From Prevotella sp. (lineage in GTDB: Bacteria > Bacteroidota > Bacteroidia > Bacteroidales > Bacteroidaceae), in contig JAFUFJ010000007.1 of the NCBI GenBank assembly GCA_017469955.1, positions 1 through 64,000 of the forward strand: a stretch of DNA of 64,000 nucleotides, read 5' to 3'. Every line of letters starts with the position of its first letter. The first letter of the stretch is position 1. This document shows, piece by piece, positions 1-64,000 of this stretch. A program made the position numbers and the translations under genes. The notes under the pieces were generated by a model, which searched no databases, was not told the origin of the DNA, and worked only from the letters and a program-made list of their open reading frames with translations.

Positions 1-429
1 AAGTGGGAGCAGGACGCCCGTGAAGGCGACCACTACCGTCTGGCTTTCGACCGTGCCGACACCTGGAGTCAGAAGTATAACATGGTATGGGACAAGCTTT
101 GGCAGACCAACATCTTCCCGAACGGTGCGATGGAGCGTGAGGTGAAGTACTACCTGAAGAAACAGAACAAGTACGGACTGCCCCTTGACATCCGCAAGGA
201 CTACACCAAGAACGACTGGATTATGTGGTCGGCAGCGATGGCAAAGGATAACAAGACGTTCTTGAAGTTTGTCGATCCTGTATATGATTATATTAATGTA
301 ACGCCCTCGCGCGTACCTATTTCCGACTGGTATGACACGAAGACCAGCCGTATGGTAGGCTTCAAGGCGCGCTCAGTCATCGGCGGTTTCTGGATGAAGG
401 TGCTGGCCGACAAGCTGCAAAAAGAATAG
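1..429 (+). CDS. Glutaminase-A-family six-hairpin protein, C-terminal part
   Basis: The reading frame is open from base 1 and ends at 429, so only the last 142 residues are visible; the start lies outside the window. The visible part resembles the end of the glutaminase A / DUF1793 (DUF4965-DUF5127) six-hairpin family: a KYNMVWDKLW segment, then KQNKYGLPLD, a YTKNDWIMWSAA helix, and a PSRVPISDWYDT loop followed by GFKARSVIGG. Proteins of this family are usually secreted and common in Bacteroidetes polysaccharide utilisation loci. The true substrate is uncertain; the glutaminase name comes from a fungal relative. It precedes the SusC/SusD cluster on the same strand by 177 bases and probably belongs to the same locus. 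Confidence 0.8.
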   Translation, partial: KWEQDAREGDHYRLAFDRADTWSQKYNMVWDKLWQTNIFPNGAMEREVKYYLKKQNKYGLPLDIRKDYTKNDWIMWSAAMAKDNKTFLKFVDPVYDYINVTPSRVPISDWYDTKTSRMVGFKARSVIGGFWMKVLADKLQKE

Positions 430-606
430 AAAACGAGGCAGGCAAGGAGTTGTGAAGACATGAGAGACTTGCGAATGCGGTATCGCCAATCGGACCTACC
501 TTCCGACATGGCAACGGCAGAAAATGCTCACAATTCCTTGAAGCCTGCGACATCATAAAGAGAAATAAATTTTTTACAACTTAATAATAACCTAAATTAA
601 AGTCAA
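430..606. other. Intergenic gap, no clear promoter
   Basis: I see no TAnnTTTG promoter, terminator or repeat here. The last 50 bases before the lipoprotein gene are AT-rich. Absence of a terminator is consistent with read-through from the upstream gene into the SusC/SusD cluster. Confidence 0.4.
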
Positions 607-2427
607 ATGAAACAGAACCTTAAGAAGATGCGCTTTCCTTTGGGAATCTTTTTGGCTTCGTTGTTGATGCTTTCGCTCACTGGGTGTAGCGACAGTACTT
701 CGAACATTGAGGATTACATCGGAACGCACAATGCGGATCCATATGATCCGTCAAAGCCTGTAACCATTACGGGCTTCACTCCCGAGCTTGGGGGTGTTGG
801 TCAGCAAGTCATTATCTATGGTAGTAACTTTGGTAATGACCCCTCGTTGATTAATCTGACTATCGGTGGGAAGCCTGCTATTGTAGTCAGTGTTGCTGGC
901 AATGCATTGTATACTTTTGTTCCGTCTCATGCTTTCTCTGGTAAGATTGAATTGACAGTAGGTGAAGGCAAAGACGCAAAAACTGTTGTCTGTGACAAGA
1001 ACTTTGAGTATGAACGCAAGATGGTTGTCGGTACGCTCTGCGGTTACAAAAATGAACTTGACAACCAAGGATGGAAAGAAGGCAGTTTTGAAGAGTGCTG
1101 CGGATTCCGCAATGACGGTGTGATGCAGTTCTCTCCATACAACCATGATCAACTTTTCATCGTCTATGACCAAGAGCCTTATTATGGGACAACGGCCCAT
1201 AGCATTCAGATGCTTGACCTGAAAGAGCGTACCGTGAAGGACTTGATCAACCTGAGTAAATTCAACAACCAGCGTCTGCGTACCATTGACTTTGCAGTCG
1301 ACCCGTTTGCTTATGACGAGAATGGTAACTTCGAAGTTGATGAGGAAGGCAATATTATCGGCCGTGCTCCAGAAGGATGGGTTGATGCTGCTACTGCAAG
1401 ACAGAAACGTTGGCGCGAGCATCTCATCGTGTCGGCTGATAATTGGGACTCAAACTGGACGGCAGATGCTGTCTATATTGTGGACCGTGACAGAAATGGT
1501 GACTTCAGTTCCAATTCTCCTGTAATCCACTTGGCTAACTATCGTCAGTGTAATGGCGCATCGCTGCACCCGGGAAATACCGATGGAAAGCATGGCCCAA
1601 TCATTGATACTTATTCAAAGGAACTTTATTTTACGTCTTATGACCAGGGAGAAATCATTCGCCTTGACATGGACAAATACTGGGACACTTTGCTTCCAAC
1701 AGGTGAAGTAGACGATGACGGTAACGACATTTACCCGGCATGGGATCCTTATGTGAATACGAATACTGAAGCATTCCGCAAACTCTTTACCATTCAAGAT
1801 TCGGGTTGGGAGTTCCAAATCAACATCCACCCTTCTGGCGACTATGCCTATATCGTGGTTATCAACCAAGTATACATCCTGAGAAGTGATTACGATTGGA
1901 ACCGTCGTACTTTCCTTCCTCCATACCAAGTCGCAGGCTCAATGAAAGAACGTGGCTTTGTTGACGGTGTAGGTAAGAGTGCAAAACTGGCACGTCCCTA
2001 TCAGGGAACCTTCGTTAAGAACGAGGCTTATGCAGGTAGTGCCGATGAATATGATTTCTATTTTTGTGATAACAGCTGGTATCCAAACCACCCGGCAGGA
2101 GATGCAGAGCGCGAAGCTCATGCTATTCGCTTGCTGACACCAGAAGGAATCGTAAGAACTTATGCAGGCGGTAGTAAGAATACCCATGCAGATGGCTTCG
2201 TTTACGGCTCTGAAAATGGTGAGTTGCGCGATGTAGCTCGATTCGATCGTCCGACAGGTTTGGTAAATGACGTTCACGTCGATCGCCTGACAGGTGAGAA
2301 TACGCTTATCTTCTATATCCTTGATACCATGAACCGTAAGATTCGTACCATTACGATGGAAGAACCGACAGACGAAGATCTTGGTATAGTAAATGGCGAT
2401 GATAATAACGAGAATGTCGACGAGTAA
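607..2427 (+). CDS. IPT/TIG-domain surface lipoprotein of a SusC/D locus
   Basis: 606 residues. The N-terminus is a lipoprotein signal with the lipobox SLTGC, so the mature protein should be anchored by a Cys near residue 27. Residues about 55-115 form an IPT/TIG immunoglobulin-like fold (ITGFTPELGGVGQQVIIYG). The rest looks like an NHL-type beta-propeller, with the typical phrase GFVDGVGKSAKLARP near residue 450 and a second repeat near 530. Such proteins sit beside SusC/SusD pairs and are thought to be surface glycan-binding proteins; that role is inferred from position. The gene ends 26 bases before susC, which suggests one transcript. The C-terminus is acidic (DDNNENVDE). Confidence 0.8.
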   Translation: MKQNLKKMRFPLGIFLASLLMLSLTGCSDSTSNIEDYIGTHNADPYDPSKPVTITGFTPELGGVGQQVIIYGSNFGNDPSLINLTIGGKPAIVVSVAGNALYTFVPSHAFSGKIELTVGEGKDAKTVVCDKNFEYERKMVVGTLCGYKNELDNQGWKEGSFEECCGFRNDGVMQFSPYNHDQLFIVYDQEPYYGTTAHSIQMLDLKERTVKDLINLSKFNNQRLRTIDFAVDPFAYDENGNFEVDEEGNIIGRAPEGWVDAATARQKRWREHLIVSADNWDSNWTADAVYIVDRDRNGDFSSNSPVIHLANYRQCNGASLHPGNTDGKHGPIIDTYSKELYFTSYDQGEIIRLDMDKYWDTLLPTGEVDDDGNDIYPAWDPYVNTNTEAFRKLFTIQDSGWEFQINIHPSGDYAYIVVINQVYILRSDYDWNRRTFLPPYQVAGSMKERGFVDGVGKSAKLARPYQGTFVKNEAYAGSADEYDFYFCDNSWYPNHPAGDAEREAHAIRLLTPEGIVRTYAGGSKNTHADGFVYGSENGELRDVARFDRPTGLVNDVHVDRLTGENTLIFYILDTMNRKIRTITMEEPTDEDLGIVNGDDNNENVDE

Positions 2428-2453
2428 ATACCTAAATCTAATAGAATAGGAAT

Positions 2454-5400
2454 ATGAAAAAATACTTAGTAATGCTAATGATGTTGCTGGGCACGACAGT
2501 AAGTGCACTGGCGCAGAATACGTTAGAGGTATCTGGTACGGTTGTTGACAATACAGGTGAGCCACTTGTTGGTGTTAGCGTAACAGTAAAAGACCAGCCG
2601 GGTCTGGGTGCCATTACAAATATTGATGGTGAATACCGTATTAAAGCGCAGGAGTATAAGACGCTGGTATTCTCATATGTAGGTTTCCAATCTTATGAAA
2701 CTGTCGTAAAAAGTGGAAACACAACGATTAATGTAACTCTGAATGAGGAAACTGTAAATGCTGTCGACGAGGTCGTGGTTGTGGGTATGGGTATTCAGAA
2801 AAAGCTGACATTGACTGGTGCCGTGTCCAATGTAAACATGGATGACCTGAAGCATTATAGCTCTTCTAACCTTACTAACACCCTTGCAGGTAACGTTCCC
2901 GGCATCATGGCCTTCCAGTCTTCTGGTCAGCCTGGTAAAAATACCTCAGAATTCTGGATTCGTGGTATCTCTACTTTCGGTGCAGGATCCTCAGCATACA
3001 TCTTGGTTGATGGCTTCGAACGTGACAACATCGATGATATCAATATTGAAGATATTGACAACTTCACGGTATTGAAGGACGCTTCTGCCACAGCCATCTA
3101 TGGTTCAAAAGGTGCTAATGGCGTTATTCTCATCACCACTAAGCATGGTAAGGCCGGTAAGGTGAAAATCGATGCTAAGGTAGAAACCTCTTATAATACT
3201 CGTACCATTACGCCTGAATTCGTGGATGGACCTACCTATGCAAACCTGATTAACGAAGCTCGCATCACTCGTAACTACGGCGTTCTTTATCGTCCGGAGG
3301 AACTTGAACTCATACGTTTGGGTCTGGATACTGACCTCTATCCTAATGTCGACTGGCAAGACCTCTTGCTGAAAGACGGAGCTTGGAGCTATCGTGCAAA
3401 CTTGAATCTTAGCGGTGGTGGTGAAACGGCCCGCTATTTCATTTCTGCTTCTTACAACGAAGATCAGGGTATGTATAAGACAGACGAGACACTTCGCAAG
3501 AAATACGACACGAATGCCAACTACAAACGTTGGAACTATCGTATGAATGTTGACGTTGATGTCACTCCGACAACGGTCTTGAAGGTTGGCGTTGCAGGTA
3601 ATCTGACTACCCGAAATTCTCCAGGACTTGGTGATGATCGCGTATGGGGACAGCTGTTTGGTTACAATGCTTTGTTTTCTCCAATCATGTATACCAATGG
3701 ATACATTCCTTCAATTGGCGCCCTTGTTTCCGAGACACAGAACATAAATGGAGTGGAAATTGAAAGCCAGTCAGTGAATTTGAACTACGTGAATCCCTGG
3801 GCTTCTTCAACTCAGACGGGTTATAACACCGAGTGGAGCAACAATCTTCAGTCGAATGTTACGTTAGAACAAAACCTTGACTTCATCACAAAGGGCTTGC
3901 GTTTTACTGGCCGTTTTGGTTATGATACCTATAATGACAATGCCATTCACCATGTTCGCATGCCAGCTCTTTATCAAGTATCACAGCGTAATACGGAGAC
4001 AGGTGAACTCCAGTTTACAAAAGTGATGAATGAAAAGACGATGACTCAGAGCTCAAGCAACAGTGGTTCGCGTCGTGAATTCCTGGACTTGCTGCTCCAT
4101 TGGGATCGCCAGTTCTTCGATGCTCACAATCTTGGTGTGAATGTCAAGTTTACCCAAGACCAGAATATCTCTACCCAGAACTTGGGAACAGACATTAAAA
4201 ACTCCATCTCCAGGAAGAACCAAGGCTTGGCTGCTCAGGCGACTTACAACTTTAAGAACCGTTACTTCTTCGACTATAACTTCGGTTATAACGGTTCTGA
4301 GAACTTTGCCGACGGCCACCGTTGGGGTTTCTTCCCTGCATGGTCTGTAGCTTGGAACATTGGTGAAGAGCCTCTTGTTCAGAAAGCAGCCCCATGGCTT
4401 GATATGTTCAAGGTGCGTTATTCACATGGTAAGGTGGGTAATGACAACACAGGAGACCGTTTCCCCTACCTTTACACGATTGCAGACATCAGCGGAACCC
4501 AGTACAACTGGAGTGAGACGGGTGCGTCCTATTATGCTTATTCCGGCATGCACTATACTCAGCTTGCTTCGACGGGTGTCACTTGGGAAGTATCTCGCAA
4601 AGACGACCTTGGTATCGACCTCGTGTTGCTGAACAACAAGTTGTCTCTGACGGCAGACTATTTCTATGAGAAGCGTACGGGTATTTACATGACACGTAAC
4701 TACCTGCCAGGCATCCTCGGTCTTGAAAGTGCGCCAAAGGGAAACGTAGGTGCCACACGTACAGAAGGTATTGATGGCAACTTCAAGTATGAAGACCGCT
4801 TTGGCCAGATTGGTTTAATCGTCCGTGGTAACATGACTTACTCAAAAGGTAAGATACTTGAGTACGATGAGGAAAACCCAGTTTATGCCTATCAGGGCCA
4901 GCGTGGCTATCGCATCAACCAAGAGCGTGGTCTGATTGCCCTTGGACTATTCAAGGACTATGACGATATTCGCAACAGCCCAACTCAGCAGTTCGGTACA
5001 GTACAGCCTGGTGACATCAAGTATAAGGATGTCAATGGTGATGGTGTCGTTGACGATGGTGACCGTGTTGCCATTGGTGCAACCAGCCGTCCCAATCTCA
5101 TCTATGGTCTTGGTTTCACAATTACCTATAAGGGATTTGACCTCAACATGCACTTCCAAGGTGCCGGTAAGTCTACATTCCCGATATATGGCAAGTGTGT
5201 CTATGCCTTTACCGAGGGACAATGGGGTAATATTTTCAAGGGAATGCTTGACGATCGCTGGGTAGACTATGACACAGCTATTCGTTTGCAGGACATGGGC
5301 TACAATGTTCAACCCAACGAAAACCCCAATGCAACGTATCCTCGTCTAAGCTATGGCGAGAACACGAACAACTATCGTAACTCAACATTCTGGTTGCGTG

Positions 5401-5624
5401 ATGGTAGCTACTTGCGTATGAAGAATATTGACTTTGGTTACACGTTGCCAAAGACATTGGTTAACAAATTCCACTTCAGTAACATTCGTGTTTATGTGAC
5501 AGCAACCAACCTCTTCTTCCTTTCGAAGAAGTTTGATACATGGGATCCTGAATCATTGCAGCCACGTGGTGAAGACTATCCTATCACCAAGGCTATCACG
5601 GGTGGTATCCAAATTAGTCTCTAA
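2454..5624 (+). CDS. SusC/RagA-type TonB-dependent outer-membrane transporter
   Basis: 1056 residues. A signal peptide ending near SALAQ is followed by a carboxypeptidase-D regulatory-like domain (about 25-100, VSGTVVDNTGEPLVGVSV), a TonB-box-like stretch (VDEVVVVGMG), the plug domain with NTLAGNVPGI and DGFERDNIDDINIEDI, and a long beta-barrel ending in an aromatic-rich C-terminus. The family imports oligosaccharides across the outer membrane using TonB energy, with SusD as a lid. It is full length for the family and is followed directly by a SusD gene. The sugar imported cannot be read from the sequence; the neighbouring mannosidase and fucosidase genes hint at a branched heteroglycan. Confidence 0.95.
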   Translation: MKKYLVMLMMLLGTTVSALAQNTLEVSGTVVDNTGEPLVGVSVTVKDQPGLGAITNIDGEYRIKAQEYKTLVFSYVGFQSYETVVKSGNTTINVTLNEETVNAVDEVVVVGMGIQKKLTLTGAVSNVNMDDLKHYSSSNLTNTLAGNVPGIMAFQSSGQPGKNTSEFWIRGISTFGAGSSAYILVDGFERDNIDDINIEDIDNFTVLKDASATAIYGSKGANGVILITTKHGKAGKVKIDAKVETSYNTRTITPEFVDGPTYANLINEARITRNYGVLYRPEELELIRLGLDTDLYPNVDWQDLLLKDGAWSYRANLNLSGGGETARYFISASYNEDQGMYKTDETLRKKYDTNANYKRWNYRMNVDVDVTPTTVLKVGVAGNLTTRNSPGLGDDRVWGQLFGYNALFSPIMYTNGYIPSIGALVSETQNINGVEIESQSVNLNYVNPWASSTQTGYNTEWSNNLQSNVTLEQNLDFITKGLRFTGRFGYDTYNDNAIHHVRMPALYQVSQRNTETGELQFTKVMNEKTMTQSSSNSGSRREFLDLLLHWDRQFFDAHNLGVNVKFTQDQNISTQNLGTDIKNSISRKNQGLAAQATYNFKNRYFFDYNFGYNGSENFADGHRWGFFPAWSVAWNIGEEPLVQKAAPWLDMFKVRYSHGKVGNDNTGDRFPYLYTIADISGTQYNWSETGASYYAYSGMHYTQLASTGVTWEVSRKDDLGIDLVLLNNKLSLTADYFYEKRTGIYMTRNYLPGILGLESAPKGNVGATRTEGIDGNFKYEDRFGQIGLIVRGNMTYSKGKILEYDEENPVYAYQGQRGYRINQERGLIALGLFKDYDDIRNSPTQQFGTVQPGDIKYKDVNGDGVVDDGDRVAIGATSRPNLIYGLGFTITYKGFDLNMHFQGAGKSTFPIYGKCVYAFTEGQWGNIFKGMLDDRWVDYDTAIRLQDMGYNVQPNENPNATYPRLSYGENTNNYRNSTFWLRDGSYLRMKNIDFGYTLPKTLVNKFHFSNIRVYVTATNLFFLSKKFDTWDPESLQPRGEDYPITKAITGGIQISL

Positions 5625-5657
5625 TCTAAACGCATGACATTAATAACGAATATAACT

Positions 5658-7868
5658 ATGAACAAGAAAATTAATATATTCCTGATGTCAGTTCTGGGTG
5701 CAGGAGCTCTAATGACCTCTTGTGTAGATCTTGACTCAGATAAGTATTTTGACGATCGTGAGACGATAGAGACAGTGTTCTCTGACTACGAGAAGTCAGA
5801 GCAATGGCTGGCTCGTGCCTATTCCTTCTTGAAGGGAGCCAATGCAGAAGTCTGCTCGAAGGGTAACACGGGTGGCGCAGGAGGCGGTTTCAATCCTTTC
5901 TGTTTCGACGATGATATGTATTATGGCGACCGTGATGCATCTCCCGAATTCGGTGGAGATGGCAAGGATGCTCTGTGGGCTCGCTACAACGGATTCCATG
6001 AAGCTCTATACGATGAGAGCGTAGGTCAGGACGCTTGGACTAACAGTTACCGCGGTATCTATCAGGCTTCTGTCTTTATTCACAATATTGACAAGAATGA
6101 TGAACTGCTGCGTGTGAATGGTCCTAATAGCATTGCGGACTATCGTGGTCAGGCTCGTTTCGTACGTGCATACTATTATTGGCTGCTGCTTCGCAAGTAT
6201 GGTCCAGTGCCCATTCTTCCTGATGAAGGCGTGGACTACAACGACAGCTATGACGATCTTGCCATTCCCCGTAGCACTTATGAAGAAGTTGCAGAGTATA
6301 TTTCCTCTGAAATGCTTAAGGCTGCCAAGGAGATTTCCTCTAATATCGGCACGAACAAACGTGATGAGGGCAATATAGCTCGTCCGACTGTTGGTGCATG
6401 TCTTGCCACTCGTGCCATTGTTTTGACCTATGCGGCCAGTCCTTTGGCCAACGGTCAGCTGAAGAATGGTAACCATTCTACGGCAACTGCAGCCAATGGC
6501 AATGCGCTCGTTACTGACGATGTTGCCCAGAAGCTGAAGAATTTCGATGGCACTCCACTGCTCTCTCTCACCTATGATGAGAGTAAATGGGCTCGTGCCG
6601 CAGCAGCATGTAAGGATGTGATAGAGCTCGGGCAGTATGAGCTCTATCATGAAATGGCTCATGAAGGCACGCAAACCCAGACTGCAACCATCGCCCGTTA
6701 CAATGACGGTGACTTTATCAACAAGCCTTGGCCTGACGGATATTCCGACATCGACCCGCGTTCTTCTTATGCTAATCTGTTCAATGGCACGGTCACTCCT
6801 TCGGGCAATCCCGAGTTCATCTTCGGCCGCATCAGCAACGTAAGCAGCAGTGACAACGACTTCGGTCTTAGTGCCCTTGTGCTCCACTCTATGCCTCGCA
6901 CGCTTCAGGGCTGGAACACTCATGGCATGACTCAGAAGATGGTTGACACCTATTATATGAAAGACGGTTCAGACTGCGATGGAATGTACAAGGAATGGCG
7001 TGCTGCTGACGGCCCAGGCAACGACCGTGAGCGCCCGACAGGTTTCACTGAGCGTCGCAACTATAGAAACTATCCTGAACTGCAGGTGGCAAATGGCCAG
7101 GGTGGACAGGATGTCCCGATGATGTATGTTCAGCGTGAGCCACGCTTCTATGCATCGGTAGCTTACAACGGTTGTATGTGGGAATGCTGGGGTAATCCCA
7201 GTACTTCGGACCGTAATAGGCAGATATTCTACTATCGTAACTACACCAAGAATGATGGATATCTGAATGCTGGTTTCAACTGGTTGCGTACCGGTACGGG
7301 CATCAAGAAGTGGTATCATCCGGAAGACTATTGCTCGGGACGTAACTATGACCATATAAGGGCTAAGTATGAGCAGGCCATCCGCTATGCTGATATCCTG
7401 CTGCTCTATGCCGAAGCTCTGAACGAGCTTGACGGTTCTTACCAGATTCCTTCATGGGACGGCTCGACCACCTACACCATTTCTCGCAACGTCGACGAAT
7501 TGAAGAAGGGCGTCCGTCCTGTTCGTTGCCGTGCAGGTATCCCCGACTTCTCGGCAGAAGAGTATGCCGACAAGGATGCTTTCCGTGCAAAGATCAAGCG
7601 TGAGCGCATGATTGAGTTCATGGGTGAAGGCAAGCGCTACTACGATTTGCGCCGTTGGATGGATGCTCCGATCGAAGAGGCTACTCCTGTTTATGGTCTG
7701 AACTATTTCCAGACTGTAGACAACAAGGACGACTTCATGACCGTCATTCCTATCTCTACGCTCTCTGCAGTGTTTGCTGATAAGATGTATTTCTGGCCCA
7801 TCTCTCACACAGAGCTGAAGCGTAACAAGAATCTTGTTCAGAATCCTGGTTGGACTTACAATGATTAA
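5658..7868 (+). CDS. SusD/RagB-type glycan-binding lipoprotein
   Basis: 736 residues from the chosen start. An in-frame ATG at 5634 would add eight residues in front of the signal peptide; starting at MNKKINIF gives a normal lipoprotein signal with a Cys after MTS. The protein has SusD features: the N-terminal helix with ARAYSFLKGAN, the QARFVRAYYYWLLLRKYG motif near 170, and the C-terminal IKRERMIEFMGEGKRYYDLRRW segment. It is longer than the typical 500-600 residues, as some large SusD proteins are. It caps the SusC barrel and binds glycan outside the cell. It begins 33 bases after susC, so the two are almost certainly co-transcribed. Confidence 0.95.
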   Translation: MNKKINIFLMSVLGAGALMTSCVDLDSDKYFDDRETIETVFSDYEKSEQWLARAYSFLKGANAEVCSKGNTGGAGGGFNPFCFDDDMYYGDRDASPEFGGDGKDALWARYNGFHEALYDESVGQDAWTNSYRGIYQASVFIHNIDKNDELLRVNGPNSIADYRGQARFVRAYYYWLLLRKYGPVPILPDEGVDYNDSYDDLAIPRSTYEEVAEYISSEMLKAAKEISSNIGTNKRDEGNIARPTVGACLATRAIVLTYAASPLANGQLKNGNHSTATAANGNALVTDDVAQKLKNFDGTPLLSLTYDESKWARAAAACKDVIELGQYELYHEMAHEGTQTQTATIARYNDGDFINKPWPDGYSDIDPRSSYANLFNGTVTPSGNPEFIFGRISNVSSSDNDFGLSALVLHSMPRTLQGWNTHGMTQKMVDTYYMKDGSDCDGMYKEWRAADGPGNDRERPTGFTERRNYRNYPELQVANGQGGQDVPMMYVQREPRFYASVAYNGCMWECWGNPSTSDRNRQIFYYRNYTKNDGYLNAGFNWLRTGTGIKKWYHPEDYCSGRNYDHIRAKYEQAIRYADILLLYAEALNELDGSYQIPSWDGSTTYTISRNVDELKKGVRPVRCRAGIPDFSAEEYADKDAFRAKIKRERMIEFMGEGKRYYDLRRWMDAPIEEATPVYGLNYFQTVDNKDDFMTVIPISTLSAVFADKMYFWPISHTELKRNKNLVQNPGWTYND

Positions 7869-7887
7869 TCTTTAAAAGAAGAAGAAT

Positions 7888-8931
7888 ATGAAACACATAT
7901 CTATAATGCTTGCTTCGCTGGCTGGTCTGCTGTTGCTGGCCACCGCATGTAACGATGAATGGAAAGACGAGCAGTATGAGCACTATCTTAGCTTCAAGGC
8001 ACCGCTCAATGATGCTGGTGTTTCCGCCGTGTATGTGCCCTATACTCGTCATACGACCAATGCCAACGGCGAGTCAGTGCCCCTCTATGGCGTGGGCATC
8101 TCAAACTATCAACTGCCGATTATTGTCAGTGGTACGACCAATAACGACAAAGATCTGAATGTGAAGATTGTCAAGTCTGACACGCTTTCAATCTTGAACT
8201 ATGAGCGTTTCCAGAATCGTACCGACCTGTATTATCAGGAATTGCCCGATCAGTATGTAAGCTATCCCTCTACCCATCAGGTAAAGGCCGGTGAGAATGT
8301 CAGCCTGTTCCAGCTTGACTTCAACTTCGAGGGCATCGACATGAGCAAGAAGTGGGTGCTCCCTCTTGAGATTGTCAGCACAGATCAGTATCAGGCTCAT
8401 CCGCGTAAGCACTATGCCAAGGCTCTGCTTCGTGTCTATCCTTTCAACAACTACTCAGGCACTTACTCTGCCACCATGCAGAAGATGTCTCGCCAGGGCA
8501 ATGCAGACAATGCTGCCGGTGGTGAAGACACACGCGCATATGTAGTTGACGAGAACACGGTGTTCTTCTATGCAGGCAATGACATTGATGAGACGCGTAC
8601 CGACCGCGAGCTCTATAAGGTCTACGCCAAGTTCACTCCTGTTACCGAAGACGGAAAGAACGGTACCGTTCAGTTCTATGATCCTACCAACAATACCGAA
8701 TTAGGTCTTCAGGTTGACGGCGTTGCTACCTACTCAATCAACGACCAACCCGACGAGATTCAGCCTTATCTGCTGCACCGCTACATCACAATCAGTGGCA
8801 TCAAGTATACGTTCAACGACTACACCTACATCCCGGGTGTATATCAGAACTATGTTGTTGAAGGCACACTGACGATGGAGCGCAAGCTCAACACTCAGAT
8901 TCCTGATGACGACCAGGCCATCGAGTGGTAG
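7888..8931 (+). CDS. Surface lipoprotein, DUF1735/DUF4973-like, SusE/F position
   Basis: 347 residues with a lipoprotein signal (Cys near residue 21 in LLATAC). After NDEWKDEQYEHYLSFKAPL comes a region resembling the BT_3987-like / DUF1735 and DUF4973 lipoproteins found behind SusC/SusD pairs; the family name is from memory and is moderately sure. The second half is beta-rich (NNYSGTYSATMQKM, RYITISGIKYTFNDYTY). It starts 19 bases after susD and ends before a strong terminator, so it is probably the last gene of the transcript. Its likely role is to hold glycan at the cell surface, inferred from position only. Confidence 0.7.
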   Translation: MKHISIMLASLAGLLLLATACNDEWKDEQYEHYLSFKAPLNDAGVSAVYVPYTRHTTNANGESVPLYGVGISNYQLPIIVSGTTNNDKDLNVKIVKSDTLSILNYERFQNRTDLYYQELPDQYVSYPSTHQVKAGENVSLFQLDFNFEGIDMSKKWVLPLEIVSTDQYQAHPRKHYAKALLRVYPFNNYSGTYSATMQKMSRQGNADNAAGGEDTRAYVVDENTVFFYAGNDIDETRTDRELYKVYAKFTPVTEDGKNGTVQFYDPTNNTELGLQVDGVATYSINDQPDEIQPYLLHRYITISGIKYTFNDYTYIPGVYQNYVVEGTLTMERKLNTQIPDDDQAIEW

Positions 8932-8947
8932 TCTTTGAGTCTATGCG

Positions 8948-9029
8948 AACCCTCTAAGTCAGAGATGCATGGCTGGCCGGCGTGCCGGTTCAGCGAGTGC
9001 AACCCTATGGCTTAGAGGGTTTTTGCTTT
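8948..9029 (+). terminator. Rho-independent-type terminator of the susCD transcript
   Basis: An 11-bp perfect inverted repeat (AACCCTCTAAG at 8948 and its complement at 9011) is followed by a run of five T. The long loop contains a smaller GC-rich hairpin. It lies 17 bases after the lipoprotein stop codon. Confidence 0.7.
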
Positions 9030-9150
9030 CCCTTTTTCCCGAAGGAGGTTATCTAAGTACACCGTCTCACGGCGCCAGTCCGTTGTGTTTCCAAACCCGC
9101 TTCGCGACGATCCGTCACGGTGCTGTCGGCCGACTCTTGGGCTTCCTGCC

Positions 9151-9260
9151 GAGAAAGCTAAGCATTCAGGGTGAGAAGTCATAGCCTTCTGGTCGAGAAA
9201 GCTAAGGTTTATTGGCAAGAAAGCTAACGGTTCTCGGGCTAAAAGGGTAGCTTTCTCGGC
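9151..9260. repeat. Intergenic five-unit 22-bp array, copy 1
   Basis: Five consecutive 22-base units; units 1 and 3 begin GAGAAAGCTAA, unit 2 GAGAAGTCATA, unit 4 AAGAAAGCTAA. Unit 5 ends TAGCTTTCTCGGC, the reverse complement of the array start. Together with flanking bases the two ends form an 18-bp perfect inverted repeat (9144-9161 and 9246-9263). It lies between the susCD terminator and the GH127-type gene. Confidence 0.85.
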
Positions 9261-9415
9261 AGGAATCCATTCCCAGCCTTGCGGCAAGGCTGCGCGATGT
9301 CGCCAGAAAGACCCACGAAAGTGCGCCATGTGTCCTGTTCACATGCGCGCGTACCTTTTATATATTTACATACCAAGCTACATACATTTTCATCCATTTA
9401 CTCACATTTGCAACT

Positions 9416-11467
9416 ATGAATCAAACCAATCGGTGCCAGCTTTTCATGCTGTTTCTCCTGTCTATGCTGGCGATTCCTGTCGGGGCCCAGAAGCTTTCAG
9501 TGACTGATGTCAACCATCCCGACACGACGGTGCAGAGCCTTAGCTACGTCAACGGCCGGGCACCCCTGCGTCAGCAGTGCTTCATCAAGCTCCCCGTGGG
9601 CAGCATTCAGCCCGAGGGATGGGTCAAACGCTATCTTCAATTGCAAGCCAACGGCCTCACAGGCCATCTCGGTGAGATCTCTGCATGGCTCGAAAAAGAC
9701 AATAATGCCTGGCTCACGTCGGGTGGAGACCACGGCTGGGAAGAGGTTCCTTACTGGCTGAAAGGTTACAGTTCGCTGGCCTATATCCTCGGCGACGAGC
9801 AGATGATAGCCGAGACAAAGGTATGGCTTGAGGGGGTGTTTCGTAGCCAACGCGACAATGGATTCTTTGGTCCGGCCAACTTCGACCATGGCAAACCCGA
9901 GCTTTGGGCTCAGATGATCATGCTCGAAACCCTCATCACTTACTATGAGTATTCTAGCGACGAAAGGGTCATAAACCTCATGACCAACTATTTCAAGTGG
10001 GAGCTTCAGCTTCCTGAAGACCAGTTCCTGAAGAGCTATTGGGAGAACAGTCGCGGGGGCGACAACCTCTATACCGTGCTTTGGCTCTACAATCGCACGG
10101 GCGAAAGTTTCCTCTTGGACCTCGCCCACAAGATCCATCGCAACACAGCCAACTGGTGTCAAGCCTCCACGTTGCCCAACTGGCACAACGTCAACATTGC
10201 CGAGTGCTTCCGCGAACCGGCCACCTATTGGATGCTGACCAGCGACAAAAGCCACCTGAAGGCTTCCTACAACGACCATCATCTCATCCGCCGCACCTTC
10301 GGACAGGTGCCTGGAGGCATGTTCGGAAGTGATGAAAACTGCCGTATGGGATATATCGATCCGAGGCAGGGAGTTGAGACTTGTGGCATGGTTGAGCAAA
10401 TGGCAAGCGACGAAATTATGGCCCGTTTCACCGGCGATGCTTTCTGGGCTGAGAATTGTGAGGACGTTGCATTCAACACTTTCCCCGCTGCAACTACGGC
10501 AGATTTCAAAGCCCTTCGCTACTTTACATCTCCCAATATGGTGCAGAGCGATTCCGAAAACCATTCGCCCGGCATACAGAACCCCGGCCCCTTCCTGTCG
10601 ATGAACCCCTTCAGCAGCCGTTGCTGCCAGCACAATCACGCACAGGGATGGCCCTACTATGCCGAGAATCTGGTCTACGCCACACCTGACAATGGGGTGG
10701 GAGTGCTGCTCTATGCAGCCTGCTCGGCTAAGGTAAAAGTGGCCGATCAGAGAGAGATCGTCCTCACCGAGGAGACCAACTACCCCTTCGACGACCGCAT
10801 TTCCTTCTCGTTCAAGATGAAAGGAAAGGCCGACTTCCCCTTCTATCTCCGCGTTCCCTCGTGGAGTCAAGGCCTTGAACTGACCGTCAACGGCCGGCCT
10901 GTCGTGGTAGAAGAGATGCACGGACAGTATCTTCGTCTGCAGCGTGAGTGGCGAAACGGCGACAAAGTGACCGTCCGTTTCCCCATGACTCTGAAGACTC
11001 GTCGCTGGCAAGTCAATAAAAACAGCGTCTCAGTCGACTATGGACCACTCACACTTTCCTTGAAGATCAACGAGCGATATGTGCTCCGCGACAGCAAGGA
11101 GACAGCCATTGGCGACTCTCACTGGCAAAAGACGGCCGACTCGTCCCTATGGCCTACGAGCGAGATCTATGCCGACAGTCCCTGGAACTATGCCCTCGTG
11201 CTCGACAGCCAGACCGGACTTCCTGCTGACATCCAGCTCATTAAAAAGCCTTGGCCGGCCGACAACTTCCCCTTTACCCTCGACAGTGTACCCCTTGAAT
11301 TCAAAGCCGTCGGAGCCAGAATCCCCTCTTGGACGATGGACGAACACAAGCTTTGCGACATACTTCCCGACGAAGACTTCCTCAGTGAGCCGTCCGAAGC
11401 TGTCACGCTTGTGCCCATGGGTGCTGCACGTCTGCGCATATCCTCCTTCCCAGTCATCGAGGAATAG
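9416..11467 (+). CDS. DUF1680 family glycosidase, GH127-like (beta-L-arabinofuranosidase type)
   Basis: 683 residues with a signal peptide (cleavage near PVGAQ). The fold is the six-hairpin type of DUF1680. Known GH127 enzymes remove beta-L-arabinofuranose with a Cys nucleophile held by a zinc site made of one Glu and three Cys. The equivalent residues are visible: E321 and C323 in GVETCGM, and the C403-C404 pair in SRCCQHN, so the site looks intact. The usual CCPPN sequence is CCQHN here, so substrate specificity may differ from the standard enzymes. It follows the susCD transcript after a terminator and a repeat array, so it probably has its own promoter; TACCTTTT at 9352 is a one-mismatch -7 candidate. 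Confidence 0.8.
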   Translation: MNQTNRCQLFMLFLLSMLAIPVGAQKLSVTDVNHPDTTVQSLSYVNGRAPLRQQCFIKLPVGSIQPEGWVKRYLQLQANGLTGHLGEISAWLEKDNNAWLTSGGDHGWEEVPYWLKGYSSLAYILGDEQMIAETKVWLEGVFRSQRDNGFFGPANFDHGKPELWAQMIMLETLITYYEYSSDERVINLMTNYFKWELQLPEDQFLKSYWENSRGGDNLYTVLWLYNRTGESFLLDLAHKIHRNTANWCQASTLPNWHNVNIAECFREPATYWMLTSDKSHLKASYNDHHLIRRTFGQVPGGMFGSDENCRMGYIDPRQGVETCGMVEQMASDEIMARFTGDAFWAENCEDVAFNTFPAATTADFKALRYFTSPNMVQSDSENHSPGIQNPGPFLSMNPFSSRCCQHNHAQGWPYYAENLVYATPDNGVGVLLYAACSAKVKVADQREIVLTEETNYPFDDRISFSFKMKGKADFPFYLRVPSWSQGLELTVNGRPVVVEEMHGQYLRLQREWRNGDKVTVRFPMTLKTRRWQVNKNSVSVDYGPLTLSLKINERYVLRDSKETAIGDSHWQKTADSSLWPTSEIYADSPWNYALVLDSQTGLPADIQLIKKPWPADNFPFTLDSVPLEFKAVGARIPSWTMDEHKLCDILPDEDFLSEPSEAVTLVPMGAARLRISSFPVIEE

Positions 11468-11630
11468 GTGAAGAAGGCTGCCCCTTCACTCCGTGGATTC
11501 TTTCCTTGAAGCTGTTGAAGGGGCCCTCTCCATCCACAGAAAACTTGTGTTTTCCGGCAATCGGCAAAATAAAACAGCCCGAAAAGAGTTATATATGTGG
11601 ACTAATATTAATTTCAATCAATAGCTAATT

Positions 11631-14000
11631 ATGAGACTTTCAAAAACAATTCTGCCCCTGTTGCTGGCTTGTTTTGCCATGAACGCATCGGCCGTTGTCA
11701 AGAAACAAGCCCCGGTTGACTATGTGAATACCCTCGTCGGCACGATGTCCAAGGGTTCGTTGTCTACGGGAAATACCTATCCCGCCATAGCATTGCCTTG
11801 GGGAATGAACTTCTGGATGCCCCAGACAGGGCGCATGGGTGACGGTTGGGCCTATGTATATACCGAAGACAAGCTGCGCGGTTTCAAGCAGACCCATCAG
11901 CCTTCACCCTGGATTAACGACTATGGACAGTTCGCATTCATGCCCGAAACCGGTCGCCCGGAGTTCCATCAAGACAAGCGTGCCTCATGGTTCTCCCACA
12001 AAGCCGAGGTGGCAAAGCCCTACTATTATAGCGTCTATCTGGCAGACTACGACATCACTACGGAGATAACTCCCACTGAGCGTGCTGCCATGGTGCGCAT
12101 AACCTATCCTGAAACCTCCGAAGCCAGCTTCATTGTCGATGCCCTTGACCGCGGTTCCTATGTGAAAGTTGTTCCGCAAGAGCGCAAGATCATCGGCTAT
12201 ACCACGAAGAACAGCGGCGGTGTGCCCGACAATTTCAAGAATTATTTCGTACTGAAGTTCGACCATCCCTTCAGGGTTGTCAACGTTGTTGATGTGAAAG
12301 GCGAGCGTCGTGGCGATGCCTATAAGGAGTGTAACGTGCTCAGTCAGTCTGAGATACAGAGTGATCATGCCGGAGCTGTCGTACAGTTTGAGGGCATGAA
12401 GCGTGGCGAACAAGTCCATGTTTGCATAGCCTCTTCGTTCATCAGTGTCGAGCAGGCTGAGCATAATCTGCAGGAGATCGTCCAGGCAGGCGGTTCGTTT
12501 GACAAGGTGAAGCAGGCCGCTTTCGACCGTTGGAACGAAGTGTTGGGACGCATAGAGGTCGACGATCAAGACATTGATCACTTACGTACGTTCTACTCAT
12601 GTTTCTACCGTTCGGTGCTGTTTCCTCGCAGTTTCTTCGAATATGACTCGACAGGTCAGCCCGTCCACTATAGTCCTTTCAATGGAGAAGTCTTGTCAGG
12701 CTACATGTTCACCGATACAGGTTTCTGGGACACCTTTCGATGCCTCTTCCCCTTTGTCAATCTGGTTTATCCCTCGATGGCTGTCAAAATGCAGCAGGGA
12801 CTGGTCAACGACTACCTCGAAAGTGGCTTCCTTCCCGAGTGGGCCAGCCCCGGTCATCGCGGTTGCATGGTAGGCAACAACTCGGCTTCCATCGTGGCCG
12901 ATGCCTATTTGAAGGGCATTCGCGGCTATGATGCCGAAAAGCTCTGGGAGGCAGTGGTACACGGAGCCAACGCCGTTCATCCCCAAGTACAGTCAACCGG
13001 GCGCCTTGGATACGAGTATTACAACAGACTTGGCTACGTGCCCTACGACGTAAAAATCAATGAAAACGTAGCCCGCACGCTGGAATATGCCTACGACGAC
13101 TGGTGCATCTATCAGTTTGGCCGGGCACTTGGCAAGACAGATAAGGAGCTTGCTCCGTTCAAAAAACACGCGCTTAACTATCAGAACGTCTTCGATGCTG
13201 AAAGCCGTCTGATGCGCGGACGTAACCAAGACGGCACGTTCCAGTCGCCTTTCTCGCCCTACAAGTGGGGAGATGCCTTCACCGAGGGTAATGCCTGGCA
13301 CTATACTTGGAGTGTCTTCCACGATCCGCAGGGGCTGATTAACCTCATGGGAGGTCGTGAAAGCTTCAATGAAATGATGGATTCCGTCTTCGTAGTCCCA
13401 CCGATTTTCGACGACAGTTATTATGGAAGCGTCATACATGAAATACGTGAGATGCAGATCATGAACATGGGTAACTATGCACATGGCAACCAACCTATCC
13501 AGCATATGCTCTACATGTATGGCTTCTCCGGGCAGCCTTGGAAGAGTCAATACTGGATTCGCGAGACCATGGACAAGCTCTATTCGGCCAATGCCGACGG
13601 CTATTGCGGTGATGAAGACAATGGACAGACGTCGGCCTGGTACGTGTTCTCTGCCATGGGATTCTATCCCGTTTGCCCGGGAAGCAATCAGTATGTGCTC
13701 GGAACTCCTTACTTCGACCGTGTGAAACTGCATCTTGAGAACGGCCAGACCGTCACCATATCGGCCAAGAACCAGGCTCGCGACCACCGTTATGTGCAGT
13801 CGCTCAGCCTCAACGGAGTCTCCTACGACAAGAACTTCATTACTCATGCCAACCTGCTTTCGGGTGCAACGCTCGACTTTGTGATGGCCGATGCGCCCAA
13901 TACGACCCGTGGAACGGCTCTTGACGCAGCACCTTACTCGTTCACCAACGAGCTCGCTGCCGAGCAGCCTGTGAAGAAGTCAAAGAAGCGTAAGAAGTAA
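11631..14000 (+). CDS. GH92 family protein with Gln at the general-acid position
   Basis: 789 residues with a signal peptide. It matches GH92, a calcium-dependent exo-alpha-mannosidase family: VDYVNTLVGT at the start of the N-terminal beta-sandwich, AIALPWGMN and WAYVYTEDKLRGF, then the (alpha/alpha)6 domain with FWDTFRCLFPF, LPEWASPGHRGCMVGNN and GDEDNGQTSAWYVFSAMGFY. The family loop is normally HGNEP, whose Glu is the general acid; here it reads HGNQP, with Gln at residue 621 (codon 13491-13493). From memory, a GH92 enzyme with the same exchange cleaves mannose-1-phospho-6-mannose rather than a plain glycosidic bond. The C-terminus is unusually basic (KKSKKRKK). The calcium and base region looks intact. 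Confidence 0.9.
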   Translation: MRLSKTILPLLLACFAMNASAVVKKQAPVDYVNTLVGTMSKGSLSTGNTYPAIALPWGMNFWMPQTGRMGDGWAYVYTEDKLRGFKQTHQPSPWINDYGQFAFMPETGRPEFHQDKRASWFSHKAEVAKPYYYSVYLADYDITTEITPTERAAMVRITYPETSEASFIVDALDRGSYVKVVPQERKIIGYTTKNSGGVPDNFKNYFVLKFDHPFRVVNVVDVKGERRGDAYKECNVLSQSEIQSDHAGAVVQFEGMKRGEQVHVCIASSFISVEQAEHNLQEIVQAGGSFDKVKQAAFDRWNEVLGRIEVDDQDIDHLRTFYSCFYRSVLFPRSFFEYDSTGQPVHYSPFNGEVLSGYMFTDTGFWDTFRCLFPFVNLVYPSMAVKMQQGLVNDYLESGFLPEWASPGHRGCMVGNNSASIVADAYLKGIRGYDAEKLWEAVVHGANAVHPQVQSTGRLGYEYYNRLGYVPYDVKINENVARTLEYAYDDWCIYQFGRALGKTDKELAPFKKHALNYQNVFDAESRLMRGRNQDGTFQSPFSPYKWGDAFTEGNAWHYTWSVFHDPQGLINLMGGRESFNEMMDSVFVVPPIFDDSYYGSVIHEIREMQIMNMGNYAHGNQPIQHMLYMYGFSGQPWKSQYWIRETMDKLYSANADGYCGDEDNGQTSAWYVFSAMGFYPVCPGSNQYVLGTPYFDRVKLHLENGQTVTISAKNQARDHRYVQSLSLNGVSYDKNFITHANLLSGATLDFVMADAPNTTRGTALDAAPYSFTNELAAEQPVKKSKKRKK

Positions 14001-14029
14001 ATCCTGCCTGCAGGCGAAACCTTTATCGG

Positions 14030-14068
14030 GAGGTCTGGCACCCAGTGTGCCGGGCCTCTCTTTCGTTT
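14030..14068 (+). terminator. Terminator after the GH92 gene
   Basis: A 12-bp stem with two G-T wobble pairs (GAGGTCTGGCAC at 14030, GTGCCGGGCCTC at 14047) and a five-base loop is followed by TCTTTCGTTT. It lies 30 bases after the stop codon. Confidence 0.6.
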
Positions 14069-14096
14069 CGTGCCGTCGTCTGTCAGCAATGCTCCC

Positions 14097-14206
14097 GAGA
14101 AAGCTATCCTTTTAGCCCGAGAAGTCTATGGGTTCTTGTCAATAACTCTATCCTTTCTCACTAATAACTCTATGACTTCTCACCCTAAACCCTAAGCTTT
14201 CTCGGG
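14097..14206. repeat. Intergenic five-unit 22-bp array, copy 2
   Basis: Five 22-base units in a row: two start GAGAA (GAGAAAGCTATCCTTT, GAGAAGTCTATGGGTT), two start AATAACTCTAT, and the last ends AAGCTTTCTCGGG. With three flanking bases the ends form a 12-bp perfect inverted repeat (CCCGAGAAAGCT at 14094, complement at 14195). It sits between the GH92 terminator and the promoter of the next gene. Confidence 0.85.
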
Positions 14207-14372
14207 AATCGGCCATTGAGAATACGCCGTCATACATTAGATTGCCCGGTGCGAAGGGCTGCCGTTCGGGACGGAAAGCCATTGCCTCTTTTCCCGTTAT
14301 CCATGGCAAACCTTTTCGTGAAAGGCCTCTTTGGCGATTTCCCAGATGCCCGGAAAAAAGTTGGACGAATAG

Positions 14373-14403
14373 TTGCATGGCGGAGGAAAAATGCCTACTT
14401 TTG
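14373..14403 (+). promoter_or_regulatory. Promoter of the GH2-GH29 gene
   Basis: TACTTTTG at 14396-14403 matches the Bacteroidetes -7 consensus TAnnTTTG exactly, and a TTG lies 20 bases upstream. Transcription would begin near 14408, so the in-frame ATG at 14216 is excluded and the start at 14435 is favoured. Confidence 0.7.
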
Positions 14404-14434
14404 CATGTATAATCAACAATCCCTGACGAAACTC

Positions 14435-17400
14435 ATGAGAAACAGACGCTTATTGCTCTTCCTGTCCATGCTTTTTGCCGTGCTTTCCAGTGCGTGGCCG
14501 CAGGAGTTGACGCGTGGCATTGGTACCTATCCCGGTCGCCTGGGCGAATATTACGGTCCTGTTTTCAGTGTCGACACGGCCTATACCAACATCGCCCTGC
14601 ACCGTATAGTCACCCAGTCGTCGGCCTATGACTACAATCTCACGGCCCAACTGCTCACCGACGGTGTCGCAGACCGGCAGGCTCCTGTTCGTCTTGAGGC
14701 GCGTGCCAACGGCCGTTTGCTGGGCAATCGCGAGCGCGAGAGTGCCCTCGACGGCAACGAATGGACGCGCGTGCTGGCCGAAGGAAGCAACGTCACGCTC
14801 GACTTCTGTTGGCACAACATGCTGATAAAGGCCGACGAAGTGGTGCTGCATGGCTATGTGGCCTATGCTGAAGGCGCCCCTTCGCAGGGCAGCCGGTTCG
14901 TGTGTACGGCTGTCGACGACAAGGGAAAAGCGCTTCAACGCGTGCTGAAAAGCAAGACTTTGCCCGGCAAGGCCATGAGCGGAGGTGTCTCTTCCGACCC
15001 TAACAAACAGACGGAGACTGGCAGATTGCCTGCCCGCGAGCTCAACGAAGGGTTCAAGTTAAGGCGTGGCATGTCGCTGAGTCGCCTCGAGTTTTCGCTG
15101 CAATTAGCGGGAGCAGCCTACTGGGTCGTCACCGAAATCGAGTTCGTTCGCGACGGAAAGACCGTCCATGACGTCCTGCCTTCAGGCGTCTTCCGCAGCT
15201 GGTGGATGCCCGCTCCCGACGACGTTGCTCCCTGGGTTTGCGTCGATCTGGGCACAGTGGCCGACATCAGCGAGGTGCGTCTGCACGGCGAGGATGAGCA
15301 TGCAGCCCGGCTTTCAGTGTCGGCCGACGGGAAAACGTGGAAGCATGTCTCTGCGAAGATGGCCGAACGTGCCCGGTATGTGCGCGTAGAGACCGCCGGC
15401 ATGCTTTCCGAAATCGAGGTGTTCGGGCGCAATGGCCTGCGGGTTTTGCCCCATCCGGAAGTGGGATGGCAAGGCGATAAATACATGCTTAATGGCGGTG
15501 ACTGGCGCCTTTCGCCCGCCGACTCGCCCGCACTTGCCGTCACTGCCACCGTTCCGGCTACGGTTCTTTCGAGCTATGTCAATGCCGGCTCGCTGCCCGA
15601 CACCAACTTCGACGACAATGTCGCGATGGTCTCCGAGTCGTTTTTCCTGCGCAACTTTCTCTATACCCGCACGTTCCGTGTGCCGAAAGAGATGCTTGGA
15701 AAACGCATTTTGCTCAACTTCGACGGCATCAACTGGCAGGCTTCCGTGCAAGTTAACGGCCACGACGTCGGCACCATCATGGGAGCTTTCCTGCGCAAGC
15801 AGTTCGATATTACCCCATATGTCAGCGACGAAAGCAACACCTTGAAGGTCAGAATCATTGCAAACGCCAACCCAGGTGCCGTTAAAACGAAAAACGAGCA
15901 GACCACAGACTTCAACGGCGGCATCCTCGGAGCTGACAATCCAACCTATCATGCCACCGTCGGATGGGACTGGATCACCACCGTTCGCGGCCGAGACATC
16001 GGCATTTGGAACGATGTCTACTTGTCTTCCGCCGAGACCATCACCATCAGCGACCCGCTTGTCTCGTCGGAAATTGACGGCAATCGGGCCACCATGACGC
16101 CGTCAGTCTTCCTTAAAAACCACCTCGGGCAGGCCGTCTCAGGCACATTGAAAGGCTTCATCGGCGAAATCCGGTTTGAAAAGTCCGTCACCATTCCTGC
16201 CCTTTCCGAGCAGGAAGTGACGTTCCTTCCCGGCGAATATCCCCAACTTCTCGGTCAGGAGATGCACCTCTGGTGGCCTAACGGCTATGGAGAGCCCTAC
16301 CTTTATGAGGCCGGTTACAGCTTCATTCCTTCCTCTTCAGCCGGCGAACCGCAAGCCTCCATCTCCTATAAGGCCGGCATTCGCGAGGTGACTTGGCGAG
16401 ACGAGCTGACCCGACTGCAGCTCTTTGTCAACGGCAAACGCCTCGTACCTCTCGGAGGAAACTGGGGATTCCCCGAGAGCAACCTCAATTATCGTGGTCG
16501 CGAATACGACACAGCTGTCGGCTATCACCGGCAGATGAACCTCAACATGATACGCAATTGGGTCGGCCAGACTGGCGATGATGAGTTTTTTGAAGCCTGC
16601 GACAGGAATGGAATCATGGTGTGGCAGGACTTCTGGCTGGCCAATCCTGTCGACGGACCCAACCCTGACAACGAACAAATGTTCGTCGACAATGCCCAGG
16701 ACTTTGTGCGTCGCATCCGTCAACACCCTTCCATCGCGCTCTATTGCGGTCGCAATGAAGGCTATCCGCCCGGGACCTTAAACCGTAGTCTCGCCTCCAT
16801 CGTCGAGACAAACCATCCCCATATGCTCTACATCCCTTCGTCGGCTGACGATGGAGTCAGCGGACACGGCCCTTATCAGGCACGTCCTGTGGAAGAGTAT
16901 TTCGAGCGTCAAACGGGTAAGTTGCACACAGAGCGCGGCATGCCCAATATGCCTAACATCGAGAGTCTGCGCCGAATGTTGTCAGAAGAACACCTCTGGC
17001 CGCAGGGAGAGCATTGGGGTCGTCACGACTTTACACAGCAAGGAGCACAAGCCGGAGCATCATTCAACGCCATCATCGACCGCCGTTTCGGCTACAAGGC
17101 ACGCATAACAGCCGACGATTCGGCAGCATCGCTCTACGCATCCCTTGCCCAATGGCAGAACTATGACGGCTATCGTGCCATGTATGAGGCATCAAACAGC
17201 CCCGGAACGACCGACATTCCTGGACGGCAAGGCTTGCTGATCTGGATGAGTCATGCCTGCTGGCCGTCTATGGTATGGCAGACCTATGACTATTACTTCG
17301 AACCTACGGCAGCGTTCTTCGGCGTGAAGAAGGCCTGCGAACCGCTGCATGTCCAGTATAATGCCTCGTCAAACAGCGTCGAACTGGTGAACCTTGCCGT

Positions 17401-19225
17401 CGAAAAGACTACGGTCAGAGTCGAAGCTTCGGTGCTCGACATGTGGGGAAAGACGCTGTGGCAGCACCAGATGAGTTGTGAGTCAGCTCCGGATACGTCG
17501 CAGGAATGCTTCAAAGTGAGTGTGCCAAATGGCTATGAAGGAGTCTTCTTCTTGCGCTTAAAGGGCATCACCGACCGTCAGCTTGCTACCGAAACCAACA
17601 CTTATGTGCTGTCGACCAACGGCACACAGGAGGCACTTTGGCAGTTGCCGAAAGCCAACATATCGCTGCTTTCAGCCAACATGGTCGAGCCAAACCAATT
17701 CGTTGTGACCAACAACGACACCGTTCCAGCCCTGATGATACGCCTGAACCTGAAGGGAACCGACGGCGAACAGATACTGCCTGTTGACTATTCTGACAAT
17801 TATTTCCACCTGATGCCGGGCGAAAGCAAGACCGTTACGATCGACTGGAAGGCCGAAGACGCCCGAAAGTCGGAAGCAGTCGTCGAAGTTTCCGGCTTCA
17901 ATGTCGACGAGTTCGACGCCCTTCTTCCCCTGCCTTCATCGGCACAAGTGGCCTGGCAGGACATGGAAACCTATGCATTTATCCACTTCACCACCAACAC
18001 TTTCAACGACATGGAGTGGGGCTATGGCAATGCTTCTCCCCGAATATTCAATCCCCGACGGCTCAACACCGGCCAGTGGGTGAAGGTGTTAGGTGAGGCA
18101 GGCATGCAAGGAGTCATACTGACGGCGAAACATCATGACGGCTTTTGTCTGTGGCCTACGCAGCATACTGACTATAACATCTCAGCATCGCCCTACAAAA
18201 ACGGCCGTGGCGACGTTGTCGGAGAGCTGGCTGAAGCGTGTAAACAACGAGGTTTGAAGATGGGATTGTATCTCTCTCCTTGGGACAGACATCAGTCAAT
18301 CTACGGCACAAAGGCCTATGTCGACTACTATCATCGGCAGCTTGATGAGCTGTTGACATGCTATGGACCGCTCTTTGAGGTATGGCTTGACGGGGCGAAT
18401 GGTGGCGACGGATGGTATGGAGGAGCGAGGGAAACGCGCCAGATTGACCATCGAAGCTACTATGACTACCCCCGTATCCACGAGATTATCCGCAGCCACA
18501 ACCCCGACGCCATCGTCTTTTCTGACGCCGGACCGGGCTGCCGATGGGTGGGAAACGAGCGCGGAGAGGCCGGTGAGACTAACTGGTCGTTCCTGCGTCA
18601 TGGACAAGTCTATCCGGGATACCCACATGCTGAGGAGCTTACAGAGGGCCATCCTGACGGAAATCAGTGGGTAGCCTCGGAGTGCGACGTCAGCATTCGC
18701 CCGGGCTGGTTTTACCATCGTAGCGAAGACTCGCAAGTGAAGTCGCCCGAAACCCTGTTTGATCTCTATTGCAAGAGTGTGGGCCGCAACGGCACTTTCC
18801 TGCTGAACGTGCCCGTCAACCGTGACGGACTCATTGCCGAACAAGACGTAAAGAGCCTGCAAGGCTACAAGAAACTGCTCGACGAACGGCTCGGACATCC
18901 GCTTGCCACATGGCAGCAAAACCCGTCAAGCACGACCGATGCTGACGGCTATACTGTCCTTCGGCTGGCATTAGAGGCACCAGCCAAGGTGGCTTTTGTG
19001 GTGTTGGCCGAAGACATCACTCGAGGACAACGCGTGAGGTCCTTCTCGGTTGACTATCTGAACGCCGACGGACAATGGCGTCGCATACCCACAAACGACG
19101 CGAAAACCACCATCGGGCACAAGCGCATCCTGCGCCTTCATGAGCCAGTAGAGACAACAGCCTTGCGACTGACCGTCACCGATGCGCGCCTGACTCCTGT
19201 CATCAAAACCTTTGAAGCCTACTGA
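14435..19225 (+). CDS. Two-enzyme fusion: GH2 glycosidase plus GH29 alpha-L-fucosidase
   Basis: 1596 residues. The start is set by a signal peptide (MRNRRLLLFLSML) and the promoter just upstream; an earlier in-frame ATG at 14216 lies before the promoter. Residues about 40-340 contain discoidin-like beta-sandwiches. The GH2 part runs about 345-1150, with VGWDWITTVRGRDIGIW, the acid/base E775 in GRNEG and the nucleophile candidate E833 in TERGMPNMP, a pattern of the beta-mannosidase / exo-glucosaminidase branch of GH2. The GH29 part runs about 1165-1510: FIHFTTNTFND, TAKHHDGFCLWPT and the nucleophile candidate D1319 in WLDGA. A final sandwich domain closes the protein. I see no T9SS C-terminal sorting domain. 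Both active sites look complete, so it may remove two different sugars from one glycan. Confidence 0.85.
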   Translation: MRNRRLLLFLSMLFAVLSSAWPQELTRGIGTYPGRLGEYYGPVFSVDTAYTNIALHRIVTQSSAYDYNLTAQLLTDGVADRQAPVRLEARANGRLLGNRERESALDGNEWTRVLAEGSNVTLDFCWHNMLIKADEVVLHGYVAYAEGAPSQGSRFVCTAVDDKGKALQRVLKSKTLPGKAMSGGVSSDPNKQTETGRLPARELNEGFKLRRGMSLSRLEFSLQLAGAAYWVVTEIEFVRDGKTVHDVLPSGVFRSWWMPAPDDVAPWVCVDLGTVADISEVRLHGEDEHAARLSVSADGKTWKHVSAKMAERARYVRVETAGMLSEIEVFGRNGLRVLPHPEVGWQGDKYMLNGGDWRLSPADSPALAVTATVPATVLSSYVNAGSLPDTNFDDNVAMVSESFFLRNFLYTRTFRVPKEMLGKRILLNFDGINWQASVQVNGHDVGTIMGAFLRKQFDITPYVSDESNTLKVRIIANANPGAVKTKNEQTTDFNGGILGADNPTYHATVGWDWITTVRGRDIGIWNDVYLSSAETITISDPLVSSEIDGNRATMTPSVFLKNHLGQAVSGTLKGFIGEIRFEKSVTIPALSEQEVTFLPGEYPQLLGQEMHLWWPNGYGEPYLYEAGYSFIPSSSAGEPQASISYKAGIREVTWRDELTRLQLFVNGKRLVPLGGNWGFPESNLNYRGREYDTAVGYHRQMNLNMIRNWVGQTGDDEFFEACDRNGIMVWQDFWLANPVDGPNPDNEQMFVDNAQDFVRRIRQHPSIALYCGRNEGYPPGTLNRSLASIVETNHPHMLYIPSSADDGVSGHGPYQARPVEEYFERQTGKLHTERGMPNMPNIESLRRMLSEEHLWPQGEHWGRHDFTQQGAQAGASFNAIIDRRFGYKARITADDSAASLYASLAQWQNYDGYRAMYEASNSPGTTDIPGRQGLLIWMSHACWPSMVWQTYDYYFEPTAAFFGVKKACEPLHVQYNASSNSVELVNLAVEKTTVRVEASVLDMWGKTLWQHQMSCESAPDTSQECFKVSVPNGYEGVFFLRLKGITDRQLATETNTYVLSTNGTQEALWQLPKANISLLSANMVEPNQFVVTNNDTVPALMIRLNLKGTDGEQILPVDYSDNYFHLMPGESKTVTIDWKAEDARKSEAVVEVSGFNVDEFDALLPLPSSAQVAWQDMETYAFIHFTTNTFNDMEWGYGNASPRIFNPRRLNTGQWVKVLGEAGMQGVILTAKHHDGFCLWPTQHTDYNISASPYKNGRGDVVGELAEACKQRGLKMGLYLSPWDRHQSIYGTKAYVDYYHRQLDELLTCYGPLFEVWLDGANGGDGWYGGARETRQIDHRSYYDYPRIHEIIRSHNPDAIVFSDAGPGCRWVGNERGEAGETNWSFLRHGQVYPGYPHAEELTEGHPDGNQWVASECDVSIRPGWFYHRSEDSQVKSPETLFDLYCKSVGRNGTFLLNVPVNRDGLIAEQDVKSLQGYKKLLDERLGHPLATWQQNPSSTTDADGYTVLRLALEAPAKVAFVVLAEDITRGQRVRSFSVDYLNADGQWRRIPTNDAKTTIGHKRILRLHEPVETTALRLTVTDARLTPVIKTFEAY

Positions 19226-19235
19226 TTGACGTGCT

Positions 19236-19874
19236 ATGAAGAGACAAAAGAGCCATATCAACGTGCCCGAAGGGCTGCAGGAGGTGATGCTGCATGCCTG
19301 TTGTGCGCCCTGTTCGTCGGCGATAGTCGAATGGATGCTGGCCCACGACATTCGACCCGTCATCTTCTATTTCAACCCGAACATCTTCCCGAAGGAGGAG
19401 TATGAAACGCGAAAAAGCGAAAGCAAGCGCCACGCTGAAGCCCTGGGACTGCGCTGGATAGACGGTGACTACGACCATGAATCGTGGCTTTGCGGTGTCA
19501 GAGGACTGGAGAACGAGCCCGAGCGAGGCCGCCGTTGCGGGCAATGTTTCCGTCTGAGACTGACCAGAACGGCCGAGGAAGCGCGCCGGCAGGGACTGCG
19601 TTATTTCACAACCACCTTGGCATCGTCGCGCTGGAAGAGCCTCGAACAGATAGAGAAGGCAGGCCATGCTGCCGAAGAAGCGGTAGCGGGCACGACGTTC
19701 TGGGCACAGAACTGGCGCAAGGACGGGCTCTATGAACGGCGTAACCAGCTGCTCAAGCAGTTCGCTTTCTACAACCAACAGTATTGCGGATGTGAGTTTA
19801 GCATACGGAAACCGCAGCCCGAATCAGAACCTCCGGTTGCCGTTCAGGCAGCAGAGGGTGAGGCTTCCGAGTGA
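19236..19874 (+). CDS. queH: Epoxyqueuosine reductase QueH
   Basis: 212 residues of the QueH (formerly DUF208) family, which reduces epoxyqueuosine to queuosine in the last step of the tRNA wobble-base modification. It is the non-B12 alternative to QueG. Conserved cysteines are visible: ACCAPCSS at C22, C23 and C26, the RRCGQC pair near residue 90, and the C-terminal YCGCEF. These are thought to bind an iron-sulphur cluster and metal. It begins 10 bases after the GH2-GH29 gene, so it may be carried on the same transcript, though the functions are unrelated. The length is normal for the family. Confidence 0.92.
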   Translation: MKRQKSHINVPEGLQEVMLHACCAPCSSAIVEWMLAHDIRPVIFYFNPNIFPKEEYETRKSESKRHAEALGLRWIDGDYDHESWLCGVRGLENEPERGRRCGQCFRLRLTRTAEEARRQGLRYFTTTLASSRWKSLEQIEKAGHAAEEAVAGTTFWAQNWRKDGLYERRNQLLKQFAFYNQQYCGCEFSIRKPQPESEPPVAVQAAEGEASE

Positions 19875-19900
19875 GAAGGCGCCGGCTTGTCCGGTACAAT

Positions 19901-20010
19901 GCATAAGATGACTTGGCTGAACCGGACCCCTTCCGGGAGTGAAAGATCATCTTTTGGAGGGCAATAGATCATCTTTTGCCCGGCAAAACATCATCTTTTG
20001 TCCGGAGAAC
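19901..20010. repeat. Intergenic 22-bp array, copy 3 (second sequence class)
   Basis: Three clear 22-base units start at 19945, 19967 and 19989, each containing ATCATCTTTTG. Two weaker units fill the same register upstream; the first contains the reverse-oriented ATAAGATGA. The five-unit, 110-base frame is the same as the other arrays but the unit sequence differs. It lies between queH and the GNAT gene. Confidence 0.7.
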
Positions 20011-20096
20011 ATTGCCCGTTCATGTCAACAGTCGGGGCTGAACAGCATGAAAAGACTTGGCTCTTAGGGGCGCAATGCATAAGGAAGAAAGGAAAA

Positions 20097-20633
20097 ATGC
20101 AAATGAAGGAAATACAGATAACGGCACAGAATGCCAGTGAACAGGTGAGAATGCTCTATGAATCGGCCTTTCCCGACGAGGAGGAGATTCCCTGGAGCGA
20201 CCTTCTCAGACTGATAGACGTGATGCCTTTAGACTTCACTACCTACTACGAAGGAGCAGAACTTGTGGGCATGACCATCGTCTATCAGCGCGAGAAACTC
20301 AACTGGTTTTGGTATTTTGCCGTACCCGAACCGTTGAGAGGGCAGGGCTATGGCCAGCAGATTCTGACCCGTCTTGTGCATAGATATGCCGACAGGCCGA
20401 TGATTCTCGACATGGAATCGCCCGAGCAGCCTTCTGACAATCTGGAGCAACGCAGGCGAAGGCATGCCTTCTATCTGCGCAATGGTTTCCGCGACACGGG
20501 CGTAGGACGCACGTTTGACACCATTGCCTACACCATCATGATGACGGGCGAGGGCCAGTTTACTTTGCAAGACTACGACGATATACTTGCCGATTTGCGC
20601 AGACATTGGTGGCCTGACCTGAATGAAGAATGA
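20097..20633 (+). CDS. GNAT family N-acetyltransferase
   Basis: 178 residues from the ATG at 20097, preceded by the purine-rich AGGAAGAAAGGAAAA; an upstream in-frame ATG at 19998 lies inside the repeat array and is unlikely. The acetyl-CoA-binding motif A is visible as VPEPLRGQGYGQQILTRLV, followed by a helix and the typical RRHAFYLRNGF motif B region. GNAT enzymes transfer an acetyl group from acetyl-CoA to an amine; the substrate here cannot be deduced. The gene overlaps nothing and is followed within 120 bases by the beta-galactosidase. Confidence 0.85.
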   Translation: MQMKEIQITAQNASEQVRMLYESAFPDEEEIPWSDLLRLIDVMPLDFTTYYEGAELVGMTIVYQREKLNWFWYFAVPEPLRGQGYGQQILTRLVHRYADRPMILDMESPEQPSDNLEQRRRRHAFYLRNGFRDTGVGRTFDTIAYTIMMTGEGQFTLQDYDDILADLRRHWWPDLNEE

Positions 20634-20672
20634 AAAAAAGACGGCCATCGGGCTGCTAATCGAAGACAATCC

Positions 20673-20703
20673 TTGGCCGTCTCGCGCCTTTTTGCTAAAT
20701 TTG
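20673..20703 (+). promoter_or_regulatory. Promoter of the beta-galactosidase gene
   Basis: TAAATTTG at 20696-20703 is an exact TAnnTTTG match with TTGG 20 bases upstream. Transcription would start near 20708 and give a leader of about 45 bases, which supports the ATG at 20752. Confidence 0.7.
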
Positions 20704-20751
20704 CAGGTACTTTGTAACTTTAAAATACAAGAAGAACATAACCATACGACT

Positions 20752-23700
20752 ATGATAAGGAATATAATGACCGCGGCTTTTCTGGCCCTTGCACTGCCGC
20801 TGATGGCAGATGACGTACAACGACCGACGTTCACTGAGTGGCACGACCTGCAGGTGAACGAAGTTAACCGACTGCCAATGCACACGACATTCTTCGCCTA
20901 TGAAAATGAAGAACTGGCCCTGGGAAGGGATATGAAGAAGTCTTCGCGCTTCCTTTCCCTGCATGGTGACTGGAAGTTTCACTGGGTGGAAAATGCTGAT
21001 CAGCGCCCAGTCGACTTCTTCCGTACCGACCTTGATGACGCTGATTGGGGCACGATGCCCGTGCCGGGGATGTGGGAACTCAACGGCTATGGCGACCCTG
21101 TATATGTGAATATAGGCTTTGCATGGCGCGGACACTTCAAGAACAATCCGCCCGAAGTGCCCATAAAAGACAATCATGTGGGCTCCTACCGACGCACCAT
21201 CACCCTGCCAGACAGCTGGGAAGGGCAGCAGATCGTTGCCCACTTCGGCTCAGTCACCTCGAACATCTATCTCTATGTCAACGGACAGTTTGTGGGTTAC
21301 AGCGAAGATTCGAAAGTAGCTACGGAGTTCGACATCACGCCTTACGTGAAGAAGGGCGACAATCTCATTGCTTTTCAGACGTTCAGATGGTGCGATGGTT
21401 CCTATAGTGAAGACCAGGATTTCTGGCGTTTGTCGGGCACAGCTCGCGACTCTTACCTCTATTGCCGTGACAAGGAAGCCCATCTTGACGACCTTATCGT
21501 CAACGCAAGTCTTGACAAAGACGGGCATGGAGCTTATACAGTAGGCTCATTAGAGGTCAAGGGCTCGCTGAGCAAGCCACGGGGCATGGTCTGCGAGCTG
21601 TATGACCCAGAGGGAAGACTCGTGCTCTCTATGCCGACAAACAACGGATTCGTCGCAACAGACGGGCTCGAAGTAAAACCTTGGACGGCAGAAACCCCCA
21701 ACTTGTATACGCTTGTTGCGAAGGTCTATCCAAAGGCTGTTGCCGTGAAAGAGGACCGTAAGTCAAAGGCAGGAGGCAAGAATTTTGCTGAGAAGCTGCA
21801 GGAAGAACTGGCCGAACTGACACCCGTCGAGGTGACAACCCAGCGGATAGGCTTCCGTAAGATCGAGATAAGAGACGCACGCTTCCTTGTAAACGGACAG
21901 CCAATCTATATCAAAGGTGCCGACCGACACGAGATGGATCCCGATGGAGGCTATGTGGTCTCGCGTGAAAGAATGATTGAAGACCTCACGATCATGAAGT
22001 GCTTCAACATTAATGCCGTAAGAACATGCCACTATCCTGATGATCCTGTGTGGTATGACCTTTGCGATGAATATGGTATTTACTTATGTGCGGAGGCCAA
22101 TCAGGAGGGACATGGCTTCGGCTATGGTGACGATGCTCCGACAAAGAAGCCGATGTTCCAGAAGCAAATCCTTGAGCGTAACCAGCACAACGTGATGACC
22201 TATCGCAATCATCCGAGCATCATCATGTGGTCGCTGGGCAACGAAACCGTCGACGGACCTAACTTTACCACGGCATATCAGTGGATAAAGCAGGCCGATC
22301 CGACACGTCCTATCCACTGGGAACGGGCCGGTAGCGGACCTAACAGCGACATCCGATGCCCGATGTATGCCTCGCAAGACTGGTGCCAGTACTATGCCGA
22401 TAGTGATAAACCGGAAGACCAGAAACCGCTGATTCAATGCGAATACTCCCACGCCATGGGCAACTCATGCGGAGGATTCAAGGAATACTGGGACATTGTC
22501 AGGCAGAACAAGAAGTTCCAAGGAGGCTTTATCTGGGATTTTGTCGACCAGGCCTTGAGGGAAAACGAAGGCTCTGACGGACAGAACGACCGCCAGAAAG
22601 GGCAGGATGGAACAGCCGTCAAGCCTTATCCTTCCTATAAATACGGTGGCGACTATAACGACTACGACGCTTCCGACAACAACTTCAACTGCAACGGGCT
22701 CATCTCTCCCGACCGCGTGCCTAATCCACACATGTATGAAGTGGGCTACTACTACCAGAACATCTGGGTGGAGCCCGTCGATTTGCAGAAGGGGATTGTG
22801 CGTGTGAAGAATGAGAACTTCTTCAAAGACTTGAGTAATGTGCAGATGAACTGGACGCTACTACAGGATGGGGAGGCCGTACAGCAGGGCACCATCGGAA
22901 CCCTTCAGGTCGAACCGCAGCAGACAACAGCGTATGTTCTGCCGTTGAACGTGCCGGCAAAAGGGGAGGTGATGCTCAATGCCGACTTCTGTTTAAAGCA
23001 AGCTGAACCACTGATGACGGCAGGACAGCGTGTGGCTTACCAGCAGTTGGCTGTCAGAGGCTGGGATAATCGGTGGCTTTACGGCTACTTGTCGGCAGGA
23101 ACTGCAAAATTCCCTAAGCAGGTTCCTGCACTGCAACTGATAGACAAGAAAAAATCACCTGACATCATTGTCAAGGGAAAGAATCCGTCAATAGCCGTTG
23201 TTTTCAACCGAAACACTGGCTTCTTGACGCAATATGTCGTGAATGGACGGTCGCTTTTAGGAGAAGGAGGATCGCTGGTTCCCAACTTCTGGCGTGCCGT
23301 AACTGACAATGATATGGGAGCAGACTTGCAGAAAAAACTGGGCGTTTGGCATCATCCTGAGCTGCGTCTTGTTTCACTTTCGGCAAAAGAGGCTCCGAGA
23401 ATGTTGCGCACTTCGCCTGACGGACAGAAGAATTTACAGCCAGCAGTCAATGTTGTCGCCACCTATGACATGCCGGAAGTGAAGGCCACTCTTACCGTTT
23501 CCTACAGTATTGGCAATGACGGGCGGATGGTTGTCAGCCAGGATCTGAAGACGACGGCAGGTGAAGATGTGCCGGACATGTTGCGGTTTGGCATGGTGAT
23601 GCAGCTTCCGAAGGACTTGATGCAAAGCAATTATTATGGTCGTGGACCGATAGAAAACTATCAGGACCGTAAGCTTTCACAGCGTCTTGGCATCTATAGG

Positions 23701-24054
23701 CAGACCATAGACGAGCAGTTTTATCCCTATATCCGGCCTCAGGAAACGGGTAACAAGACGGATGTGCGCTGGTGGAAGCAGGCTTCTCTTGCCGGCAACG
23801 GATTGCAAATAGAGGGAGAACGGGCCCTTTCGATGAGTGCTTTGCCTTATGATATTGACGAGCTTGACGATGGAGATGCGAAAGAACAGCGCCATCCTAA
23901 CGGCTTGAAGCGTTCGGCTTATGTCAATCTCTGCATCGATGATGTGCAGGCAGGGGTAGGAGGCATCGACTCATGGCATGCCTGGCCGTTGCCCGAACAC
24001 CGTGTTCATTATCAGGATCGCAGCCTGACGTTTGTCATTTCTCCTGTTGAATAG
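20752..24054 (+). CDS. GH2 beta-galactosidase, secreted
   Basis: 1100 residues. The start at 20752 gives a signal peptide (MIRNIMTAAFLALALPL) and lies behind the promoter; an in-frame ATG at 20623 is upstream of it. The domain order is that of large GH2 beta-galactosidases: sugar-binding jelly roll (GMWELNGYGDPVYVN, SYRRTITLPDSW), Ig-like linker, TIM barrel with KGADRHEMDP and VRTCHYPDDP, second Ig-like domain, and a C-terminal beta-galactosidase small-chain domain ending in HRVHYQDRSL. The acid/base is E498 in LGNETVDG and the nucleophile E564 in QCEYSHAMGN. It cleaves terminal beta-galactose, probably in the periplasm, and extends the sugar range of the preceding locus. Confidence 0.93.
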   Translation: MIRNIMTAAFLALALPLMADDVQRPTFTEWHDLQVNEVNRLPMHTTFFAYENEELALGRDMKKSSRFLSLHGDWKFHWVENADQRPVDFFRTDLDDADWGTMPVPGMWELNGYGDPVYVNIGFAWRGHFKNNPPEVPIKDNHVGSYRRTITLPDSWEGQQIVAHFGSVTSNIYLYVNGQFVGYSEDSKVATEFDITPYVKKGDNLIAFQTFRWCDGSYSEDQDFWRLSGTARDSYLYCRDKEAHLDDLIVNASLDKDGHGAYTVGSLEVKGSLSKPRGMVCELYDPEGRLVLSMPTNNGFVATDGLEVKPWTAETPNLYTLVAKVYPKAVAVKEDRKSKAGGKNFAEKLQEELAELTPVEVTTQRIGFRKIEIRDARFLVNGQPIYIKGADRHEMDPDGGYVVSRERMIEDLTIMKCFNINAVRTCHYPDDPVWYDLCDEYGIYLCAEANQEGHGFGYGDDAPTKKPMFQKQILERNQHNVMTYRNHPSIIMWSLGNETVDGPNFTTAYQWIKQADPTRPIHWERAGSGPNSDIRCPMYASQDWCQYYADSDKPEDQKPLIQCEYSHAMGNSCGGFKEYWDIVRQNKKFQGGFIWDFVDQALRENEGSDGQNDRQKGQDGTAVKPYPSYKYGGDYNDYDASDNNFNCNGLISPDRVPNPHMYEVGYYYQNIWVEPVDLQKGIVRVKNENFFKDLSNVQMNWTLLQDGEAVQQGTIGTLQVEPQQTTAYVLPLNVPAKGEVMLNADFCLKQAEPLMTAGQRVAYQQLAVRGWDNRWLYGYLSAGTAKFPKQVPALQLIDKKKSPDIIVKGKNPSIAVVFNRNTGFLTQYVVNGRSLLGEGGSLVPNFWRAVTDNDMGADLQKKLGVWHHPELRLVSLSAKEAPRMLRTSPDGQKNLQPAVNVVATYDMPEVKATLTVSYSIGNDGRMVVSQDLKTTAGEDVPDMLRFGMVMQLPKDLMQSNYYGRGPIENYQDRKLSQRLGIYRQTIDEQFYPYIRPQETGNKTDVRWWKQASLAGNGLQIEGERALSMSALPYDIDELDDGDAKEQRHPNGLKRSAYVNLCIDDVQAGVGGIDSWHAWPLPEHRVHYQDRSLTFVISPVE

Positions 24055-24070
24055 AGGGGGATATGGCAGT

Positions 24071-24108
24071 AAAAAAAGAAGGAATCCTTTCCGATTCCTT
24101 CTTTTTTC
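24071..24108. terminator. Bidirectional terminator
   Basis: An almost perfect hairpin, AAAAAAGAAGGAATC with its complement around a CTTTCC loop, is flanked by A and T runs on both sides. It can end the beta-galactosidase transcript on the plus strand and the tRNA transcript on the minus strand. Confidence 0.85.
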
Positions 24109-24109
24109 G

Positions 24110-24182
24110 TGATCCGTTTGGGGCTCGAACCCAAGACCCCAACATTAAAAGTGTTGTGCTCTACCAGCTGAGCTAACGGATC
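24110..24182 (-). tRNA. tRNA-Lys (anticodon TTT)
   Basis: A 73-base cloverleaf reads on the minus strand: acceptor GATCCGT/ACGGATC, D arm GCTCAGCTGGTAGAGC, anticodon loop CTTTTAA with anticodon TTT, and T arm TTGGGTTCGAGCCCCAA. The CCA end is not encoded. The bidirectional terminator follows. Confidence 0.95.
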
Positions 24183-24227
24183 TCCCTTTTTGAGTTGTTA
24201 GTATTGCACCTTTTTTTAATGCGAGTG

Positions 24228-24259
24228 CAAAGGTAGCGTGTTTTTTTTAATTGTCCAAA
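24228..24259 (-). promoter_or_regulatory. Promoter of tRNA-Lys
   Basis: On the minus strand this reads TTTG-N20-TACCTTTG. The -33 element lies just past the stop codon of the upstream permease gene. Confidence 0.7.
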
Positions 24260-25417
24260 TTATTCGGCAGTTTTTTTCTCGACGGGTGCCCTATTTGGGC
24301 TGACGTTTTCTTTTGCCAGTGCTTTTTTCTTTCGTCTGACGCTCTTATCCCTGCTGTCTTCCCGCGTCACATAGCGTTGCCAATAGGCAATAATCAGCGT
24401 AGTGAGGGGCAGGGCGATGATGAGTCCGATGAATCCGAGCAAGGCTCCCCATACAGATAGCGAAAGAAGCAGGATGGCAGGGTTGAGGCCCATGGCCTTT
24501 CCCATTATCTTTGGTGTGACAATCATGTCGGTGATGACCTGTACAAGTGCAAAGAGTCCCACGGCAAGTCCGAAGACAACCCAGAAGTTTTGGCCAGTGT
24601 CGGCAGCCTTCAGCATGGCAAGAAAGGCTGTCGGGATGAGTGCAAATGTGTGAAGATAGGGCACAAGGTCCATGACTCCGATGAGTATTCCGAGGCCGAT
24701 GGCCATGGGAAAGTCCATGATTGTGAATCCGATGCAGAACATAATGCCCATGCATAATGCCACAAGACTTTGTCCTCTTATATAGTTGTTGAGCTCTCTC
24801 GAGACGTCGCGCATGAGGTTTCTCCAGAAGGGCCGTGCCCTTAGTGGGAAGATACGCAGCCAGTTCTTGGTGAGATATTCATAGTCGAGCAGGATGAAGA
24901 ACGTATATAATAAGGTGATGCACGAGGCGACGATGCTGATGATTACGCTGGCTGTCTGCCCGAGAAAGTTGAACACCTGGGGCATGACGGTCTTGATCGT
25001 GTCGCTGAAGTCTTTGCTTCGGAAGAAACGATCGAGGTCTTCCTGATGTTCTTGCACCCACTGTTGTATGTAAGCAGTGAGGTTATCGGTCTTCGCAGTC
25101 TGCTGCAACCAGATGGTGATGTATCCGCCAACTTTCTGAAATTGCTCGATCATTGGCGGGATGATGAAGTAGAGAGCTCCGCCTATGATGAGTGCTACGC
25201 CGAGCATGGTGATGATGATCGAGATGACGCGATAGCGTATGTGCAGGCGTTTTTCCACAAAAGTGACGAGCGGATAGAGCAGGTAGGCGAAGAGCCATGC
25301 GACGAAGAATGGCAGTAAGACGCTGCTCAGGTAGTTGACGAGCAGTATGACTACGACCACGATGAGCGTGATGATGGTCCATCGGATGAACTTGTCGAAG
25401 GTGATTTTCTCTTGCAT
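24260..25417 (-). CDS. AI-2E family (PerM-like) membrane permease
   Basis: 385 residues from the start MQEKITFDKF; the in-frame extension upstream to 25561 overlaps thymidine kinase and is rejected. It has the topology of the AI-2E/PerM exporter family: two or three N-terminal hydrophobic segments (TIITLIVVVVILLVNYL, LLPFFVAWLFAYLLYPL), a long soluble stretch near 110-170, and a C-terminal membrane block with GLGILIGVMDLVPYLHTF and ILLLSLSVWGALLGFIG. Relatives have been linked to AI-2 export or Na+/H+ exchange, so the substrate is open. It lies 22 bases behind thymidine kinase, in what is probably one transcript. The tail is basic (RDKSVRRKKKAL). Confidence 0.88.
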   Translation of the reverse strand: MQEKITFDKFIRWTIITLIVVVVILLVNYLSSVLLPFFVAWLFAYLLYPLVTFVEKRLHIRYRVISIIITMLGVALIIGGALYFIIPPMIEQFQKVGGYITIWLQQTAKTDNLTAYIQQWVQEHQEDLDRFFRSKDFSDTIKTVMPQVFNFLGQTASVIISIVASCITLLYTFFILLDYEYLTKNWLRIFPLRARPFWRNLMRDVSRELNNYIRGQSLVALCMGIMFCIGFTIMDFPMAIGLGILIGVMDLVPYLHTFALIPTAFLAMLKAADTGQNFWVVFGLAVGLFALVQVITDMIVTPKIMGKAMGLNPAILLLSLSVWGALLGFIGLIIALPLTTLIIAYWQRYVTREDSRDKSVRRKKKALAKENVSPNRAPVEKKTAE

Positions 25418-25439
25418 GCTGTTGCTGTTGTGTGGTTGG

Positions 25440-26048
25440 TCAGTCGCTTTCCTGATGTCCGTGATGGTGTTGATCGTCTGCAATGGCCTTCTGATAGCAG
25501 TCCCTGCAGAGCGGTTCATACTCTGATGTCTCGCCGAGAAGCACCCGCTTGTCGTTCTCAACCAGGCGGTGGCTCACGTAGGCCAGTGCTCCGCATTTCA
25601 CGCATATGGCGTGTACCTTGGTCACGTCGTCGGCAATGGCGCAGAGCGCAGGCATGGGTCCAAAGGGTATTCCCTGAAAGTCCATGTCGAGACCGGCAAT
25701 GATAACGCGGATGCCGCGGTTGGCAAGTTCGTTGCATACTTCGACAAGTCCCATGTCGAAAAACTGGGCTTCGTCGATGCCCACCACGTCGATGTCGGCC
25801 GAGAGAAGCAGTATTTGGGCCGAAGAGTCAATGGGTGTCGACTGGATGACGTGGCGGTCGTGGCTCACGACGTCGTTGTCTGAGTATCTGACATCTATGG
25901 CGGGCTTGAATATCTCGACCCGCTGCTTGGCGAATTTTGCCCGCTTCATCCGCCTGATGAGCTCTTCAGTCTTGCCGGAAAACATTGATCCGCACACCAC
26001 TTCTATGCGTCCCGGACGGTGGACTTCGCCTGTAAAGTTGCTTATCAT
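25440..26048 (-). CDS. tdk: Thymidine kinase
   Basis: 202 residues, type II (tetrameric) thymidine kinase, which phosphorylates thymidine to dTMP in salvage. The P-loop is GSMFSGKT at residues 20-27, the magnesium/catalytic region is IDEAQFF with E93 as the likely base, and the lasso and zinc site show CVKC and CRDC pairs. The start ATG at 26048 lies about six bases beyond a perfect promoter, so the mRNA may have almost no leader. Length is normal. Confidence 0.96.
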
Positions 26049-26053
26049 AGTTG

Positions 26054-26084
26054 CAAAGTTAATGTAACTTTTGCAGAGAACAAA
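26054..26084 (-). promoter_or_regulatory. Promoter of tdk
   Basis: On the minus strand this is TTTG-N19-TAACTTTG, an exact match to the Bacteroidetes consensus. The -7 element ends only five bases before the tdk ATG. Confidence 0.8.
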
Positions 26085-26151
26085 ATAATTTCCGACTTAT
26101 TTTCTCCGGCATTTCTCCGTCATCCCCGTGCCAAGGGTCGGCACTGCCGGC

Positions 26152-26261
26152 GAGAAAGCTATCCTTTCAGCCCCAGAACTCTTAGCTTTCATCCCCAGAA
26201 CCCATAGCTTTCTCAGCCATAACCCATAGACTTCTCACCCTAAACCCATAGCTTTCTCGGG
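26152..26261. repeat. Intergenic five-unit 22-bp array, copy 4
   Basis: Exactly five 22-base units: the first begins GAGAAAGCTATCCTTT, the next three contain C(T/C)TAG or CATAG followed by (C/A)TTTC, and the last ends CATAGCTTTCTCGGG. The ends pair over 11 bases. It lies between divergent tdk and rsmI, upstream of both promoters. Confidence 0.85.
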
Positions 26262-26332
26262 AGCAACCCTTCTGCATCATCCTCACGAAGGTCTTGTTTT
26301 CATTTAAAAATTGCAAAGAAATGCTTCGTTTT

Positions 26333-26363
26333 TTTGCGTGTGCCGATTATTTATATATATTTG
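26333..26363 (+). promoter_or_regulatory. Promoter of rsmI
   Basis: TTTG-N19-TATATTTG is an exact consensus match. The -7 element ends eight bases before the rsmI ATG, so the transcript is predicted to start within a few bases of the coding region. Confidence 0.8.
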
Positions 26364-26371
26364 CAGTCGAT

Positions 26372-27091
26372 ATGGGAACACTCTATATAGTGCCTACTCC
26401 CGTAGGCAACATGGAAGACATGACGCTCCGCGCCATCCGCATCCTGAAGGAAGCCGACCTTGTGTTGGCCGAAGACACCCGCACGTCGGGCATCCTGCTC
26501 AAGCACTTCGACATCCGTCAGCATCTGCTTTCCCATCATAAGTTCAACGAACACGGCACCTCTGCAGCCGTCGTCGAGCGCCTGAAAGCCGGGCAGACCA
26601 TTGCCCTCGTCAGCGATGCAGGCACCCCCGGCATCAGCGACCCGGGCTTTTTTCTCGTGCGCGAGGCAGCTCAGGCAGGCATAGAGGTCGTCACACTGCC
26701 CGGTCCCACAGCCTGTATTCCGGCATTAGTGTCGAGCAGTCTGCCCTGCGACCGGTTCTGTTTCGAAGGATTCCTGCCACAGAAGAAAGGACGCCAGACC
26801 CACCTTCAGCAGCTGAAGGACGAGCCTCGCACGATGGTCTTCTATGAGTCGCCCTATCGACTCGTCAAGACTCTGCGCCAGCTGGCCGAAGTGTTAGGAC
26901 CCGAACGCCAGGCTTCCGTCAGCAGAGAGATATCCAAAGTGCACGAGGAATGTCGGCGCGGAACCCTCTCAGAACTGGCCGATCACTTCACCGAGACGGC
27001 CCCTCGTGGAGAAATAGTGCTTGTTGTTGCCGGCAGAGAAAAGCCCGTCCGTCGCCGGAACGACACCCCGTCAGCCCCTGACGGCGAATGA
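26372..27091 (+). CDS. rsmI: 16S rRNA (cytidine-1402-2'-O)-methyltransferase
   Basis: 239 residues from the ATG at 26372; the in-frame ATG at 26294 lies upstream of the promoter. It is a clear RsmI of the tetrapyrrole-methylase fold: LYIVPTPVGNMEDMTLRAI at the start, LAEDTRTSGILL, the glycine-rich SAM site SDAGTPGISDPG, and FEGFLPQKKGR and FYESPYRLVKTL. It adds a 2'-O-methyl group to C1402 of 16S rRNA near the P site. The family often has about 280 residues; this one ends shortly after EIVLVVAG, the normal core end for short forms. Confidence 0.95.
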   Translation: MGTLYIVPTPVGNMEDMTLRAIRILKEADLVLAEDTRTSGILLKHFDIRQHLLSHHKFNEHGTSAAVVERLKAGQTIALVSDAGTPGISDPGFFLVREAAQAGIEVVTLPGPTACIPALVSSSLPCDRFCFEGFLPQKKGRQTHLQQLKDEPRTMVFYESPYRLVKTLRQLAEVLGPERQASVSREISKVHEECRRGTLSELADHFTETAPRGEIVLVVAGREKPVRRRNDTPSAPDGE

Positions 27092-27132
27092 AATTCAACG
27101 ATATAACGACTGAACCAAAACCATTTACAGCT

Positions 27133-27987
27133 ATGAAGAAAACAGTGATTCTATCCTTTGGGCTCCTGCTTGCAGTCCTTTCGGGCTGTCAAGACCGCCG
27201 TGCCACGCAGTCAGTTGCCGACACTTCGCAGTATGACTCCCTGCAAAGAGTCATAGCCCAGAAAGACAACGAGATGAACGAGATGATGGCCACGCTGAAC
27301 GAAATACAGGAAGGCCTGCGAGAAATAGGCGAAGCCGAAAACCGACTCACCATCGTCAAAGACGGCGAAGGCAGCAATCGCATGGAACAAATCCGCGAGA
27401 ACATCCAGTTTATCTCGCAGACCATGCAGCGCAACCGTGAGCTTATCAACAAACTTAAGCAGCAACAGAGCGAGAGTTCCTACAAGAGCGATCAGCTTAA
27501 AAAGACCATCGACAACCTCATTTTGCAGCTCGATGAGAAGGACCAGCAGCTGCAACAACTGCGTGAAGAGCTAAACGCACGCGACATACGCATCGGCGAA
27601 CTCGACAAGACCATTACCGATCTCAGTGCCGATGTGAGCGACTTGCGCAGCGACAACGAACAGAAAACCGCCACCATCAGCACCCAGGACAAGCAGCTTA
27701 ACACAGCATGGTATGCCTGCGGAACCAAGAAAGAGCTGCGCGAACACCGCATTCTCGACGGAGGAAAGGTGCTGCAAGGCAACTTCGACAAGGGCTATTT
27801 CACCAAGATCGATATCCGTCTTGACAAAGAAATCAAGCTATACACCAAGTCAGCCAAGCTGCTTACCGTCCATCCTTCAGGCAGTTATCGCCTTGAACAA
27901 GATGCCGACAAGCAGTATGTCCTCTATATTTCTGACCCGGAAACCTTCTGGTCGGCCAGCAAATACCTGGTCGTTCAAGTGAAGTAA
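27133..27987 (+). CDS. Coiled-coil lipoprotein of unknown function
   Basis: 284 residues from MKKTVILSFG, with lipobox VLSGC. An in-frame ATG at 27088 would place 15 polar residues before the signal. Residues about 35-195 are a long heptad-rich coiled coil (QRVIAQKDNEMNEMMATL, KQQQSESSYKSDQLKKT). The last 90 residues form a globular domain starting LNTAWYACGTKKELREHRI, with repeated basic and beta-strand stretches (DIRLDKEIKLY, LLTVHPSGSYRL). Similar lipoproteins are widespread in Bacteroidetes; one related annotation I recall is the Cbp1 collagen-binding family, but I cannot confirm that. It follows rsmI by 41 bases and is closed by a terminator. Confidence 0.75.
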   Translation: MKKTVILSFGLLLAVLSGCQDRRATQSVADTSQYDSLQRVIAQKDNEMNEMMATLNEIQEGLREIGEAENRLTIVKDGEGSNRMEQIRENIQFISQTMQRNRELINKLKQQQSESSYKSDQLKKTIDNLILQLDEKDQQLQQLREELNARDIRIGELDKTITDLSADVSDLRSDNEQKTATISTQDKQLNTAWYACGTKKELREHRILDGGKVLQGNFDKGYFTKIDIRLDKEIKLYTKSAKLLTVHPSGSYRLEQDADKQYVLYISDPETFWSASKYLVVQVK

Positions 27988-28027
27988 CGCCATAGGAGAC
28001 AGAAACAGACACCGCTGAATACATAGC

Positions 28028-28076
28028 AAAGAGCAAGACTTCCCGGCTCGAATGACCGTTGAAGTCTTGCTCTTTT
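28028..28076 (+). terminator. Terminator after the coiled-coil lipoprotein
   Basis: A perfect 15-bp stem (AAAGAGCAAGACTTC and its complement) with an 18-base loop ends in TTTT. Because both sides carry A or T runs it may also work for the minus-strand phospholipid genes. Confidence 0.8.
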
Positions 28077-28215
28077 CTGTGGGTTCCCGGTCTGATTGGC
28101 AGCAGGAATCCGCTTCTTTCCTGTAGATTTTCATTCTGAATGACGGCCGGAATCAGCCTCTTTTCTATGGGCTCAGCCTGCGAAAGCTCCGCCTCCGCCT
28201 TCGCATGCGTTGAGG

Positions 28216-28473
28216 TTATTCGGCCACTTCATAGTCGACATACTCGCCTTCATCGCTCGGAATGATCTTCTTTTGCGAGCGTTCACGCCCGTTCGGGTCG
28301 ACAACTCCTTCGCTGTTGGCATAGGTTTGTGAGCGTTGCTGGTATTCGTTCTCAAACTGACTGCGCATGTTCTCGGCCGTCTTTCGCATCTGATTGACCG
28401 TACCGACGAGCGAAAACAGGCCCTTGACGAGCATGAACAAGCCCGCGAGAATGATGAGTTTGATGAAAATCAT
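28216..28473 (-). CDS. Small membrane protein, DUF4834-like
   Basis: 85 residues from MIFIKLIILAG. One membrane helix lies at about residues 3-25, followed by a charged helix (QMRKTAENMRSQFENEYQQR) and an acidic tail (DEGEYVDYEVAE). It resembles DUF4834, a small Bacteroidetes family whose function is unknown. Its ATG overlaps the stop of pssA by four bases (ATGA), so the two are translationally coupled, and it may accompany the phospholipid enzymes. Confidence 0.7.
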   Translation of the reverse strand: MIFIKLIILAGLFMLVKGLFSLVGTVNQMRKTAENMRSQFENEYQQRSQTYANSEGVVDPNGRERSQKKIIPSDEGEYVDYEVAE

Positions 28474-29207
28474 GTGGCCTGGGTGTTGATGGTTCCAGTT
28501 CCTTGCCGCTTGTTGACGGTGTTGATGACAATCGATGTCAGCACATAGACGCTGATGATGAGCCACCAGGCATCGATCCATCCGAAAACAATCAGCATCA
28601 CAACCGAGAAGAAACTGAAGTAGAGCTTGATGTTATTATCCTTCCAACGCAGGTGTTTGAACTTCAAAGAGAACATCGGAATTTCGCTGACAAGCAGCCA
28701 ACACGTGGCAAGAATAAGGACTAAGATGGCGTAGAGGGCAAAGCGATTGTTCTCAATCCATTCGCTTTGTCCCACTACAAACGAGCCCCAGAAGAGGGCG
28801 TTGGCTGGTGTAGGCATGCCTATAAACGATGTAGCCTGCCTTGTGTCGATATTGAATTTGGCCAGTCTGAGGGCCGAAAATGCGGCAATGAGGAATGCTG
28901 CGAAGGGCAGATAGGGCCTTGCCGGCTCCATGAATGAGGGATAGTCGATGGCAGCCAGTTCGCTGAACACGATGGCAGCCGGTGCCATTCCGAACGTGAT
29001 GTCGTCGGCCAGTGAGTCGAGTTCCTTGCCGATTGGCGACGAAACACCGAGCAGTCGGGCTGCCATTCCGTCGAAAAAGTCGAACACTGCGCCTACGATA
29101 ATCCACATCAGGGCCATCTTCGCATTGCTCTGGAAGGCGAAGTATGTTGCCGTACAGCCTGAAATGAGGTTGAGGCAGGTGAGTGAGTTGGGCAGGTGTT
29201 TTCTCAT
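28470..29207 (-). CDS. pssA: CDP-diacylglycerol-serine O-phosphatidyltransferase
   Basis: 245 residues of the CDP-alcohol phosphatidyltransferase family. The signature DG-x2-AR-x8-G-x3-D-x3-D is complete (DGMAARLL then GKELDSLADD at about 44-67). Several hydrophobic helices follow. It makes phosphatidylserine from CDP-diacylglycerol and serine in the inner membrane. The upstream neighbour psd decarboxylates the product, so the two enzymes form the phosphatidylethanolamine pathway in one operon. Confidence 0.94.
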   Translation of the reverse strand: MRKHLPNSLTCLNLISGCTATYFAFQSNAKMALMWIIVGAVFDFFDGMAARLLGVSSPIGKELDSLADDITFGMAPAAIVFSELAAIDYPSFMEPARPYLPFAAFLIAAFSALRLAKFNIDTRQATSFIGMPTPANALFWGSFVVGQSEWIENNRFALYAILVLILATCWLLVSEIPMFSLKFKHLRWKDNNIKLYFSFFSVVMLIVFGWIDAWWLIISVYVLTSIVINTVNKRQGTGTINTQAT

Positions 29208-29296
29208 TATTGTGTCCGTTATGGGTTGGAAATGCGTTGCAAGGGTTCCGGTTTTGCTCTGTGAGTCGTGCCGTCGAGGTGCCGACGGCTGTGGGT

Positions 29297-30007
29297 TCAG
29301 GCTTCAGACGGTGCTTTCTCAGGCAGTCTTGCGATAACAGTCTGGTCGCCAGTGGTGCTTTGTCCCATCTTTACACATGCCTTTGAACTGGCAGGAAGAT
29401 AGACGTCTACGCGCGATCCGAACTTGATAAATCCCAGGTGTTCGTCAATGAAGCACTCCTCATCGGGCTTCGCATAGGTGACGATGCGTCGTGCCATTGC
29501 GCCGGCAACCTGCCTGCAGAGCACCTCATGTCCTTCGGGTGTGACTATCAACACGTCGGCACGTTCGTTTTCTTCGCTTGCTTTCGGGAGCCAAGCCTTA
29601 TGGAAGTTGCCGTTGTGATGGACCACTTTCTTCACGGTTCCGTCAACAGGAAACCAGTTGGCATGCACGTTGAAGAGGCTCATGAAGATGGAAATCATCA
29701 GGCGACGGTCGTGGAAATACTCGTTTTCCTCCACCTCTTCGATGACGACTATGCGTCCGTCAGCCGGAGCAACGACAACTCCGTCGGTGTCGTCGCTCGG
29801 GAAATATCTCACAGGACAGCGAAAAAAGTTCACCGCAACGGCATAGACTGTGCCGAAGCCGGCGATGAAAATCCAGAACGGAACCTTTGTGTCGAGGCGC
29901 CAGAGCAGCAGGGCTATGGCTGCCAATGCTATGAATCCCCAGACAAGCATGTTGGTGCCCTCGCGGTGGATTCTGATTTTCTTTATCTTGTTAATTCTTT
30001 TCCCCAT
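29297..30007 (-). CDS. psd: Phosphatidylserine decarboxylase
   Basis: 236 residues from [10 protein letters not shown]; an ATG eight codons earlier (30031) is possible. This is the short, archaeal-type Psd found in Bacteroidetes. Two hydrophobic helices near the N-terminus are followed by [28 protein letters not shown] and the self-cleavage site [11 protein letters not shown], where the Ser becomes the pyruvoyl cofactor of the alpha chain. It converts phosphatidylserine to phosphatidylethanolamine. The gene is first in the psd-pssA-DUF4834 operon. Confidence 0.95.
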
Positions 30008-30077
30008 AGGTGTTGTCTGTCGTGTCGGCATGGCCTGGCTGCTCTTAGCGGGGCTGCTGCCGGCTCACAATTCCCTG

Positions 30078-30109
30078 CAAAGTTAGTGCTTTTTTGCCGA
30101 TTCTCCAAC
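30078..30109 (-). promoter_or_regulatory. Promoter of the psd operon
   Basis: On the minus strand TTG-N20-TAACTTTG, with an exact -7 element. Transcription would start near 30073 and leave a leader of about 65 bases before psd. Confidence 0.7.
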
Positions 30110-30235
30110 TTTTATGCATGCTTTTCGAGATTTTTAATGGAAAAAGCACTCGCGAGACAGCTCTGCGACGCTTCGGGAGGTGCTTCGGATAGGGCGTCAT
30201 CGCCATCGTGACTGCTGCCGGATGTTGCCATGAAC

Positions 30236-30345
30236 GGTTGCTTTGGTTGCCGGCTTCCCATAGCTTTCTCAGGGTGAAACATGATGTTTTGCCGAGCAAT
30301 AGATTATCTTTTGCCGGGCAATAGATCATCTTTTGCTGGATGGTC
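30236..30345. repeat. Intergenic 22-bp array, copy 5 (mixed classes)
   Basis: Three units of the ATC/GATCTTTTG class (30280, 30302, 30324; for example GATTATCTTTTGCCGGGC) follow one unit of the first class containing CATAGCTTTCTC (30258). A fifth, weaker unit fits at 30236. The mixture shows that the two classes belong to one family with a shared 22-base period. It lies between divergent psd and dnaE. Confidence 0.7.
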
Positions 30346-30502
30346 TCTCGTGTTTTCCGGCATGACTTCACGGGTTTCTTCTGAATGAAGGCGTGGGTGC
30401 TGCATGTTTTCCGGCAGGCGGGCTGCCAAAGAGGCTGAAAAAATTTTTCGTCCTATGCCGAAGTTCTGCACTTGGGGTGATGGCGTTCTCGATTATTTTG
30501 TG

Positions 30503-30510
30503 TACTTTTG
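30503..30510 (+). promoter_or_regulatory. Likely -7 promoter element of dnaE
   Basis: TACTTTTG matches TAnnTTTG exactly and lies 50 bases before the dnaE ATG. I see no good -33 element at the usual spacing, so the promoter call is weaker than the others. Confidence 0.5.
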
Positions 30511-30560
30511 CAGGACGATTAGGCTGCCCAGACCGGCCATAACACTACACAGAGCGCACA

Positions 30561-33500
30561 ATGGAAGATTTCGTTCACCTTCACGTACATACCTATTATT
30601 CCATACTCGACGGCCAGTCGAGCATCAAACGTCTTGTCGAAAAGGCCGTAGGAAACGGCATGCGAGGCATGGCAGTGACAGATCATGGCGACATGTTCGG
30701 CATCAAAGAATTCTTTGACTACTGCTCGGGTGTGAACAAAAAGCGAAAGAAAGAGGGCTTGGAGCCGTTCAAACCCATCTTCGGATGTGAGATGTATGTG
30801 GCAAAACACGGTCCGAAGGAGCAGAAAAACGGTCGCGAAGACCAGAGCGGATACCACCTTATCGTGCTTGCAAAGAACTATGTGGGCTACAAAAACCTGA
30901 TCAAACTCGTGTCGAGATCGTGGGTCGACGGCTATTATATGCGCCCTCGCACCGACAGAGCCGACCTTGAACACTACCACGAAGGGCTCATCGTATGCTC
31001 AGCATGCTTAGCCGGCGAGGTGCCAAGGAAGATACTTCACGACGACATTGCCGGTGCTCGCGAGGCTATTGAGTGGTATCAGCGGGTGTTTGGCAACGAC
31101 TATTACCTCGAGCTGCAGCGTCATGAAGTGACTGATCCCTATATCCAGGCCAACAGAGAGACCTTCCCCGAGCAGCAGAAGGCCAACCGTGTCATCATTG
31201 AACTGGCCCGCGAATACGGCATCAAACTCATCTGTACGAACGATTGTCACTTCGTTGACAAGGATAATGCCGAAGCCCACGACCACTTGTTGTGCATCTC
31301 TACGGGCAAGGACCTTGACGATCCTAACCGTATGCGATACTCGAAGCAGGAGTGGTTTAAGACCAGGGAGGAGATGAACGAGGTGTTCTCAGATATACCT
31401 GAAGCACTCAGCAACACGCTCGAGATACTCGACAAGGTGGAGTTCTACAGTCTTGACCACGATCCTATCATGCCAAACTTCCCCATACCCGAGAGCTTTG
31501 GAACCGAGGACGACTGGCGAAAGCGCTTCAGTAAGGAGCAGCTTTTCGAGGAGTTTACTCGCGATGAAAACGGAGAAAACCCGCTGTCGCGCGAGGAAGG
31601 CGAGAAGAAAGTCGCCCATCTGGGAGGCTACGACAAGCTTTATCGCATCAAGTTTGAGGCCGACTATCTGGCGCAGCTGGCCTACGAAGGTGCCTATCGC
31701 CGCTATGCTCCGGCAGAGACACCGTCAGTAGAGAGCATTGCCGTGACCACCTCTTCACCCGATTCTTCCTACGACATACTGCGGTCAACACTGCCAAAGG
31801 ATATTGACGACCGCATACGCTTTGAGCTTCATATCATGAAGACGATGGGTTTCCCGGGCTACTTCCTTATCGTACAGGACTTCATCAATGCCGCTCGTGC
31901 CGAACTTGGAGTAATGGTCGGCCCGGGAAGAGGCTCGGCTGCAGGGTCGGTTGTGGCCTATTGCTTAGGCATAACCAAGATAGATCCGCTGAAGTATGAC
32001 CTGCTGTTTGAGCGTTTTCTCAATCCCGACCGCATCTCATTGCCCGATATTGACACCGACTTCGACGACGATGGCCGCGGAAAAGTGTTGAAGTGGGTGG
32101 AGGACAAATACGGCCATGACAACTGTGCTCACATCATAACCTACAGCACAATGGCTACGAAAAACTCCATCAAGGACGTGGCTCGCGTCGAAAAAATACC
32201 GCTCGACCAGGCGAATGCACTATGCAAAGCCATCCCGGATCGGCTTCCTGATGGGGGTAAAGTGAACCTGCCCAATGCCATCAGGCATGTCAGGGAACTG
32301 CAGGAAGCAGAGGCTTCGCCCGACGAAAGGATGCGCAACACCATCAAATATGCCAAGATGCTCGAAGGGACTGTGCGCGGAACTGGCATCCATGCCTGCG
32401 GATTCATCATCTGCAAAGACCCGATCAGCGACTGGGTCCCTGTCTCTACTGCCGACGATCCGGACTTCAAGAACCAGAAAACCAACTGCACTCAGTATGA
32501 CGGACATGTCATTGAGTCGACAGGACTCATAAAGATGGACTTCTTGGGACTGAAGACTCTCTCTGAGTTGAAGGAGGCTTGTGCCAATATTAAGCGAACT
32601 CGGGGCATCGACATTGACCTGGATAACATCCCGATTGACGACCCGAAAACCTATGAACTCTATCAGCAGGGACGCACAGTCGGCACCTTCCAGTTTGAGT
32701 CTGCAGGCATGCAAAAGCATCTTCGCGACCTGAAGCCGACGGTATTCGAAGACCTTATCGCCATGAATGCCCTCTATCGTCCGGGACCAATGGAGTATAT
32801 CCCGCAGTTCATCAGGAGGAAACACGGCGAGGAGACCATCGAATATGACATACCTTGCATGGAGAAATACCTGAAAGACACCTACGGCATCACGGTCTAT
32901 CAGGAGCAGGTCATGCTGCTTTCACGGCAGTTGGCTGACTTTACCCGTGGCGAAAGCGACGCCTTACGCAAGGCAATGGGCAAAAAGAAGAAAGACATCG
33001 TCGACGAGATGAAGCCGAAGTTCATCGAGGGAGGAAAGCGCAACGGCCATGATCCGAAAGTACTCGACAAGATATGGAGCGACTGGGAGAAGTTTGCCAG
33101 CTATGCTTTCAACAAATCTCATGCTGCATGCTACTCGTGGGTTGCCTTCCAGACGGCCTATCTGAAGGCCAACTATCCGGCTGAATTCATGGCAGCCATC
33201 ATGACAAGGCGCAGAGATCAGATCAGCGAAGTCACCAAGTTGATGGATGAATGCAAGTCGATGGGCATCGCAACCCTCGGTCCGGATGTCAACGAAAGCT
33301 ATCTGGAGTTCGGCGTAAACCATCACGGTGAGATCCGCTTTGGGCTGGCTGCCATCAAAGGAATGGGCGATGCGGCGGCCGAAGCCATCATCAATGAACG
33401 CGAGCAGAACGGCCCTTACAAGGATATTTTCGACTTTGCGCAGCGCGTAAACCTGTCGTCGGTGAACCGCAAGGCATTCGAATCGTTGGCACTTAGCGGA

Positions 33501-34343
33501 GGATTCGACAGCTTTGGCATTCCGCGTGAGAGTTTCTTTGCTGCCGATTCGCGAGGAACACTGTTTCTTGACACGCTCTTACGCTACGGACAACTCTATC
33601 AGTCTGAGCAGCAGCAAGCTCAACATTCCTTGTTCGGCGACTCGAATGCCGTGGCCATTTCGACGCCCCAAATTCCCCAAAGCGAGCCTTGGAGCGGCAT
33701 AGAGAAGCTCAACAGGGAACGCGATCTCGTGGGCATCTATCTCTCTGCTCATCCGCTTGACGAATATGCCTTGGTGTTGAATCACTTGTGTAATGCCCAC
33801 TGTGAGGAGCTTGCCGACCGTGGACATCTTGCAAAGAAGGAGGTAGTGAAGCTTGGAGGTCTTGTGACGGCAGTGCGTTCAGCCTTTACTAAACGTGGAG
33901 AGCCCTGCGGATTTGTGACGATAGAAGACTTCCAGGGTGCCGGCGAGCTGGCATTGTTTGGCAATGAATGGGGCAGATGGAGGAGCTATTTCGTCGAGGG
34001 AAGTTCGGTTTTTGTACAGGCAAAGTTCGTATCGCGTTTTGCCAACTCCAGCTATGTGTCGATGCAAATCGACAAAGTAGAGTATCTTCAGAACGTAATG
34101 GAGCGGGGAATGGAGCGATTTACGATTGTTGTTGACAGCGAATCAGTCGACGATACGATGGCCGACGACCTGACAACTCTGCTTGCAGAAAGTCCGGGAA
34201 GCACGCAACTCTACATGCAAATCGTTGACAGAGAGCACAACACTACGCTGAACATGCGCTCGCGAAACCGGCAGATTACCATCTCGCGTGCGCTGATGAA
34301 CTACATCGAGGCGCATGAAGGAATGAGCTATAAGGTTAATTAA
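30561..34343 (+). CDS. dnaE: DNA polymerase III subunit alpha
   Basis: 1260 residues, the replicative polymerase. The N-terminal PHP domain starts with FVHLHVHTYYSILDGQSS and includes AVTDHGDMFG. The C-family polymerase core follows, with GYFLIVQDFINAA, VGPGRGSAAGSVVAY and the catalytic PDIDTDFDDDGRGK near residue 495-505, then KSHAACYSWVAFQTAYLK and ALYRPGPMEYIP. The C-terminus has helix-hairpin-helix and OB-fold regions (VKLGGLVTAVRSAFTKRG). Length and order are normal for DnaE of Bacteroidetes. It is followed by trxA after 26 bases and tadA after another 20, forming a likely three-gene operon. Confidence 0.97.
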   Translation: MEDFVHLHVHTYYSILDGQSSIKRLVEKAVGNGMRGMAVTDHGDMFGIKEFFDYCSGVNKKRKKEGLEPFKPIFGCEMYVAKHGPKEQKNGREDQSGYHLIVLAKNYVGYKNLIKLVSRSWVDGYYMRPRTDRADLEHYHEGLIVCSACLAGEVPRKILHDDIAGAREAIEWYQRVFGNDYYLELQRHEVTDPYIQANRETFPEQQKANRVIIELAREYGIKLICTNDCHFVDKDNAEAHDHLLCISTGKDLDDPNRMRYSKQEWFKTREEMNEVFSDIPEALSNTLEILDKVEFYSLDHDPIMPNFPIPESFGTEDDWRKRFSKEQLFEEFTRDENGENPLSREEGEKKVAHLGGYDKLYRIKFEADYLAQLAYEGAYRRYAPAETPSVESIAVTTSSPDSSYDILRSTLPKDIDDRIRFELHIMKTMGFPGYFLIVQDFINAARAELGVMVGPGRGSAAGSVVAYCLGITKIDPLKYDLLFERFLNPDRISLPDIDTDFDDDGRGKVLKWVEDKYGHDNCAHIITYSTMATKNSIKDVARVEKIPLDQANALCKAIPDRLPDGGKVNLPNAIRHVRELQEAEASPDERMRNTIKYAKMLEGTVRGTGIHACGFIICKDPISDWVPVSTADDPDFKNQKTNCTQYDGHVIESTGLIKMDFLGLKTLSELKEACANIKRTRGIDIDLDNIPIDDPKTYELYQQGRTVGTFQFESAGMQKHLRDLKPTVFEDLIAMNALYRPGPMEYIPQFIRRKHGEETIEYDIPCMEKYLKDTYGITVYQEQVMLLSRQLADFTRGESDALRKAMGKKKKDIVDEMKPKFIEGGKRNGHDPKVLDKIWSDWEKFASYAFNKSHAACYSWVAFQTAYLKANYPAEFMAAIMTRRRDQISEVTKLMDECKSMGIATLGPDVNESYLEFGVNHHGEIRFGLAAIKGMGDAAAEAIINEREQNGPYKDIFDFAQRVNLSSVNRKAFESLALSGGFDSFGIPRESFFAADSRGTLFLDTLLRYGQLYQSEQQQAQHSLFGDSNAVAISTPQIPQSEPWSGIEKLNRERDLVGIYLSAHPLDEYALVLNHLCNAHCEELADRGHLAKKEVVKLGGLVTAVRSAFTKRGEPCGFVTIEDFQGAGELALFGNEWGRWRSYFVEGSSVFVQAKFVSRFANSSYVSMQIDKVEYLQNVMERGMERFTIVVDSESVDDTMADDLTTLLAESPGSTQLYMQIVDREHNTTLNMRSRNRQITISRALMNYIEAHEGMSYKVN

Positions 34344-34369
34344 TCACATAAAGAAAGGACAAAGAAACT

Positions 34370-34684
34370 ATGGAAGTGACAATCACCAGTGAGAATTTTG
34401 AGACTCTGAAGAACGGCAACCTGCCGTTAGTTGTCGACCTTTGGGCGCCCTGGTGCGGACCATGCCGCATGGTTGGACCGGTCATCAGCGAGCTGGCTGA
34501 GGACTATGACGGCAAGATCGTCGTCGGCAAATGCAATGTTGACGAGGAGGAAGACCTCGCCATCGAGTTTGGTGTGCGCAGCATCCCGACCATTCTCTTC
34601 TTCAAAGACGGAGAACTGGTTGACAAGTTTGTGGGAGCAGCCCCAAAGAACGTGCTCGACGAGAAGTTCCGTGCACTGTTGTAG
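34370..34684 (+). CDS. trxA: Thioredoxin
   Basis: 104 residues, the whole length of a single thioredoxin domain without a signal peptide, so it is cytoplasmic. The redox site WCGPC is at residues 28-32, and the cis-proline loop is RSIPTILFF. It reduces disulphides in cytoplasmic proteins, driven by thioredoxin reductase. It lies 26 bases behind dnaE. Confidence 0.96.
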   Translation: MEVTITSENFETLKNGNLPLVVDLWAPWCGPCRMVGPVISELAEDYDGKIVVGKCNVDEEEDLAIEFGVRSIPTILFFKDGELVDKFVGAAPKNVLDEKFRALL

Positions 34685-34704
34685 GATGACGCTTTGGCAG
34701 GACG

Positions 34705-35151
34705 ATGGAGAACCGGCAGCGACAAGACGAGTTCTTTATGCAGCGAGCTCTCGATGAGGCGCGCCTGGCAATGGAAGCCGGCGAAGTGCCCATCGGTGCC
34801 GTTGTCGTCAGTCAAGGGCGCATTATCGCGCGGGCACACAACCTGACTGAGACCCTTCACGACGTGACTGCTCATGCAGAAATGCAAGCCATCACGGCCG
34901 CATCCAACGAGCTTGGCGGGAAGTATCTGCAAGACTGCACGCTCTATGTCACCGTCGAACCCTGCGCGATGTGTGCCGGAGCACTGGGATGGGCGCAGCT
35001 GTCGCGCGTCGTATTCGGTGCCTATGACGAGAAGAGAGGTTACCAACGCTATGCACCACAGGCACTTCATCCGCGTGCAACTGTCACTGGAGGCGTGCTT
35101 GAAGAAGCCTGCAAAGAGCTCATGCTGCAGTTCTTTCAGCAGCGTCGGTAG
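34705..35151 (+). CDS. tadA: tRNA adenosine deaminase TadA-type enzyme
   Basis: 148 residues of the cytidine/deoxycytidylate deaminase fold. The zinc site is H57-A-E59 and PCAMC with C87 and C90; E59 is the proton shuttle. VPIGAVVV and the GAYDEKRGY segment fit TadA, which converts adenosine 34 of tRNA-Arg to inosine. A guanine deaminase-like function cannot be excluded by sequence alone, but TadA is the usual one in this size and setting. A strong terminator follows. Confidence 0.88.
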   Translation: MENRQRQDEFFMQRALDEARLAMEAGEVPIGAVVVSQGRIIARAHNLTETLHDVTAHAEMQAITAASNELGGKYLQDCTLYVTVEPCAMCAGALGWAQLSRVVFGAYDEKRGYQRYAPQALHPRATVTGGVLEEACKELMLQFFQQRR

Positions 35152-35166
35152 CAGTATGTTGACAGG

Positions 35167-35205
35167 AGAAGGGGAGCGGTCTGTGGGTCGTTCCCCTTCT
35201 TTTTT
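35167..35205 (+). terminator. Terminator of the dnaE-trxA-tadA transcript
   Basis: Perfect 9-bp stem AGAAGGGGA / TCCCCTTCT with a 16-base loop, followed by five T. Confidence 0.85.
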
Positions 35206-35230
35206 GTGTGCATTCGTGGCGGGTCGTGAC

Positions 35231-35340
35231 GAGAAAGCTATCCTTTCAAGGCGAGAAGTCTTAGCTTTCTTGGCAATAACTCTATCCTTTCTCACCCAGA
35301 ACCCATAGACTTCTCGCCTTGAAAGGATAGCTTTCTCGTG
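35231..35340. repeat. Intergenic five-unit 22-bp array, copy 6, with 31-bp arms
   Basis: Exactly five 22-base units. The first 31 bases (35231-35261, GAGAAAGCTATCC onward) and bases 35308-35338 are perfect inverted copies, so the array can fold into a 31-bp stem. It lies in the convergent gap behind tadA. Confidence 0.9.
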
Positions 35341-35395
35341 GGGAACAGATAGGGGTGCCGCCGGCTTTTGTGGCCGGTGTCGCCGAATACCCATA

Positions 35396-35427
35396 GAAAA
35401 AGCCTTCATGTCTCACGACATAAAGGC
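35396..35427 (-). terminator. Terminator of the small-RNA candidate
   Basis: On the minus strand an 11-bp stem GCCTTTATGTC / GACATGAAGGC (one G-T pair) with the loop GTGA is followed by TTTTT. Nothing else on this strand needs it, which supports a dedicated transcript. Confidence 0.75.
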
Positions 35428-35547
35428 CCGGCATTAATATAGAAGTATAATATTAATATTGCATTTCTACTGCAGAAATCGTAGCTTCGCTCCCTTCTTT
35501 TTCCGACTATCAGTGATAGGAGGAAAAGAGTATGCTGCCAATTACGA
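35396..35547 (-). ncRNA. Candidate small RNA, about 150 nt, structured
   Basis: A promoter (35551-35581) and a terminator (35396-35427) on the same strand enclose about 150 bases with no plausible reading frame. Predicted structure, 5' to 3': a TTTTCC/GGAAAA stem whose loop contains CTATCACTGATAG, a 6-bp ATTTCT/AGAAAT hairpin, a perfect 8-bp ATTAATAT/ATATTAAT hairpin, and the terminator. Its first hairpin is one arm of the 31-bp inverted repeat at 35499-35762. It is not SRP RNA, tmRNA or RNase P by eye; a 6S-like RNA is possible but unproven. Confidence 0.55.
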
Positions 35548-35762
35548 ATGCAAAGTTAATGAAATTCATTCAATTATCAAAATATTTTCCGATGTTTTTA
35601 ATGCAGGAGTTCTGCCGACTTTCAATTTGAAATGAAACATATGTTACATTCTCAACATTGTTCTATATGCTTGATTCTCTGGAAATTACATAGGCATTGT
35701 TTCATGATATGTAACAGATGTTACATGTTTTTCTTTTCCTCCTATCACTGATAGTCGGAAAA
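35499..35762. repeat. Perfect 31-bp inverted repeat flanking 202 bp
   Basis: Bases 35499-35529 and 35732-35762 are exact reverse complements over 31 bases and mismatch immediately outside. Each arm contains the 13-base palindrome CTATCAGTGATAG. The 202-base interior carries a minus-strand promoter, an exact palindrome at 35709-35726 (ATGTAACA-GA-TGTTACAT) and a second ATGTTACAT at 35641. No clear target-site duplication is seen, and no coding capacity. It may be a small non-autonomous element, an invertible segment, or paired RNA target sites. Confidence 0.85.
35551..35581 (-). promoter_or_regulatory. Promoter of the small-RNA candidate
   Basis: On the minus strand TTTG-N19-TAACTTTG, identical in form to the tdk promoter. 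It lies inside the inverted repeat and points toward lower coordinates, away from any gene start. Confidence 0.7.
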
Positions 35763-35906
35763 TTTCTTTGCCTTGTTGCCCGTTTTTCCCGCGATTTTTC
35801 TGCGTATAGATGCTTGTCTTCCTGCAGTTGGCATGTTTTTCTCCTCCGTTGTGCAGGCCTTTTTCTGCGGTTGTCAAGCATGAACCGGAGGAGAAAGGAC
35901 TTGCGG

Positions 35907-36620
35907 CTACTTGTTGCTGACGAGCGTTCCGATGGGCTCTCCTTCCATCACACGGCGCAAGTTGCCGGGGACGTCCATGTTGAAGACGTAGATAGGCAGG
36001 TTGTTGTCTTGACACATGCAGATGGCAGTAAGGTCCATTACCTTCAATCCGCGTGCGAGAACTTCCTTATAACTGATTTCGTCGAACTTCGCGGCCGTCG
36101 GGTCTTTCTCCGGGTCGGCTGTGTAGACACCGTCTACGCGGGTGCCTTTCAGCATCACGTCGGCCTCGATCTCGATGCCTCTGAGCGACGATCCTGTGTC
36201 AGTAGTGAAGTAGGGGCTGCCCGTACCTGCCGAGAAGATGCACACCTTTCCTGCCTGCATAGCCTCAATGGCGCGCCACTTGGTGTAGAATTCGCCGACG
36301 GGTTCCATGCGGATGGCTGTGAGAACCTTGTTGCTGACGCCTACGGCGTCGAGCGCAGACGACAGGGCTAACGAGTTGATGACGGTGGCCATCATGCCCA
36401 TTTGGTCGCCTTTCACGCGGTCGAAGCCCTTCTGTGAGCCGCTGAGTCCGCGGAAAATATTGCCTCCGCCGATGACGATGCCGATCTGGACACCCATCTC
36501 GTGGATGTCTTTTATTTGCTGTGCATACTGGCTAAGGCGCTCAGGATCGATGCCATAGCCCTGCTGTCCCATCAGGCTTTCGCCCGAGAGCTTGAGTAGA
36601 ATTCTGTTGAATCGTGCCAT
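35907..36620 (-). CDS. pyrH: UMP kinase
   Basis: 237 residues, the bacterial hexameric UMP kinase of the amino-acid-kinase fold, which makes UDP from UMP. The start ARFNRILLKLSGESLMG, the GGGNIFRG loop, the MGMMATVINSLAL segment and the C-terminal PGNLRRVMEGEPIGTLV are typical. It lies 20 bases behind birA and is the last gene of the seven-gene minus-strand cluster. A 14-base tandem duplication sits directly upstream of its ATG. Confidence 0.96.
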   Translation of the reverse strand: MARFNRILLKLSGESLMGQQGYGIDPERLSQYAQQIKDIHEMGVQIGIVIGGGNIFRGLSGSQKGFDRVKGDQMGMMATVINSLALSSALDAVGVSNKVLTAIRMEPVGEFYTKWRAIEAMQAGKVCIFSAGTGSPYFTTDTGSSLRGIEIEADVMLKGTRVDGVYTADPEKDPTAAKFDEISYKEVLARGLKVMDLTAICMCQDNNLPIYVFNMDVPGNLRRVMEGEPIGTLVSNK

Positions 36621-36648
36621 GATTGGTTATTGATGATTGGTTATTGAT
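36621..36648. repeat. 14-bp tandem duplication at the birA-pyrH junction
   Basis: GATTGGTTATTGAT is repeated twice head to tail. It covers the birA stop codon region and the pyrH ribosome-binding region, so it could have arisen by slippage and may have changed the junction spacing. Confidence 0.8.
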
Positions 36649-37366
36649 TGCTGATGACGAAGCTGACCTCCTTGAAAGCATATCGGCGAAGGGTGCCCTT
36701 GCGGTCGCGAAGCACGAGCGTTCCGTCGGGCTCCACTCCTGCCGTTTCGGCTTCAAAGTCGCCGTCCTGGTCGCGATAGGCATGGAATCCGACGCGCCTA
36801 TATAGACGGTTGTTGTAACGAAGGGGCAGGGAAGCGTCGGGCTTTAAGGCTGTTTCAATTCGTGAAAGCAGGCGTTCGAGCAGCGGTTTTCTCGCGACTT
36901 CTCGTCCTAAGATGTGGCATAGGGATACGGGATTGGGTGCGTCGCTCACGAACTTCTCTTGGTTGACATTGAGTCCGATGCCAATGATGCAGTCGGAAAT
37001 GTCGTGCCCTCTCAGCTTGTTGTCAATCCGCATTCCGGCCAGTTTGCGGTCTTTCCAGTAGATGTCGTTGGGCCATTTGATGCTGATGTCGCTGATTCCC
37101 ATGTCGTCGAGCTCGTCGATGATGGCGAGCGGCGTGGCCATGGATATCGTGAACTGCCGTTCGGCTGCAATGCCTTCGGGCCTGAACCGCACCGAGAACA
37201 GCAGGTTCTTCCCTCTTTCCGACTCCCATCTGTTGCTACCGCAGCCACGTCCGGCGGTCTGATAGTCGGCCCAACAGACGGTCATGCCGCTGTCTGCTGT
37301 CTGGCTTTGGTGCTCCTGCAGCCATAGGTTGGTCGAGGTCGTTTCGCTGAGATGGATGATGTCCAT
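36641..37366 (-). CDS. birA: Biotin-[acetyl-CoA-carboxylase] ligase
   Basis: 241 residues, the catalytic domain without the N-terminal DNA-binding domain of E. coli BirA, so it is a ligase only. SETTSTNLWL at the start, the biotinyl-adenylate-binding QTAGRGCGSNRW, and KWPNDIYWKDRKLAGM are intact. It attaches biotin to carboxyl carrier proteins. It sits between tsaE (21 bases) and pyrH (20 bases). Confidence 0.93.
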   Translation of the reverse strand: MDIIHLSETTSTNLWLQEHQSQTADSGMTVCWADYQTAGRGCGSNRWESERGKNLLFSVRFRPEGIAAERQFTISMATPLAIIDELDDMGISDISIKWPNDIYWKDRKLAGMRIDNKLRGHDISDCIIGIGLNVNQEKFVSDAPNPVSLCHILGREVARKPLLERLLSRIETALKPDASLPLRYNNRLYRRVGFHAYRDQDGDFEAETAGVEPDGTLVLRDRKGTLRRYAFKEVSFVISNQ

Positions 37367-37387
37367 AGCCCGTCCTGCTGGTTTGTT

Positions 37388-37816
37388 TCAGACGCTGACC
37401 GTTCGGCTGCCGTCGGTCTCTTGCGTAATAGTCACGCGGAGGGCATCTTCGGGCAGCAGTTCCTCGACGAGTTCCGGCCACTCGATAAGGCATAGCCGGC
37501 CGGAATAGAAATAGTCTTCGTAGCCCATGTCATAGACTTCTTCGAGTCGTTTGATGCGATAGAAGTCGAAATGATAGATGGTTGCGGGCCGTCGTTCTGC
37601 CCCCTGCGCGGGAACTTCATACTCGTTGACGATGGCAAAGGTGGGCGAAGTGATGACGTCTTCCACGCCAAGCTCTTCGCAGAGAGCCTTGATGAAGGTC
37701 GTCTTTCCTGCTCCCATGCTGCCATAGAAGGCAATGACGCGGGCCGTGCCCATGGCCTGTATGAACTGGCGGGCTGCCTGGCGTATGTCTTCAATATGCT
37801 GGATTCTGATTTGCAT
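37388..37816 (-). CDS. tsaE: tRNA threonylcarbamoyladenosine biosynthesis ATPase TsaE
   Basis: 142 residues. The P-loop is FYGSMGAGKTTF near residue 30, followed by the TSPTFAIVNEYEV switch region and the IYHFDFYRIKRLEEV segment; W in IEWPE near the end is also conserved. TsaE is the small ATPase of the TsaB-TsaD-TsaE complex that makes t6A37 on ANN-reading tRNAs. It lies 32 bases behind porX. Confidence 0.94.
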   Translation of the reverse strand: MQIRIQHIEDIRQAARQFIQAMGTARVIAFYGSMGAGKTTFIKALCEELGVEDVITSPTFAIVNEYEVPAQGAERRPATIYHFDFYRIKRLEEVYDMGYEDYFYSGRLCLIEWPELVEELLPEDALRVTITQETDGSRTVSV

Positions 37817-37848
37817 GCTTTCGGTTGTTTGCGGAAAACGGCAGCGGG

Positions 37849-39399
37849 CTACCGCTTTCTCGGGGTGAGTGTGATGAGCGGAATGAGCATTTCCTCCATG
37901 GATATGCCTCCATGCTGGAAGGTATCCTTATAGTAGGAAACGTAGTAGTTGTAGTTGTTAGGGTAGGCAAAGAAGGTCTCTCCCGTGGCGAAGACATAGC
38001 TTGTCGAGAGATTAGGAGCAGGCAACTGGGCGTCACGGGGGTCGCGGATGGTGAACACTTCCTTGGCATTATAGTTGAGATTCTTGCCCAGCTTGTAGCG
38101 AAGGTTGGTGTTGGTGTTGCGGTCGCCGATGATTTTGATGGGTTTGGTGGCACGTATCGAACCGTGATCGGTGGTGATGACGACGCGGTAGCCGGTCTGT
38201 GAAAGCTGGCGAATGAGCTCGGCAAAGCCCGAATGGCGGAACCATGACAGGGTGATGCTTCGGTAGGCCGACTCGTTGTTGGCCAGTTCGCGCACCATCT
38301 TTGATTCGGTTCTTGCGTGCGACAGCATGTCAATAAAGTTGACTACCACGACATTCAGGTCGTTGCCCTTCAGGGTGTTCAGCCTCTCAAGATACTTTTC
38401 TGAGCCGTTGGAGTCGTTGATCTTAAAGTAAGAGAACGTGTTGTGACGGCGGAAACGGTCGAGCTGTGTCTGTATGAGCGGGCCTTCGTTGAGGTTCTTG
38501 CCTTCCTCTTCGTCCTCGTCTACCCACAGTTCTGGGAAAAGACGGGCAATCTGGTCGGGCATGAGACCGCTGAAAATGGCATTGCGGGCATACTGTGTAG
38601 CCGTAGGAAGAATGCTCATGTAGATGTCTTCCTCAATGTCGAACAACTCAGACATTGCCTGTGAAAGCACTCTCCACTGGTCGTAGCGGAAGTTGTCGAT
38701 GACGATAAAGAAGACTTTTTCACCCTGGTCAAGCAGTGGAAATACCTTTTTCTTGAAGATATGAGGGCTGATGAGTGGGGCAGAAGTGGGGTCGGAAATC
38801 CAGTTGAGATAGTTCTTTTTGATGAACTTTGCAAAGCCGAGATTGGCTTCTTCTTTCTGCATGTTGAGCATCTCGGTCATGCTGCTCTCCGTGGCAGATA
38901 GTTCAAGTTCCCATCTTACCAGGCGCTTGTACACCTCTCGCCAGTCGTCAAAGGTGCGACATTCTGCTATCTGCATGGCAATGTCCTGATAGTTCTGCTG
39001 GTAGCTGTTTTGGGTTACCTCGGTCTCAATAGCCTTTCGGTGGATGTTTTTCTTCAAGGTCAGCAATATCTGACTGGGATTGACGGGCTTGATAAGGTAG
39101 TCGGCTATCTTTGACCCGATGGCCTGGTTCATGATGTCCTCCTCCTCACTCTTGGTGACCATTACTACTGGCGTGGAAGGAGAAATCTCTTTGATGCGCT
39201 GAAGGGTCTCAAGCCCGGTCAGACCTGGCATCATTTCGTCAAGAAGAATGAGGTCGAAGGTCTGCAGTTGGCACTGGTCGATGGCATCGGTTCCATTCGT
39301 TACAGTCACAACTTCGTAGCCTTTCTTCTCAAGAAAGAAAATGTGTGCCTTGAGAAGTTCTATCTCATCGTCTACCCAAAGTAAAACTCCGTTGGTCAT
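37849..39399 (-). CDS. porX: T9SS response regulator PorX (receiver plus PglZ domain)
   Basis: 516 residues. The receiver domain spans about 1-120 with the acidic pair at D10-D11, the phospho-acceptor D54 in LILLDEMMP and K107-type lysine in LIKPVNP. After a helical linker the PglZ / alkaline-phosphatase-type domain covers about 200-516, with FFIVIDNFRYDQW and VVITTDHGSIRATKP as likely metal-site segments. PorX controls the type IX secretion system together with the PorY sensor and the ECF factor SigP in Porphyromonas; it also has phosphodiesterase activity on nucleotide second messengers. It lies 30 bases behind porW, so regulator and secretion component share a transcript. Confidence 0.93.
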   Translation of the reverse strand: MTNGVLLWVDDEIELLKAHIFFLEKKGYEVVTVTNGTDAIDQCQLQTFDLILLDEMMPGLTGLETLQRIKEISPSTPVVMVTKSEEEDIMNQAIGSKIADYLIKPVNPSQILLTLKKNIHRKAIETEVTQNSYQQNYQDIAMQIAECRTFDDWREVYKRLVRWELELSATESSMTEMLNMQKEEANLGFAKFIKKNYLNWISDPTSAPLISPHIFKKKVFPLLDQGEKVFFIVIDNFRYDQWRVLSQAMSELFDIEEDIYMSILPTATQYARNAIFSGLMPDQIARLFPELWVDEDEEEGKNLNEGPLIQTQLDRFRRHNTFSYFKINDSNGSEKYLERLNTLKGNDLNVVVVNFIDMLSHARTESKMVRELANNESAYRSITLSWFRHSGFAELIRQLSQTGYRVVITTDHGSIRATKPIKIIGDRNTNTNLRYKLGKNLNYNAKEVFTIRDPRDAQLPAPNLSTSYVFATGETFFAYPNNYNYYVSYYKDTFQHGGISMEEMLIPLITLTPRKR

Positions 39400-39429
39400 C
39401 GTAAATGGAATTTATTGGTTGAAAAGTTG

Positions 39430-42400
39430 TTAGAACCCGTCGAGTTCATAGTATTCATCGTCGATATCGTCGGGATTGAGCGGCTGCTTCTCTTCTTGTT
39501 GCTTGGCAGGAGGAGTGCTGTTGCCGTCGTCAACGGGAATCTCTTCTTCGTCGATGTCGGGCGTTTCGTCGTCGTCAAAGAGGATGATGGTCTCGTCGTC
39601 ATTGCCGTCTTCATCGGTGATTTCTGCGGGAATAACCGTATTGTCTTCGTCATTCTCGTCAACAGGGCTTTCCGTTTCTTCGGTAGGAACCACAAGGTTC
39701 TCGTCAGCGTTGCTGTCTTCAGTCTCTTGCTTCTGATCGGTCTGTTCGGCAGGCTCAGGCGTGTTGTCGGGCTGACTGACTGGTTCTATAGGCTCTTTTT
39801 GCGGGTCAACAGGAACAGTATTGTCAGTCTCATTGTCGTCTTTGGACTCAGCAGCCACTGGCGTTTCTTCTGTATCAACAGGAATGTCCTCTGCATTCGC
39901 AGGATTGTCCTCTGCACTGATGATTTCTTCTGCTGCATTGTTGTCGTCAGAATTGACCGTCGTTTCTTCGTCAACTCCGATGATGGTTTCTTCCTCAACG
40001 GTTGTTTCTACGTCAAGACCGTTATTATAGTTGTCGGGATTGTCAAGCAATTTGTCAATCTCTTCTATCGTAGGTTCTTCTGGTTCGCGGAAGTCTTCCT
40101 TTGTAGGCTCAATCAATAACGGGAGCGTACTTACCTTTAATGGGGCAAAATGCTTGTTGTAGAAGTCGTCGTATTCATTATAGCTGAACCTGACTCCTAA
40201 CAGTTGCAGGTTTTCTTCGCTGATAATGATGCTGCGTCCGCCACTCATATTCTGGATGATTCCTGCCTGTTGATGCAGAGCTCGGGCATATTGAAGCGCT
40301 TCATCATAGTTGCGGAAGCCTGAGATCATCATCCTATGCAGCCCGCCATCGTCGTCAATACTGATGTCGAAATTGCGTACAAGATAGCTTGTGAAGTTAT
40401 ATTTTGCTACCTCATACAGCAGTTTGTTCTCGTCTAAAGAGTCGGGTTTATAGGCAATCATGAAGACAAAGTCAGTGTTCCGCTCGTTGGATAACTCACG
40501 GTTGGCTATCGAATCTTCATCATTAAGCACAGCCGTGCGGCGCTGCCACACGTCACCTATGTCGAACTTTCCTCCTCTAAGCCGGCGACCTTGATTGACA
40601 CCATTGATGATCATTCCTGCCATTTCACTGAGTTTACTCTGGGGGAATTTCTCCACGAGTTCTTTCATTGATTCCAGACATCCGTCAGCATCGCCGTTGT
40701 TGAGCCTGCCCAATCCGTTGATGAAAATGAACTTATCACGGTTGGATCCCATAGGGAACCTCTGCTCTGAGAAGGTGGAATTAGTGCGTACTTCGGCATA
40801 TCTGTCGGCCTTGAAGGCTTCGTAGGTAGCTGCATAAAGTGAGTCTTCAAGGTGCAGACCGAATCGTGAATTCTCTTCAAAGTATGGATCTGTCAGCACG
40901 GATGTCCACTGACTTTCAGGATAATTGTCCTGAAGCAGGCGGATATAAGTTGCTGCAATGCTGTGCTGGCCAAGCCTTGAATAGAGTAAGAACAAGTGGT
41001 AGTAGGCATTATCCATGCCCTCGTAGTCGGGATATTGGTCTGTCAGTCGTGTTAAAGCCTTCTGGCTAAGCTTCAGATTGTCCAGCTTGTCTTTGAAGAT
41101 CACTCCCGAATTGTACAGACCATCTTTAATAATCATGTTGCTTGCCTCGATCTGTTCTTCTGTGAATGGAATCTGTGCAAGGTAATATTCGCGTTTGTGC
41201 GGGTCGAGTTCAGCACTGTCGGTGACCTGTTCTAACGAGTCTGCCGCTGCTTCAACCTGCCGGATGGAGTCGAGTTGTTCTTCGGTTAAGTCGCTGAAAT
41301 CATTGCCTGTTGATACGACAGTCTTATTGATGCGCTGCCAGTTGTCGACATTTTCGCGTTTTCCCCATAGCTTTTCAAATTGTGCCTTACCCTGGTTGAC
41401 GGCCATCTGGTTGTAGAAATACCAGAGCCCGTTTTGTTGATTAGCCTGATTGTTGGTGGCTGTGTTGGGGGTATTCCTGCCGGTTCCTCCGTTGCGTTGC
41501 TGTACTTGTTGGGCATTTTGCTCTGCCAGGCGGTCCTTTTCTTCCTTTTCTTTCTTCTTCAAAGCTTCTATTACCCGGTCAATAGCAGCATTTCTATCCT
41601 TCTCATTCATCTTGGCAAGTTCCTGTAAAGAGTCTTGCAAGTGGACTGCATCGGTATAGGGTACGAGCAGGTCGAGCACTTGTGAACGGTGGGAAAGCAT
41701 CTCATAGTCGTCGCGATCCTTGTCTAATAGACCGATGGCTTCGCCGTAACATCGCTGTGCATCGTTATATTTCTCAAGCCCCCAGTATATGTCTCCTAAC
41801 CGTAATAGCAGCACACCCTTCTCTATTCCGTTGCGTGACGACTTCGTGTTTCCTTTCTCGTATGCAGCAATAGCATTGGCAGTGTCCTTCTGCGACATGT
41901 ATATGTTGCCGATGGCATAGTAGACTTGGTCGAGATAATCCTTGTTTTTGTCTGACACGGCCATGCGCTTTAGCTTGCTGATCATTTTCTTTCCTTGCGT
42001 ATCAGCATAGACTTCTGTCATGGCGATGCGTGCGTTAAATTCCACTTCATAGGGAGGACTCAGGCTGACAACGTGCTGGTAGGCCTTGTAGGCCAGTTCC
42101 TTTCGTCCGAGTGAAGCCTGTATTTGTCCCAGAAGAAACCATTCGCGTGCTTTCTGCTTGCGTCGCATTTCGTGCTTGATGACCTTCTGCAGATAGGGGA
42201 TGGCCTTCTCGTATTCCTTCGTGTGGATATAGTAGTCTGCAAGGGTATAGTCCCATTCCTTCTGTGCACTCCAATGAATAGAGTCCCTGCTTATGTTGCG
42301 AATCACGTCTTCTGCATCGTATAGCCAGTCCTGTTCGATGTAGCATTTGGCGAGCCAGGCACGTGCTTTTCCGTAGATAGCGGGCTGAGTCTGGTATAGT

Positions 42401-42891
42401 CGGCTCATGTATGAGAACGTGGATGCTGCTTCGTCAAATGCACCTTTGTGGAATTGTGACCTTCCCATCAGCATCCATGCTTTCCATAGGAACGGGTTAT
42501 ATTCCTTTCTGTTGAGCCATTCTATGTCGCGTTCGGTTTTCTTTCTCTTCTTGGTCCATTCGGGTTTACGCTTGATACTGTGCAGCTTGATGGTCTTCTG
42601 GCTTTTCTCAATAGCCTTGTCGAAGTTTCCTTTCCCGAGTTCTTTGCTTCTTTTGTTGCCTACGGAATACAGCGGAATCATCTCGGTAAAGTTGTCTTTG
42701 TTGCCGTTTTCTTTTTCGAGCGATCCGTCGATATAGGCCATTTTCCCGTTGTAGTAGGTGTTGTATTTTGCCTTGAACGAATGCCACGCGCGTGTCTTGG
42801 CTGTGTTTTTCTGTGTAGAACAGCCTGCTGCGAGCATCATCATTGCCAGCAGTAATGCGGGGGCTATATGTCTTGTCTTGAGCAGTTTCAC
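39430..42891 (-). CDS. porW: T9SS lipoprotein PorW/SprE, TPR-rich
   Basis: 1153 residues using a GTG start at 42891, which gives a lipoprotein signal (VKLLKTRHIAPALLLAMMML then AAGC). The longer ATG reading upstream runs through the gene behind it and lacks a signal. Residues 25-110 are the characteristic segment beginning TQKNTAKTRAWHSFKAKYN. Then come multiple TPR helices (AWMLMGRSQFHKGAFDEA, DTANAIAAYEKGNTKSS), and from about 700 to 900 a second helical region. The C-terminal third is highly acidic and low in complexity, rich in E, D, P, T. PorW/SprE links the T9SS rings to the outer translocon. It sits immediately before porX. Confidence 0.9.
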   Translation of the reverse strand: MKLLKTRHIAPALLLAMMMLAAGCSTQKNTAKTRAWHSFKAKYNTYYNGKMAYIDGSLEKENGNKDNFTEMIPLYSVGNKRSKELGKGNFDKAIEKSQKTIKLHSIKRKPEWTKKRKKTERDIEWLNRKEYNPFLWKAWMLMGRSQFHKGAFDEAASTFSYMSRLYQTQPAIYGKARAWLAKCYIEQDWLYDAEDVIRNISRDSIHWSAQKEWDYTLADYYIHTKEYEKAIPYLQKVIKHEMRRKQKAREWFLLGQIQASLGRKELAYKAYQHVVSLSPPYEVEFNARIAMTEVYADTQGKKMISKLKRMAVSDKNKDYLDQVYYAIGNIYMSQKDTANAIAAYEKGNTKSSRNGIEKGVLLLRLGDIYWGLEKYNDAQRCYGEAIGLLDKDRDDYEMLSHRSQVLDLLVPYTDAVHLQDSLQELAKMNEKDRNAAIDRVIEALKKKEKEEKDRLAEQNAQQVQQRNGGTGRNTPNTATNNQANQQNGLWYFYNQMAVNQGKAQFEKLWGKRENVDNWQRINKTVVSTGNDFSDLTEEQLDSIRQVEAAADSLEQVTDSAELDPHKREYYLAQIPFTEEQIEASNMIIKDGLYNSGVIFKDKLDNLKLSQKALTRLTDQYPDYEGMDNAYYHLFLLYSRLGQHSIAATYIRLLQDNYPESQWTSVLTDPYFEENSRFGLHLEDSLYAATYEAFKADRYAEVRTNSTFSEQRFPMGSNRDKFIFINGLGRLNNGDADGCLESMKELVEKFPQSKLSEMAGMIINGVNQGRRLRGGKFDIGDVWQRRTAVLNDEDSIANRELSNERNTDFVFMIAYKPDSLDENKLLYEVAKYNFTSYLVRNFDISIDDDGGLHRMMISGFRNYDEALQYARALHQQAGIIQNMSGGRSIIISEENLQLLGVRFSYNEYDDFYNKHFAPLKVSTLPLLIEPTKEDFREPEEPTIEEIDKLLDNPDNYNNGLDVETTVEEETIIGVDEETTVNSDDNNAAEEIISAEDNPANAEDIPVDTEETPVAAESKDDNETDNTVPVDPQKEPIEPVSQPDNTPEPAEQTDQKQETEDSNADENLVVPTEETESPVDENDEDNTVIPAEITDEDGNDDETIILFDDDETPDIDEEEIPVDDGNSTPPAKQQEEKQPLNPDDIDDEYYELDGF

Positions 42892-42965
42892 CTTTTTCCG
42901 GCCTGTAAGGAGTCCTGTAGGTTTAATAACGTTTTGACGGTTCGTTTTATTGTGCAGCGCCCTAT

Positions 42966-43346
42966 TTATTCGCCGAGCAGTAGAAGCAGCTCGTCTTTGA
43001 CCTGGTCTGGCACGTTGATGCCTCGCAGAATCAGACTGCGGTTCCATCCTTTCGCGTCGGAGGGGAGCATGGTTGTGAGCACTTCTCTGAACAGTTCAGC
43101 CTCGTCGTCGGTATAGTCGTCGGAGCGTTTGCCGGCGAAAGCATCGAGTTCTTCGTCGTCATAATACTCGATATCGCGAGTGGCGGCCTCCATCATGCAT
43201 TCCTGTTCGCATTTCTCATTGATGCCACTACAGGTTGAACAGTTGTCGGCTACGGTCAGAGGCTCGTCGCTTCCGTCTCCTTTTTGTGCCAGTCGCGCCA
43301 CGGTTCCGAGCAGGATGAGGGCTGCAAGTGCTATGAGGTAGATCAT
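42966..43346 (-). CDS. Membrane-anchored protein with cysteine motifs, unknown function
   Basis: 126 residues from MIYLIALAALILLG, one N-terminal membrane helix followed by a soluble part. It carries CSTC and NEKCEQECMMEAA, which could bind metal or form disulphides. The C-terminal stretch EAELFREVLTTM and ILRGINVPDQVKDELL is well ordered. Homologues in Bacteroides are sometimes labelled phospholipase, but I see no lipase motif, so I do not support that name. Its ATG overlaps the aroA stop by four bases, showing translational coupling. Confidence 0.7.
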   Translation of the reverse strand: MIYLIALAALILLGTVARLAQKGDGSDEPLTVADNCSTCSGINEKCEQECMMEAATRDIEYYDDEELDAFAGKRSDDYTDDEAELFREVLTTMLPSDAKGWNRSLILRGINVPDQVKDELLLLLGE

Positions 43347-44653
43347 GTTTCTTCGATGTTGAATCCGGCTTTGCCAAGGTCGTTCCAGAAGTCGGGATAT
43401 GATTTTGTCACTACTTCGGGGTTGTTGATGATGACGCTGCCGTATTTCATGGCCAGCGGAGCCAGCGACAATGCCATGCGATGGTCGTCGTAGGTGTCGA
43501 AGACAGGCGTCGTTTCCTGCCATTCCTGTGGCTGTGTACTGTAGCTCAGCTCGTTGTCTTTTGCCACAAGGTTCACGCCGATCTTCCTCATCTCGGTGCA
43601 AAGCGCCTTGATGCGGTCGGTCTCTTTGATGCGAAGGCTGGCCAATCCCTTGAAGTTGAAAGGCATTTGCAGTGCTCCGCAGGCAGCCACAAGCGTCTGA
43701 GTGAGGTCGGGCGAGTTCTTGAAGTCATAGTCGAGTCGTGGCAAGGTGCGCAGGTGGCGGGTGAGTTTGACGGTTGTTGCGTCGGTGAAGGCAGTCTTTA
43801 CTCCCATCATCGAGAAGATGTATCTCGCCATGGAGTCGCCCTGTCGCGACCCGTCCTTCAGTCCTTTCAGCGTGAGAGTTGCCTCGTAGTCGTCGCACAA
43901 GGCTAAGGCTTCATACCAGTAGGAGGCCGAGGTCCAGTCGCTTTCGATGAAGTAATGGCAGGGAGTATAGGGCTTCGGCTTCACGCTGACGGTGTCCACT
44001 TCGGTCCAGTCGGCTTGTGCTCCATAGCTGTGCATCACGTTCAGGGTCAGGTCGATGTATGGTCTTGAGGCTATCTCACCAGTCATGTGCAGCTCCAGTC
44101 CCTTGTCGAGCACGGGGCCTATCATGAGCAATGCCGAGATGAACTGTGAACTGATGCCGGCATCGACATCGATGTGTCCGCCCGAGAGTCGGCGTCCGCG
44201 AATGCGTAAAGGAGGATATCCCTCGCGCTCTTCATATTCGATATCGGCTCCCAAGTATCGAAGAGCATCGACCAGAATGCCGATGGGTCGCTGCTTCATT
44301 CGCTTCGATCCTGTCAGCAGATAGCTTCCCGGGCTGACGGCAAAGTAGGCTGTCAGGAAGCGCATGGCTGTGCCTGCTGCTCCGATGTCGATGACGGTTG
44401 GCTCTTCTTTGGCTTGGGATGCGGGCGTAAAGACGGGCTCCGATGCCGGAAGTTCCTGCCTGACGGTGGTGTCGAAGGTGGATTTCAGGGCCTTGACCAT
44501 CACTTCTGTATCGTCGCAGTCCGACAGGTTCTCGGGCAGCAGGCTGCTCTTTGCCAGCGCACTGATGATGAGAGCCCGGTTGGAAATGCTCTTCGAGGCG
44601 GGCAGTATGATGGTCGTATCCAGTGTCTTTGGGGCTTCTATGCGATAGCTCAT
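43343..44653 (-). CDS. aroA: 3-phosphoshikimate 1-carboxyvinyltransferase
   Basis: 436 residues from MSYRIEAPKTL; ATG at 44683 would add ten residues and is also behind the promoter. It is EPSP synthase of the shikimate pathway: PASKSISNRALIISAL at the N-terminal active site, GAAGTAMRFLTAYFA, KRMKQRPIGILVDALR, and C-terminal RIKETDRIKAL and DDHRMALSLAP. It makes EPSP from shikimate-3-phosphate and phosphoenolpyruvate. It starts the minus-strand cluster that continues through porW, porX, tsaE, birA and pyrH. Confidence 0.95.
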   Translation of the reverse strand: MSYRIEAPKTLDTTIILPASKSISNRALIISALAKSSLLPENLSDCDDTEVMVKALKSTFDTTVRQELPASEPVFTPASQAKEEPTVIDIGAAGTAMRFLTAYFAVSPGSYLLTGSKRMKQRPIGILVDALRYLGADIEYEEREGYPPLRIRGRRLSGGHIDVDAGISSQFISALLMIGPVLDKGLELHMTGEIASRPYIDLTLNVMHSYGAQADWTEVDTVSVKPKPYTPCHYFIESDWTSASYWYEALALCDDYEATLTLKGLKDGSRQGDSMARYIFSMMGVKTAFTDATTVKLTRHLRTLPRLDYDFKNSPDLTQTLVAACGALQMPFNFKGLASLRIKETDRIKALCTEMRKIGVNLVAKDNELSYSTQPQEWQETTPVFDTYDDHRMALSLAPLAMKYGSVIINNPEVVTKSYPDFWNDLGKAGFNIEET

Positions 44654-44737
44654 GTGGTGTCTCGTTTCGTTAGTCGTGGCCATAGCATGACTTGGACGGT
44701 TGTCGTCAGTTGCCGTCCATGTATGGCTTATACCCTG

Positions 44738-44769
44738 CAAAGATAGCAAAAACACGGCGAACGGCCAAA
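44738..44769 (-). promoter_or_regulatory. Promoter of the aroA-porW-porX cluster
   Basis: On the minus strand TTTG-N20-TATCTTTG, an exact match. I find no other TAnnTTTG element at the internal junctions (porW, porX, tsaE), so this may drive the whole seven-gene cluster. Confidence 0.7.
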
Positions 44770-44829
44770 CTCTTTGTCGCCAATTGCGGGCAAAAGCACG
44801 TTTTTTGTGAAAATAATGCAAAGAAATTT

Positions 44830-44859
44830 TTGTCGTTTGAAAATTATTATTACCTTTGC
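44830..44859 (+). promoter_or_regulatory. Promoter of tRNA-Pro
   Basis: TTTG-N18-TACCTTTG, placed 21 bases before the tRNA. It is divergent from the aroA promoter 60 bases away. Confidence 0.7.
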
Positions 44860-44880
44860 AGTCACTTTAAAGCATGGCAT

Positions 44881-44954
44881 CGGGATGTAGCGCAGTTGGT
44901 TAGCGCACACGTCTGGGGGGCGCGAGGTCGCTGGTTCGAGTCCAGTCATCCCGA
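44881..44954 (+). tRNA. tRNA-Pro (anticodon GGG)
   Basis: 74 bases: acceptor CGGGATG/CATCCCG, D arm GCGC-GCGC, anticodon loop CTGGGGG with anticodon GGG, and T arm CTGGTTCGAGTCCAG. The anticodon stem contains one A-C mismatch (positions 28 and 42). CCA is not encoded. Confidence 0.92.
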
Positions 44955-44967
44955 CTGAATGCAAAGG

Positions 44968-45000
44968 AAACTGCAGGCCGACAGGTCTGCAGTTTTTGTT
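44968..45000 (+). terminator. Terminator after tRNA-Pro
   Basis: Perfect 9-bp stem AAACTGCAG / CTGCAGTTT with a 10-base loop and a run of five T. Confidence 0.8.
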
Positions 45001-45152
45001 TTATGGAAAGTTTTCAAGGGCTAAGATGAAAGCAGCATGCCGTTGAAAATGAGCGTATTCTTTTCCTGTTTCCAGTTTTTTAGGGTCGTGACAGGAGGTT
45101 TTCAAGTCGTAGTTCCAAAGGGTTTTTGGCTGGTTTGGCAAGAGATTGTTTC

Positions 45153-45262
45153 GAGAAAGCTGTCCTTTTAGCCCGAGAAGTCTATGGGTTCTGGGTTAGA
45201 AAGGATAGCTTTCTCGGCAATAAAGCATAGACTTCTCGGGCTAAAAGGACAGCTTTCTCAAA
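45153..45262. repeat. Intergenic five-unit 22-bp array, copy 7, with 34-bp arms
   Basis: Five units in 110 bases. Bases 45153-45186 and 45226-45259 are perfect inverted copies over 34 bases. Where other copies read GCTATCC, this one reads GCTGTCC in the left arm and GGACAGC in the right arm, a matched change. It lies between the tRNA-Pro terminator and the convergent 45324 gene. Confidence 0.9.
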
Positions 45263-45323
45263 GAGAGTGGGCGGGAGTCTCCCGGTGAAGGGTCAGCCCG
45301 GTGGTGACGAATGACAGTGAAGG

Positions 45324-46208
45324 CTACAGGTAGACACCGAAAGAGATCGAGCGAAACTTGGGCGAATAGGTGGTGTTCAGCACTTCGCAGGGCGAGTATT
45401 TGAAGTAGAAGTTGACGAGAGGCGTATGGGCTACGGCCATGATGTCTACGGTCACAGCGTTGGCATGCACGTTGTTGGCAGTGTCTTTCTGTTTCCTTCC
45501 GTCGGCGTCTTTGTAGCGTGTCTTCAGGCTGCTGTGGGTGTTGAAGTTGACGACCGGCCCCACTCCGATGCTGTATTTTCTGCTGAACGGGTAGTGATAG
45601 AGTGCAGGCACCTGCAGGCTGAACACCTTCAGACGCGAAAAATCGGGTATGGCATTGTCGGGATAGCCGGCAACGAGGACGTTCGAGTCGGTGTCTTTCA
45701 GGAATCTCTGGCGGTTGGTCATGCGATAGTTGCGCCAGTCGATGCCGAATCCGACGGTCCATTTGGAGTGTCTGTATTCACGCTTCCACTCCAGAATGGT
45801 CCAGAAAATCTCCCATGATGAGCCCACGGATGTATGCATGTCGGCAGGGTTGCTGACGTCAGTGGCGCAGAGTCCGAGTCCGAGGTGTGTGGTCAGTTCC
45901 AGACCACGGTCCTCATAGTCGTAGCGTTGCTCGTGCTTTTTCTTCTTGATGAAGGGCACGGTAAAGTCCCAGCTGTCGCGGTTGATGTCCGTCTTGCCGA
46001 CGTAGTTGCTGTCGACCAGTTGTATAGTGCTCTGATAAGTGTAGTCGGGATCGCCTTCCTTGCCGTAGACTTTGATGGTCTGCAGGGAGTCCCCAGAGAT
46101 GATTTCGACACTTCTCGGATTGGAAAACCGGATGGTGTCGTTGGATTGTTGGGCTTGCATCGTGGCAGAAGCAACGATGGCTGTGAGGGTGAGAAATGTG
46201 TGTTTCAT
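45324..46208 (-). CDS. Outer-membrane beta-barrel-like protein, unknown function
   Basis: 294 residues with a signal peptide (cleavage near TMQAQ). The second half has alternating amphipathic strands rich in aromatic residues (WTVGFGIDWRNYRMTN, VFSLQVPALYHYPF, YSIGVGPVVNFNTH) and ends in FGVYL, a typical outer-membrane barrel terminus. Residues 30-95 look like a short plug or periplasmic part. It is the last gene of an ECF sigma-factor operon (20 bases behind the next gene), so it may respond to envelope conditions. Confidence 0.7.
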   Translation of the reverse strand: MKHTFLTLTAIVASATMQAQQSNDTIRFSNPRSVEIISGDSLQTIKVYGKEGDPDYTYQSTIQLVDSNYVGKTDINRDSWDFTVPFIKKKKHEQRYDYEDRGLELTTHLGLGLCATDVSNPADMHTSVGSSWEIFWTILEWKREYRHSKWTVGFGIDWRNYRMTNRQRFLKDTDSNVLVAGYPDNAIPDFSRLKVFSLQVPALYHYPFSRKYSIGVGPVVNFNTHSSLKTRYKDADGRKQKDTANNVHANAVTVDIMAVAHTPLVNFYFKYSPCEVLNTTYSPKFRSISFGVYL

Positions 46209-46227
46209 ATTGTTTGTCTTTTGTCTT

Positions 46228-46707
46228 TTAGTTGTTGAGAATGTCTTTGAGCTCTGTGATGGAGGCCACCGTGCCCTCCATGTAGATGAAGGTCAGCTCG
46301 TCGCCCTTGCGTTTGTAGCAGATGAAGCGGTGGATGTTGCCCTTCGACGGCAGCATGGCCATGTGGGTTTTCACAGGCTTCTTGCCCGGAAGGTTCTTGC
46401 TTTCGCTTTGCATGTAGTAGCCTTCAATGCGTTTTTCGGCCAACAGGTCGGGGAGGTTCTCCGTGTAGTCGAGGCGCATCAGCTCGTCAATCTTCCTGAC
46501 AATGTTGTCGTCTGCCTTCATCCTTGCACTGTGGAAATAGCTTAGCTTGTATCGGATGAGCTCCTTTCCGCGTACGATCGTCTCCACCATCTGCGACTGG
46601 GGTACGAGTTTCCCCTCGAAGATGTCGTTGACGTGAAGCCCCTTCTGGGCCTGCAGCTGGCAGGTGGCTGAGGCAGCAATGATAAGGATTGTGATGAGTC
46701 GTTTCAT
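46228..46707 (-). CDS. Secreted protein, DUF6108-like, unknown function
   Basis: 159 residues with a signal peptide (cleavage near CQLQAQ). The rest is a compact alpha/beta protein with IVRGKELIRYKLSYFHSAR and a final ELTFIYMEGTVASITELKDIL. It resembles a small Bacteroidales family (DUF6108 from memory, not verified). It lies 30 bases behind the putative anti-sigma gene and 19 bases before the barrel protein. Confidence 0.6.
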   Translation of the reverse strand: MKRLITILIIAASATCQLQAQKGLHVNDIFEGKLVPQSQMVETIVRGKELIRYKLSYFHSARMKADDNIVRKIDELMRLDYTENLPDLLAEKRIEGYYMQSESKNLPGKKPVKTHMAMLPSKGNIHRFICYKRKGDELTFIYMEGTVASITELKDILNN

Positions 46708-46737
46708 ATCTGTCGTGTGAATGGTTCAGGCTTGGTT

Positions 46738-47262
46738 TCAAAAGTCGTTGAAAAGGTCGTGCAGCTGGCTGTCCATCGTGGTCGTGGCTTCGTCGTCAAT
46801 CACGTCGTTGATGCACTGTCGCATCTCGCTCATGACAAACCTTTCGTCGACGCTTCGCTGTCCGTAGACGTAGGCAATGTAGTCGGGTTGGGCGTAGTTG
46901 CGGTAGAAAACGGCAAAGGCAAGGATTGCGATGATGCCCGCTGCCACGGCCATGTAACGGCGGAAGTGACGAGCCGGCAGGGTCGCGATGCGTACAGGTC
47001 TCTGCAGGAGTGGCCGTGAAGGTTCTTCGCAGGAAAAGGCGTTCTCGTCCTCGTCGTGTGCCCCTGTCTTCCTGAGGAGCATGGAAGCAAAGCCCTCCAT
47101 CAAAGGCTTGTAGGCCTGAAGGTCGGCAGGAATGTCGCCAGAGGCATAGGCTTCATAGAGCCATTGCTCCTCGTCCACCGTGGTTTCTCCGCCCATGAAG
47201 CGCTCGGTAAGCCGTCGCAGCTGCTCATGTCGGTTGTAGTTCATGTCTGTTTCTTTTTTCAT
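46738..47262 (-). CDS. Single-pass membrane protein, probable anti-sigma factor
   Basis: 174 residues; ATG at 47262 overlaps the sigma-factor stop by four bases, and a second ATG lies six codons in. The N-terminal 95 residues are cytoplasmic and helical (RLTERFMGGETTVDEEQWL), then one membrane helix at about 106-122 (YMAVAAGIIAILAFAVFY) and a short outer part. This matches an anti-sigma layout, with the cytoplasmic domain holding the ECF factor. It does not show FecR-type or zinc-finger signatures, so the assignment rests on position and topology. Confidence 0.65.
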   Translation of the reverse strand: MKKETDMNYNRHEQLRRLTERFMGGETTVDEEQWLYEAYASGDIPADLQAYKPLMEGFASMLLRKTGAHDEDENAFSCEEPSRPLLQRPVRIATLPARHFRRYMAVAAGIIAILAFAVFYRNYAQPDYIAYVYGQRSVDERFVMSEMRQCINDVIDDEATTTMDSQLHDLFNDF

Positions 47263-47747
47263 TCTTCGCGTGTTGTCTTAAGTTTCTCCCTCACCATCGT
47301 GCGCGCTCTGCTCAGCGCCATGCGTATGGCTGCGTCGGAAGTGCCGAGGATGTCGGCAATCTGGCGGGTCTCCAAGCCTTCTATATGGCGCAGTCGAAGG
47401 ATGGTTTGCTGCATGTCGGGGAGGTCGTCAATGATGTCCATCATGCGTTCGAGCATCTCATTAGGACCGTCGTCTTCATATCCGAAGGCGGCCAAGGAAG
47501 CTTCCGACGCCTGCTTTCGCACCACACTGATGCATAAGTTGCGGGTAATGACACTGGCCAGCGGGCCGATAGGCGCCTGCAGAGAGCTGCACATCGACCA
47601 TAGCTTCATCGAGACATCCTGCACGATGTCTTCGGCTGTCGAGGGGCATGGGCCGTTTTTGCAGGCGCTCCTCAGCCAGCTGTCGGCTTGATGCATGAGC
47701 CGTGGTCGCAGCTTTTCTAATTCTTTCTGAAACGCTTCAGGTGTCAT
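47259..47747 (-). CDS. ECF-type RNA polymerase sigma factor
   Basis: 162 residues with sigma region 2 (AEDIVQDVSMKLWSM) and region 4 (LPDMQQTILRLRHIEGLETRQIADILG then AAIRMALSRAR, a helix-turn-helix). It has no region 1 or 3, as expected for extracytoplasmic-function factors. It is the first gene of a four-gene minus-strand operon with a membrane partner and two exported proteins. No TAnnTTTG promoter is seen upstream, which would fit autoregulation by the ECF factor itself. Confidence 0.9.
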   Translation of the reverse strand: MTPEAFQKELEKLRPRLMHQADSWLRSACKNGPCPSTAEDIVQDVSMKLWSMCSSLQAPIGPLASVITRNLCISVVRKQASEASLAAFGYEDDGPNEMLERMMDIIDDLPDMQQTILRLRHIEGLETRQIADILGTSDAAIRMALSRARTMVREKLKTTREE

Positions 47748-47777
47748 TCTCGTCGGAATCTTCTATTTATAATACGC

Positions 47778-47817
47778 AAAAAAGTCCCATTTGTAACAAG
47801 CAAAAGGGACTTTTTTT
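47778..47817 (-). terminator. Terminator of the second susCD transcript
   Basis: AAAAAAGTCCC and its complement pair over 11 bases around a 17-base loop, and the minus strand ends in TTTTTT. It separates susD from the sigma-factor operon that follows on the same strand. Confidence 0.8.
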
Positions 47818-47849
47818 CAAAAAAACGGCATTTTTCTTGCAGACAAAGG

Positions 47850-49526
47850 TTAGTAACCCGGATTTTGCTGCAGGTTGTTGTTGAGCTCAATGGCCTGTGC
47901 AGGTATCGGAAACACAATGGTGTGCCGGTCGCTTTCGCCGTCGAGCTGGGGCCTCAAGTCATAGGGTTTGTGGAATCGATCGAAACGAATGAGGTCTTGA
48001 CGGCGCCATCCTTCCCACATGAGTTCAAGCAGCCGGTCGCTGAGAATCTGGTCTAAGCTGTTGCTGTTTCGGTAGCTCGTAGGGGCTCCCACACGCTCAT
48101 AGAGCTGCAGGCATGCGTCGGTTTCGGGTAGGTTGAGCTGCCCGCGCAGACATGCTTCGGAAACCATCAGCAGCACGTCGGCGTAGCGGAAGAGCACGAT
48201 GTCGTTCTGACAAAGCTGTCCGTCACTGTATGCCGTGCGGTCAATCTCATACTTCGACATGCGTGCTCCGGCAGTCTTCTCATATTCAGAACCGCTCAAG
48301 TCGAGCCTTACTTCAAAGGGATAATAGACAAGAGGCTGGCCGTCTTGCAGCAGAACAGGCTGGCCGTCGACCGTGACTTCTCCAGAGAAGAAGTTCATAT
48401 CCCAGCGCGGATCGGTGGAGAAAACCATGTGGGCACGATAGGTTGTGGCCGTTGAGAGCGTGGCGCACGAGCCGTTTTCACAGTCCATTCCTACGGCTCC
48501 TCCGTGAGCATAGTGGAAGGAACGGAAGAGATATTTGAAGATGTTGGGATAGAGAGTCTTGTCCATTGGAATAGTAAAGATGTTCTCCACCGAGGCTTCG
48601 TTGTGTACGGCGAAATTCTTGGCATAGTCTTCTTCGAGACGATAGCCAAAGTCGGTGAGCTTGTTGCAGTAGGCTATGCAGGTCTCCCAGACGTTTCCTT
48701 GCGGTACGTCGGTCAGGTTGAACACCGTCTGGCTACCTTCCGGCCGGTTGTTGTCAGTCCAGTCGTCGTCAAGATACACCTCTGCGTTGAGCATCAGCTT
48801 TGCCATTAAGAACCATACGACTGGGCGGGTAATGCGGCCATAGTACTCTCCCTCCTGGTTGCTTCTGCCAAGTGGCAGCGACGAAACGGCGCTTTGCAGC
48901 TCGTCAACGATAAACTTGAAGGCTTCGCTGCGCTCGCTTTGACGGATGTCTGACAGCGGAACATCTTCACTTGTGACAATGGGAATGCGACCGAACATGT
49001 CCATCAAGTAATAGTAGAACAAGGCTCGCAAGGCTCGCACCTCGGCTTTGTAGGCTGCCAGTTGCTCGGTTGTAAGCAAGCTTTGGTATTGGTCAAGGCG
49101 TGCCAGTGAACGATTGCAGAGCATGACTACCTTGTAAAGATAGGTCCATGTGGCATAAAGCTCATTGTCGTTGGCCGTCCAAGTGTGCAAGTAGAGGTGC
49201 TGCCAAAACCCTCCGTCGTACCAGTCTCCGCCGCGAGTGGGCAGCATGGCCTCGTCGGTTGTGAAGGTATTGTAGTCATAGACACCGCGATAGGTACCTT
49301 GAAGACCTTCGGAATCGGCATGCCCTCCTATATAATTATATAAGGTAGCCACAGTGTTGATATAGAGACTTGACGCCGAAGCGTAGGCTTGTTCTTCGGT
49401 TAGCTGCCCGCGTGGGTTCTCGTCAAGGCATGAAATGACAAGCAATGATGTCAACAGGCATCCTCCAATTTGCAGACTTCTGGCCGTTGGCTTGCAGAAA
49501 AGTCTTCTTATAGTTGTCGTTATCAT
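47850..49526 (-). CDS. SusD/RagB-type lipoprotein, second locus
   Basis: 558 residues, a normal SusD length. Lipobox SLLVISC. SusD-type features are the N-terminal EEQAYASASSLYINTVATLYNYI, the AYKAEVRALRALFYYYLMDMFGRIP motif near 165, and a C-terminal DRLLELMWEGWRRQDLIRFDRF segment, then PIPAQAIELNNNLQQNPGY at the end. It partners the SusC 64 bases upstream. No glycosidase gene lies beside this pair, so its substrate is open. Confidence 0.94.
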   Translation of the reverse strand: MITTTIRRLFCKPTARSLQIGGCLLTSLLVISCLDENPRGQLTEEQAYASASSLYINTVATLYNYIGGHADSEGLQGTYRGVYDYNTFTTDEAMLPTRGGDWYDGGFWQHLYLHTWTANDNELYATWTYLYKVVMLCNRSLARLDQYQSLLTTEQLAAYKAEVRALRALFYYYLMDMFGRIPIVTSEDVPLSDIRQSERSEAFKFIVDELQSAVSSLPLGRSNQEGEYYGRITRPVVWFLMAKLMLNAEVYLDDDWTDNNRPEGSQTVFNLTDVPQGNVWETCIAYCNKLTDFGYRLEEDYAKNFAVHNEASVENIFTIPMDKTLYPNIFKYLFRSFHYAHGGAVGMDCENGSCATLSTATTYRAHMVFSTDPRWDMNFFSGEVTVDGQPVLLQDGQPLVYYPFEVRLDLSGSEYEKTAGARMSKYEIDRTAYSDGQLCQNDIVLFRYADVLLMVSEACLRGQLNLPETDACLQLYERVGAPTSYRNSNSLDQILSDRLLELMWEGWRRQDLIRFDRFHKPYDLRPQLDGESDRHTIVFPIPAQAIELNNNLQQNPGY

Positions 49527-49590
49527 AATGGATAGTTGTTGATGATGATGAATAATCTTCCTCTGTTTGCAGGTGATTTTTCCTGATATA

Positions 49591-52302
49591 TCAGAACTGG
49601 ATGCTCAGTCCGAAGGAATATGAACGGTAGGGTGGGTAAGAACGCTTGTCGTCAATGCCGAGCGTGTTGGAGACGACATAGCTGTTGATCATGGGAGTAA
49701 GCCCGCTATAGCTGGTGATAGTGCCAAGGTTGTTGACCGAGCATGACAGCCTTAGCGCACTGATATGCTTAGAGCGGACGGGCACGTTCCAGCCTATGGT
49801 GACATAATCGAAGTTCAGATAATCACCGCTTTCCAGCCAATAGTCGGTAGCAGTCTGATCCTGTATGTTCTGCAGAGGTGCCTTTTCCATGACATTGTAG
49901 TCGGGAAACGACGCCATGTTCATATAGGTAAGTGAAGTGCCATTGTATATCTTATGCCCGAAAGCCCCGTTCATTTGCAGGGAGATGTCAAAGGCTTTAT
50001 ATCGGAAAGAAACGTTCGATCCGAGCGTCATCTTTGGCGTTGCCTGCCCAGCAATGTATCGGTCGCCGCCGTCTTCGATGTTGATGTCGCCACTGTTGTC
50101 AAGGTCGGCTATCTCATAAGAGTAGCTCCCGTCGGCATTCTTGGTAAGCCCTGTGCAGTGCGGCAAGTAGAAAACACCCAGTGATTCGCCGACAATTTGG
50201 TAGACGATGTTATTGTCTCCTCCATGAAAACCGGCACCGTTCAGCGCCCCGATTGACGTGACATCTGCTGCAGACATGTATTGCCCGTTGTGGTAACCCG
50301 ATAGAGAAATCAGCTTATTCCGTTGCCATGACAGGTTGACATTGATGTTCAGTTCCATGTCTTTCCTTTGCAAAGGTGTTGCACCAAGGCCGATTTCAAT
50401 ACCGCGATTCTCCATTTTCCCGATGTTAGCCAACATCTTTTCATAGACATATGGGGGCACTGGGACGTCATACATGTATAGCATGTCGCGGGTCTTTGAG
50501 TAGTAATATTCGGCAGTCATCACAATGCGATTCTGGAGAAATCCCATGTCTGTTCCGATGTTAAACGTGGAACGCGTCTCCCATTTCAGGTCAGGGTTGC
50601 TGTTTTTGCTGATGCTCATGGTGACGACTGGTGAGCCGTTATAGGGTACGACGCCGTTCTGTCTGAGCAAAGAGAGGGAGTTGTAAGAGGATATTCCTCC
50701 AAGGTTTCCCGATTCTCCCCAGCCGGTTCTGAGCTTGAATGCGGAGAGAAGTTGGCGTATGTCGGACCTGTTTCCGATGTCTTTCATCACATCCCATTCG
50801 GCCGATACTGACGGGAAATAGCCCCAAGTGTTATTCTTCCCGACCATAGACGAACCGTCGGCACGCATGGTGGCTGATATCTTATACCGGTCTTTCAGCG
50901 TATAGTTCGTACTTATCATGGCAGATGCCAGCGACGGATCTTGGTATTCTGAGTCAGTTCCGCCGTAAGGACGGATGCTCCCGGCACCTAAGTTGTCGTA
51001 ACCAAGTTCGGTAGTGGTGAATCCTTTTACCAAAGTCCAGAATCCTGTCTGCCTGCTTTTCTGGTATTCTCCCAGAAGAGATGCCTCTAAGTGATGCTGT
51101 TGCCATGTGTTACTGTAGTTCAACTGGGCATTTCCCAACCAGTCTTCTGTCTTGTGTTCACCCCTGTAAGCCTGTCCTTGAGCCCAAACCCAGGTGGGAC
51201 AGAATATCCCATTCTCCGTAGATGCATAGGAATATGACCCGAAGAGCGACCCTTTCAGGTTGCCTGTCTGTGGTGAAGCCAGCATGTTGAAGGTCAGTTC
51301 TGCATGAGTATTGAAGTTGAGGTTCTTTTCGTTGTCCTTCTCATACAGCAATGCTCCTGGCGGATTTATCTGAGAAGCGTTTCCGTTTTTGTCCCATCCG
51401 CCGTTTTTATTCATGCCTGAAGGATAAGTGGGATTCTGCGTAGCTGCCGAGTAGAACAGCTTCTGATCGTCGAATATATACCGGTTGTCCTGAGATGAGC
51501 CGAACACTCCAAGGTCTATTTTCAGGAAGTCGTCAAAGGCATGTTGCTGTAAATCGACTTTTGCGATGAAGTTTTGGTATTCGTTTACGCGGACGATTGT
51601 GCGATGATCCATCAGGCCAATCGAGGCTCTATAGCTCGATTTTTCTGACCCTCCTGAGAAAGCAACGTGATGGTTCTGCACGTAACCTGTCCGTGTAACA
51701 ACGTCTTGAAAATTAGTGTTGTAGCCGCCATCGGTGGCAAAAATTCCAAGCGTCTGTGCTGTATTCAGGTAGGCATCCCTGTCCATCATGCTGATGGTTC
51801 CATATTTTTGTTCAAAACCGACGTTGCCATCGTAGGAGATATGGAACTGTCCTCCATGTCCTTTTTTCGTAGCAACCTCAATCACACCGCTTGCTCCTCG
51901 CGAGCCGTATTGTGCGGTTTCAGCTGCATTTTTCAGGATGGTGAACGACTCGATGTCTGCCGGATAGATGGTAGAGAGCGTGGCAAGGTCAGACGATACT
52001 CCGTCAATGATGACCAACGGGTCGTTGCCTCCTGTCAGCGAAGTGGTGCCTCTGACTCGTACCGACGACAGCATTGCCATTCTGTCAGAACCGCTTGAAG
52101 CCACATTTACACCGGCAGCCTGTCCCGTCAAGGCATCCAGAGAGTTGTTCAGGAGTCCTTTGTTCATGCGGTCTTCGCCCACTCTGTCAACCGAACCTGT
52201 TTGATGTCGTTGCTGCAGAGAGTCTGTTTTTTCTGTCTGAGCATGTGAGTTGATGGTCCATGCGGTTAGCAAAAGACAGAATAAAAGTCCGTTTTTTCTC
52301 AT
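49591..52302 (-). CDS. SusC/RagA-type TonB-dependent transporter, short N-terminus
   Basis: 903 residues, about 150 shorter than the SusC at 2454. After the signal peptide (cleavage near NSHAQ) there is no carboxypeptidase-D regulatory-like domain; it goes in about 40 residues straight to the plug (LLNNSLDALTGQAAGVNV, VRVRGTTSLTGGNDPLVIIDGV). The barrel and the C-terminal YSFGLSIQF are intact, so it is not a degraded gene. Known short relatives exist, but how they couple to TonB is less clear. It is transcribed from 52331-52338 with its SusD behind it. Confidence 0.93.
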   Translation of the reverse strand: MRKNGLLFCLLLTAWTINSHAQTEKTDSLQQRHQTGSVDRVGEDRMNKGLLNNSLDALTGQAAGVNVASSGSDRMAMLSSVRVRGTTSLTGGNDPLVIIDGVSSDLATLSTIYPADIESFTILKNAAETAQYGSRGASGVIEVATKKGHGGQFHISYDGNVGFEQKYGTISMMDRDAYLNTAQTLGIFATDGGYNTNFQDVVTRTGYVQNHHVAFSGGSEKSSYRASIGLMDHRTIVRVNEYQNFIAKVDLQQHAFDDFLKIDLGVFGSSQDNRYIFDDQKLFYSAATQNPTYPSGMNKNGGWDKNGNASQINPPGALLYEKDNEKNLNFNTHAELTFNMLASPQTGNLKGSLFGSYSYASTENGIFCPTWVWAQGQAYRGEHKTEDWLGNAQLNYSNTWQQHHLEASLLGEYQKSRQTGFWTLVKGFTTTELGYDNLGAGSIRPYGGTDSEYQDPSLASAMISTNYTLKDRYKISATMRADGSSMVGKNNTWGYFPSVSAEWDVMKDIGNRSDIRQLLSAFKLRTGWGESGNLGGISSYNSLSLLRQNGVVPYNGSPVVTMSISKNSNPDLKWETRSTFNIGTDMGFLQNRIVMTAEYYYSKTRDMLYMYDVPVPPYVYEKMLANIGKMENRGIEIGLGATPLQRKDMELNINVNLSWQRNKLISLSGYHNGQYMSAADVTSIGALNGAGFHGGDNNIVYQIVGESLGVFYLPHCTGLTKNADGSYSYEIADLDNSGDINIEDGGDRYIAGQATPKMTLGSNVSFRYKAFDISLQMNGAFGHKIYNGTSLTYMNMASFPDYNVMEKAPLQNIQDQTATDYWLESGDYLNFDYVTIGWNVPVRSKHISALRLSCSVNNLGTITSYSGLTPMINSYVVSNTLGIDDKRSYPPYRSYSFGLSIQF

Positions 52303-52330
52303 GTTTAGGATGATTTTGGTTTTCTATGTG

Positions 52331-52338
52331 CAAAGGTA
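52331..52338 (-). promoter_or_regulatory. -7 promoter element of the second susCD pair
   Basis: TACCTTTG on the minus strand matches TAnnTTTG exactly and lies 29 bases before the susC ATG. No convincing -33 TTTG is seen at 19-20 bases, which may mean that it needs an activator. Confidence 0.6.
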
Positions 52339-52486
52339 ATAGATAAAATCTGAATATCTTAAAAAATGATGTGTTTTGGAGAAGAATCTTTTTTCTTTTT
52401 TTATTGTAGGTGACGGAACAAGGTGTTTACGCCGGATACTCTTGTGGGTGTCTTGACGAAGAGTGCGCGGGGTAGGGGTGATTCGA

Positions 52487-52528
52487 AATGAAGCAGGGGC
52501 AGAATGTTGGTCCTGTCCCTGCTTCATT
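52487..52528. terminator. Stem-loop behind the phosphoesterase operon
   Basis: A 16-bp stem with one wobble pair (AATGAAGCAGGGGCAG at 52487, CTGTCCCTGCTTCATT at 52513) and a 10-base loop. The T tract after it is short, so it is a likely but not certain terminator for the minus-strand phosphoesterase transcript. Confidence 0.55.
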
Positions 52529-52575
52529 GATGTGTGTATTCCTGCCGACGCTTGGTCTTTCGGCTGATACATTGT

Positions 52576-53547
52576 CTATATGAAGAGAATTTCCCGTCCG
52601 TGGAAGAGGAAGCTGCCTGCCACAAGATATTCACGACAGGTGGGTGAGAACCGGTCTTCCACGCTGATGTGCTCATGCCCGGCAAGTATACATCTGAGTA
52701 AAGGCTCCTGCTTCAGGTATGCAATGAAGTCGCGAGTCACGGAGTCTTCTTGCTGAGCTTTATAATCACTCTTAGCTTCGGGCATCTCTCCTGTGGTCAT
52801 TCTTCCCTTTTCATGCCAAAAGCGATGGGTGGCTCTCCATATGTTTCCGGTGTAGAATGGTACGTGCATGCAGAGCACAATCGGCAGCCCTTTCTTCACT
52901 TCTTCTTTGAAAAGAGCCACCTGTTCAGCTGTCACGTAGCCGTAAACATCGTCGAGTGTGATGAAGTTGACGCCGTTTGCTACCTGAGATTGGAATCTCA
53001 CGTCGAAGGGATAGACGCTTTGCAAGAGGCTTCTTGTTCGGTCTTTGAATACTTCGGTGTGCTCTTCTTTGGGGTTGCTGAGCCACATATCAGGAGAGAA
53101 CTCGTGGTTGCCCATCGAGCCGATGAGCCCATTTCCGAAGTATTTTCTTACGAGATCAAAGTTAGCTTCGCTCTGCCAGTCGATGATGTCTCCCGTATGT
53201 ACGACATAGTCGACGTGCTGTTTTGCCCATTCGAGCGCGTCTCTCAGAGCCTCTTCCTGCCTTCCTCCGAAGGTCTTGGTGCGTGTTTTGTTCAGTTCCT
53301 GCTTGTTCTTGTCCTCATGAGCATAGGCTGCCGTGAGATGGCTGTCTGAAAGATGCAGGACTGAGAACGGCTGCTTCAGTCCGATTTCTACGGTGGCATA
53401 GCTCAGGGAAAGCCTTTCGTAGCGTCCGCGTTCGGAAAACACCTTCGGCTTGTCTTTGGCTATTGCCGGCAGTTGCGACGTGGCAATCAGGGCTCCTACG
53501 CCAGCCATGCGCTTGATGAAGCCCCTTCGGTCGATGTTGTGTTCCAT
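52576..53547 (-). CDS. Exported metallophosphoesterase (Tat signal)
   Basis: 323 residues. The N-terminus has a twin-arginine type signal (DRRGFIKRMAGVGALIATS). The calcineurin-like metal site is present in the usual order: HLSDSH at 65-70, HTGDIIDW, GNHEFS, and histidines in CMHVPF and AGHEHIS. Substrate specificity cannot be predicted. It lies 18 bases behind the FMN-binding protein gene and is the last gene of that cluster. Confidence 0.85.
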   Translation of the reverse strand: MEHNIDRRGFIKRMAGVGALIATSQLPAIAKDKPKVFSERGRYERLSLSYATVEIGLKQPFSVLHLSDSHLTAAYAHEDKNKQELNKTRTKTFGGRQEEALRDALEWAKQHVDYVVHTGDIIDWQSEANFDLVRKYFGNGLIGSMGNHEFSPDMWLSNPKEEHTEVFKDRTRSLLQSVYPFDVRFQSQVANGVNFITLDDVYGYVTAEQVALFKEEVKKGLPIVLCMHVPFYTGNIWRATHRFWHEKGRMTTGEMPEAKSDYKAQQEDSVTRDFIAYLKQEPLLRCILAGHEHISVEDRFSPTCREYLVAGSFLFHGREILFI

Positions 53548-53565
53548 GGTTTTTCAGTAAAAGGT

Positions 53566-53952
53566 TTATCGGTGTTCTTCGTAATATTTGAGTCCTTCCT
53601 GCACGTTCTTGATGAGAGCTTCCGACGACATGGTAGCTCCCGAGACGGCGTCCACCTTCAGTGTCTTGGCCTTCTGGATGTCTTTTCCGCTATATTTCTT
53701 CAAGACATTCTTGGCCTGATTGAAATATTCGGGTGTCTCTTTGGTGGGAAGTGCCACTACTTTGGCGATTTTGTTTCCTTTGATGTGAATCTCTACGGGC
53801 GTGGTGTATTTGTATCCACGGATGCTTTTGGTGATCGGCTTGGTGTTGACGATGGTCTCACCGCCTTGTTTCGTGACGACTTCGTCGCCAGGCATCATGC
53901 TCATCAGGCATGCTGAGACGGCAAATGCGCACAAGTATACAATCTTTTTCAT
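53566..53952 (-). CDS. Exported FMN-binding domain protein
   Basis: 128 residues from MKKIVYLCAF, with a signal peptide. A longer in-frame reading back to 54555 runs through the neighbouring gene and is rejected. The FMN-binding domain covers about 50-125, with VDAVSGATMSSEALIKNV: the SGAT-type motif is where ApbE flavin transferases attach FMN to a Thr/Ser in related proteins such as NqrC and RnfG. It may be a small covalent flavoprotein carrying electrons outside the inner membrane. It is 32 bases behind a membrane protein gene and 18 before the phosphoesterase. Confidence 0.8.
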   Translation of the reverse strand: MKKIVYLCAFAVSACLMSMMPGDEVVTKQGGETIVNTKPITKSIRGYKYTTPVEIHIKGNKIAKVVALPTKETPEYFNQAKNVLKKYSGKDIQKAKTLKVDAVSGATMSSEALIKNVQEGLKYYEEHR

Positions 53953-53984
53953 TTTTCTTGTATGTTTTAAGTTGCTATGTTCAT

Positions 53985-54761
53985 TTAGAAGTTGATGGCA
54001 AGTCCCAGCGACGGTATGCTGTTGAGGCTGCCCGTCGGCATGGTGACAGCCATGGGTTGTGCGGTCAGTGAGAGCGACATGGCGTTGCCGACGGCCTGTC
54101 TTCGGTAGCTTTTCGACGCGTAAAGACAGGGAATGCTGCCTGCTATCAGGACGCCTGCCGGCACCAGTGCCGGTGTGTAGAGCGGGTTTTTGTGGCCGCT
54201 TTGGCTCTCGTAGATGTAGAACGATCCCACCACTCCGGTGGTGATTCCTAAGACGAGTGCCGTTTCGCCGATGCCTTTCCACAGGCGATAGCGCCGGTAG
54301 TCGTGGCTGTTTCGGAAGGTTTTCAGCGGAGAAGCCACGTCGGAAGGCATCAGGTCGTAGGCTTGTTGTCGGCCTCTTACGGCCTGTCGGTTGGCCACTC
54401 TGAGAAGTGGTATCGATGCAACGGTGATGGCTGCTCCGCCAAAGAACATCGAATAGACCACGGCGTCCGACGCATTGGTGTCGCCAAATATGTTGACAAA
54501 TGCCAGAAACAGTCCTGAGTACATGCAGACAGGTCCTGCGGCCATGGCTGTCCATCCCAAGGCTTTCGTGGTGCGATGGTGTCGCCAGCCGGGCGTCTGT
54601 CGCAGGTATTGCTTGAAGTAGGCTTCGCTGTAGATGTCTTCTTGCGGCGTAGCCTGTGGCATTTCGAGCCTGGTCTCGGAGCTGATGCTGTCGGTCTGCG
54701 CCGTAGCTTTGACGGCTGTCAGCAGCATGGCGGCGAGGATGGCCCAGATGTGTCTGTTCAT
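53985..54761 (-). CDS. Membrane protein of unknown function
   Basis: 258 residues with a signal peptide (cleavage near VKATAQ). Four hydrophobic segments follow: ALGWTAMAAGPVCMYSGLFL, YSMFFGGAAITVASIPLL, ETALVLGITTGVVGSFYI and PALVPAGVLIAGSIPCLY, between polar, basic loops (RRYRLWKG). I do not recognise the family. It begins the cluster with the FMN-binding protein and the phosphoesterase, with gaps of 32 and 18 bases. Confidence 0.7.
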   Translation of the reverse strand: MNRHIWAILAAMLLTAVKATAQTDSISSETRLEMPQATPQEDIYSEAYFKQYLRQTPGWRHHRTTKALGWTAMAAGPVCMYSGLFLAFVNIFGDTNASDAVVYSMFFGGAAITVASIPLLRVANRQAVRGRQQAYDLMPSDVASPLKTFRNSHDYRRYRLWKGIGETALVLGITTGVVGSFYIYESQSGHKNPLYTPALVPAGVLIAGSIPCLYASKSYRRQAVGNAMSLSLTAQPMAVTMPTGSLNSIPSLGLAINF

Positions 54762-54825
54762 GTTTTCAGGACGATTTTCAGGTTTTCTTCCGTGTTTTCT
54801 TCCGCCTTATGGTGTGAGAGCCGGC

Positions 54826-55725
54826 TTATACGAGGTGTCTGATGAGCTCTTCACGGTCGCCTGGCAGCATGTCGATGACGGGAATCTCAATCATGGTGTA
54901 GCATCCGGGCTGCTGACGCAGCGATGCACGGGCCACGTTGACCAGCACTTGGGCCGTCAGGGCGGGGTTGTTGATTTGCATATTGAACTCGAGACGCTGG
55001 TTTTGCGTCTTTCCAGAGACGCCCTTTCTGACGAGGTTGACTCCGTGTCCCATGTCGCGAACGTCGTCGACGCTCTCCACCTGGAACACGTGTGTCTCGT
55101 CGGATGCAAAGTAAGGATCGGCTTTGACGGCTGCCGTCACCTCGTCAAGGCTGGCTCCTTCTTCGAGCTCTACATAGACCATTCGGCGATGAATGCCCTC
55201 GCCGAGGGGGATAGTCATCGAGAGTGCGTTCTTGACTCCTGCCTTCGACCGCACACAAACCGAGTGTCCCATCGACATTCCCGGCCCGAAGTTGGTGTAG
55301 GAGAGGCCTTTTGGTGCCAGACTTTGCATGAGTGTTCTGACGATGGAGTCGCTGCCCGGATCCCATCCTGCGGCAATGATGCTGACGGTGTCGGTCTGCT
55401 TGTTGATGGTGTTGAGGGCTCGGCGATAGTCTACGATGCCCGTATGGATGTCGAAAGAGTCGACGGTGTTGATGCCCAAAGGCAAGATCTGCCGGGCATA
55501 TTCCTCGCAAGAACGGGTGGGAGTTGCCAGTATGGCTACGTCGACATGCTCAAGTTGGCGGATGTCGCTCACCACCTTGTAGGGCGTCAGTTCCAGGGGT
55601 TTGCCCTCAGAACCCTGACGGCGCACGATGCCTGCAATCTCGAAATCGGGCGATGCCTCCAAGGCTTCAACCGTGAATCGTCCGATGTTGCCGTATCCTA
55701 CTACGGCTGCTCTGATTTTCTTCAT
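54826..55725 (-). CDS. ddh: Meso-diaminopimelate D-dehydrogenase
   Basis: 299 residues from MKKIRAAVVGYGNIGR; the upstream in-frame ATG at 55851 would be non-coding leader. The NADPH-binding GYGNIG motif, the AILATPTRSCEEYA and AAGWDPGSDSIVR segments and NFGPGMSMGHSV are typical. The enzyme makes meso-diaminopimelate directly from tetrahydrodipicolinate, a one-step lysine and peptidoglycan branch known in several Bacteroidetes. The promoter is about 100 bases upstream. Confidence 0.93.
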   Translation of the reverse strand: MKKIRAAVVGYGNIGRFTVEALEASPDFEIAGIVRRQGSEGKPLELTPYKVVSDIRQLEHVDVAILATPTRSCEEYARQILPLGINTVDSFDIHTGIVDYRRALNTINKQTDTVSIIAAGWDPGSDSIVRTLMQSLAPKGLSYTNFGPGMSMGHSVCVRSKAGVKNALSMTIPLGEGIHRRMVYVELEEGASLDEVTAAVKADPYFASDETHVFQVESVDDVRDMGHGVNLVRKGVSGKTQNQRLEFNMQINNPALTAQVLVNVARASLRQQPGCYTMIEIPVIDMLPGDREELIRHLV

Positions 55726-55828
55726 AGTGTTGTTATCCGTTGTTTGTGTAGTTGTGCGATGCTGACTGGTGGCGCATGCCGTGGTGCCAGGTGTGGAAAC
55801 CCGGACCGAGGGTTGCGCATAGTGGGTG

Positions 55829-55860
55829 CAAAGATAAGGAAAAACGCACATAGCGCCAAA
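55829..55860 (-). promoter_or_regulatory. Promoter of ddh
   Basis: On the minus strand TTTG-N20-TATCTTTG, an exact match. The predicted leader is about 100 bases, long enough for regulation, but no known riboswitch pattern is seen. Confidence 0.7.
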
Positions 55861-56157
55861 GGAAACCTGCCGATTTTAATTTTCTTTCAGAAAGTCTTAC
55901 TGTTTTTTTCTGCTCTCGAACGAAGTGCAACATGCAGCAGAATGGCGTCGCAGCATCGCAGGAAAGGGCTTGGACGGCAACTTGGAAACTGACATTCGGG
56001 ACATGTGGAGGGCAGGGGAATGATGGCATTTTGTAATGATTGCTCGCAGTTTTCTTGCCGAATCATGATGAAAAATCTGAGCAAAGAAAATGAGATCGAC
56101 AAGGACTTTGGCAGTGAATAAACGTCGTTCAGCATCGCAATGCCGCGACTTGCCGAC

Positions 56158-56267
56158 GAGAAAGGATAGCTTTCTTGGCCACAGATCATAGCGTTCAGGG
56201 CTTGAAATGTAATGTATACAAGGAAGAATGCTATCCTTTCTGGGTGAGAAACCTGCCCCTTCTCGCA
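56158..56267. repeat. Intergenic 22-bp array, copy 8 (degenerate)
   Basis: Five units fit a 110-base frame, starting GAGAAAGGATAGCTTTC and later AAGAATGCTATCCTTTC. Only a short inner inverted repeat (GAAAGGATAGC / GCTATCCTTTC) remains, so this copy looks decayed. It lies between divergent ddh and ruvA. Confidence 0.7.
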
Positions 56268-56666
56268 GACTTTCAAAAAGAGCCGGCCGGTAATTGGTTG
56301 GCAGACATGGGGTTGTGAAAAAGTGAAGAAATCGGCATCTCCCGTTCTTGTCCTCTTCAAGTTGACTTTATGAGCGGAATTTTTCAGTCAGCTTTTCAGA
56401 AAAGTAAAAATATTTCCAGTCCTCATGATTTTTCTCTAACTGCTGAAAAACCGACAAAACGAACAGCAGACGAGATGCCTTCATGACGGATTGCCAGAGA
56501 AAAGCGCGACAGAACAGGCTGGACAGGGAGCGTCATCCCGTGGCTCCGCCAGTTCGAAAAGCAAGAATTTTTTGCGACGTATACAATAAAAACGGACAGA
56601 AAGACGTTACTAAGAAAGTATATATACAACAGAGACCGCCTGTCGACGGCGGTATGACATGAGATT
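56268..56666. other. Gene-free stretch before ruvA
   Basis: About 400 bases with no credible reading frame, promoter of the TAnnTTTG type or repeat. A small hairpin (ACCGCC at 56635, GGCGGT at 56648) lies just upstream of the ruvA ATG and could affect its translation. Confidence 0.4.
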
Positions 56667-57284
56667 ATGATAGAATACATCAGGGGCGAACTGACCGAAA
56701 TCACCCCCGCCTTGGCCGTTGTTGAGGCTCATGGAGTGGGCTATGCGCTGAACATTTCGCTCAATACCTACAGCGCCATACAGACAAAAGAGCAAGTGAA
56801 ACTGTTTGTTCACGAAGCGATTATGACAGGAGGACGCGACGACTCCTACACCCTTTACGGCTTCTCCACCAAGCAGGAACGGGAGCTTTACCGCCTGCTC
56901 ATCACCGTAAGCGGCGTGGGAGCCAACACGGCACGCATGATTCTTTCGAGTCTTTCGCCCAATGAGCTGTGCAATGTGATAGCCAATGGCGACGAGCGCA
57001 TCCTGAAAAGCGTGAAGGGAATAGGCCTGAAAACGGCCCAACGCATCATCGTCGACCTGAAAGACAAGATCGTTGCCACGGGCATTGCCTCAGAAATCAC
57101 CATGACAAGCGAGCCCCAGGCCATGATGGTCAACAACGACGTACGCAACGAAGCCGTACAGGCACTGGTGATGCTGGGCTTCTCTCCGGCGCCCTCTTCA
57201 AAGGTAGTCACCGAAATACTGAAAACCTCGCCCGACACACCTGTCGAACAAGTGATCAAGAAAGCGCTTCAAATGATTAAATAA
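56667..57284 (+). CDS. ruvA: Holliday junction branch migration protein RuvA
   Basis: 205 residues. Domain I (OB fold) shows [26 protein letters not shown], domain II has helix-hairpin-helix motifs [19 protein letters not shown] and [17 protein letters not shown], and domain III ends [12 protein letters not shown]. RuvA holds Holliday junctions for the RuvB motor. It lies 25 bases before sov, and the pair is probably co-transcribed; this neighbourhood is common in Bacteroidetes as far as I recall. Confidence 0.96.
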
Positions 57285-57309
57285 ACGTCGCTTCCGACCC
57301 CAGCCAAGG

Positions 57310-60300
57310 ATGAGAGACACGAGGGGAGTGACAAGGAAACAGCAGGAAACCGTGAACAAGTACAGACACATCACACTGGCCATTGTGCTGACAGCGATCG
57401 TCGTTGTCGGCTATGCCATGTCTGTACCTGTGCCGAGATCGGCCGTGATCCACCGCATGACGCCTGCCGAAAATGAAGCAGAAACACCCCTTCCGCCCGA
57501 CACAATAGCCAGGCCCAAGGCCCAGCCCACTATCGAAAAAGAAGACGAGATACCCGACTCGCTGCTCAACACCCGATGGAAAGTACAGCGCACAGTGCCC
57601 ATCACCGACGACGATCTGCACCAGAACGCGATGGACTTGCAGCGCCCCGACAACCTGAAGCAGGAGGTAGTCTACAATGATACCTTGGACAGTTACGTCA
57701 TCGGATCGCGCATAGGCAGCTCATATGTCAATGCTCCAATCATGATGAACATGCAGGAATACATGAAGTGGAGCGAGCGACAACTGTTCAACAGCTACTT
57801 CAAGTCGAAGAATTCGGATATCTACGAGACCCAGGGAAAGGAGAAGTTTGACTTTACAGACATGCACTTCGACCTCGGACCGGCCGAGAAAATCTTCGGC
57901 CCGGGAGGTGTACGTATCAAGACTCAGGGAACTGCCGAACTGAAATTCGGCCTCACAATGAAGAACATCGACAACCCTTCGCTGCCCATTCGCAACCGAA
58001 AGACCACCACGATGGACTTCGACGAGAAGATCAACCTGAACATGAATGGCAAGGTAGGAGATAAGGTTAACATGAACCTTAACTACAATACTGACGCAAC
58101 AATGGCAGCCGACGCGCAGAACATGAAGCTGAAATACGACGGCAAGGAAGACGAAATCATCAAGCTTGTGGAAGCCGGAAACGTGTCGTTCCCTGCCAAT
58201 TCGTCGCTTATTCGCGGAGCAAGCTCGCTGTTCGGACTGCGCACTGACCTGCAGTTTGGCAAGCTGAAACTGCAGACAGTGGTGTCGCAGAAGAAGTCGT
58301 CGAACAACAGTGTCTCGTCAAAAGGCGGAGCACAATATGCCACAAAGGAAATCAATGTGGCCGACTATGAGGAGAACAGACACTTTTTCCTCTCGCAATA
58401 TTTCCGCGACAAGTATGACGCTGCCATGAAGACTTTGCCCAATATCATGACCGGAGTGAAGATCAATCGTGTGGAGGTTTGGGTGACCAATAATACAGGA
58501 ACGACACAGAATACCCGCAACATTGTCGCCCTGACCGACCTCGGAGAGCCCCAGCGCATCTCAAACCCGATGTTCATCTCAACGGGAATGCAGGTGCCTG
58601 CCAACGGCGCTAACTCGGAATATTCGGATATGGTGGGCTCTCTCGTGGCAGCACGCGACATCGATCAGACCTCGACAACGCTCGATGGCGGAGGACTTGT
58701 CGGAGGAACCGACTACGAAAAGCTGGAAAGTGCGCGCCTGTTGAATGCATCAGAATACCGGGTGAATACAGCCCTCGGGTACATTTCGCTCAACTCACTG
58801 CAGACCGATCAGGTGCTGGCCGTGGCATTTGAGTATACATACGGAGGCGTAACCTATCAGGTAGGTGAGTTTGCCAGCGACCTGACTGACGTTAGTCAGG
58901 CCCTCTTCGTCAAGGCACTGAAGAACACTTCCAACAACCCTGCCCAAGGAAACTGGGACTTGATGATGAAGAATGTCTACTATCTGGACTCCTCTGTAGA
59001 ACGTGAAAAGTTCCGCCTTGACGTGAAATACCAAAGCGATACGGCCGGCGTATACCTTACTTATATACCGGAAGAACAGGTGAAAGAGCAGCCAATCATC
59101 AAGCTGCTCGGGGCTGATCGCTTAGACAACAACATGAAAGCTCATTCGAATGGCTACTTCGACTATGTGGAAGGCTACACAGTATCGAACGGACGCGTGT
59201 TCTTCCCCGAGGTGGAACCCTTTGGCGACTATATGTATGACTATCTGACAAGCAAGGGAGTCTCGGCTACAACAGCGGAGAAATATGCCTTCACCGAGCT
59301 GTATGACTCGACGAAGACCATAGCCAAGCAGATTGCAGAAAAGAACAAATACCAGATACTGACCCAGTATCGAGGACGAAGCTCGAACGTCATCTCGCTC
59401 GGATCGGGCAATATTCCGCAGGGCTCAGTAGTGGTTACTGCCGGAGGAATAACACTTACGGAAGGCTCAGACTATGTCGTTGACTACTCGGCAGCTGAGG
59501 TAAGAATCATCAATCAGAGCATCATTGACGCCGGCACTCCTATCAATGTATCCTCAGAAAGCGATACAGACTACGGACAAGCTCGCAAGACTATGTTCGG
59601 CCTGAACTGGGAATATGACTTTACTAAAAACTTCCAGATGAGCGGAACCATACAGCATCTCTATGAGCAAGCGCTTACTACAAAGGTGAATATGGGCAAC
59701 GAACCGCTGAACAACACCCTGTGGGGTGTCAACTTGAACTGGAAAAAAGAAAGCCAATGGCTGACCAATCTGCTTGACAATATTCCGCTGTTACACCTTA
59801 CACAGCCGTCGAACATCTCGTTTACAGGCGAATTTGCACAGTTGATAGCAGGGCAAAGTCATGGTACACAGGACAATGCATCCTACTTGGATGATTTCGA
59901 GAACACCAAGAGCACTATCGATGTCAGCACTCCTACATCGTGGATCATGTCGAGCGTGCCGTCAATGTTCCCTGAATATAACGACAAGACAACGCTGAAG
60001 AGCGGCTACAATCGTGCGCAAATGGCTTGGTATACCATTGATCCTCTGTTCACTCGCAGGTCATCATCATTGACTCCAGGACATATCAAGAGCGACCTTG
60101 ACCAGCTTTCAAACCATTATGTGAGAGAGGTTTACGTGAGGGAACTCTATCCCAACCGTGACCAAAGTTCCTACAATGGAGCCACTTCTACGTTGCCAAT
60201 ACTGAACATAGCCTACTATCCGAACGAGCGCGGACCGTATAATTTCAACCCCGATCTTGACCAGAAAGGTAAGCTGAACAACCCAAAACAGCATTGGGGA

Positions 60301-63300
60301 GGCATGATGAGGCGCATCGACAACAGTGACTTTGAGCAGGCAAACATTGAATATATCGAATTCTGGATGCTCGATCCGTTTATCTATTCTCGCCGAGAAG
60401 GCACAGAGAAGTTGTACGGAGGCGATCTGTATTTCAACCTTGGAGAGGTGAGTGAAGACATATTACGCGATGGAAAGAAGTTCTATGAGAGTGGCATGCC
60501 TGTCGACGGATCGCAGAGTTTCACGACTACACAATGGGGAAAGATACCTACACAGGCTACCGTTACCTATGCCTTTGCTACGAGTTCTGGGTCGCGAAGC
60601 TTGCAAGACGTCGGCTTCAATGGGCTGAACGATGAGGAAGAACGTACCTTCCCCTCTTATCAAGACTTCCTTTCGCAGATACAAGGGAAGATTGATGCAG
60701 CAGCCTTTGACTCCATATATAACGATCCTGCCAATGACAACTACCACTATTTCCGCGGAAGTGACTACGACAGAATGCAGGCAGATATCCTTCGCCGCTA
60801 TAAATACATCAATAATCCGCAGGGAAACTCTCCCGATACGGAGCAGAGAAGCGAGAGTTATGACACCTCATACAAGACCACACCCGACGTGGAAGACATC
60901 AATCAGGACTACACTCTTAATGAATATGAGAAGTACTATCAGTACCATGTTTCTATCAGACCTGAGGATTTAGTGGTAGGTCAAAACTTCATAGTCGACA
61001 AGAGAGTGGGCGATCCTACGTTGAGAAACGGAAACAAAGAGTCGGTGACTTGGTATCAATTCCGTATACCTCTCGATGATTTCGAACAGCGTTTCGGTTC
61101 TATTAGCGACTTTTCGAGCATCCGATTCATGAGGATGTTCCTCACGGGATTTGAACAACCTGTCGTGCTTCGCTTTGGAAGTCTGGACTTAGTAAGGGGC
61201 GAATGGCGTGTCTATGAGCAGAATCTTGACAACTTCAGCAATGCAAACAGCTCGGGAAAGCTGAATGTAAGTGCCGTGAATATAGAAGAAAACAACGACA
61301 AGAGTCCCGTAAACTACGTGCTTCCACCAGGAATCCGGCGCGCACAAGACCCGAATCAGCCCCAGTTGGTTGAGTCAAATGAGCAGGCTCTCAGTATGGT
61401 CGTTACTAACTTAAGTACAGGAGAGTCGAAGGCTGTTTATAAGAATCAGACAAAGGACTTGCGGCAATACAAACGATTGCAGATGTTTGTCCATGCGAAT
61501 GCTATGGAACAAAACACAACAAACCTGCAAGACAACCAGTTGGCTGCATTCATTCGTCTTGGAAGTGACTACAAGAGCAACTATTACGAGTATGAGATAC
61601 CATTGAAACTGACGGCTCCTCGCAGCGATTATGACCGCTATTCTCCCACAGATGTGCGCCTTGTTTGGCCTGAAGACAATATGCTTGATGTGGCATTATC
61701 GATATTCACGAACCTGAAGAAGGAAAGGAATCGGGCCAAAGCAGAGGGCAATGCTTCCTATAATAGGGTATACAGCGCCTACGACAGCGATCGTCCTAAC
61801 AACAAGATTTCTATCATGGGTAACCCATCTTTGGGTGAGGTGAAGACGATAGTGATAGGAGTTCGCAACAACTCTGGTGACATAAAGAGCGGTGAAGTGT
61901 GGGTCAATGAGCTTCGCTTAAAGGAGTATAATAACGAAGGAGGCTGGGCTGCTCAAGGCAATATGAATATCCAACTTTCGGATTTCGGTACGGTAAATAT
62001 GCAAGGACGCTATATGACGGAAGGGTTTGGAGGCTTGGAAGAGGGCATTGCCCAGCGTTCGACAGACAATTATAAAACGTATAGCGTCACGACAAGCCTT
62101 GACCTTGGCAAGTTCTTTCCTGAGAAAGCCAAGGTGACAGCGCCTCTTTACTACTCCATCACGAAGGAAGAAAACTCGCCGAAGTATAATCCTCTTGACA
62201 CAGATCTGGAACTAAAGGAGGCGCTCGACGGTGCTGCAGACCGGCATGAACGAGACTCTATCGAGAGTATTGCCGTGACGAAAACGACGAACAGGAATTT
62301 CTCTCTTTCGAATATCCGTTTCGGAACTCAGTTTGACAAGAGGCATCCAACGCCCATCGACCCGGCCAACTTCTCCCTTTCCTACAGCCATTCCCACCGG
62401 AATACGAGCGGAGAGACGACCGTCTATGAGAAGGAAGATAACTGGAAAGGCGCCCTTTCCTATAATTGGACACCGGTATATACCGCGTTTACTCCTTTCA
62501 AAAAAAGCATCAAGAGCAAAAGCAAATGGTATGACTTGCCCAAGGCTCTTACGTTCAACTACCTGCCTCAAAACATCACGTTCAATACCGACATCATCCG
62601 CAACTACTACGAATTGCAGGAACGTGACATGGAAGACTTGGGCGGTTCGCAGCTTCCTTTGACGTTCAGCCAGCAGTTCCTTTGGAACCGGGAGTTTGCC
62701 ATCAAGTGGGACCTCACGAAGAATCTGCACATGAACTTTGAGAGTGGTACCCACGCCGAGGTAGAAGAGCCCTACACTCCGGTGAACAAAGACCTCTATT
62801 TCGACCGTTATGAAGCTTGGAAAGACTCGGTGAAGACCAGCTTGCGCCACTTCGGTACGCCTCTTGACTATAGCCAGTCGTTCACGGCATCCTACAAGTT
62901 GCCGCTCAATCTGGTGCCCGTTCTCAACTGGATTACGGCCGATGCAAGCTACAATTCGAGGTACAACTGGATCAGAGGCACCGACCTTGAAGACGGCACG
63001 TCGCTCGGAAATTCCATCTCAAACAACCGGCAGTTCAACATCAACTCAAGCCTTAGCCTTGAGAAGCTCTACAATCAGATACCGTTCCTCAAGGCAACCA
63101 ACGACCGATTCAACAAGGAATCGCGGCGCAACTCTTTGACGGCAGCCCGCCAACAGCGCAACGGCAGCGCTTCGTCGGCCTCCCAACGTGGCACGAATGG
63201 CAACAAGGCCACGGCAGCCCAGACCGAGTTGCCGAAGAACAAGAAAGGCTATGAGGGCGAGATCACCCTTCTTCCAGATACGGCCATCAGCGTGAACCAC

Positions 63301-64000
63301 GGCAAGAAGAGCAAGCGTCTCATCGTCTCGGCCAAGACAGCCGAGGGCCGTATGTTCCCCATTAAATATAAAGTGGTGAACGAAAACAGCATCAAGATTC
63401 TCACAAAGGTCGATTCGGCAACCCAAGTCAAGGTGACGGTGACGCCGAAGGAGCCCCTTGAAGAGCAAGGATGGTATCGCACTACGCAGTCGATTGCCCG
63501 CTTCCTGATGATGGCTCGCAACGTGAGCGTCACCTATCGCAACCAGTATTCGATGTCGTTGCCGGGCTTCATGCCCATGATCGGCAACGCGTTTGGCCAG
63601 CATCGTGGGGCAGATGCCTTGTCTCCTGGTCTTGACTTTGCTTTCGGTATGACGGGCGATTCGTTCATAGACAAGGCAAGAGACAATGGCTGGCTGCTCA
63701 TGAGCGACTCCGTAGCTACCCCTGCTACGACCACAAAGAGCGAGGACCTCCAGCTGCGCCTTACCCTGGAGCCTGTGCGTAATTTCAAGATTGACTTAAA
63801 TGCAAGCCGCACCCAGACCACGGGCAAGAGCGTGCAATATATGTATGCTGGCAATCCAACGACCCAAACGGGCACCTTCAACATGACCACTCTGTCCCTT
63901 TCCACTGCCTTTGAAGGCATGGGAAGTGCCAACAATGGCTTCTATTCTTCTTCGTTTAATAAGTTCTGCAACTCGTTGGAGTCGTTCCGAAGCCAAGTGG
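57310..64000 (+). CDS. sov: T9SS outer-membrane translocon Sov/SprA, 5' part
   Basis: Open for 2230 codons and running off the window, so the end is missing. The first codons may be MRDTRGVTRK at 57310 or, more likely, GTG at 57352, which gives a signal segment NKYRHITLAIVLTAIVVVGY directly. Typical SprA features are visible: NMQEYMKWSERQLFNSYF, FGPGGVRIKTQGTAELKFG, the KVNMNLNYNTDATM strand repeats, and a DNASYLDDFENTKSTIDV segment near residue 855. SprA/Sov forms the very large beta-barrel that passes type IX cargo through the outer membrane. The region near 1940-1975 has an unusual Ala/Gln/Asn-rich insert (NGSASSASQRGTNGN). Confidence 0.93.
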   Translation, partial: MRDTRGVTRKQQETVNKYRHITLAIVLTAIVVVGYAMSVPVPRSAVIHRMTPAENEAETPLPPDTIARPKAQPTIEKEDEIPDSLLNTRWKVQRTVPITDDDLHQNAMDLQRPDNLKQEVVYNDTLDSYVIGSRIGSSYVNAPIMMNMQEYMKWSERQLFNSYFKSKNSDIYETQGKEKFDFTDMHFDLGPAEKIFGPGGVRIKTQGTAELKFGLTMKNIDNPSLPIRNRKTTTMDFDEKINLNMNGKVGDKVNMNLNYNTDATMAADAQNMKLKYDGKEDEIIKLVEAGNVSFPANSSLIRGASSLFGLRTDLQFGKLKLQTVVSQKKSSNNSVSSKGGAQYATKEINVADYEENRHFFLSQYFRDKYDAAMKTLPNIMTGVKINRVEVWVTNNTGTTQNTRNIVALTDLGEPQRISNPMFISTGMQVPANGANSEYSDMVGSLVAARDIDQTSTTLDGGGLVGGTDYEKLESARLLNASEYRVNTALGYISLNSLQTDQVLAVAFEYTYGGVTYQVGEFASDLTDVSQALFVKALKNTSNNPAQGNWDLMMKNVYYLDSSVEREKFRLDVKYQSDTAGVYLTYIPEEQVKEQPIIKLLGADRLDNNMKAHSNGYFDYVEGYTVSNGRVFFPEVEPFGDYMYDYLTSKGVSATTAEKYAFTELYDSTKTIAKQIAEKNKYQILTQYRGRSSNVISLGSGNIPQGSVVVTAGGITLTEGSDYVVDYSAAEVRIINQSIIDAGTPINVSSESDTDYGQARKTMFGLNWEYDFTKNFQMSGTIQHLYEQALTTKVNMGNEPLNNTLWGVNLNWKKESQWLTNLLDNIPLLHLTQPSNISFTGEFAQLIAGQSHGTQDNASYLDDFENTKSTIDVSTPTSWIMSSVPSMFPEYNDKTTLKSGYNRAQMAWYTIDPLFTRRSSSLTPGHIKSDLDQLSNHYVREVYVRELYPNRDQSSYNGATSTLPILNIAYYPNERGPYNFNPDLDQKGKLNNPKQHWGGMMRRIDNSDFEQANIEYIEFWMLDPFIYSRREGTEKLYGGDLYFNLGEVSEDILRDGKKFYESGMPVDGSQSFTTTQWGKIPTQATVTYAFATSSGSRSLQDVGFNGLNDEEERTFPSYQDFLSQIQGKIDAAAFDSIYNDPANDNYHYFRGSDYDRMQADILRRYKYINNPQGNSPDTEQRSESYDTSYKTTPDVEDINQDYTLNEYEKYYQYHVSIRPEDLVVGQNFIVDKRVGDPTLRNGNKESVTWYQFRIPLDDFEQRFGSISDFSSIRFMRMFLTGFEQPVVLRFGSLDLVRGEWRVYEQNLDNFSNANSSGKLNVSAVNIEENNDKSPVNYVLPPGIRRAQDPNQPQLVESNEQALSMVVTNLSTGESKAVYKNQTKDLRQYKRLQMFVHANAMEQNTTNLQDNQLAAFIRLGSDYKSNYYEYEIPLKLTAPRSDYDRYSPTDVRLVWPEDNMLDVALSIFTNLKKERNRAKAEGNASYNRVYSAYDSDRPNNKISIMGNPSLGEVKTIVIGVRNNSGDIKSGEVWVNELRLKEYNNEGGWAAQGNMNIQLSDFGTVNMQGRYMTEGFGGLEEGIAQRSTDNYKTYSVTTSLDLGKFFPEKAKVTAPLYYSITKEENSPKYNPLDTDLELKEALDGAADRHERDSIESIAVTKTTNRNFSLSNIRFGTQFDKRHPTPIDPANFSLSYSHSHRNTSGETTVYEKEDNWKGALSYNWTPVYTAFTPFKKSIKSKSKWYDLPKALTFNYLPQNITFNTDIIRNYYELQERDMEDLGGSQLPLTFSQQFLWNREFAIKWDLTKNLHMNFESGTHAEVEEPYTPVNKDLYFDRYEAWKDSVKTSLRHFGTPLDYSQSFTASYKLPLNLVPVLNWITADASYNSRYNWIRGTDLEDGTSLGNSISNNRQFNINSSLSLEKLYNQIPFLKATNDRFNKESRRNSLTAARQQRNGSASSASQRGTNGNKATAAQTELPKNKKGYEGEITLLPDTAISVNHGKKSKRLIVSAKTAEGRMFPIKYKVVNENSIKILTKVDSATQVKVTVTPKEPLEEQGWYRTTQSIARFLMMARNVSVTYRNQYSMSLPGFMPMIGNAFGQHRGADALSPGLDFAFGMTGDSFIDKARDNGWLLMSDSVATPATTTKSEDLQLRLTLEPVRNFKIDLNASRTQTTGKSVQYMYAGNPTTQTGTFNMTTLSLSTAFEGMGSANNGFYSSSFNKFCNSLESFRSQV

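Follow-up and report, generated by a model that had tools for sequence, protein, structure and literature searches.

Intergenic 22-bp repeat arrays in register with an 11.02-bp A+T rhythm in a Prevotella genome

The intergenic repeat arrays initially noted in a 64,000-nucleotide stretch of a Prevotella sp. contig (hereafter, the window) are real and larger in extent than first noted. They share a 22-bp geometry that is independent of sequence family, with family 1 also displaying symmetry, and, in the present genome and in two others (G016 and G154), they share a register with a rhythm in A+T content that runs through coding DNA. That the arrays are in step with this 11-base A/T rhythm suggests one repeating scaffold touching the whole chromosome. 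The arrays are tentatively read here as docking arrays for a candidate two-fold symmetric chromosome-coating protein that would contact DNA every 11 bp.

Results

In the initial annotation, eight arrays of five 22-base units with a shared core were described, none of them in a gene. The 22-bp period was present in all eight (Table 1). The five-unit layout and shared core held for six, the fit being exact at 9151, 14097, 26152, 35231 and 45153, each with 10 of 10 AA/TT marks, and degenerate at 56158. It did not hold for those given as 19901 and 30236, which belong to family 2 and where 19939-20004 and 30274-30339 each comprise three units of the type GCAAWASATSATSTWTTGC plus 3 bases, this not being the family-1 sequence. 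Placement outside genes stood in the window, in that the 301-aa minus-strand ORF covering the 35231 array has no Pfam match and is antisense to Pfam-matched thioredoxin and deaminase sequences. In the genome sample, by crude ORF calling, 18 of 88 family-1 arrays overlapped an ORF of at least 90 aa and 4 of 88, including that at 35231, overlapped one of at least 150 aa.

Table 1. Arrays and A+T rhythm in the window. Marks are AA at positions 4-5 and TT at positions 15-16 of each 22-bp unit, ten per array; phase is the offset from the two flanks.
Position	Strand	Feature	Marks	Phase (bp)	Remarks
9151..9257	-	Family-1 array, five 22-bp units (107 bp)	10/10	2.0, 3.4	
14097..14203	+	Family-1 array, five 22-bp units	10/10	-1.3, -0.4	
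19939..20004	.	Family-2 array, three 22-bp units		0.0, -0.7	Initially given as 19901; one unit is an exact family-2 pattern match
26152..26258	+	Family-1 array, five 22-bp units	10/10	0.6, 0.3	
30252..30339	.	Three-unit family-2 array (30274-30339) and half family-1 unit		0.9, -1.8	Initially given as 30236; half unit precedes the family-2 units, in the same frame
35231..35337	+	Family-1 array, five 22-bp units	10/10	0.1, -0.1	Gap between deaminase gene (ends 35151) and amino acid kinase gene (neighbours by Pfam)
45153..45259	-	Family-1 array, five 22-bp units	10/10	0.6, 0.5	
56158..56264	.	Degenerate family-1 array	8/10	0.3, -2.0	Score 26.9
1..64000	.	11.02-bp A+T rhythm, genes included			Arrays masked: peak 11.022, power 29.3 (4.4-kb windows)

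Genome-wide, GAGAAAGCTA was found 149+145 times, as compared to 3+4 times for the reversed control. When 858,030 bases, corresponding to 38% of the genome, were scanned with the 107-position family-1 profile, 101 matches with a score of at least 12 were obtained, two of which overlap (one longer array), against none in the reversed sequence. Among these, 88 were high-scoring five-unit copies, in which AA at positions 4-5 and TT at positions 15-16 of every unit were retained in 86 to 88 cases. As the units are contiguous, with 3-bp joints and no unique spacers, a CRISPR array was ruled out. Six trinucleotides fill 820 of 880 half-site slots, as compared to the 448 expected with independent positions. 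The family-1 consensus presents dyad symmetry with no compensatory coupling between positions, which points to recognition of double-stranded DNA by a symmetric protein and not to pairing within one strand. Once the elements were oriented, the centre unit proved to be asymmetric, explaining what had appeared to be an avoidance of complementarity at the array centre. Pairwise identity among the 88 copies averaged 0.735, with a maximum of 0.944, and three copies have one flank in common, the flank having been copied too.

The 79 arrays that could be placed lie in tandem (39), divergent (21) and convergent (19) gaps, as the initial annotation had it, a distribution similar to that of gaps in general, and their orientation relative to genes was random (20 vs. 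19). Their spacing is more even than that expected from a random choice of gaps (CV of 0.66 vs. 0.88, sd 0.09), with none of 2,000 simulations giving so low a value, and phased A/T marks remain high for some four units to each side. A search of the whole window against Rfam at the gathering threshold returned only two tRNAs and no family on the arrays. With its copy number in the 38% sample and its presence in all three gap types, the family behaves as the dispersed non-coding element first envisaged. The family-1 pattern was without match in a wider contig collection, from which records of the present genome may be left out, and the one 22-base family-1 pattern tried against viral contigs likewise gave no match. 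Seven stretches in viral contigs contain a family-2-like unit.

With the arrays masked, the A+T content of coding DNA oscillates with a sharp period of 11.02 bp (power 25.15 vs. 0.76) and stays in step over about 2 kb. Codon shuffling abolished this rhythm, the amplitude of which was 0.107 at the third codon position, 0.035 at the first and 0.027 at the second. The period holds across the 858-kb sample, in coding and noncoding DNA alike, with the rhythm being visible in most 2-kb windows of contig C4; its strength is flat within about 3 kb of an array and only somewhat lower at greater distances. In 4.4-kb windows, its power was 26.7, as compared to 3.3 in one 50-kb stretch of E. coli K-12. 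The rhythm was also detected in G016 and G154. Parity of A against T at 22 bp was seen in G000 and perhaps in G200, and was absent in G016, G154 and G012.

The arrays are in register with their flanks modulo 22, with an A-T skew of 0.565 for family 1 (170 flanks) and 0.436 for arrays of other families (48 flanks). In terms of the 11-bp register, arrays scored 0.59, as compared to 0.46 and 0.50 for random array-free coding and intergenic segments, respectively. Because array-free segments are also in register, the register belongs to the genome at large and is not in itself a sign that the arrays set it. Fresh stretches of G154 and G016, both from a set of genomes chosen post hoc for a strong lattice, gave array-flank registers of 0.405 (44 flanks; random segments 0.178, p 6e-4) and 0.575 (14 flanks; random segments 0.34, p 0.009), respectively. 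The pooled value for congeners so chosen was 0.59 (p 2e-5; 30 flanks), with P. koreensis, a member of this set, being about 5 bp out of phase. No register was found in congeners not picked for a strong lattice, namely, G108 (4 flanks), G024 (4 flanks) and G026 (12 flanks), nor was there a signal in 21 flanks of named loci, while weak-lattice genomes gave an array-flank resultant of about 0.41 (26 flanks). At the named loci, the pooled autocorrelation was mostly coding signal. Neighbouring arrays are not mutually in phase, with no common phase past 2 kb and no clustering of inter-array distances modulo 22; the top resultant in a scan of some 220 periods, 0.26 for 80 distances, was not counted as signal.

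At the threshold used, noncoding tandem arrays in the G000 sample occurred, among lags of 12-60, only at lags 22 (86) and 44 (54), with none at lag 23. Several unrelated sequence families in one genome were found to adopt one 22-bp layout. Other species, assigned to Prevotella by dnaE, also contain 22-bp arrays, including species with a weak rhythm, and the sequences differ, motifs varying from species to species. A 260-kb sample of other families within the order gave no symmetric 22-bp array. The arrays of G154 are mostly T-tracts at 11-bp steps with no dyads, dyad symmetry exceeding the random 99th percentile in only 7 of 22. Upstream of dnaE, a conserved array site was considered and rejected: 22 was the best lag in only 4 of 76 relatives, one of these being A-rich and of low complexity, and 14 was the best lag in 7 of 76. 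Array positions therefore turn over.

None of the proteins considered as binding the arrays was convincing. A RemA-like protein was found in none of 40 genomes, Lrp-type proteins gave two matches in G000 and are not expanded, and HU-HIG proteins are expanded in the genus but, judged by eye, not higher in genomes with family-1 profile matches.

Discussion

The initial proposal of a binding site for a nucleoid protein or regulator, with each 22-base unit spanning about two turns of the helix, is supported. In the docking model, the protein would contact the helix once per 11 bp in alternating orientation, such that a dimer would span 22 bp and each array would take up a row of three to five of them. 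Weaker contacts of the same kind would run on through the rest of the chromosome and, over evolution, could leave in genes the 11.02-bp A/T rhythm, which keeps step for about 2 kb, with the arrays being its strongest in-register points. That the agent is a protein, and a nucleoid protein instead of a set of ordinary regulators, is our inference, as is the anchoring or nucleating role given to the arrays. A broader proposition, somewhat doubtful as a whole, is that a nucleoprotein lattice with 11.02 bp per contact would hold the Prevotella chromosome in a locally fixed register, with species-specific 22-bp arrays serving for landing and with genes bent to the lattice in their sequence, even in the choice of some amino acids.

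A purely mechanical DNA-curvature code is a serious rival to such a protein lattice, even if unlikely in our estimate. Here, A/T runs phased at 11 bp would impart an intrinsic curvature suiting negatively supercoiled DNA, with no specific protein being called for, and the arrays would, with the same low likelihood, be the sharpest bends, for example at the tips of supercoiled loops. The presence of the rhythm inside and outside coding DNA, its concentration at third codon positions, the T-tracts 11 bp apart that largely make up the dyad-less G154 arrays, and a lattice strength nearly independent of the distance to an array all fit this account, which is also the usual published one in the cited portions of the literature (PMC4132750; PMC3431218). 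However, curvature alone needs no six-word slot alphabet, nor does it require that different sequence families adopt one layout or that A/T parity modulo 22 be present, as in G000. Operator arrays, bound cooperatively at two-turn spacing by several paralogous conventional regulators, would account for both the several sequence families per genome that share a layout and the motifs that differ among species; still, the distribution among gap types betrays no promoter preference and the register of the array families with coding DNA would be left unexplained, making this reading quite unlikely.

Spread by a transposase, as a miniature mobile or BrickBuilt-like repeat, would agree with copies scattered over intergenic gaps, with ends that are inverted repeats, with a sequence particular to each species and with the flank copied in three places. 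This improbable reading was rejected for want of target-site duplication, since none of the 88 copies had one of 4-9 bp beside the element (offsets 0 and 3; 0 to 0.4 expected); shorter matches at offset 0 numbered one of 2 bp (3.1 expected) and six of 3 bp (5.0 expected). The mean pairwise identity of 0.735 and the single period across unrelated sequences also speak against it, as does the register with flanking genes, yet a 110-bp insert, at about ten periods, would presumably keep phase. In favour of a transcribed RNA hairpin or terminator, the single-strand folds of several arrays were better than those of shuffled sequences, with z reaching -12.4. Nonetheless, the hairpin family that had been suggested failed covariation and strand tests, given that pairing was 68.6% vs. 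70.6% in shuffled sequences, hairpin column pairs couple no more than others (mean z of 0.30 vs. 0.24) and the arrays favour neither strand with respect to genes, with divergent gaps also being occupied, leaving this the most improbable of the readings.

What causes the ~11-bp rhythm in many bacterial genomes is a question decades old, and a partner reading the rhythm has been proposed but not found, according to the part of the E. coli account cited here (PMC7537859). In the present genome, the rhythm is very strong and is accompanied, in register, by discrete sequence-specific arrays of high copy number. Such arrays could serve directly as bait in a search for the partner, and footprinting could take them as landmarks. 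Should the protein lattice be confirmed, chromosome packaging would be seen to shape gene sequence at the level of single bases, with even some amino acids being chosen accordingly.

REP/BIME elements are numerous intergenic palindromic repeats that are not known to follow a fixed 22-bp frame. The arrays, likewise many, intergenic and palindromic, differ in holding geometry constant and sequence variable. Lrp octamers and RemA are DNA-wrapping proteins that would touch DNA at regular helical steps; these are work-alikes of the proposed protein only, with no membership being claimed. The BrickBuilt MITE of Porphyromonas gingivalis is described, in the cited portion of its report, as having a 23-nt unit in 19 copies, a leader and tail, and ends common to insertion sequences (PMC4596501). 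It resembles the present arrays in being a non-coding tandem array that lies between genes in a Bacteroidales genome, has a unit of nearly 22 bp and ends in short inverted repeats, whereas the unit here is 22 bp and of other sequence, and the ends of family 1 look, by eye, unlike the BrickBuilt repeats printed there.

Arrays like these, or sequence-specific arrays in register with a genome-wide ~11-bp periodicity, were not found described in searches of open-access PMC papers. In the cited portions of earlier work, ~11-bp bacterial periodicity is A/T-based, extends over coding and noncoding DNA and falls mostly on third codon positions (PMC4132750), with phased A/T runs and curvature as the usual explanation (PMC4132750; PMC3431218). 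Some chromosomes are periodic over most of their length, with Mycoplasma hyopneumoniae and Campylobacter curvus given as cases of persistent periodicity (PMC3431218), and in E. coli, where a binding partner was proposed, local periodicity extends for at least 1 kb (PMC7537859). The rhythm seen here is like that of the structural code, the persistent periodicity of Abel and Mrazek and A-tract clusters in being ~11 bp, A/T-based, and both coding and noncoding, and the feature by which persistent periodicity is recognized, an A/T period of ~10-11.5 bp over the greater part of a chromosome, was indeed found in the 858-kb sample. That definition, in the portion cited, does not include in-register arrays, whereas in the present genome, discrete, sequence-specific 22-bp arrays share the register.

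Two kinds of array in the window

The initial annotation had listed eight intergenic arrays as one family of five 22-base units with a shared core; all eight are present but are of two kinds, namely, family 1 (107-bp arrays of five 22-bp units) and family 2 (three units of another sequence at the same period). A period-44 repeat missing from that list matches none of the three array families in sequence. In the window, Rfam identified two tRNAs and nothing else. The SusC-type receptors, GH92 glycosidase, LacZ-type galactosidase and PorW encoded there are usual Bacteroidales content.

Arrays and other features of the window
Position	Feature	Units	Detail
9151	Family-1 array	Five exact 22-bp units	AA 4-5 and TT 15-16 at 10/10 places
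14097	Family-1 array	Five exact 22-bp units	AA 4-5 and TT 15-16 at 10/10 places
26152	Family-1 array	Five exact 22-bp units	AA 4-5 and TT 15-16 at 10/10 places
35231	Family-1 array	Five exact 22-bp units	AA 4-5 and TT 15-16 at 10/10 places
45153	Family-1 array	Five exact 22-bp units	AA 4-5 and TT 15-16 at 10/10 places
56158	Family-1 array		AA/TT marks 8/10
19901	Other-sequence array	Three	Type GCAAWASATSATSTWTTGC plus 3 bases
30236	Other-sequence array	Three	Type GCAAWASATSATSTWTTGC plus 3 bases
30252	Half family-1 unit		Ahead of second-family array, common frame
28070-28171	Tandem repeat with a 44-bp period (2 × 22)		Between mechanical ORFs
2454-5624, 11631-14000, 20623-24054, 39430-43047, 49591-52302	SusC-type, GH92, LacZ-type, PorW (type IX secretion)		

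Copy number and period in the genome

In the own genome (2,259,279 bases searched, 75.6% complete), GAGAAAGCTA occurs 149+145 times, as compared to 3+4 times for the reversed control, and the 19-base pattern of the second family 57 times, as compared to none in reverse. A 107-position scan was applied to 858,030 bases (38%), comprising long stretches of seven contigs chosen for listed matches, such that array density in the sample may be somewhat high. This yielded 101 matches, including an overlapping pair that forms one longer array, with 88 scoring at least 80; on the reversed sequence, no matches were obtained even at the lowest threshold. The element is thus dispersed, as the initial annotation had proposed, and not limited to a handful of copies.

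Because the 107-long scan has five units built in, a lag scan served as the free test. Masking family 1 left another 31 arrays at lag 22, as compared to a single array at each of lags 18, 21, 33 and 36 and none at the 22 remaining lags between 14 and 40. When noncoding arrays of any family were considered (60% identity over 66 bases), 86 appeared at lag 22, 54 at lag 44 and none at all remaining lags from 12 to 60. Dyad symmetry exceeded the 99th percentile of random windows in 66 of the 86. The period is common to three sequence families (GAGAA..TTCTC, GCAAW..WTTGC and CATAC..GTATG), in each of which the unit can be read as 5-3-3-3-5 bases with a 3-base joint.

Anatomy and placement of family 1

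Orienting 88 family-1 arrays by their asymmetric centre unit revealed nearly fixed ends, with variation in the inner units. Six words (AGC, GTC, AGG, CCC, CTC and ACC) fill 820 of the 880 variable three-base slots, against 448 for independent positions, while ATC was seen 5 times against 122 expected. The six words are linked by single-base steps into a chain, as would be expected were each copy to drift among a few tolerated forms. Pairwise identity averages 0.735, the best pair reaching 0.944. Three arrays of the own genome (L012:17907, L013:1419 and L013:15674) are 0.944 identical and, along one flank, share a large part of about 66 bp; no other copied flank is clear among the best pairs listed.

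The suggestion that the arrays form an RNA hairpin family was not supported, since pairing involved 68.6% of cells, as compared to 70.6% in shuffles (38 arrays). Across the 88 arrays, hairpin column pairs showed a mean coupling z of 0.30, as compared to 0.24 for others, with strong coupling seen for bases one to three apart. As for a mobile element, target-site duplications of 4 to 9 bp were seen in 0/88.

In tandem gaps, 20 arrays run along the gene direction and 19 opposite. The 79 placed arrays (39 tandem, 21 divergent and 19 convergent) occupy gap types similarly to all gaps of at least 150 bp (105, 47 and 54, respectively). By crude ORF calling, 4 of 88 lie inside ORFs of at least 150 aa; the one examined, at 35231, looks spurious. 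Spacing is more even than random gap choice (CV 0.66 vs. 0.88, sd 0.09), with 0/2000 simulations as low.

An 11-bp rhythm through coding DNA

The marks continue past the array ends (TT 15-16 on the left, AA 4-5 on the right) at 0.50 to 0.66 over four units. For 76 arrays, the period-22 A-minus-T skew matches array phase in all but one of the 16 distance bins covering the flanks, to about 1.5 kb, and runs through coding DNA. Once family-1 arrays were masked, a single clear peak, at 22.05, stood out in the 8 to 40 bp range of the A-T spectrum. In coding DNA alone, A+T content has a power of 25.15 at 11.02 bp over a background of 0.76 (8.8-kb windows); codon shuffling within genes lowers power to 2.2 at 8.8 kb. 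One 50-kb stretch of E. coli K-12 gave at most 3.9. With arrays unmasked, power rises with window length: windows of 275 bp, 1.1 kb, 4.4 kb, 8.8 kb and 17.6 kb gave 3.8, 11.3, 26.7, 34 and 44, respectively. The phase wanders, in that the correlation of 550-bp pieces is 567, 211 and 81 at separations of 0.55, 2.2 and 4.4 kb, respectively, and has disappeared by about 12 kb. Modulation is strongest at third codon positions (0.107), then first (0.035) and second (0.027), with noise at 0.003 and one common phase.

Register of arrays with the rhythm

Comparing array phase with that of the flanking 2 kb at 11 bp gave a resultant of 0.59 over 170 family-1 flanks and one of 0.61 over 48 flanks of the other families, as compared to 0.46 for random coding and 0.50 for random array-free intergenic segments. 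Modulo 22, A-T skew gave 0.565 and 0.436, with controls of 0.06 (coding) and 0.11 (intergenic), a single segment being mostly noise at 22 bp. As array-free segments are also in register, register is a whole-genome property in which the arrays take part. For the arrays of the window, array and flank agree within 1.8 bp in 13 of 16 comparisons, the outliers being 9151 (2.0 and 3.4 bp) and one side of 56158 (2.0 bp).

Within about 3 kb of the closest array, the rhythm keeps an even strength. It is weaker beyond that, declining from about 6.6 to a value of 4.95 at 6-9 kb; 12 windows still further away gave 6.6. Neighbouring arrays have no common phase beyond 2 kb. Given the flat strength near arrays and their unphased neighbours, these data do not support arrays setting the rhythm.

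A possible mechanism

The geometry is one of A/T contacts every 11 bp, grouped as 22-bp units; it recurs in several sequences that have no relation to one another and shares its register with genes. The preferred reading is a putative symmetric protein that would align along the DNA, the arrays being its best sites. Alternatively, DNA mechanics alone may select phased A/T, with arrays acting as sharp bends, which accounts for the rhythm but leaves the slot words unexplained. Among candidate proteins, RemA-like sequences were found in 0/40 genomes, and Lrp-type proteins gave two matches in the own genome. HU-HIG (PF18291) gave 7 there, 2-30 in 23 congeners (G001-G023), and, in other families, 1-4 in 15 of 16 genomes and 12 in the remaining one; by eye, HU-HIG counts do not rise in genomes with profile matches.

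Arrays and rhythm in other genomes

The 17-base core pattern was found in 0/79 other genomes (47 congeners and 32 of other families), and the array profile matched 52 of 248 congeners, or 53 of 249 when the own genome is counted. Array motifs are not the same from species to species. In 100 kb of each genome, coding DNA included, lag-22 arrays numbered 7 in congener G026 (which has a further 5 at 23 and 1 at 21), 4 in G016, 2 in G108 (plus single arrays at lags 23 and 33) and 2 in G024 (plus one at lag 25). With dnaE, the top matches were to Prevotella and close kin at 69-79% identity, and the genus is accordingly taken as Prevotella in a broad sense. Among the 80 loci kept of 596 matches, 13 contain one noncoding lag-22 array each, and 11 of these arrays are symmetric; the 80 loci (L095-L174) also contain, in a number of species, noncoding repeats at 7- and 8-bp multiples (e.g., lag 14, n=14; lag 21, n=16). 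Twenty stretches (260 kb) from other families of the order held 2 lag-22 arrays, 0 symmetric. Seven viral stretches (L195-L201) contain an exact family-2-like unit, a 19-base ambiguous pattern for which chance is possible.

A clear 11-bp rhythm was seen in G016, G154, G200 and a few others, with many genomes showing a weak one or none; power was at least 5 in 3 of 20 stretches, 15 of which had been chosen around profile matches. A fresh 200 kb of G154 held 22 noncoding lag-22 arrays, some being low-complexity purine or pyrimidine runs and 7 symmetric, and, summed over all other lags, 22 matches (7 at lag 15, 4 at 29, 4 at 37 and the rest fewer); its purine- or pyrimidine-rich repeats (L223-L232), at lags 15, 22, 29 and 37, approximate multiples of 22/3. 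In G016, a fresh 200 kb held 7 at lag 22 and 1 at another lag. Register was 0.405 vs. 0.178 for random segments in G154 (p 6e-4) and 0.575 vs. 0.34 in G016 (p 0.009), both p-values being optimistic, as each array contributes two flanks, which are not independent of one another. Neither genome shows the 22-bp A/T parity.

Relation to known systems

No account of comparable arrays was found in the open-access literature. The nearest repeat by looks, BrickBuilt, differs in unit length (PMC4596501). Genome-wide periodicity of about 11 bp is well described, including chromosomes periodic over most of their length, and a hypothetical binding partner is already proposed (PMC4132750, PMC3431218, PMC7537859). 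The rhythm alone is of a known kind.
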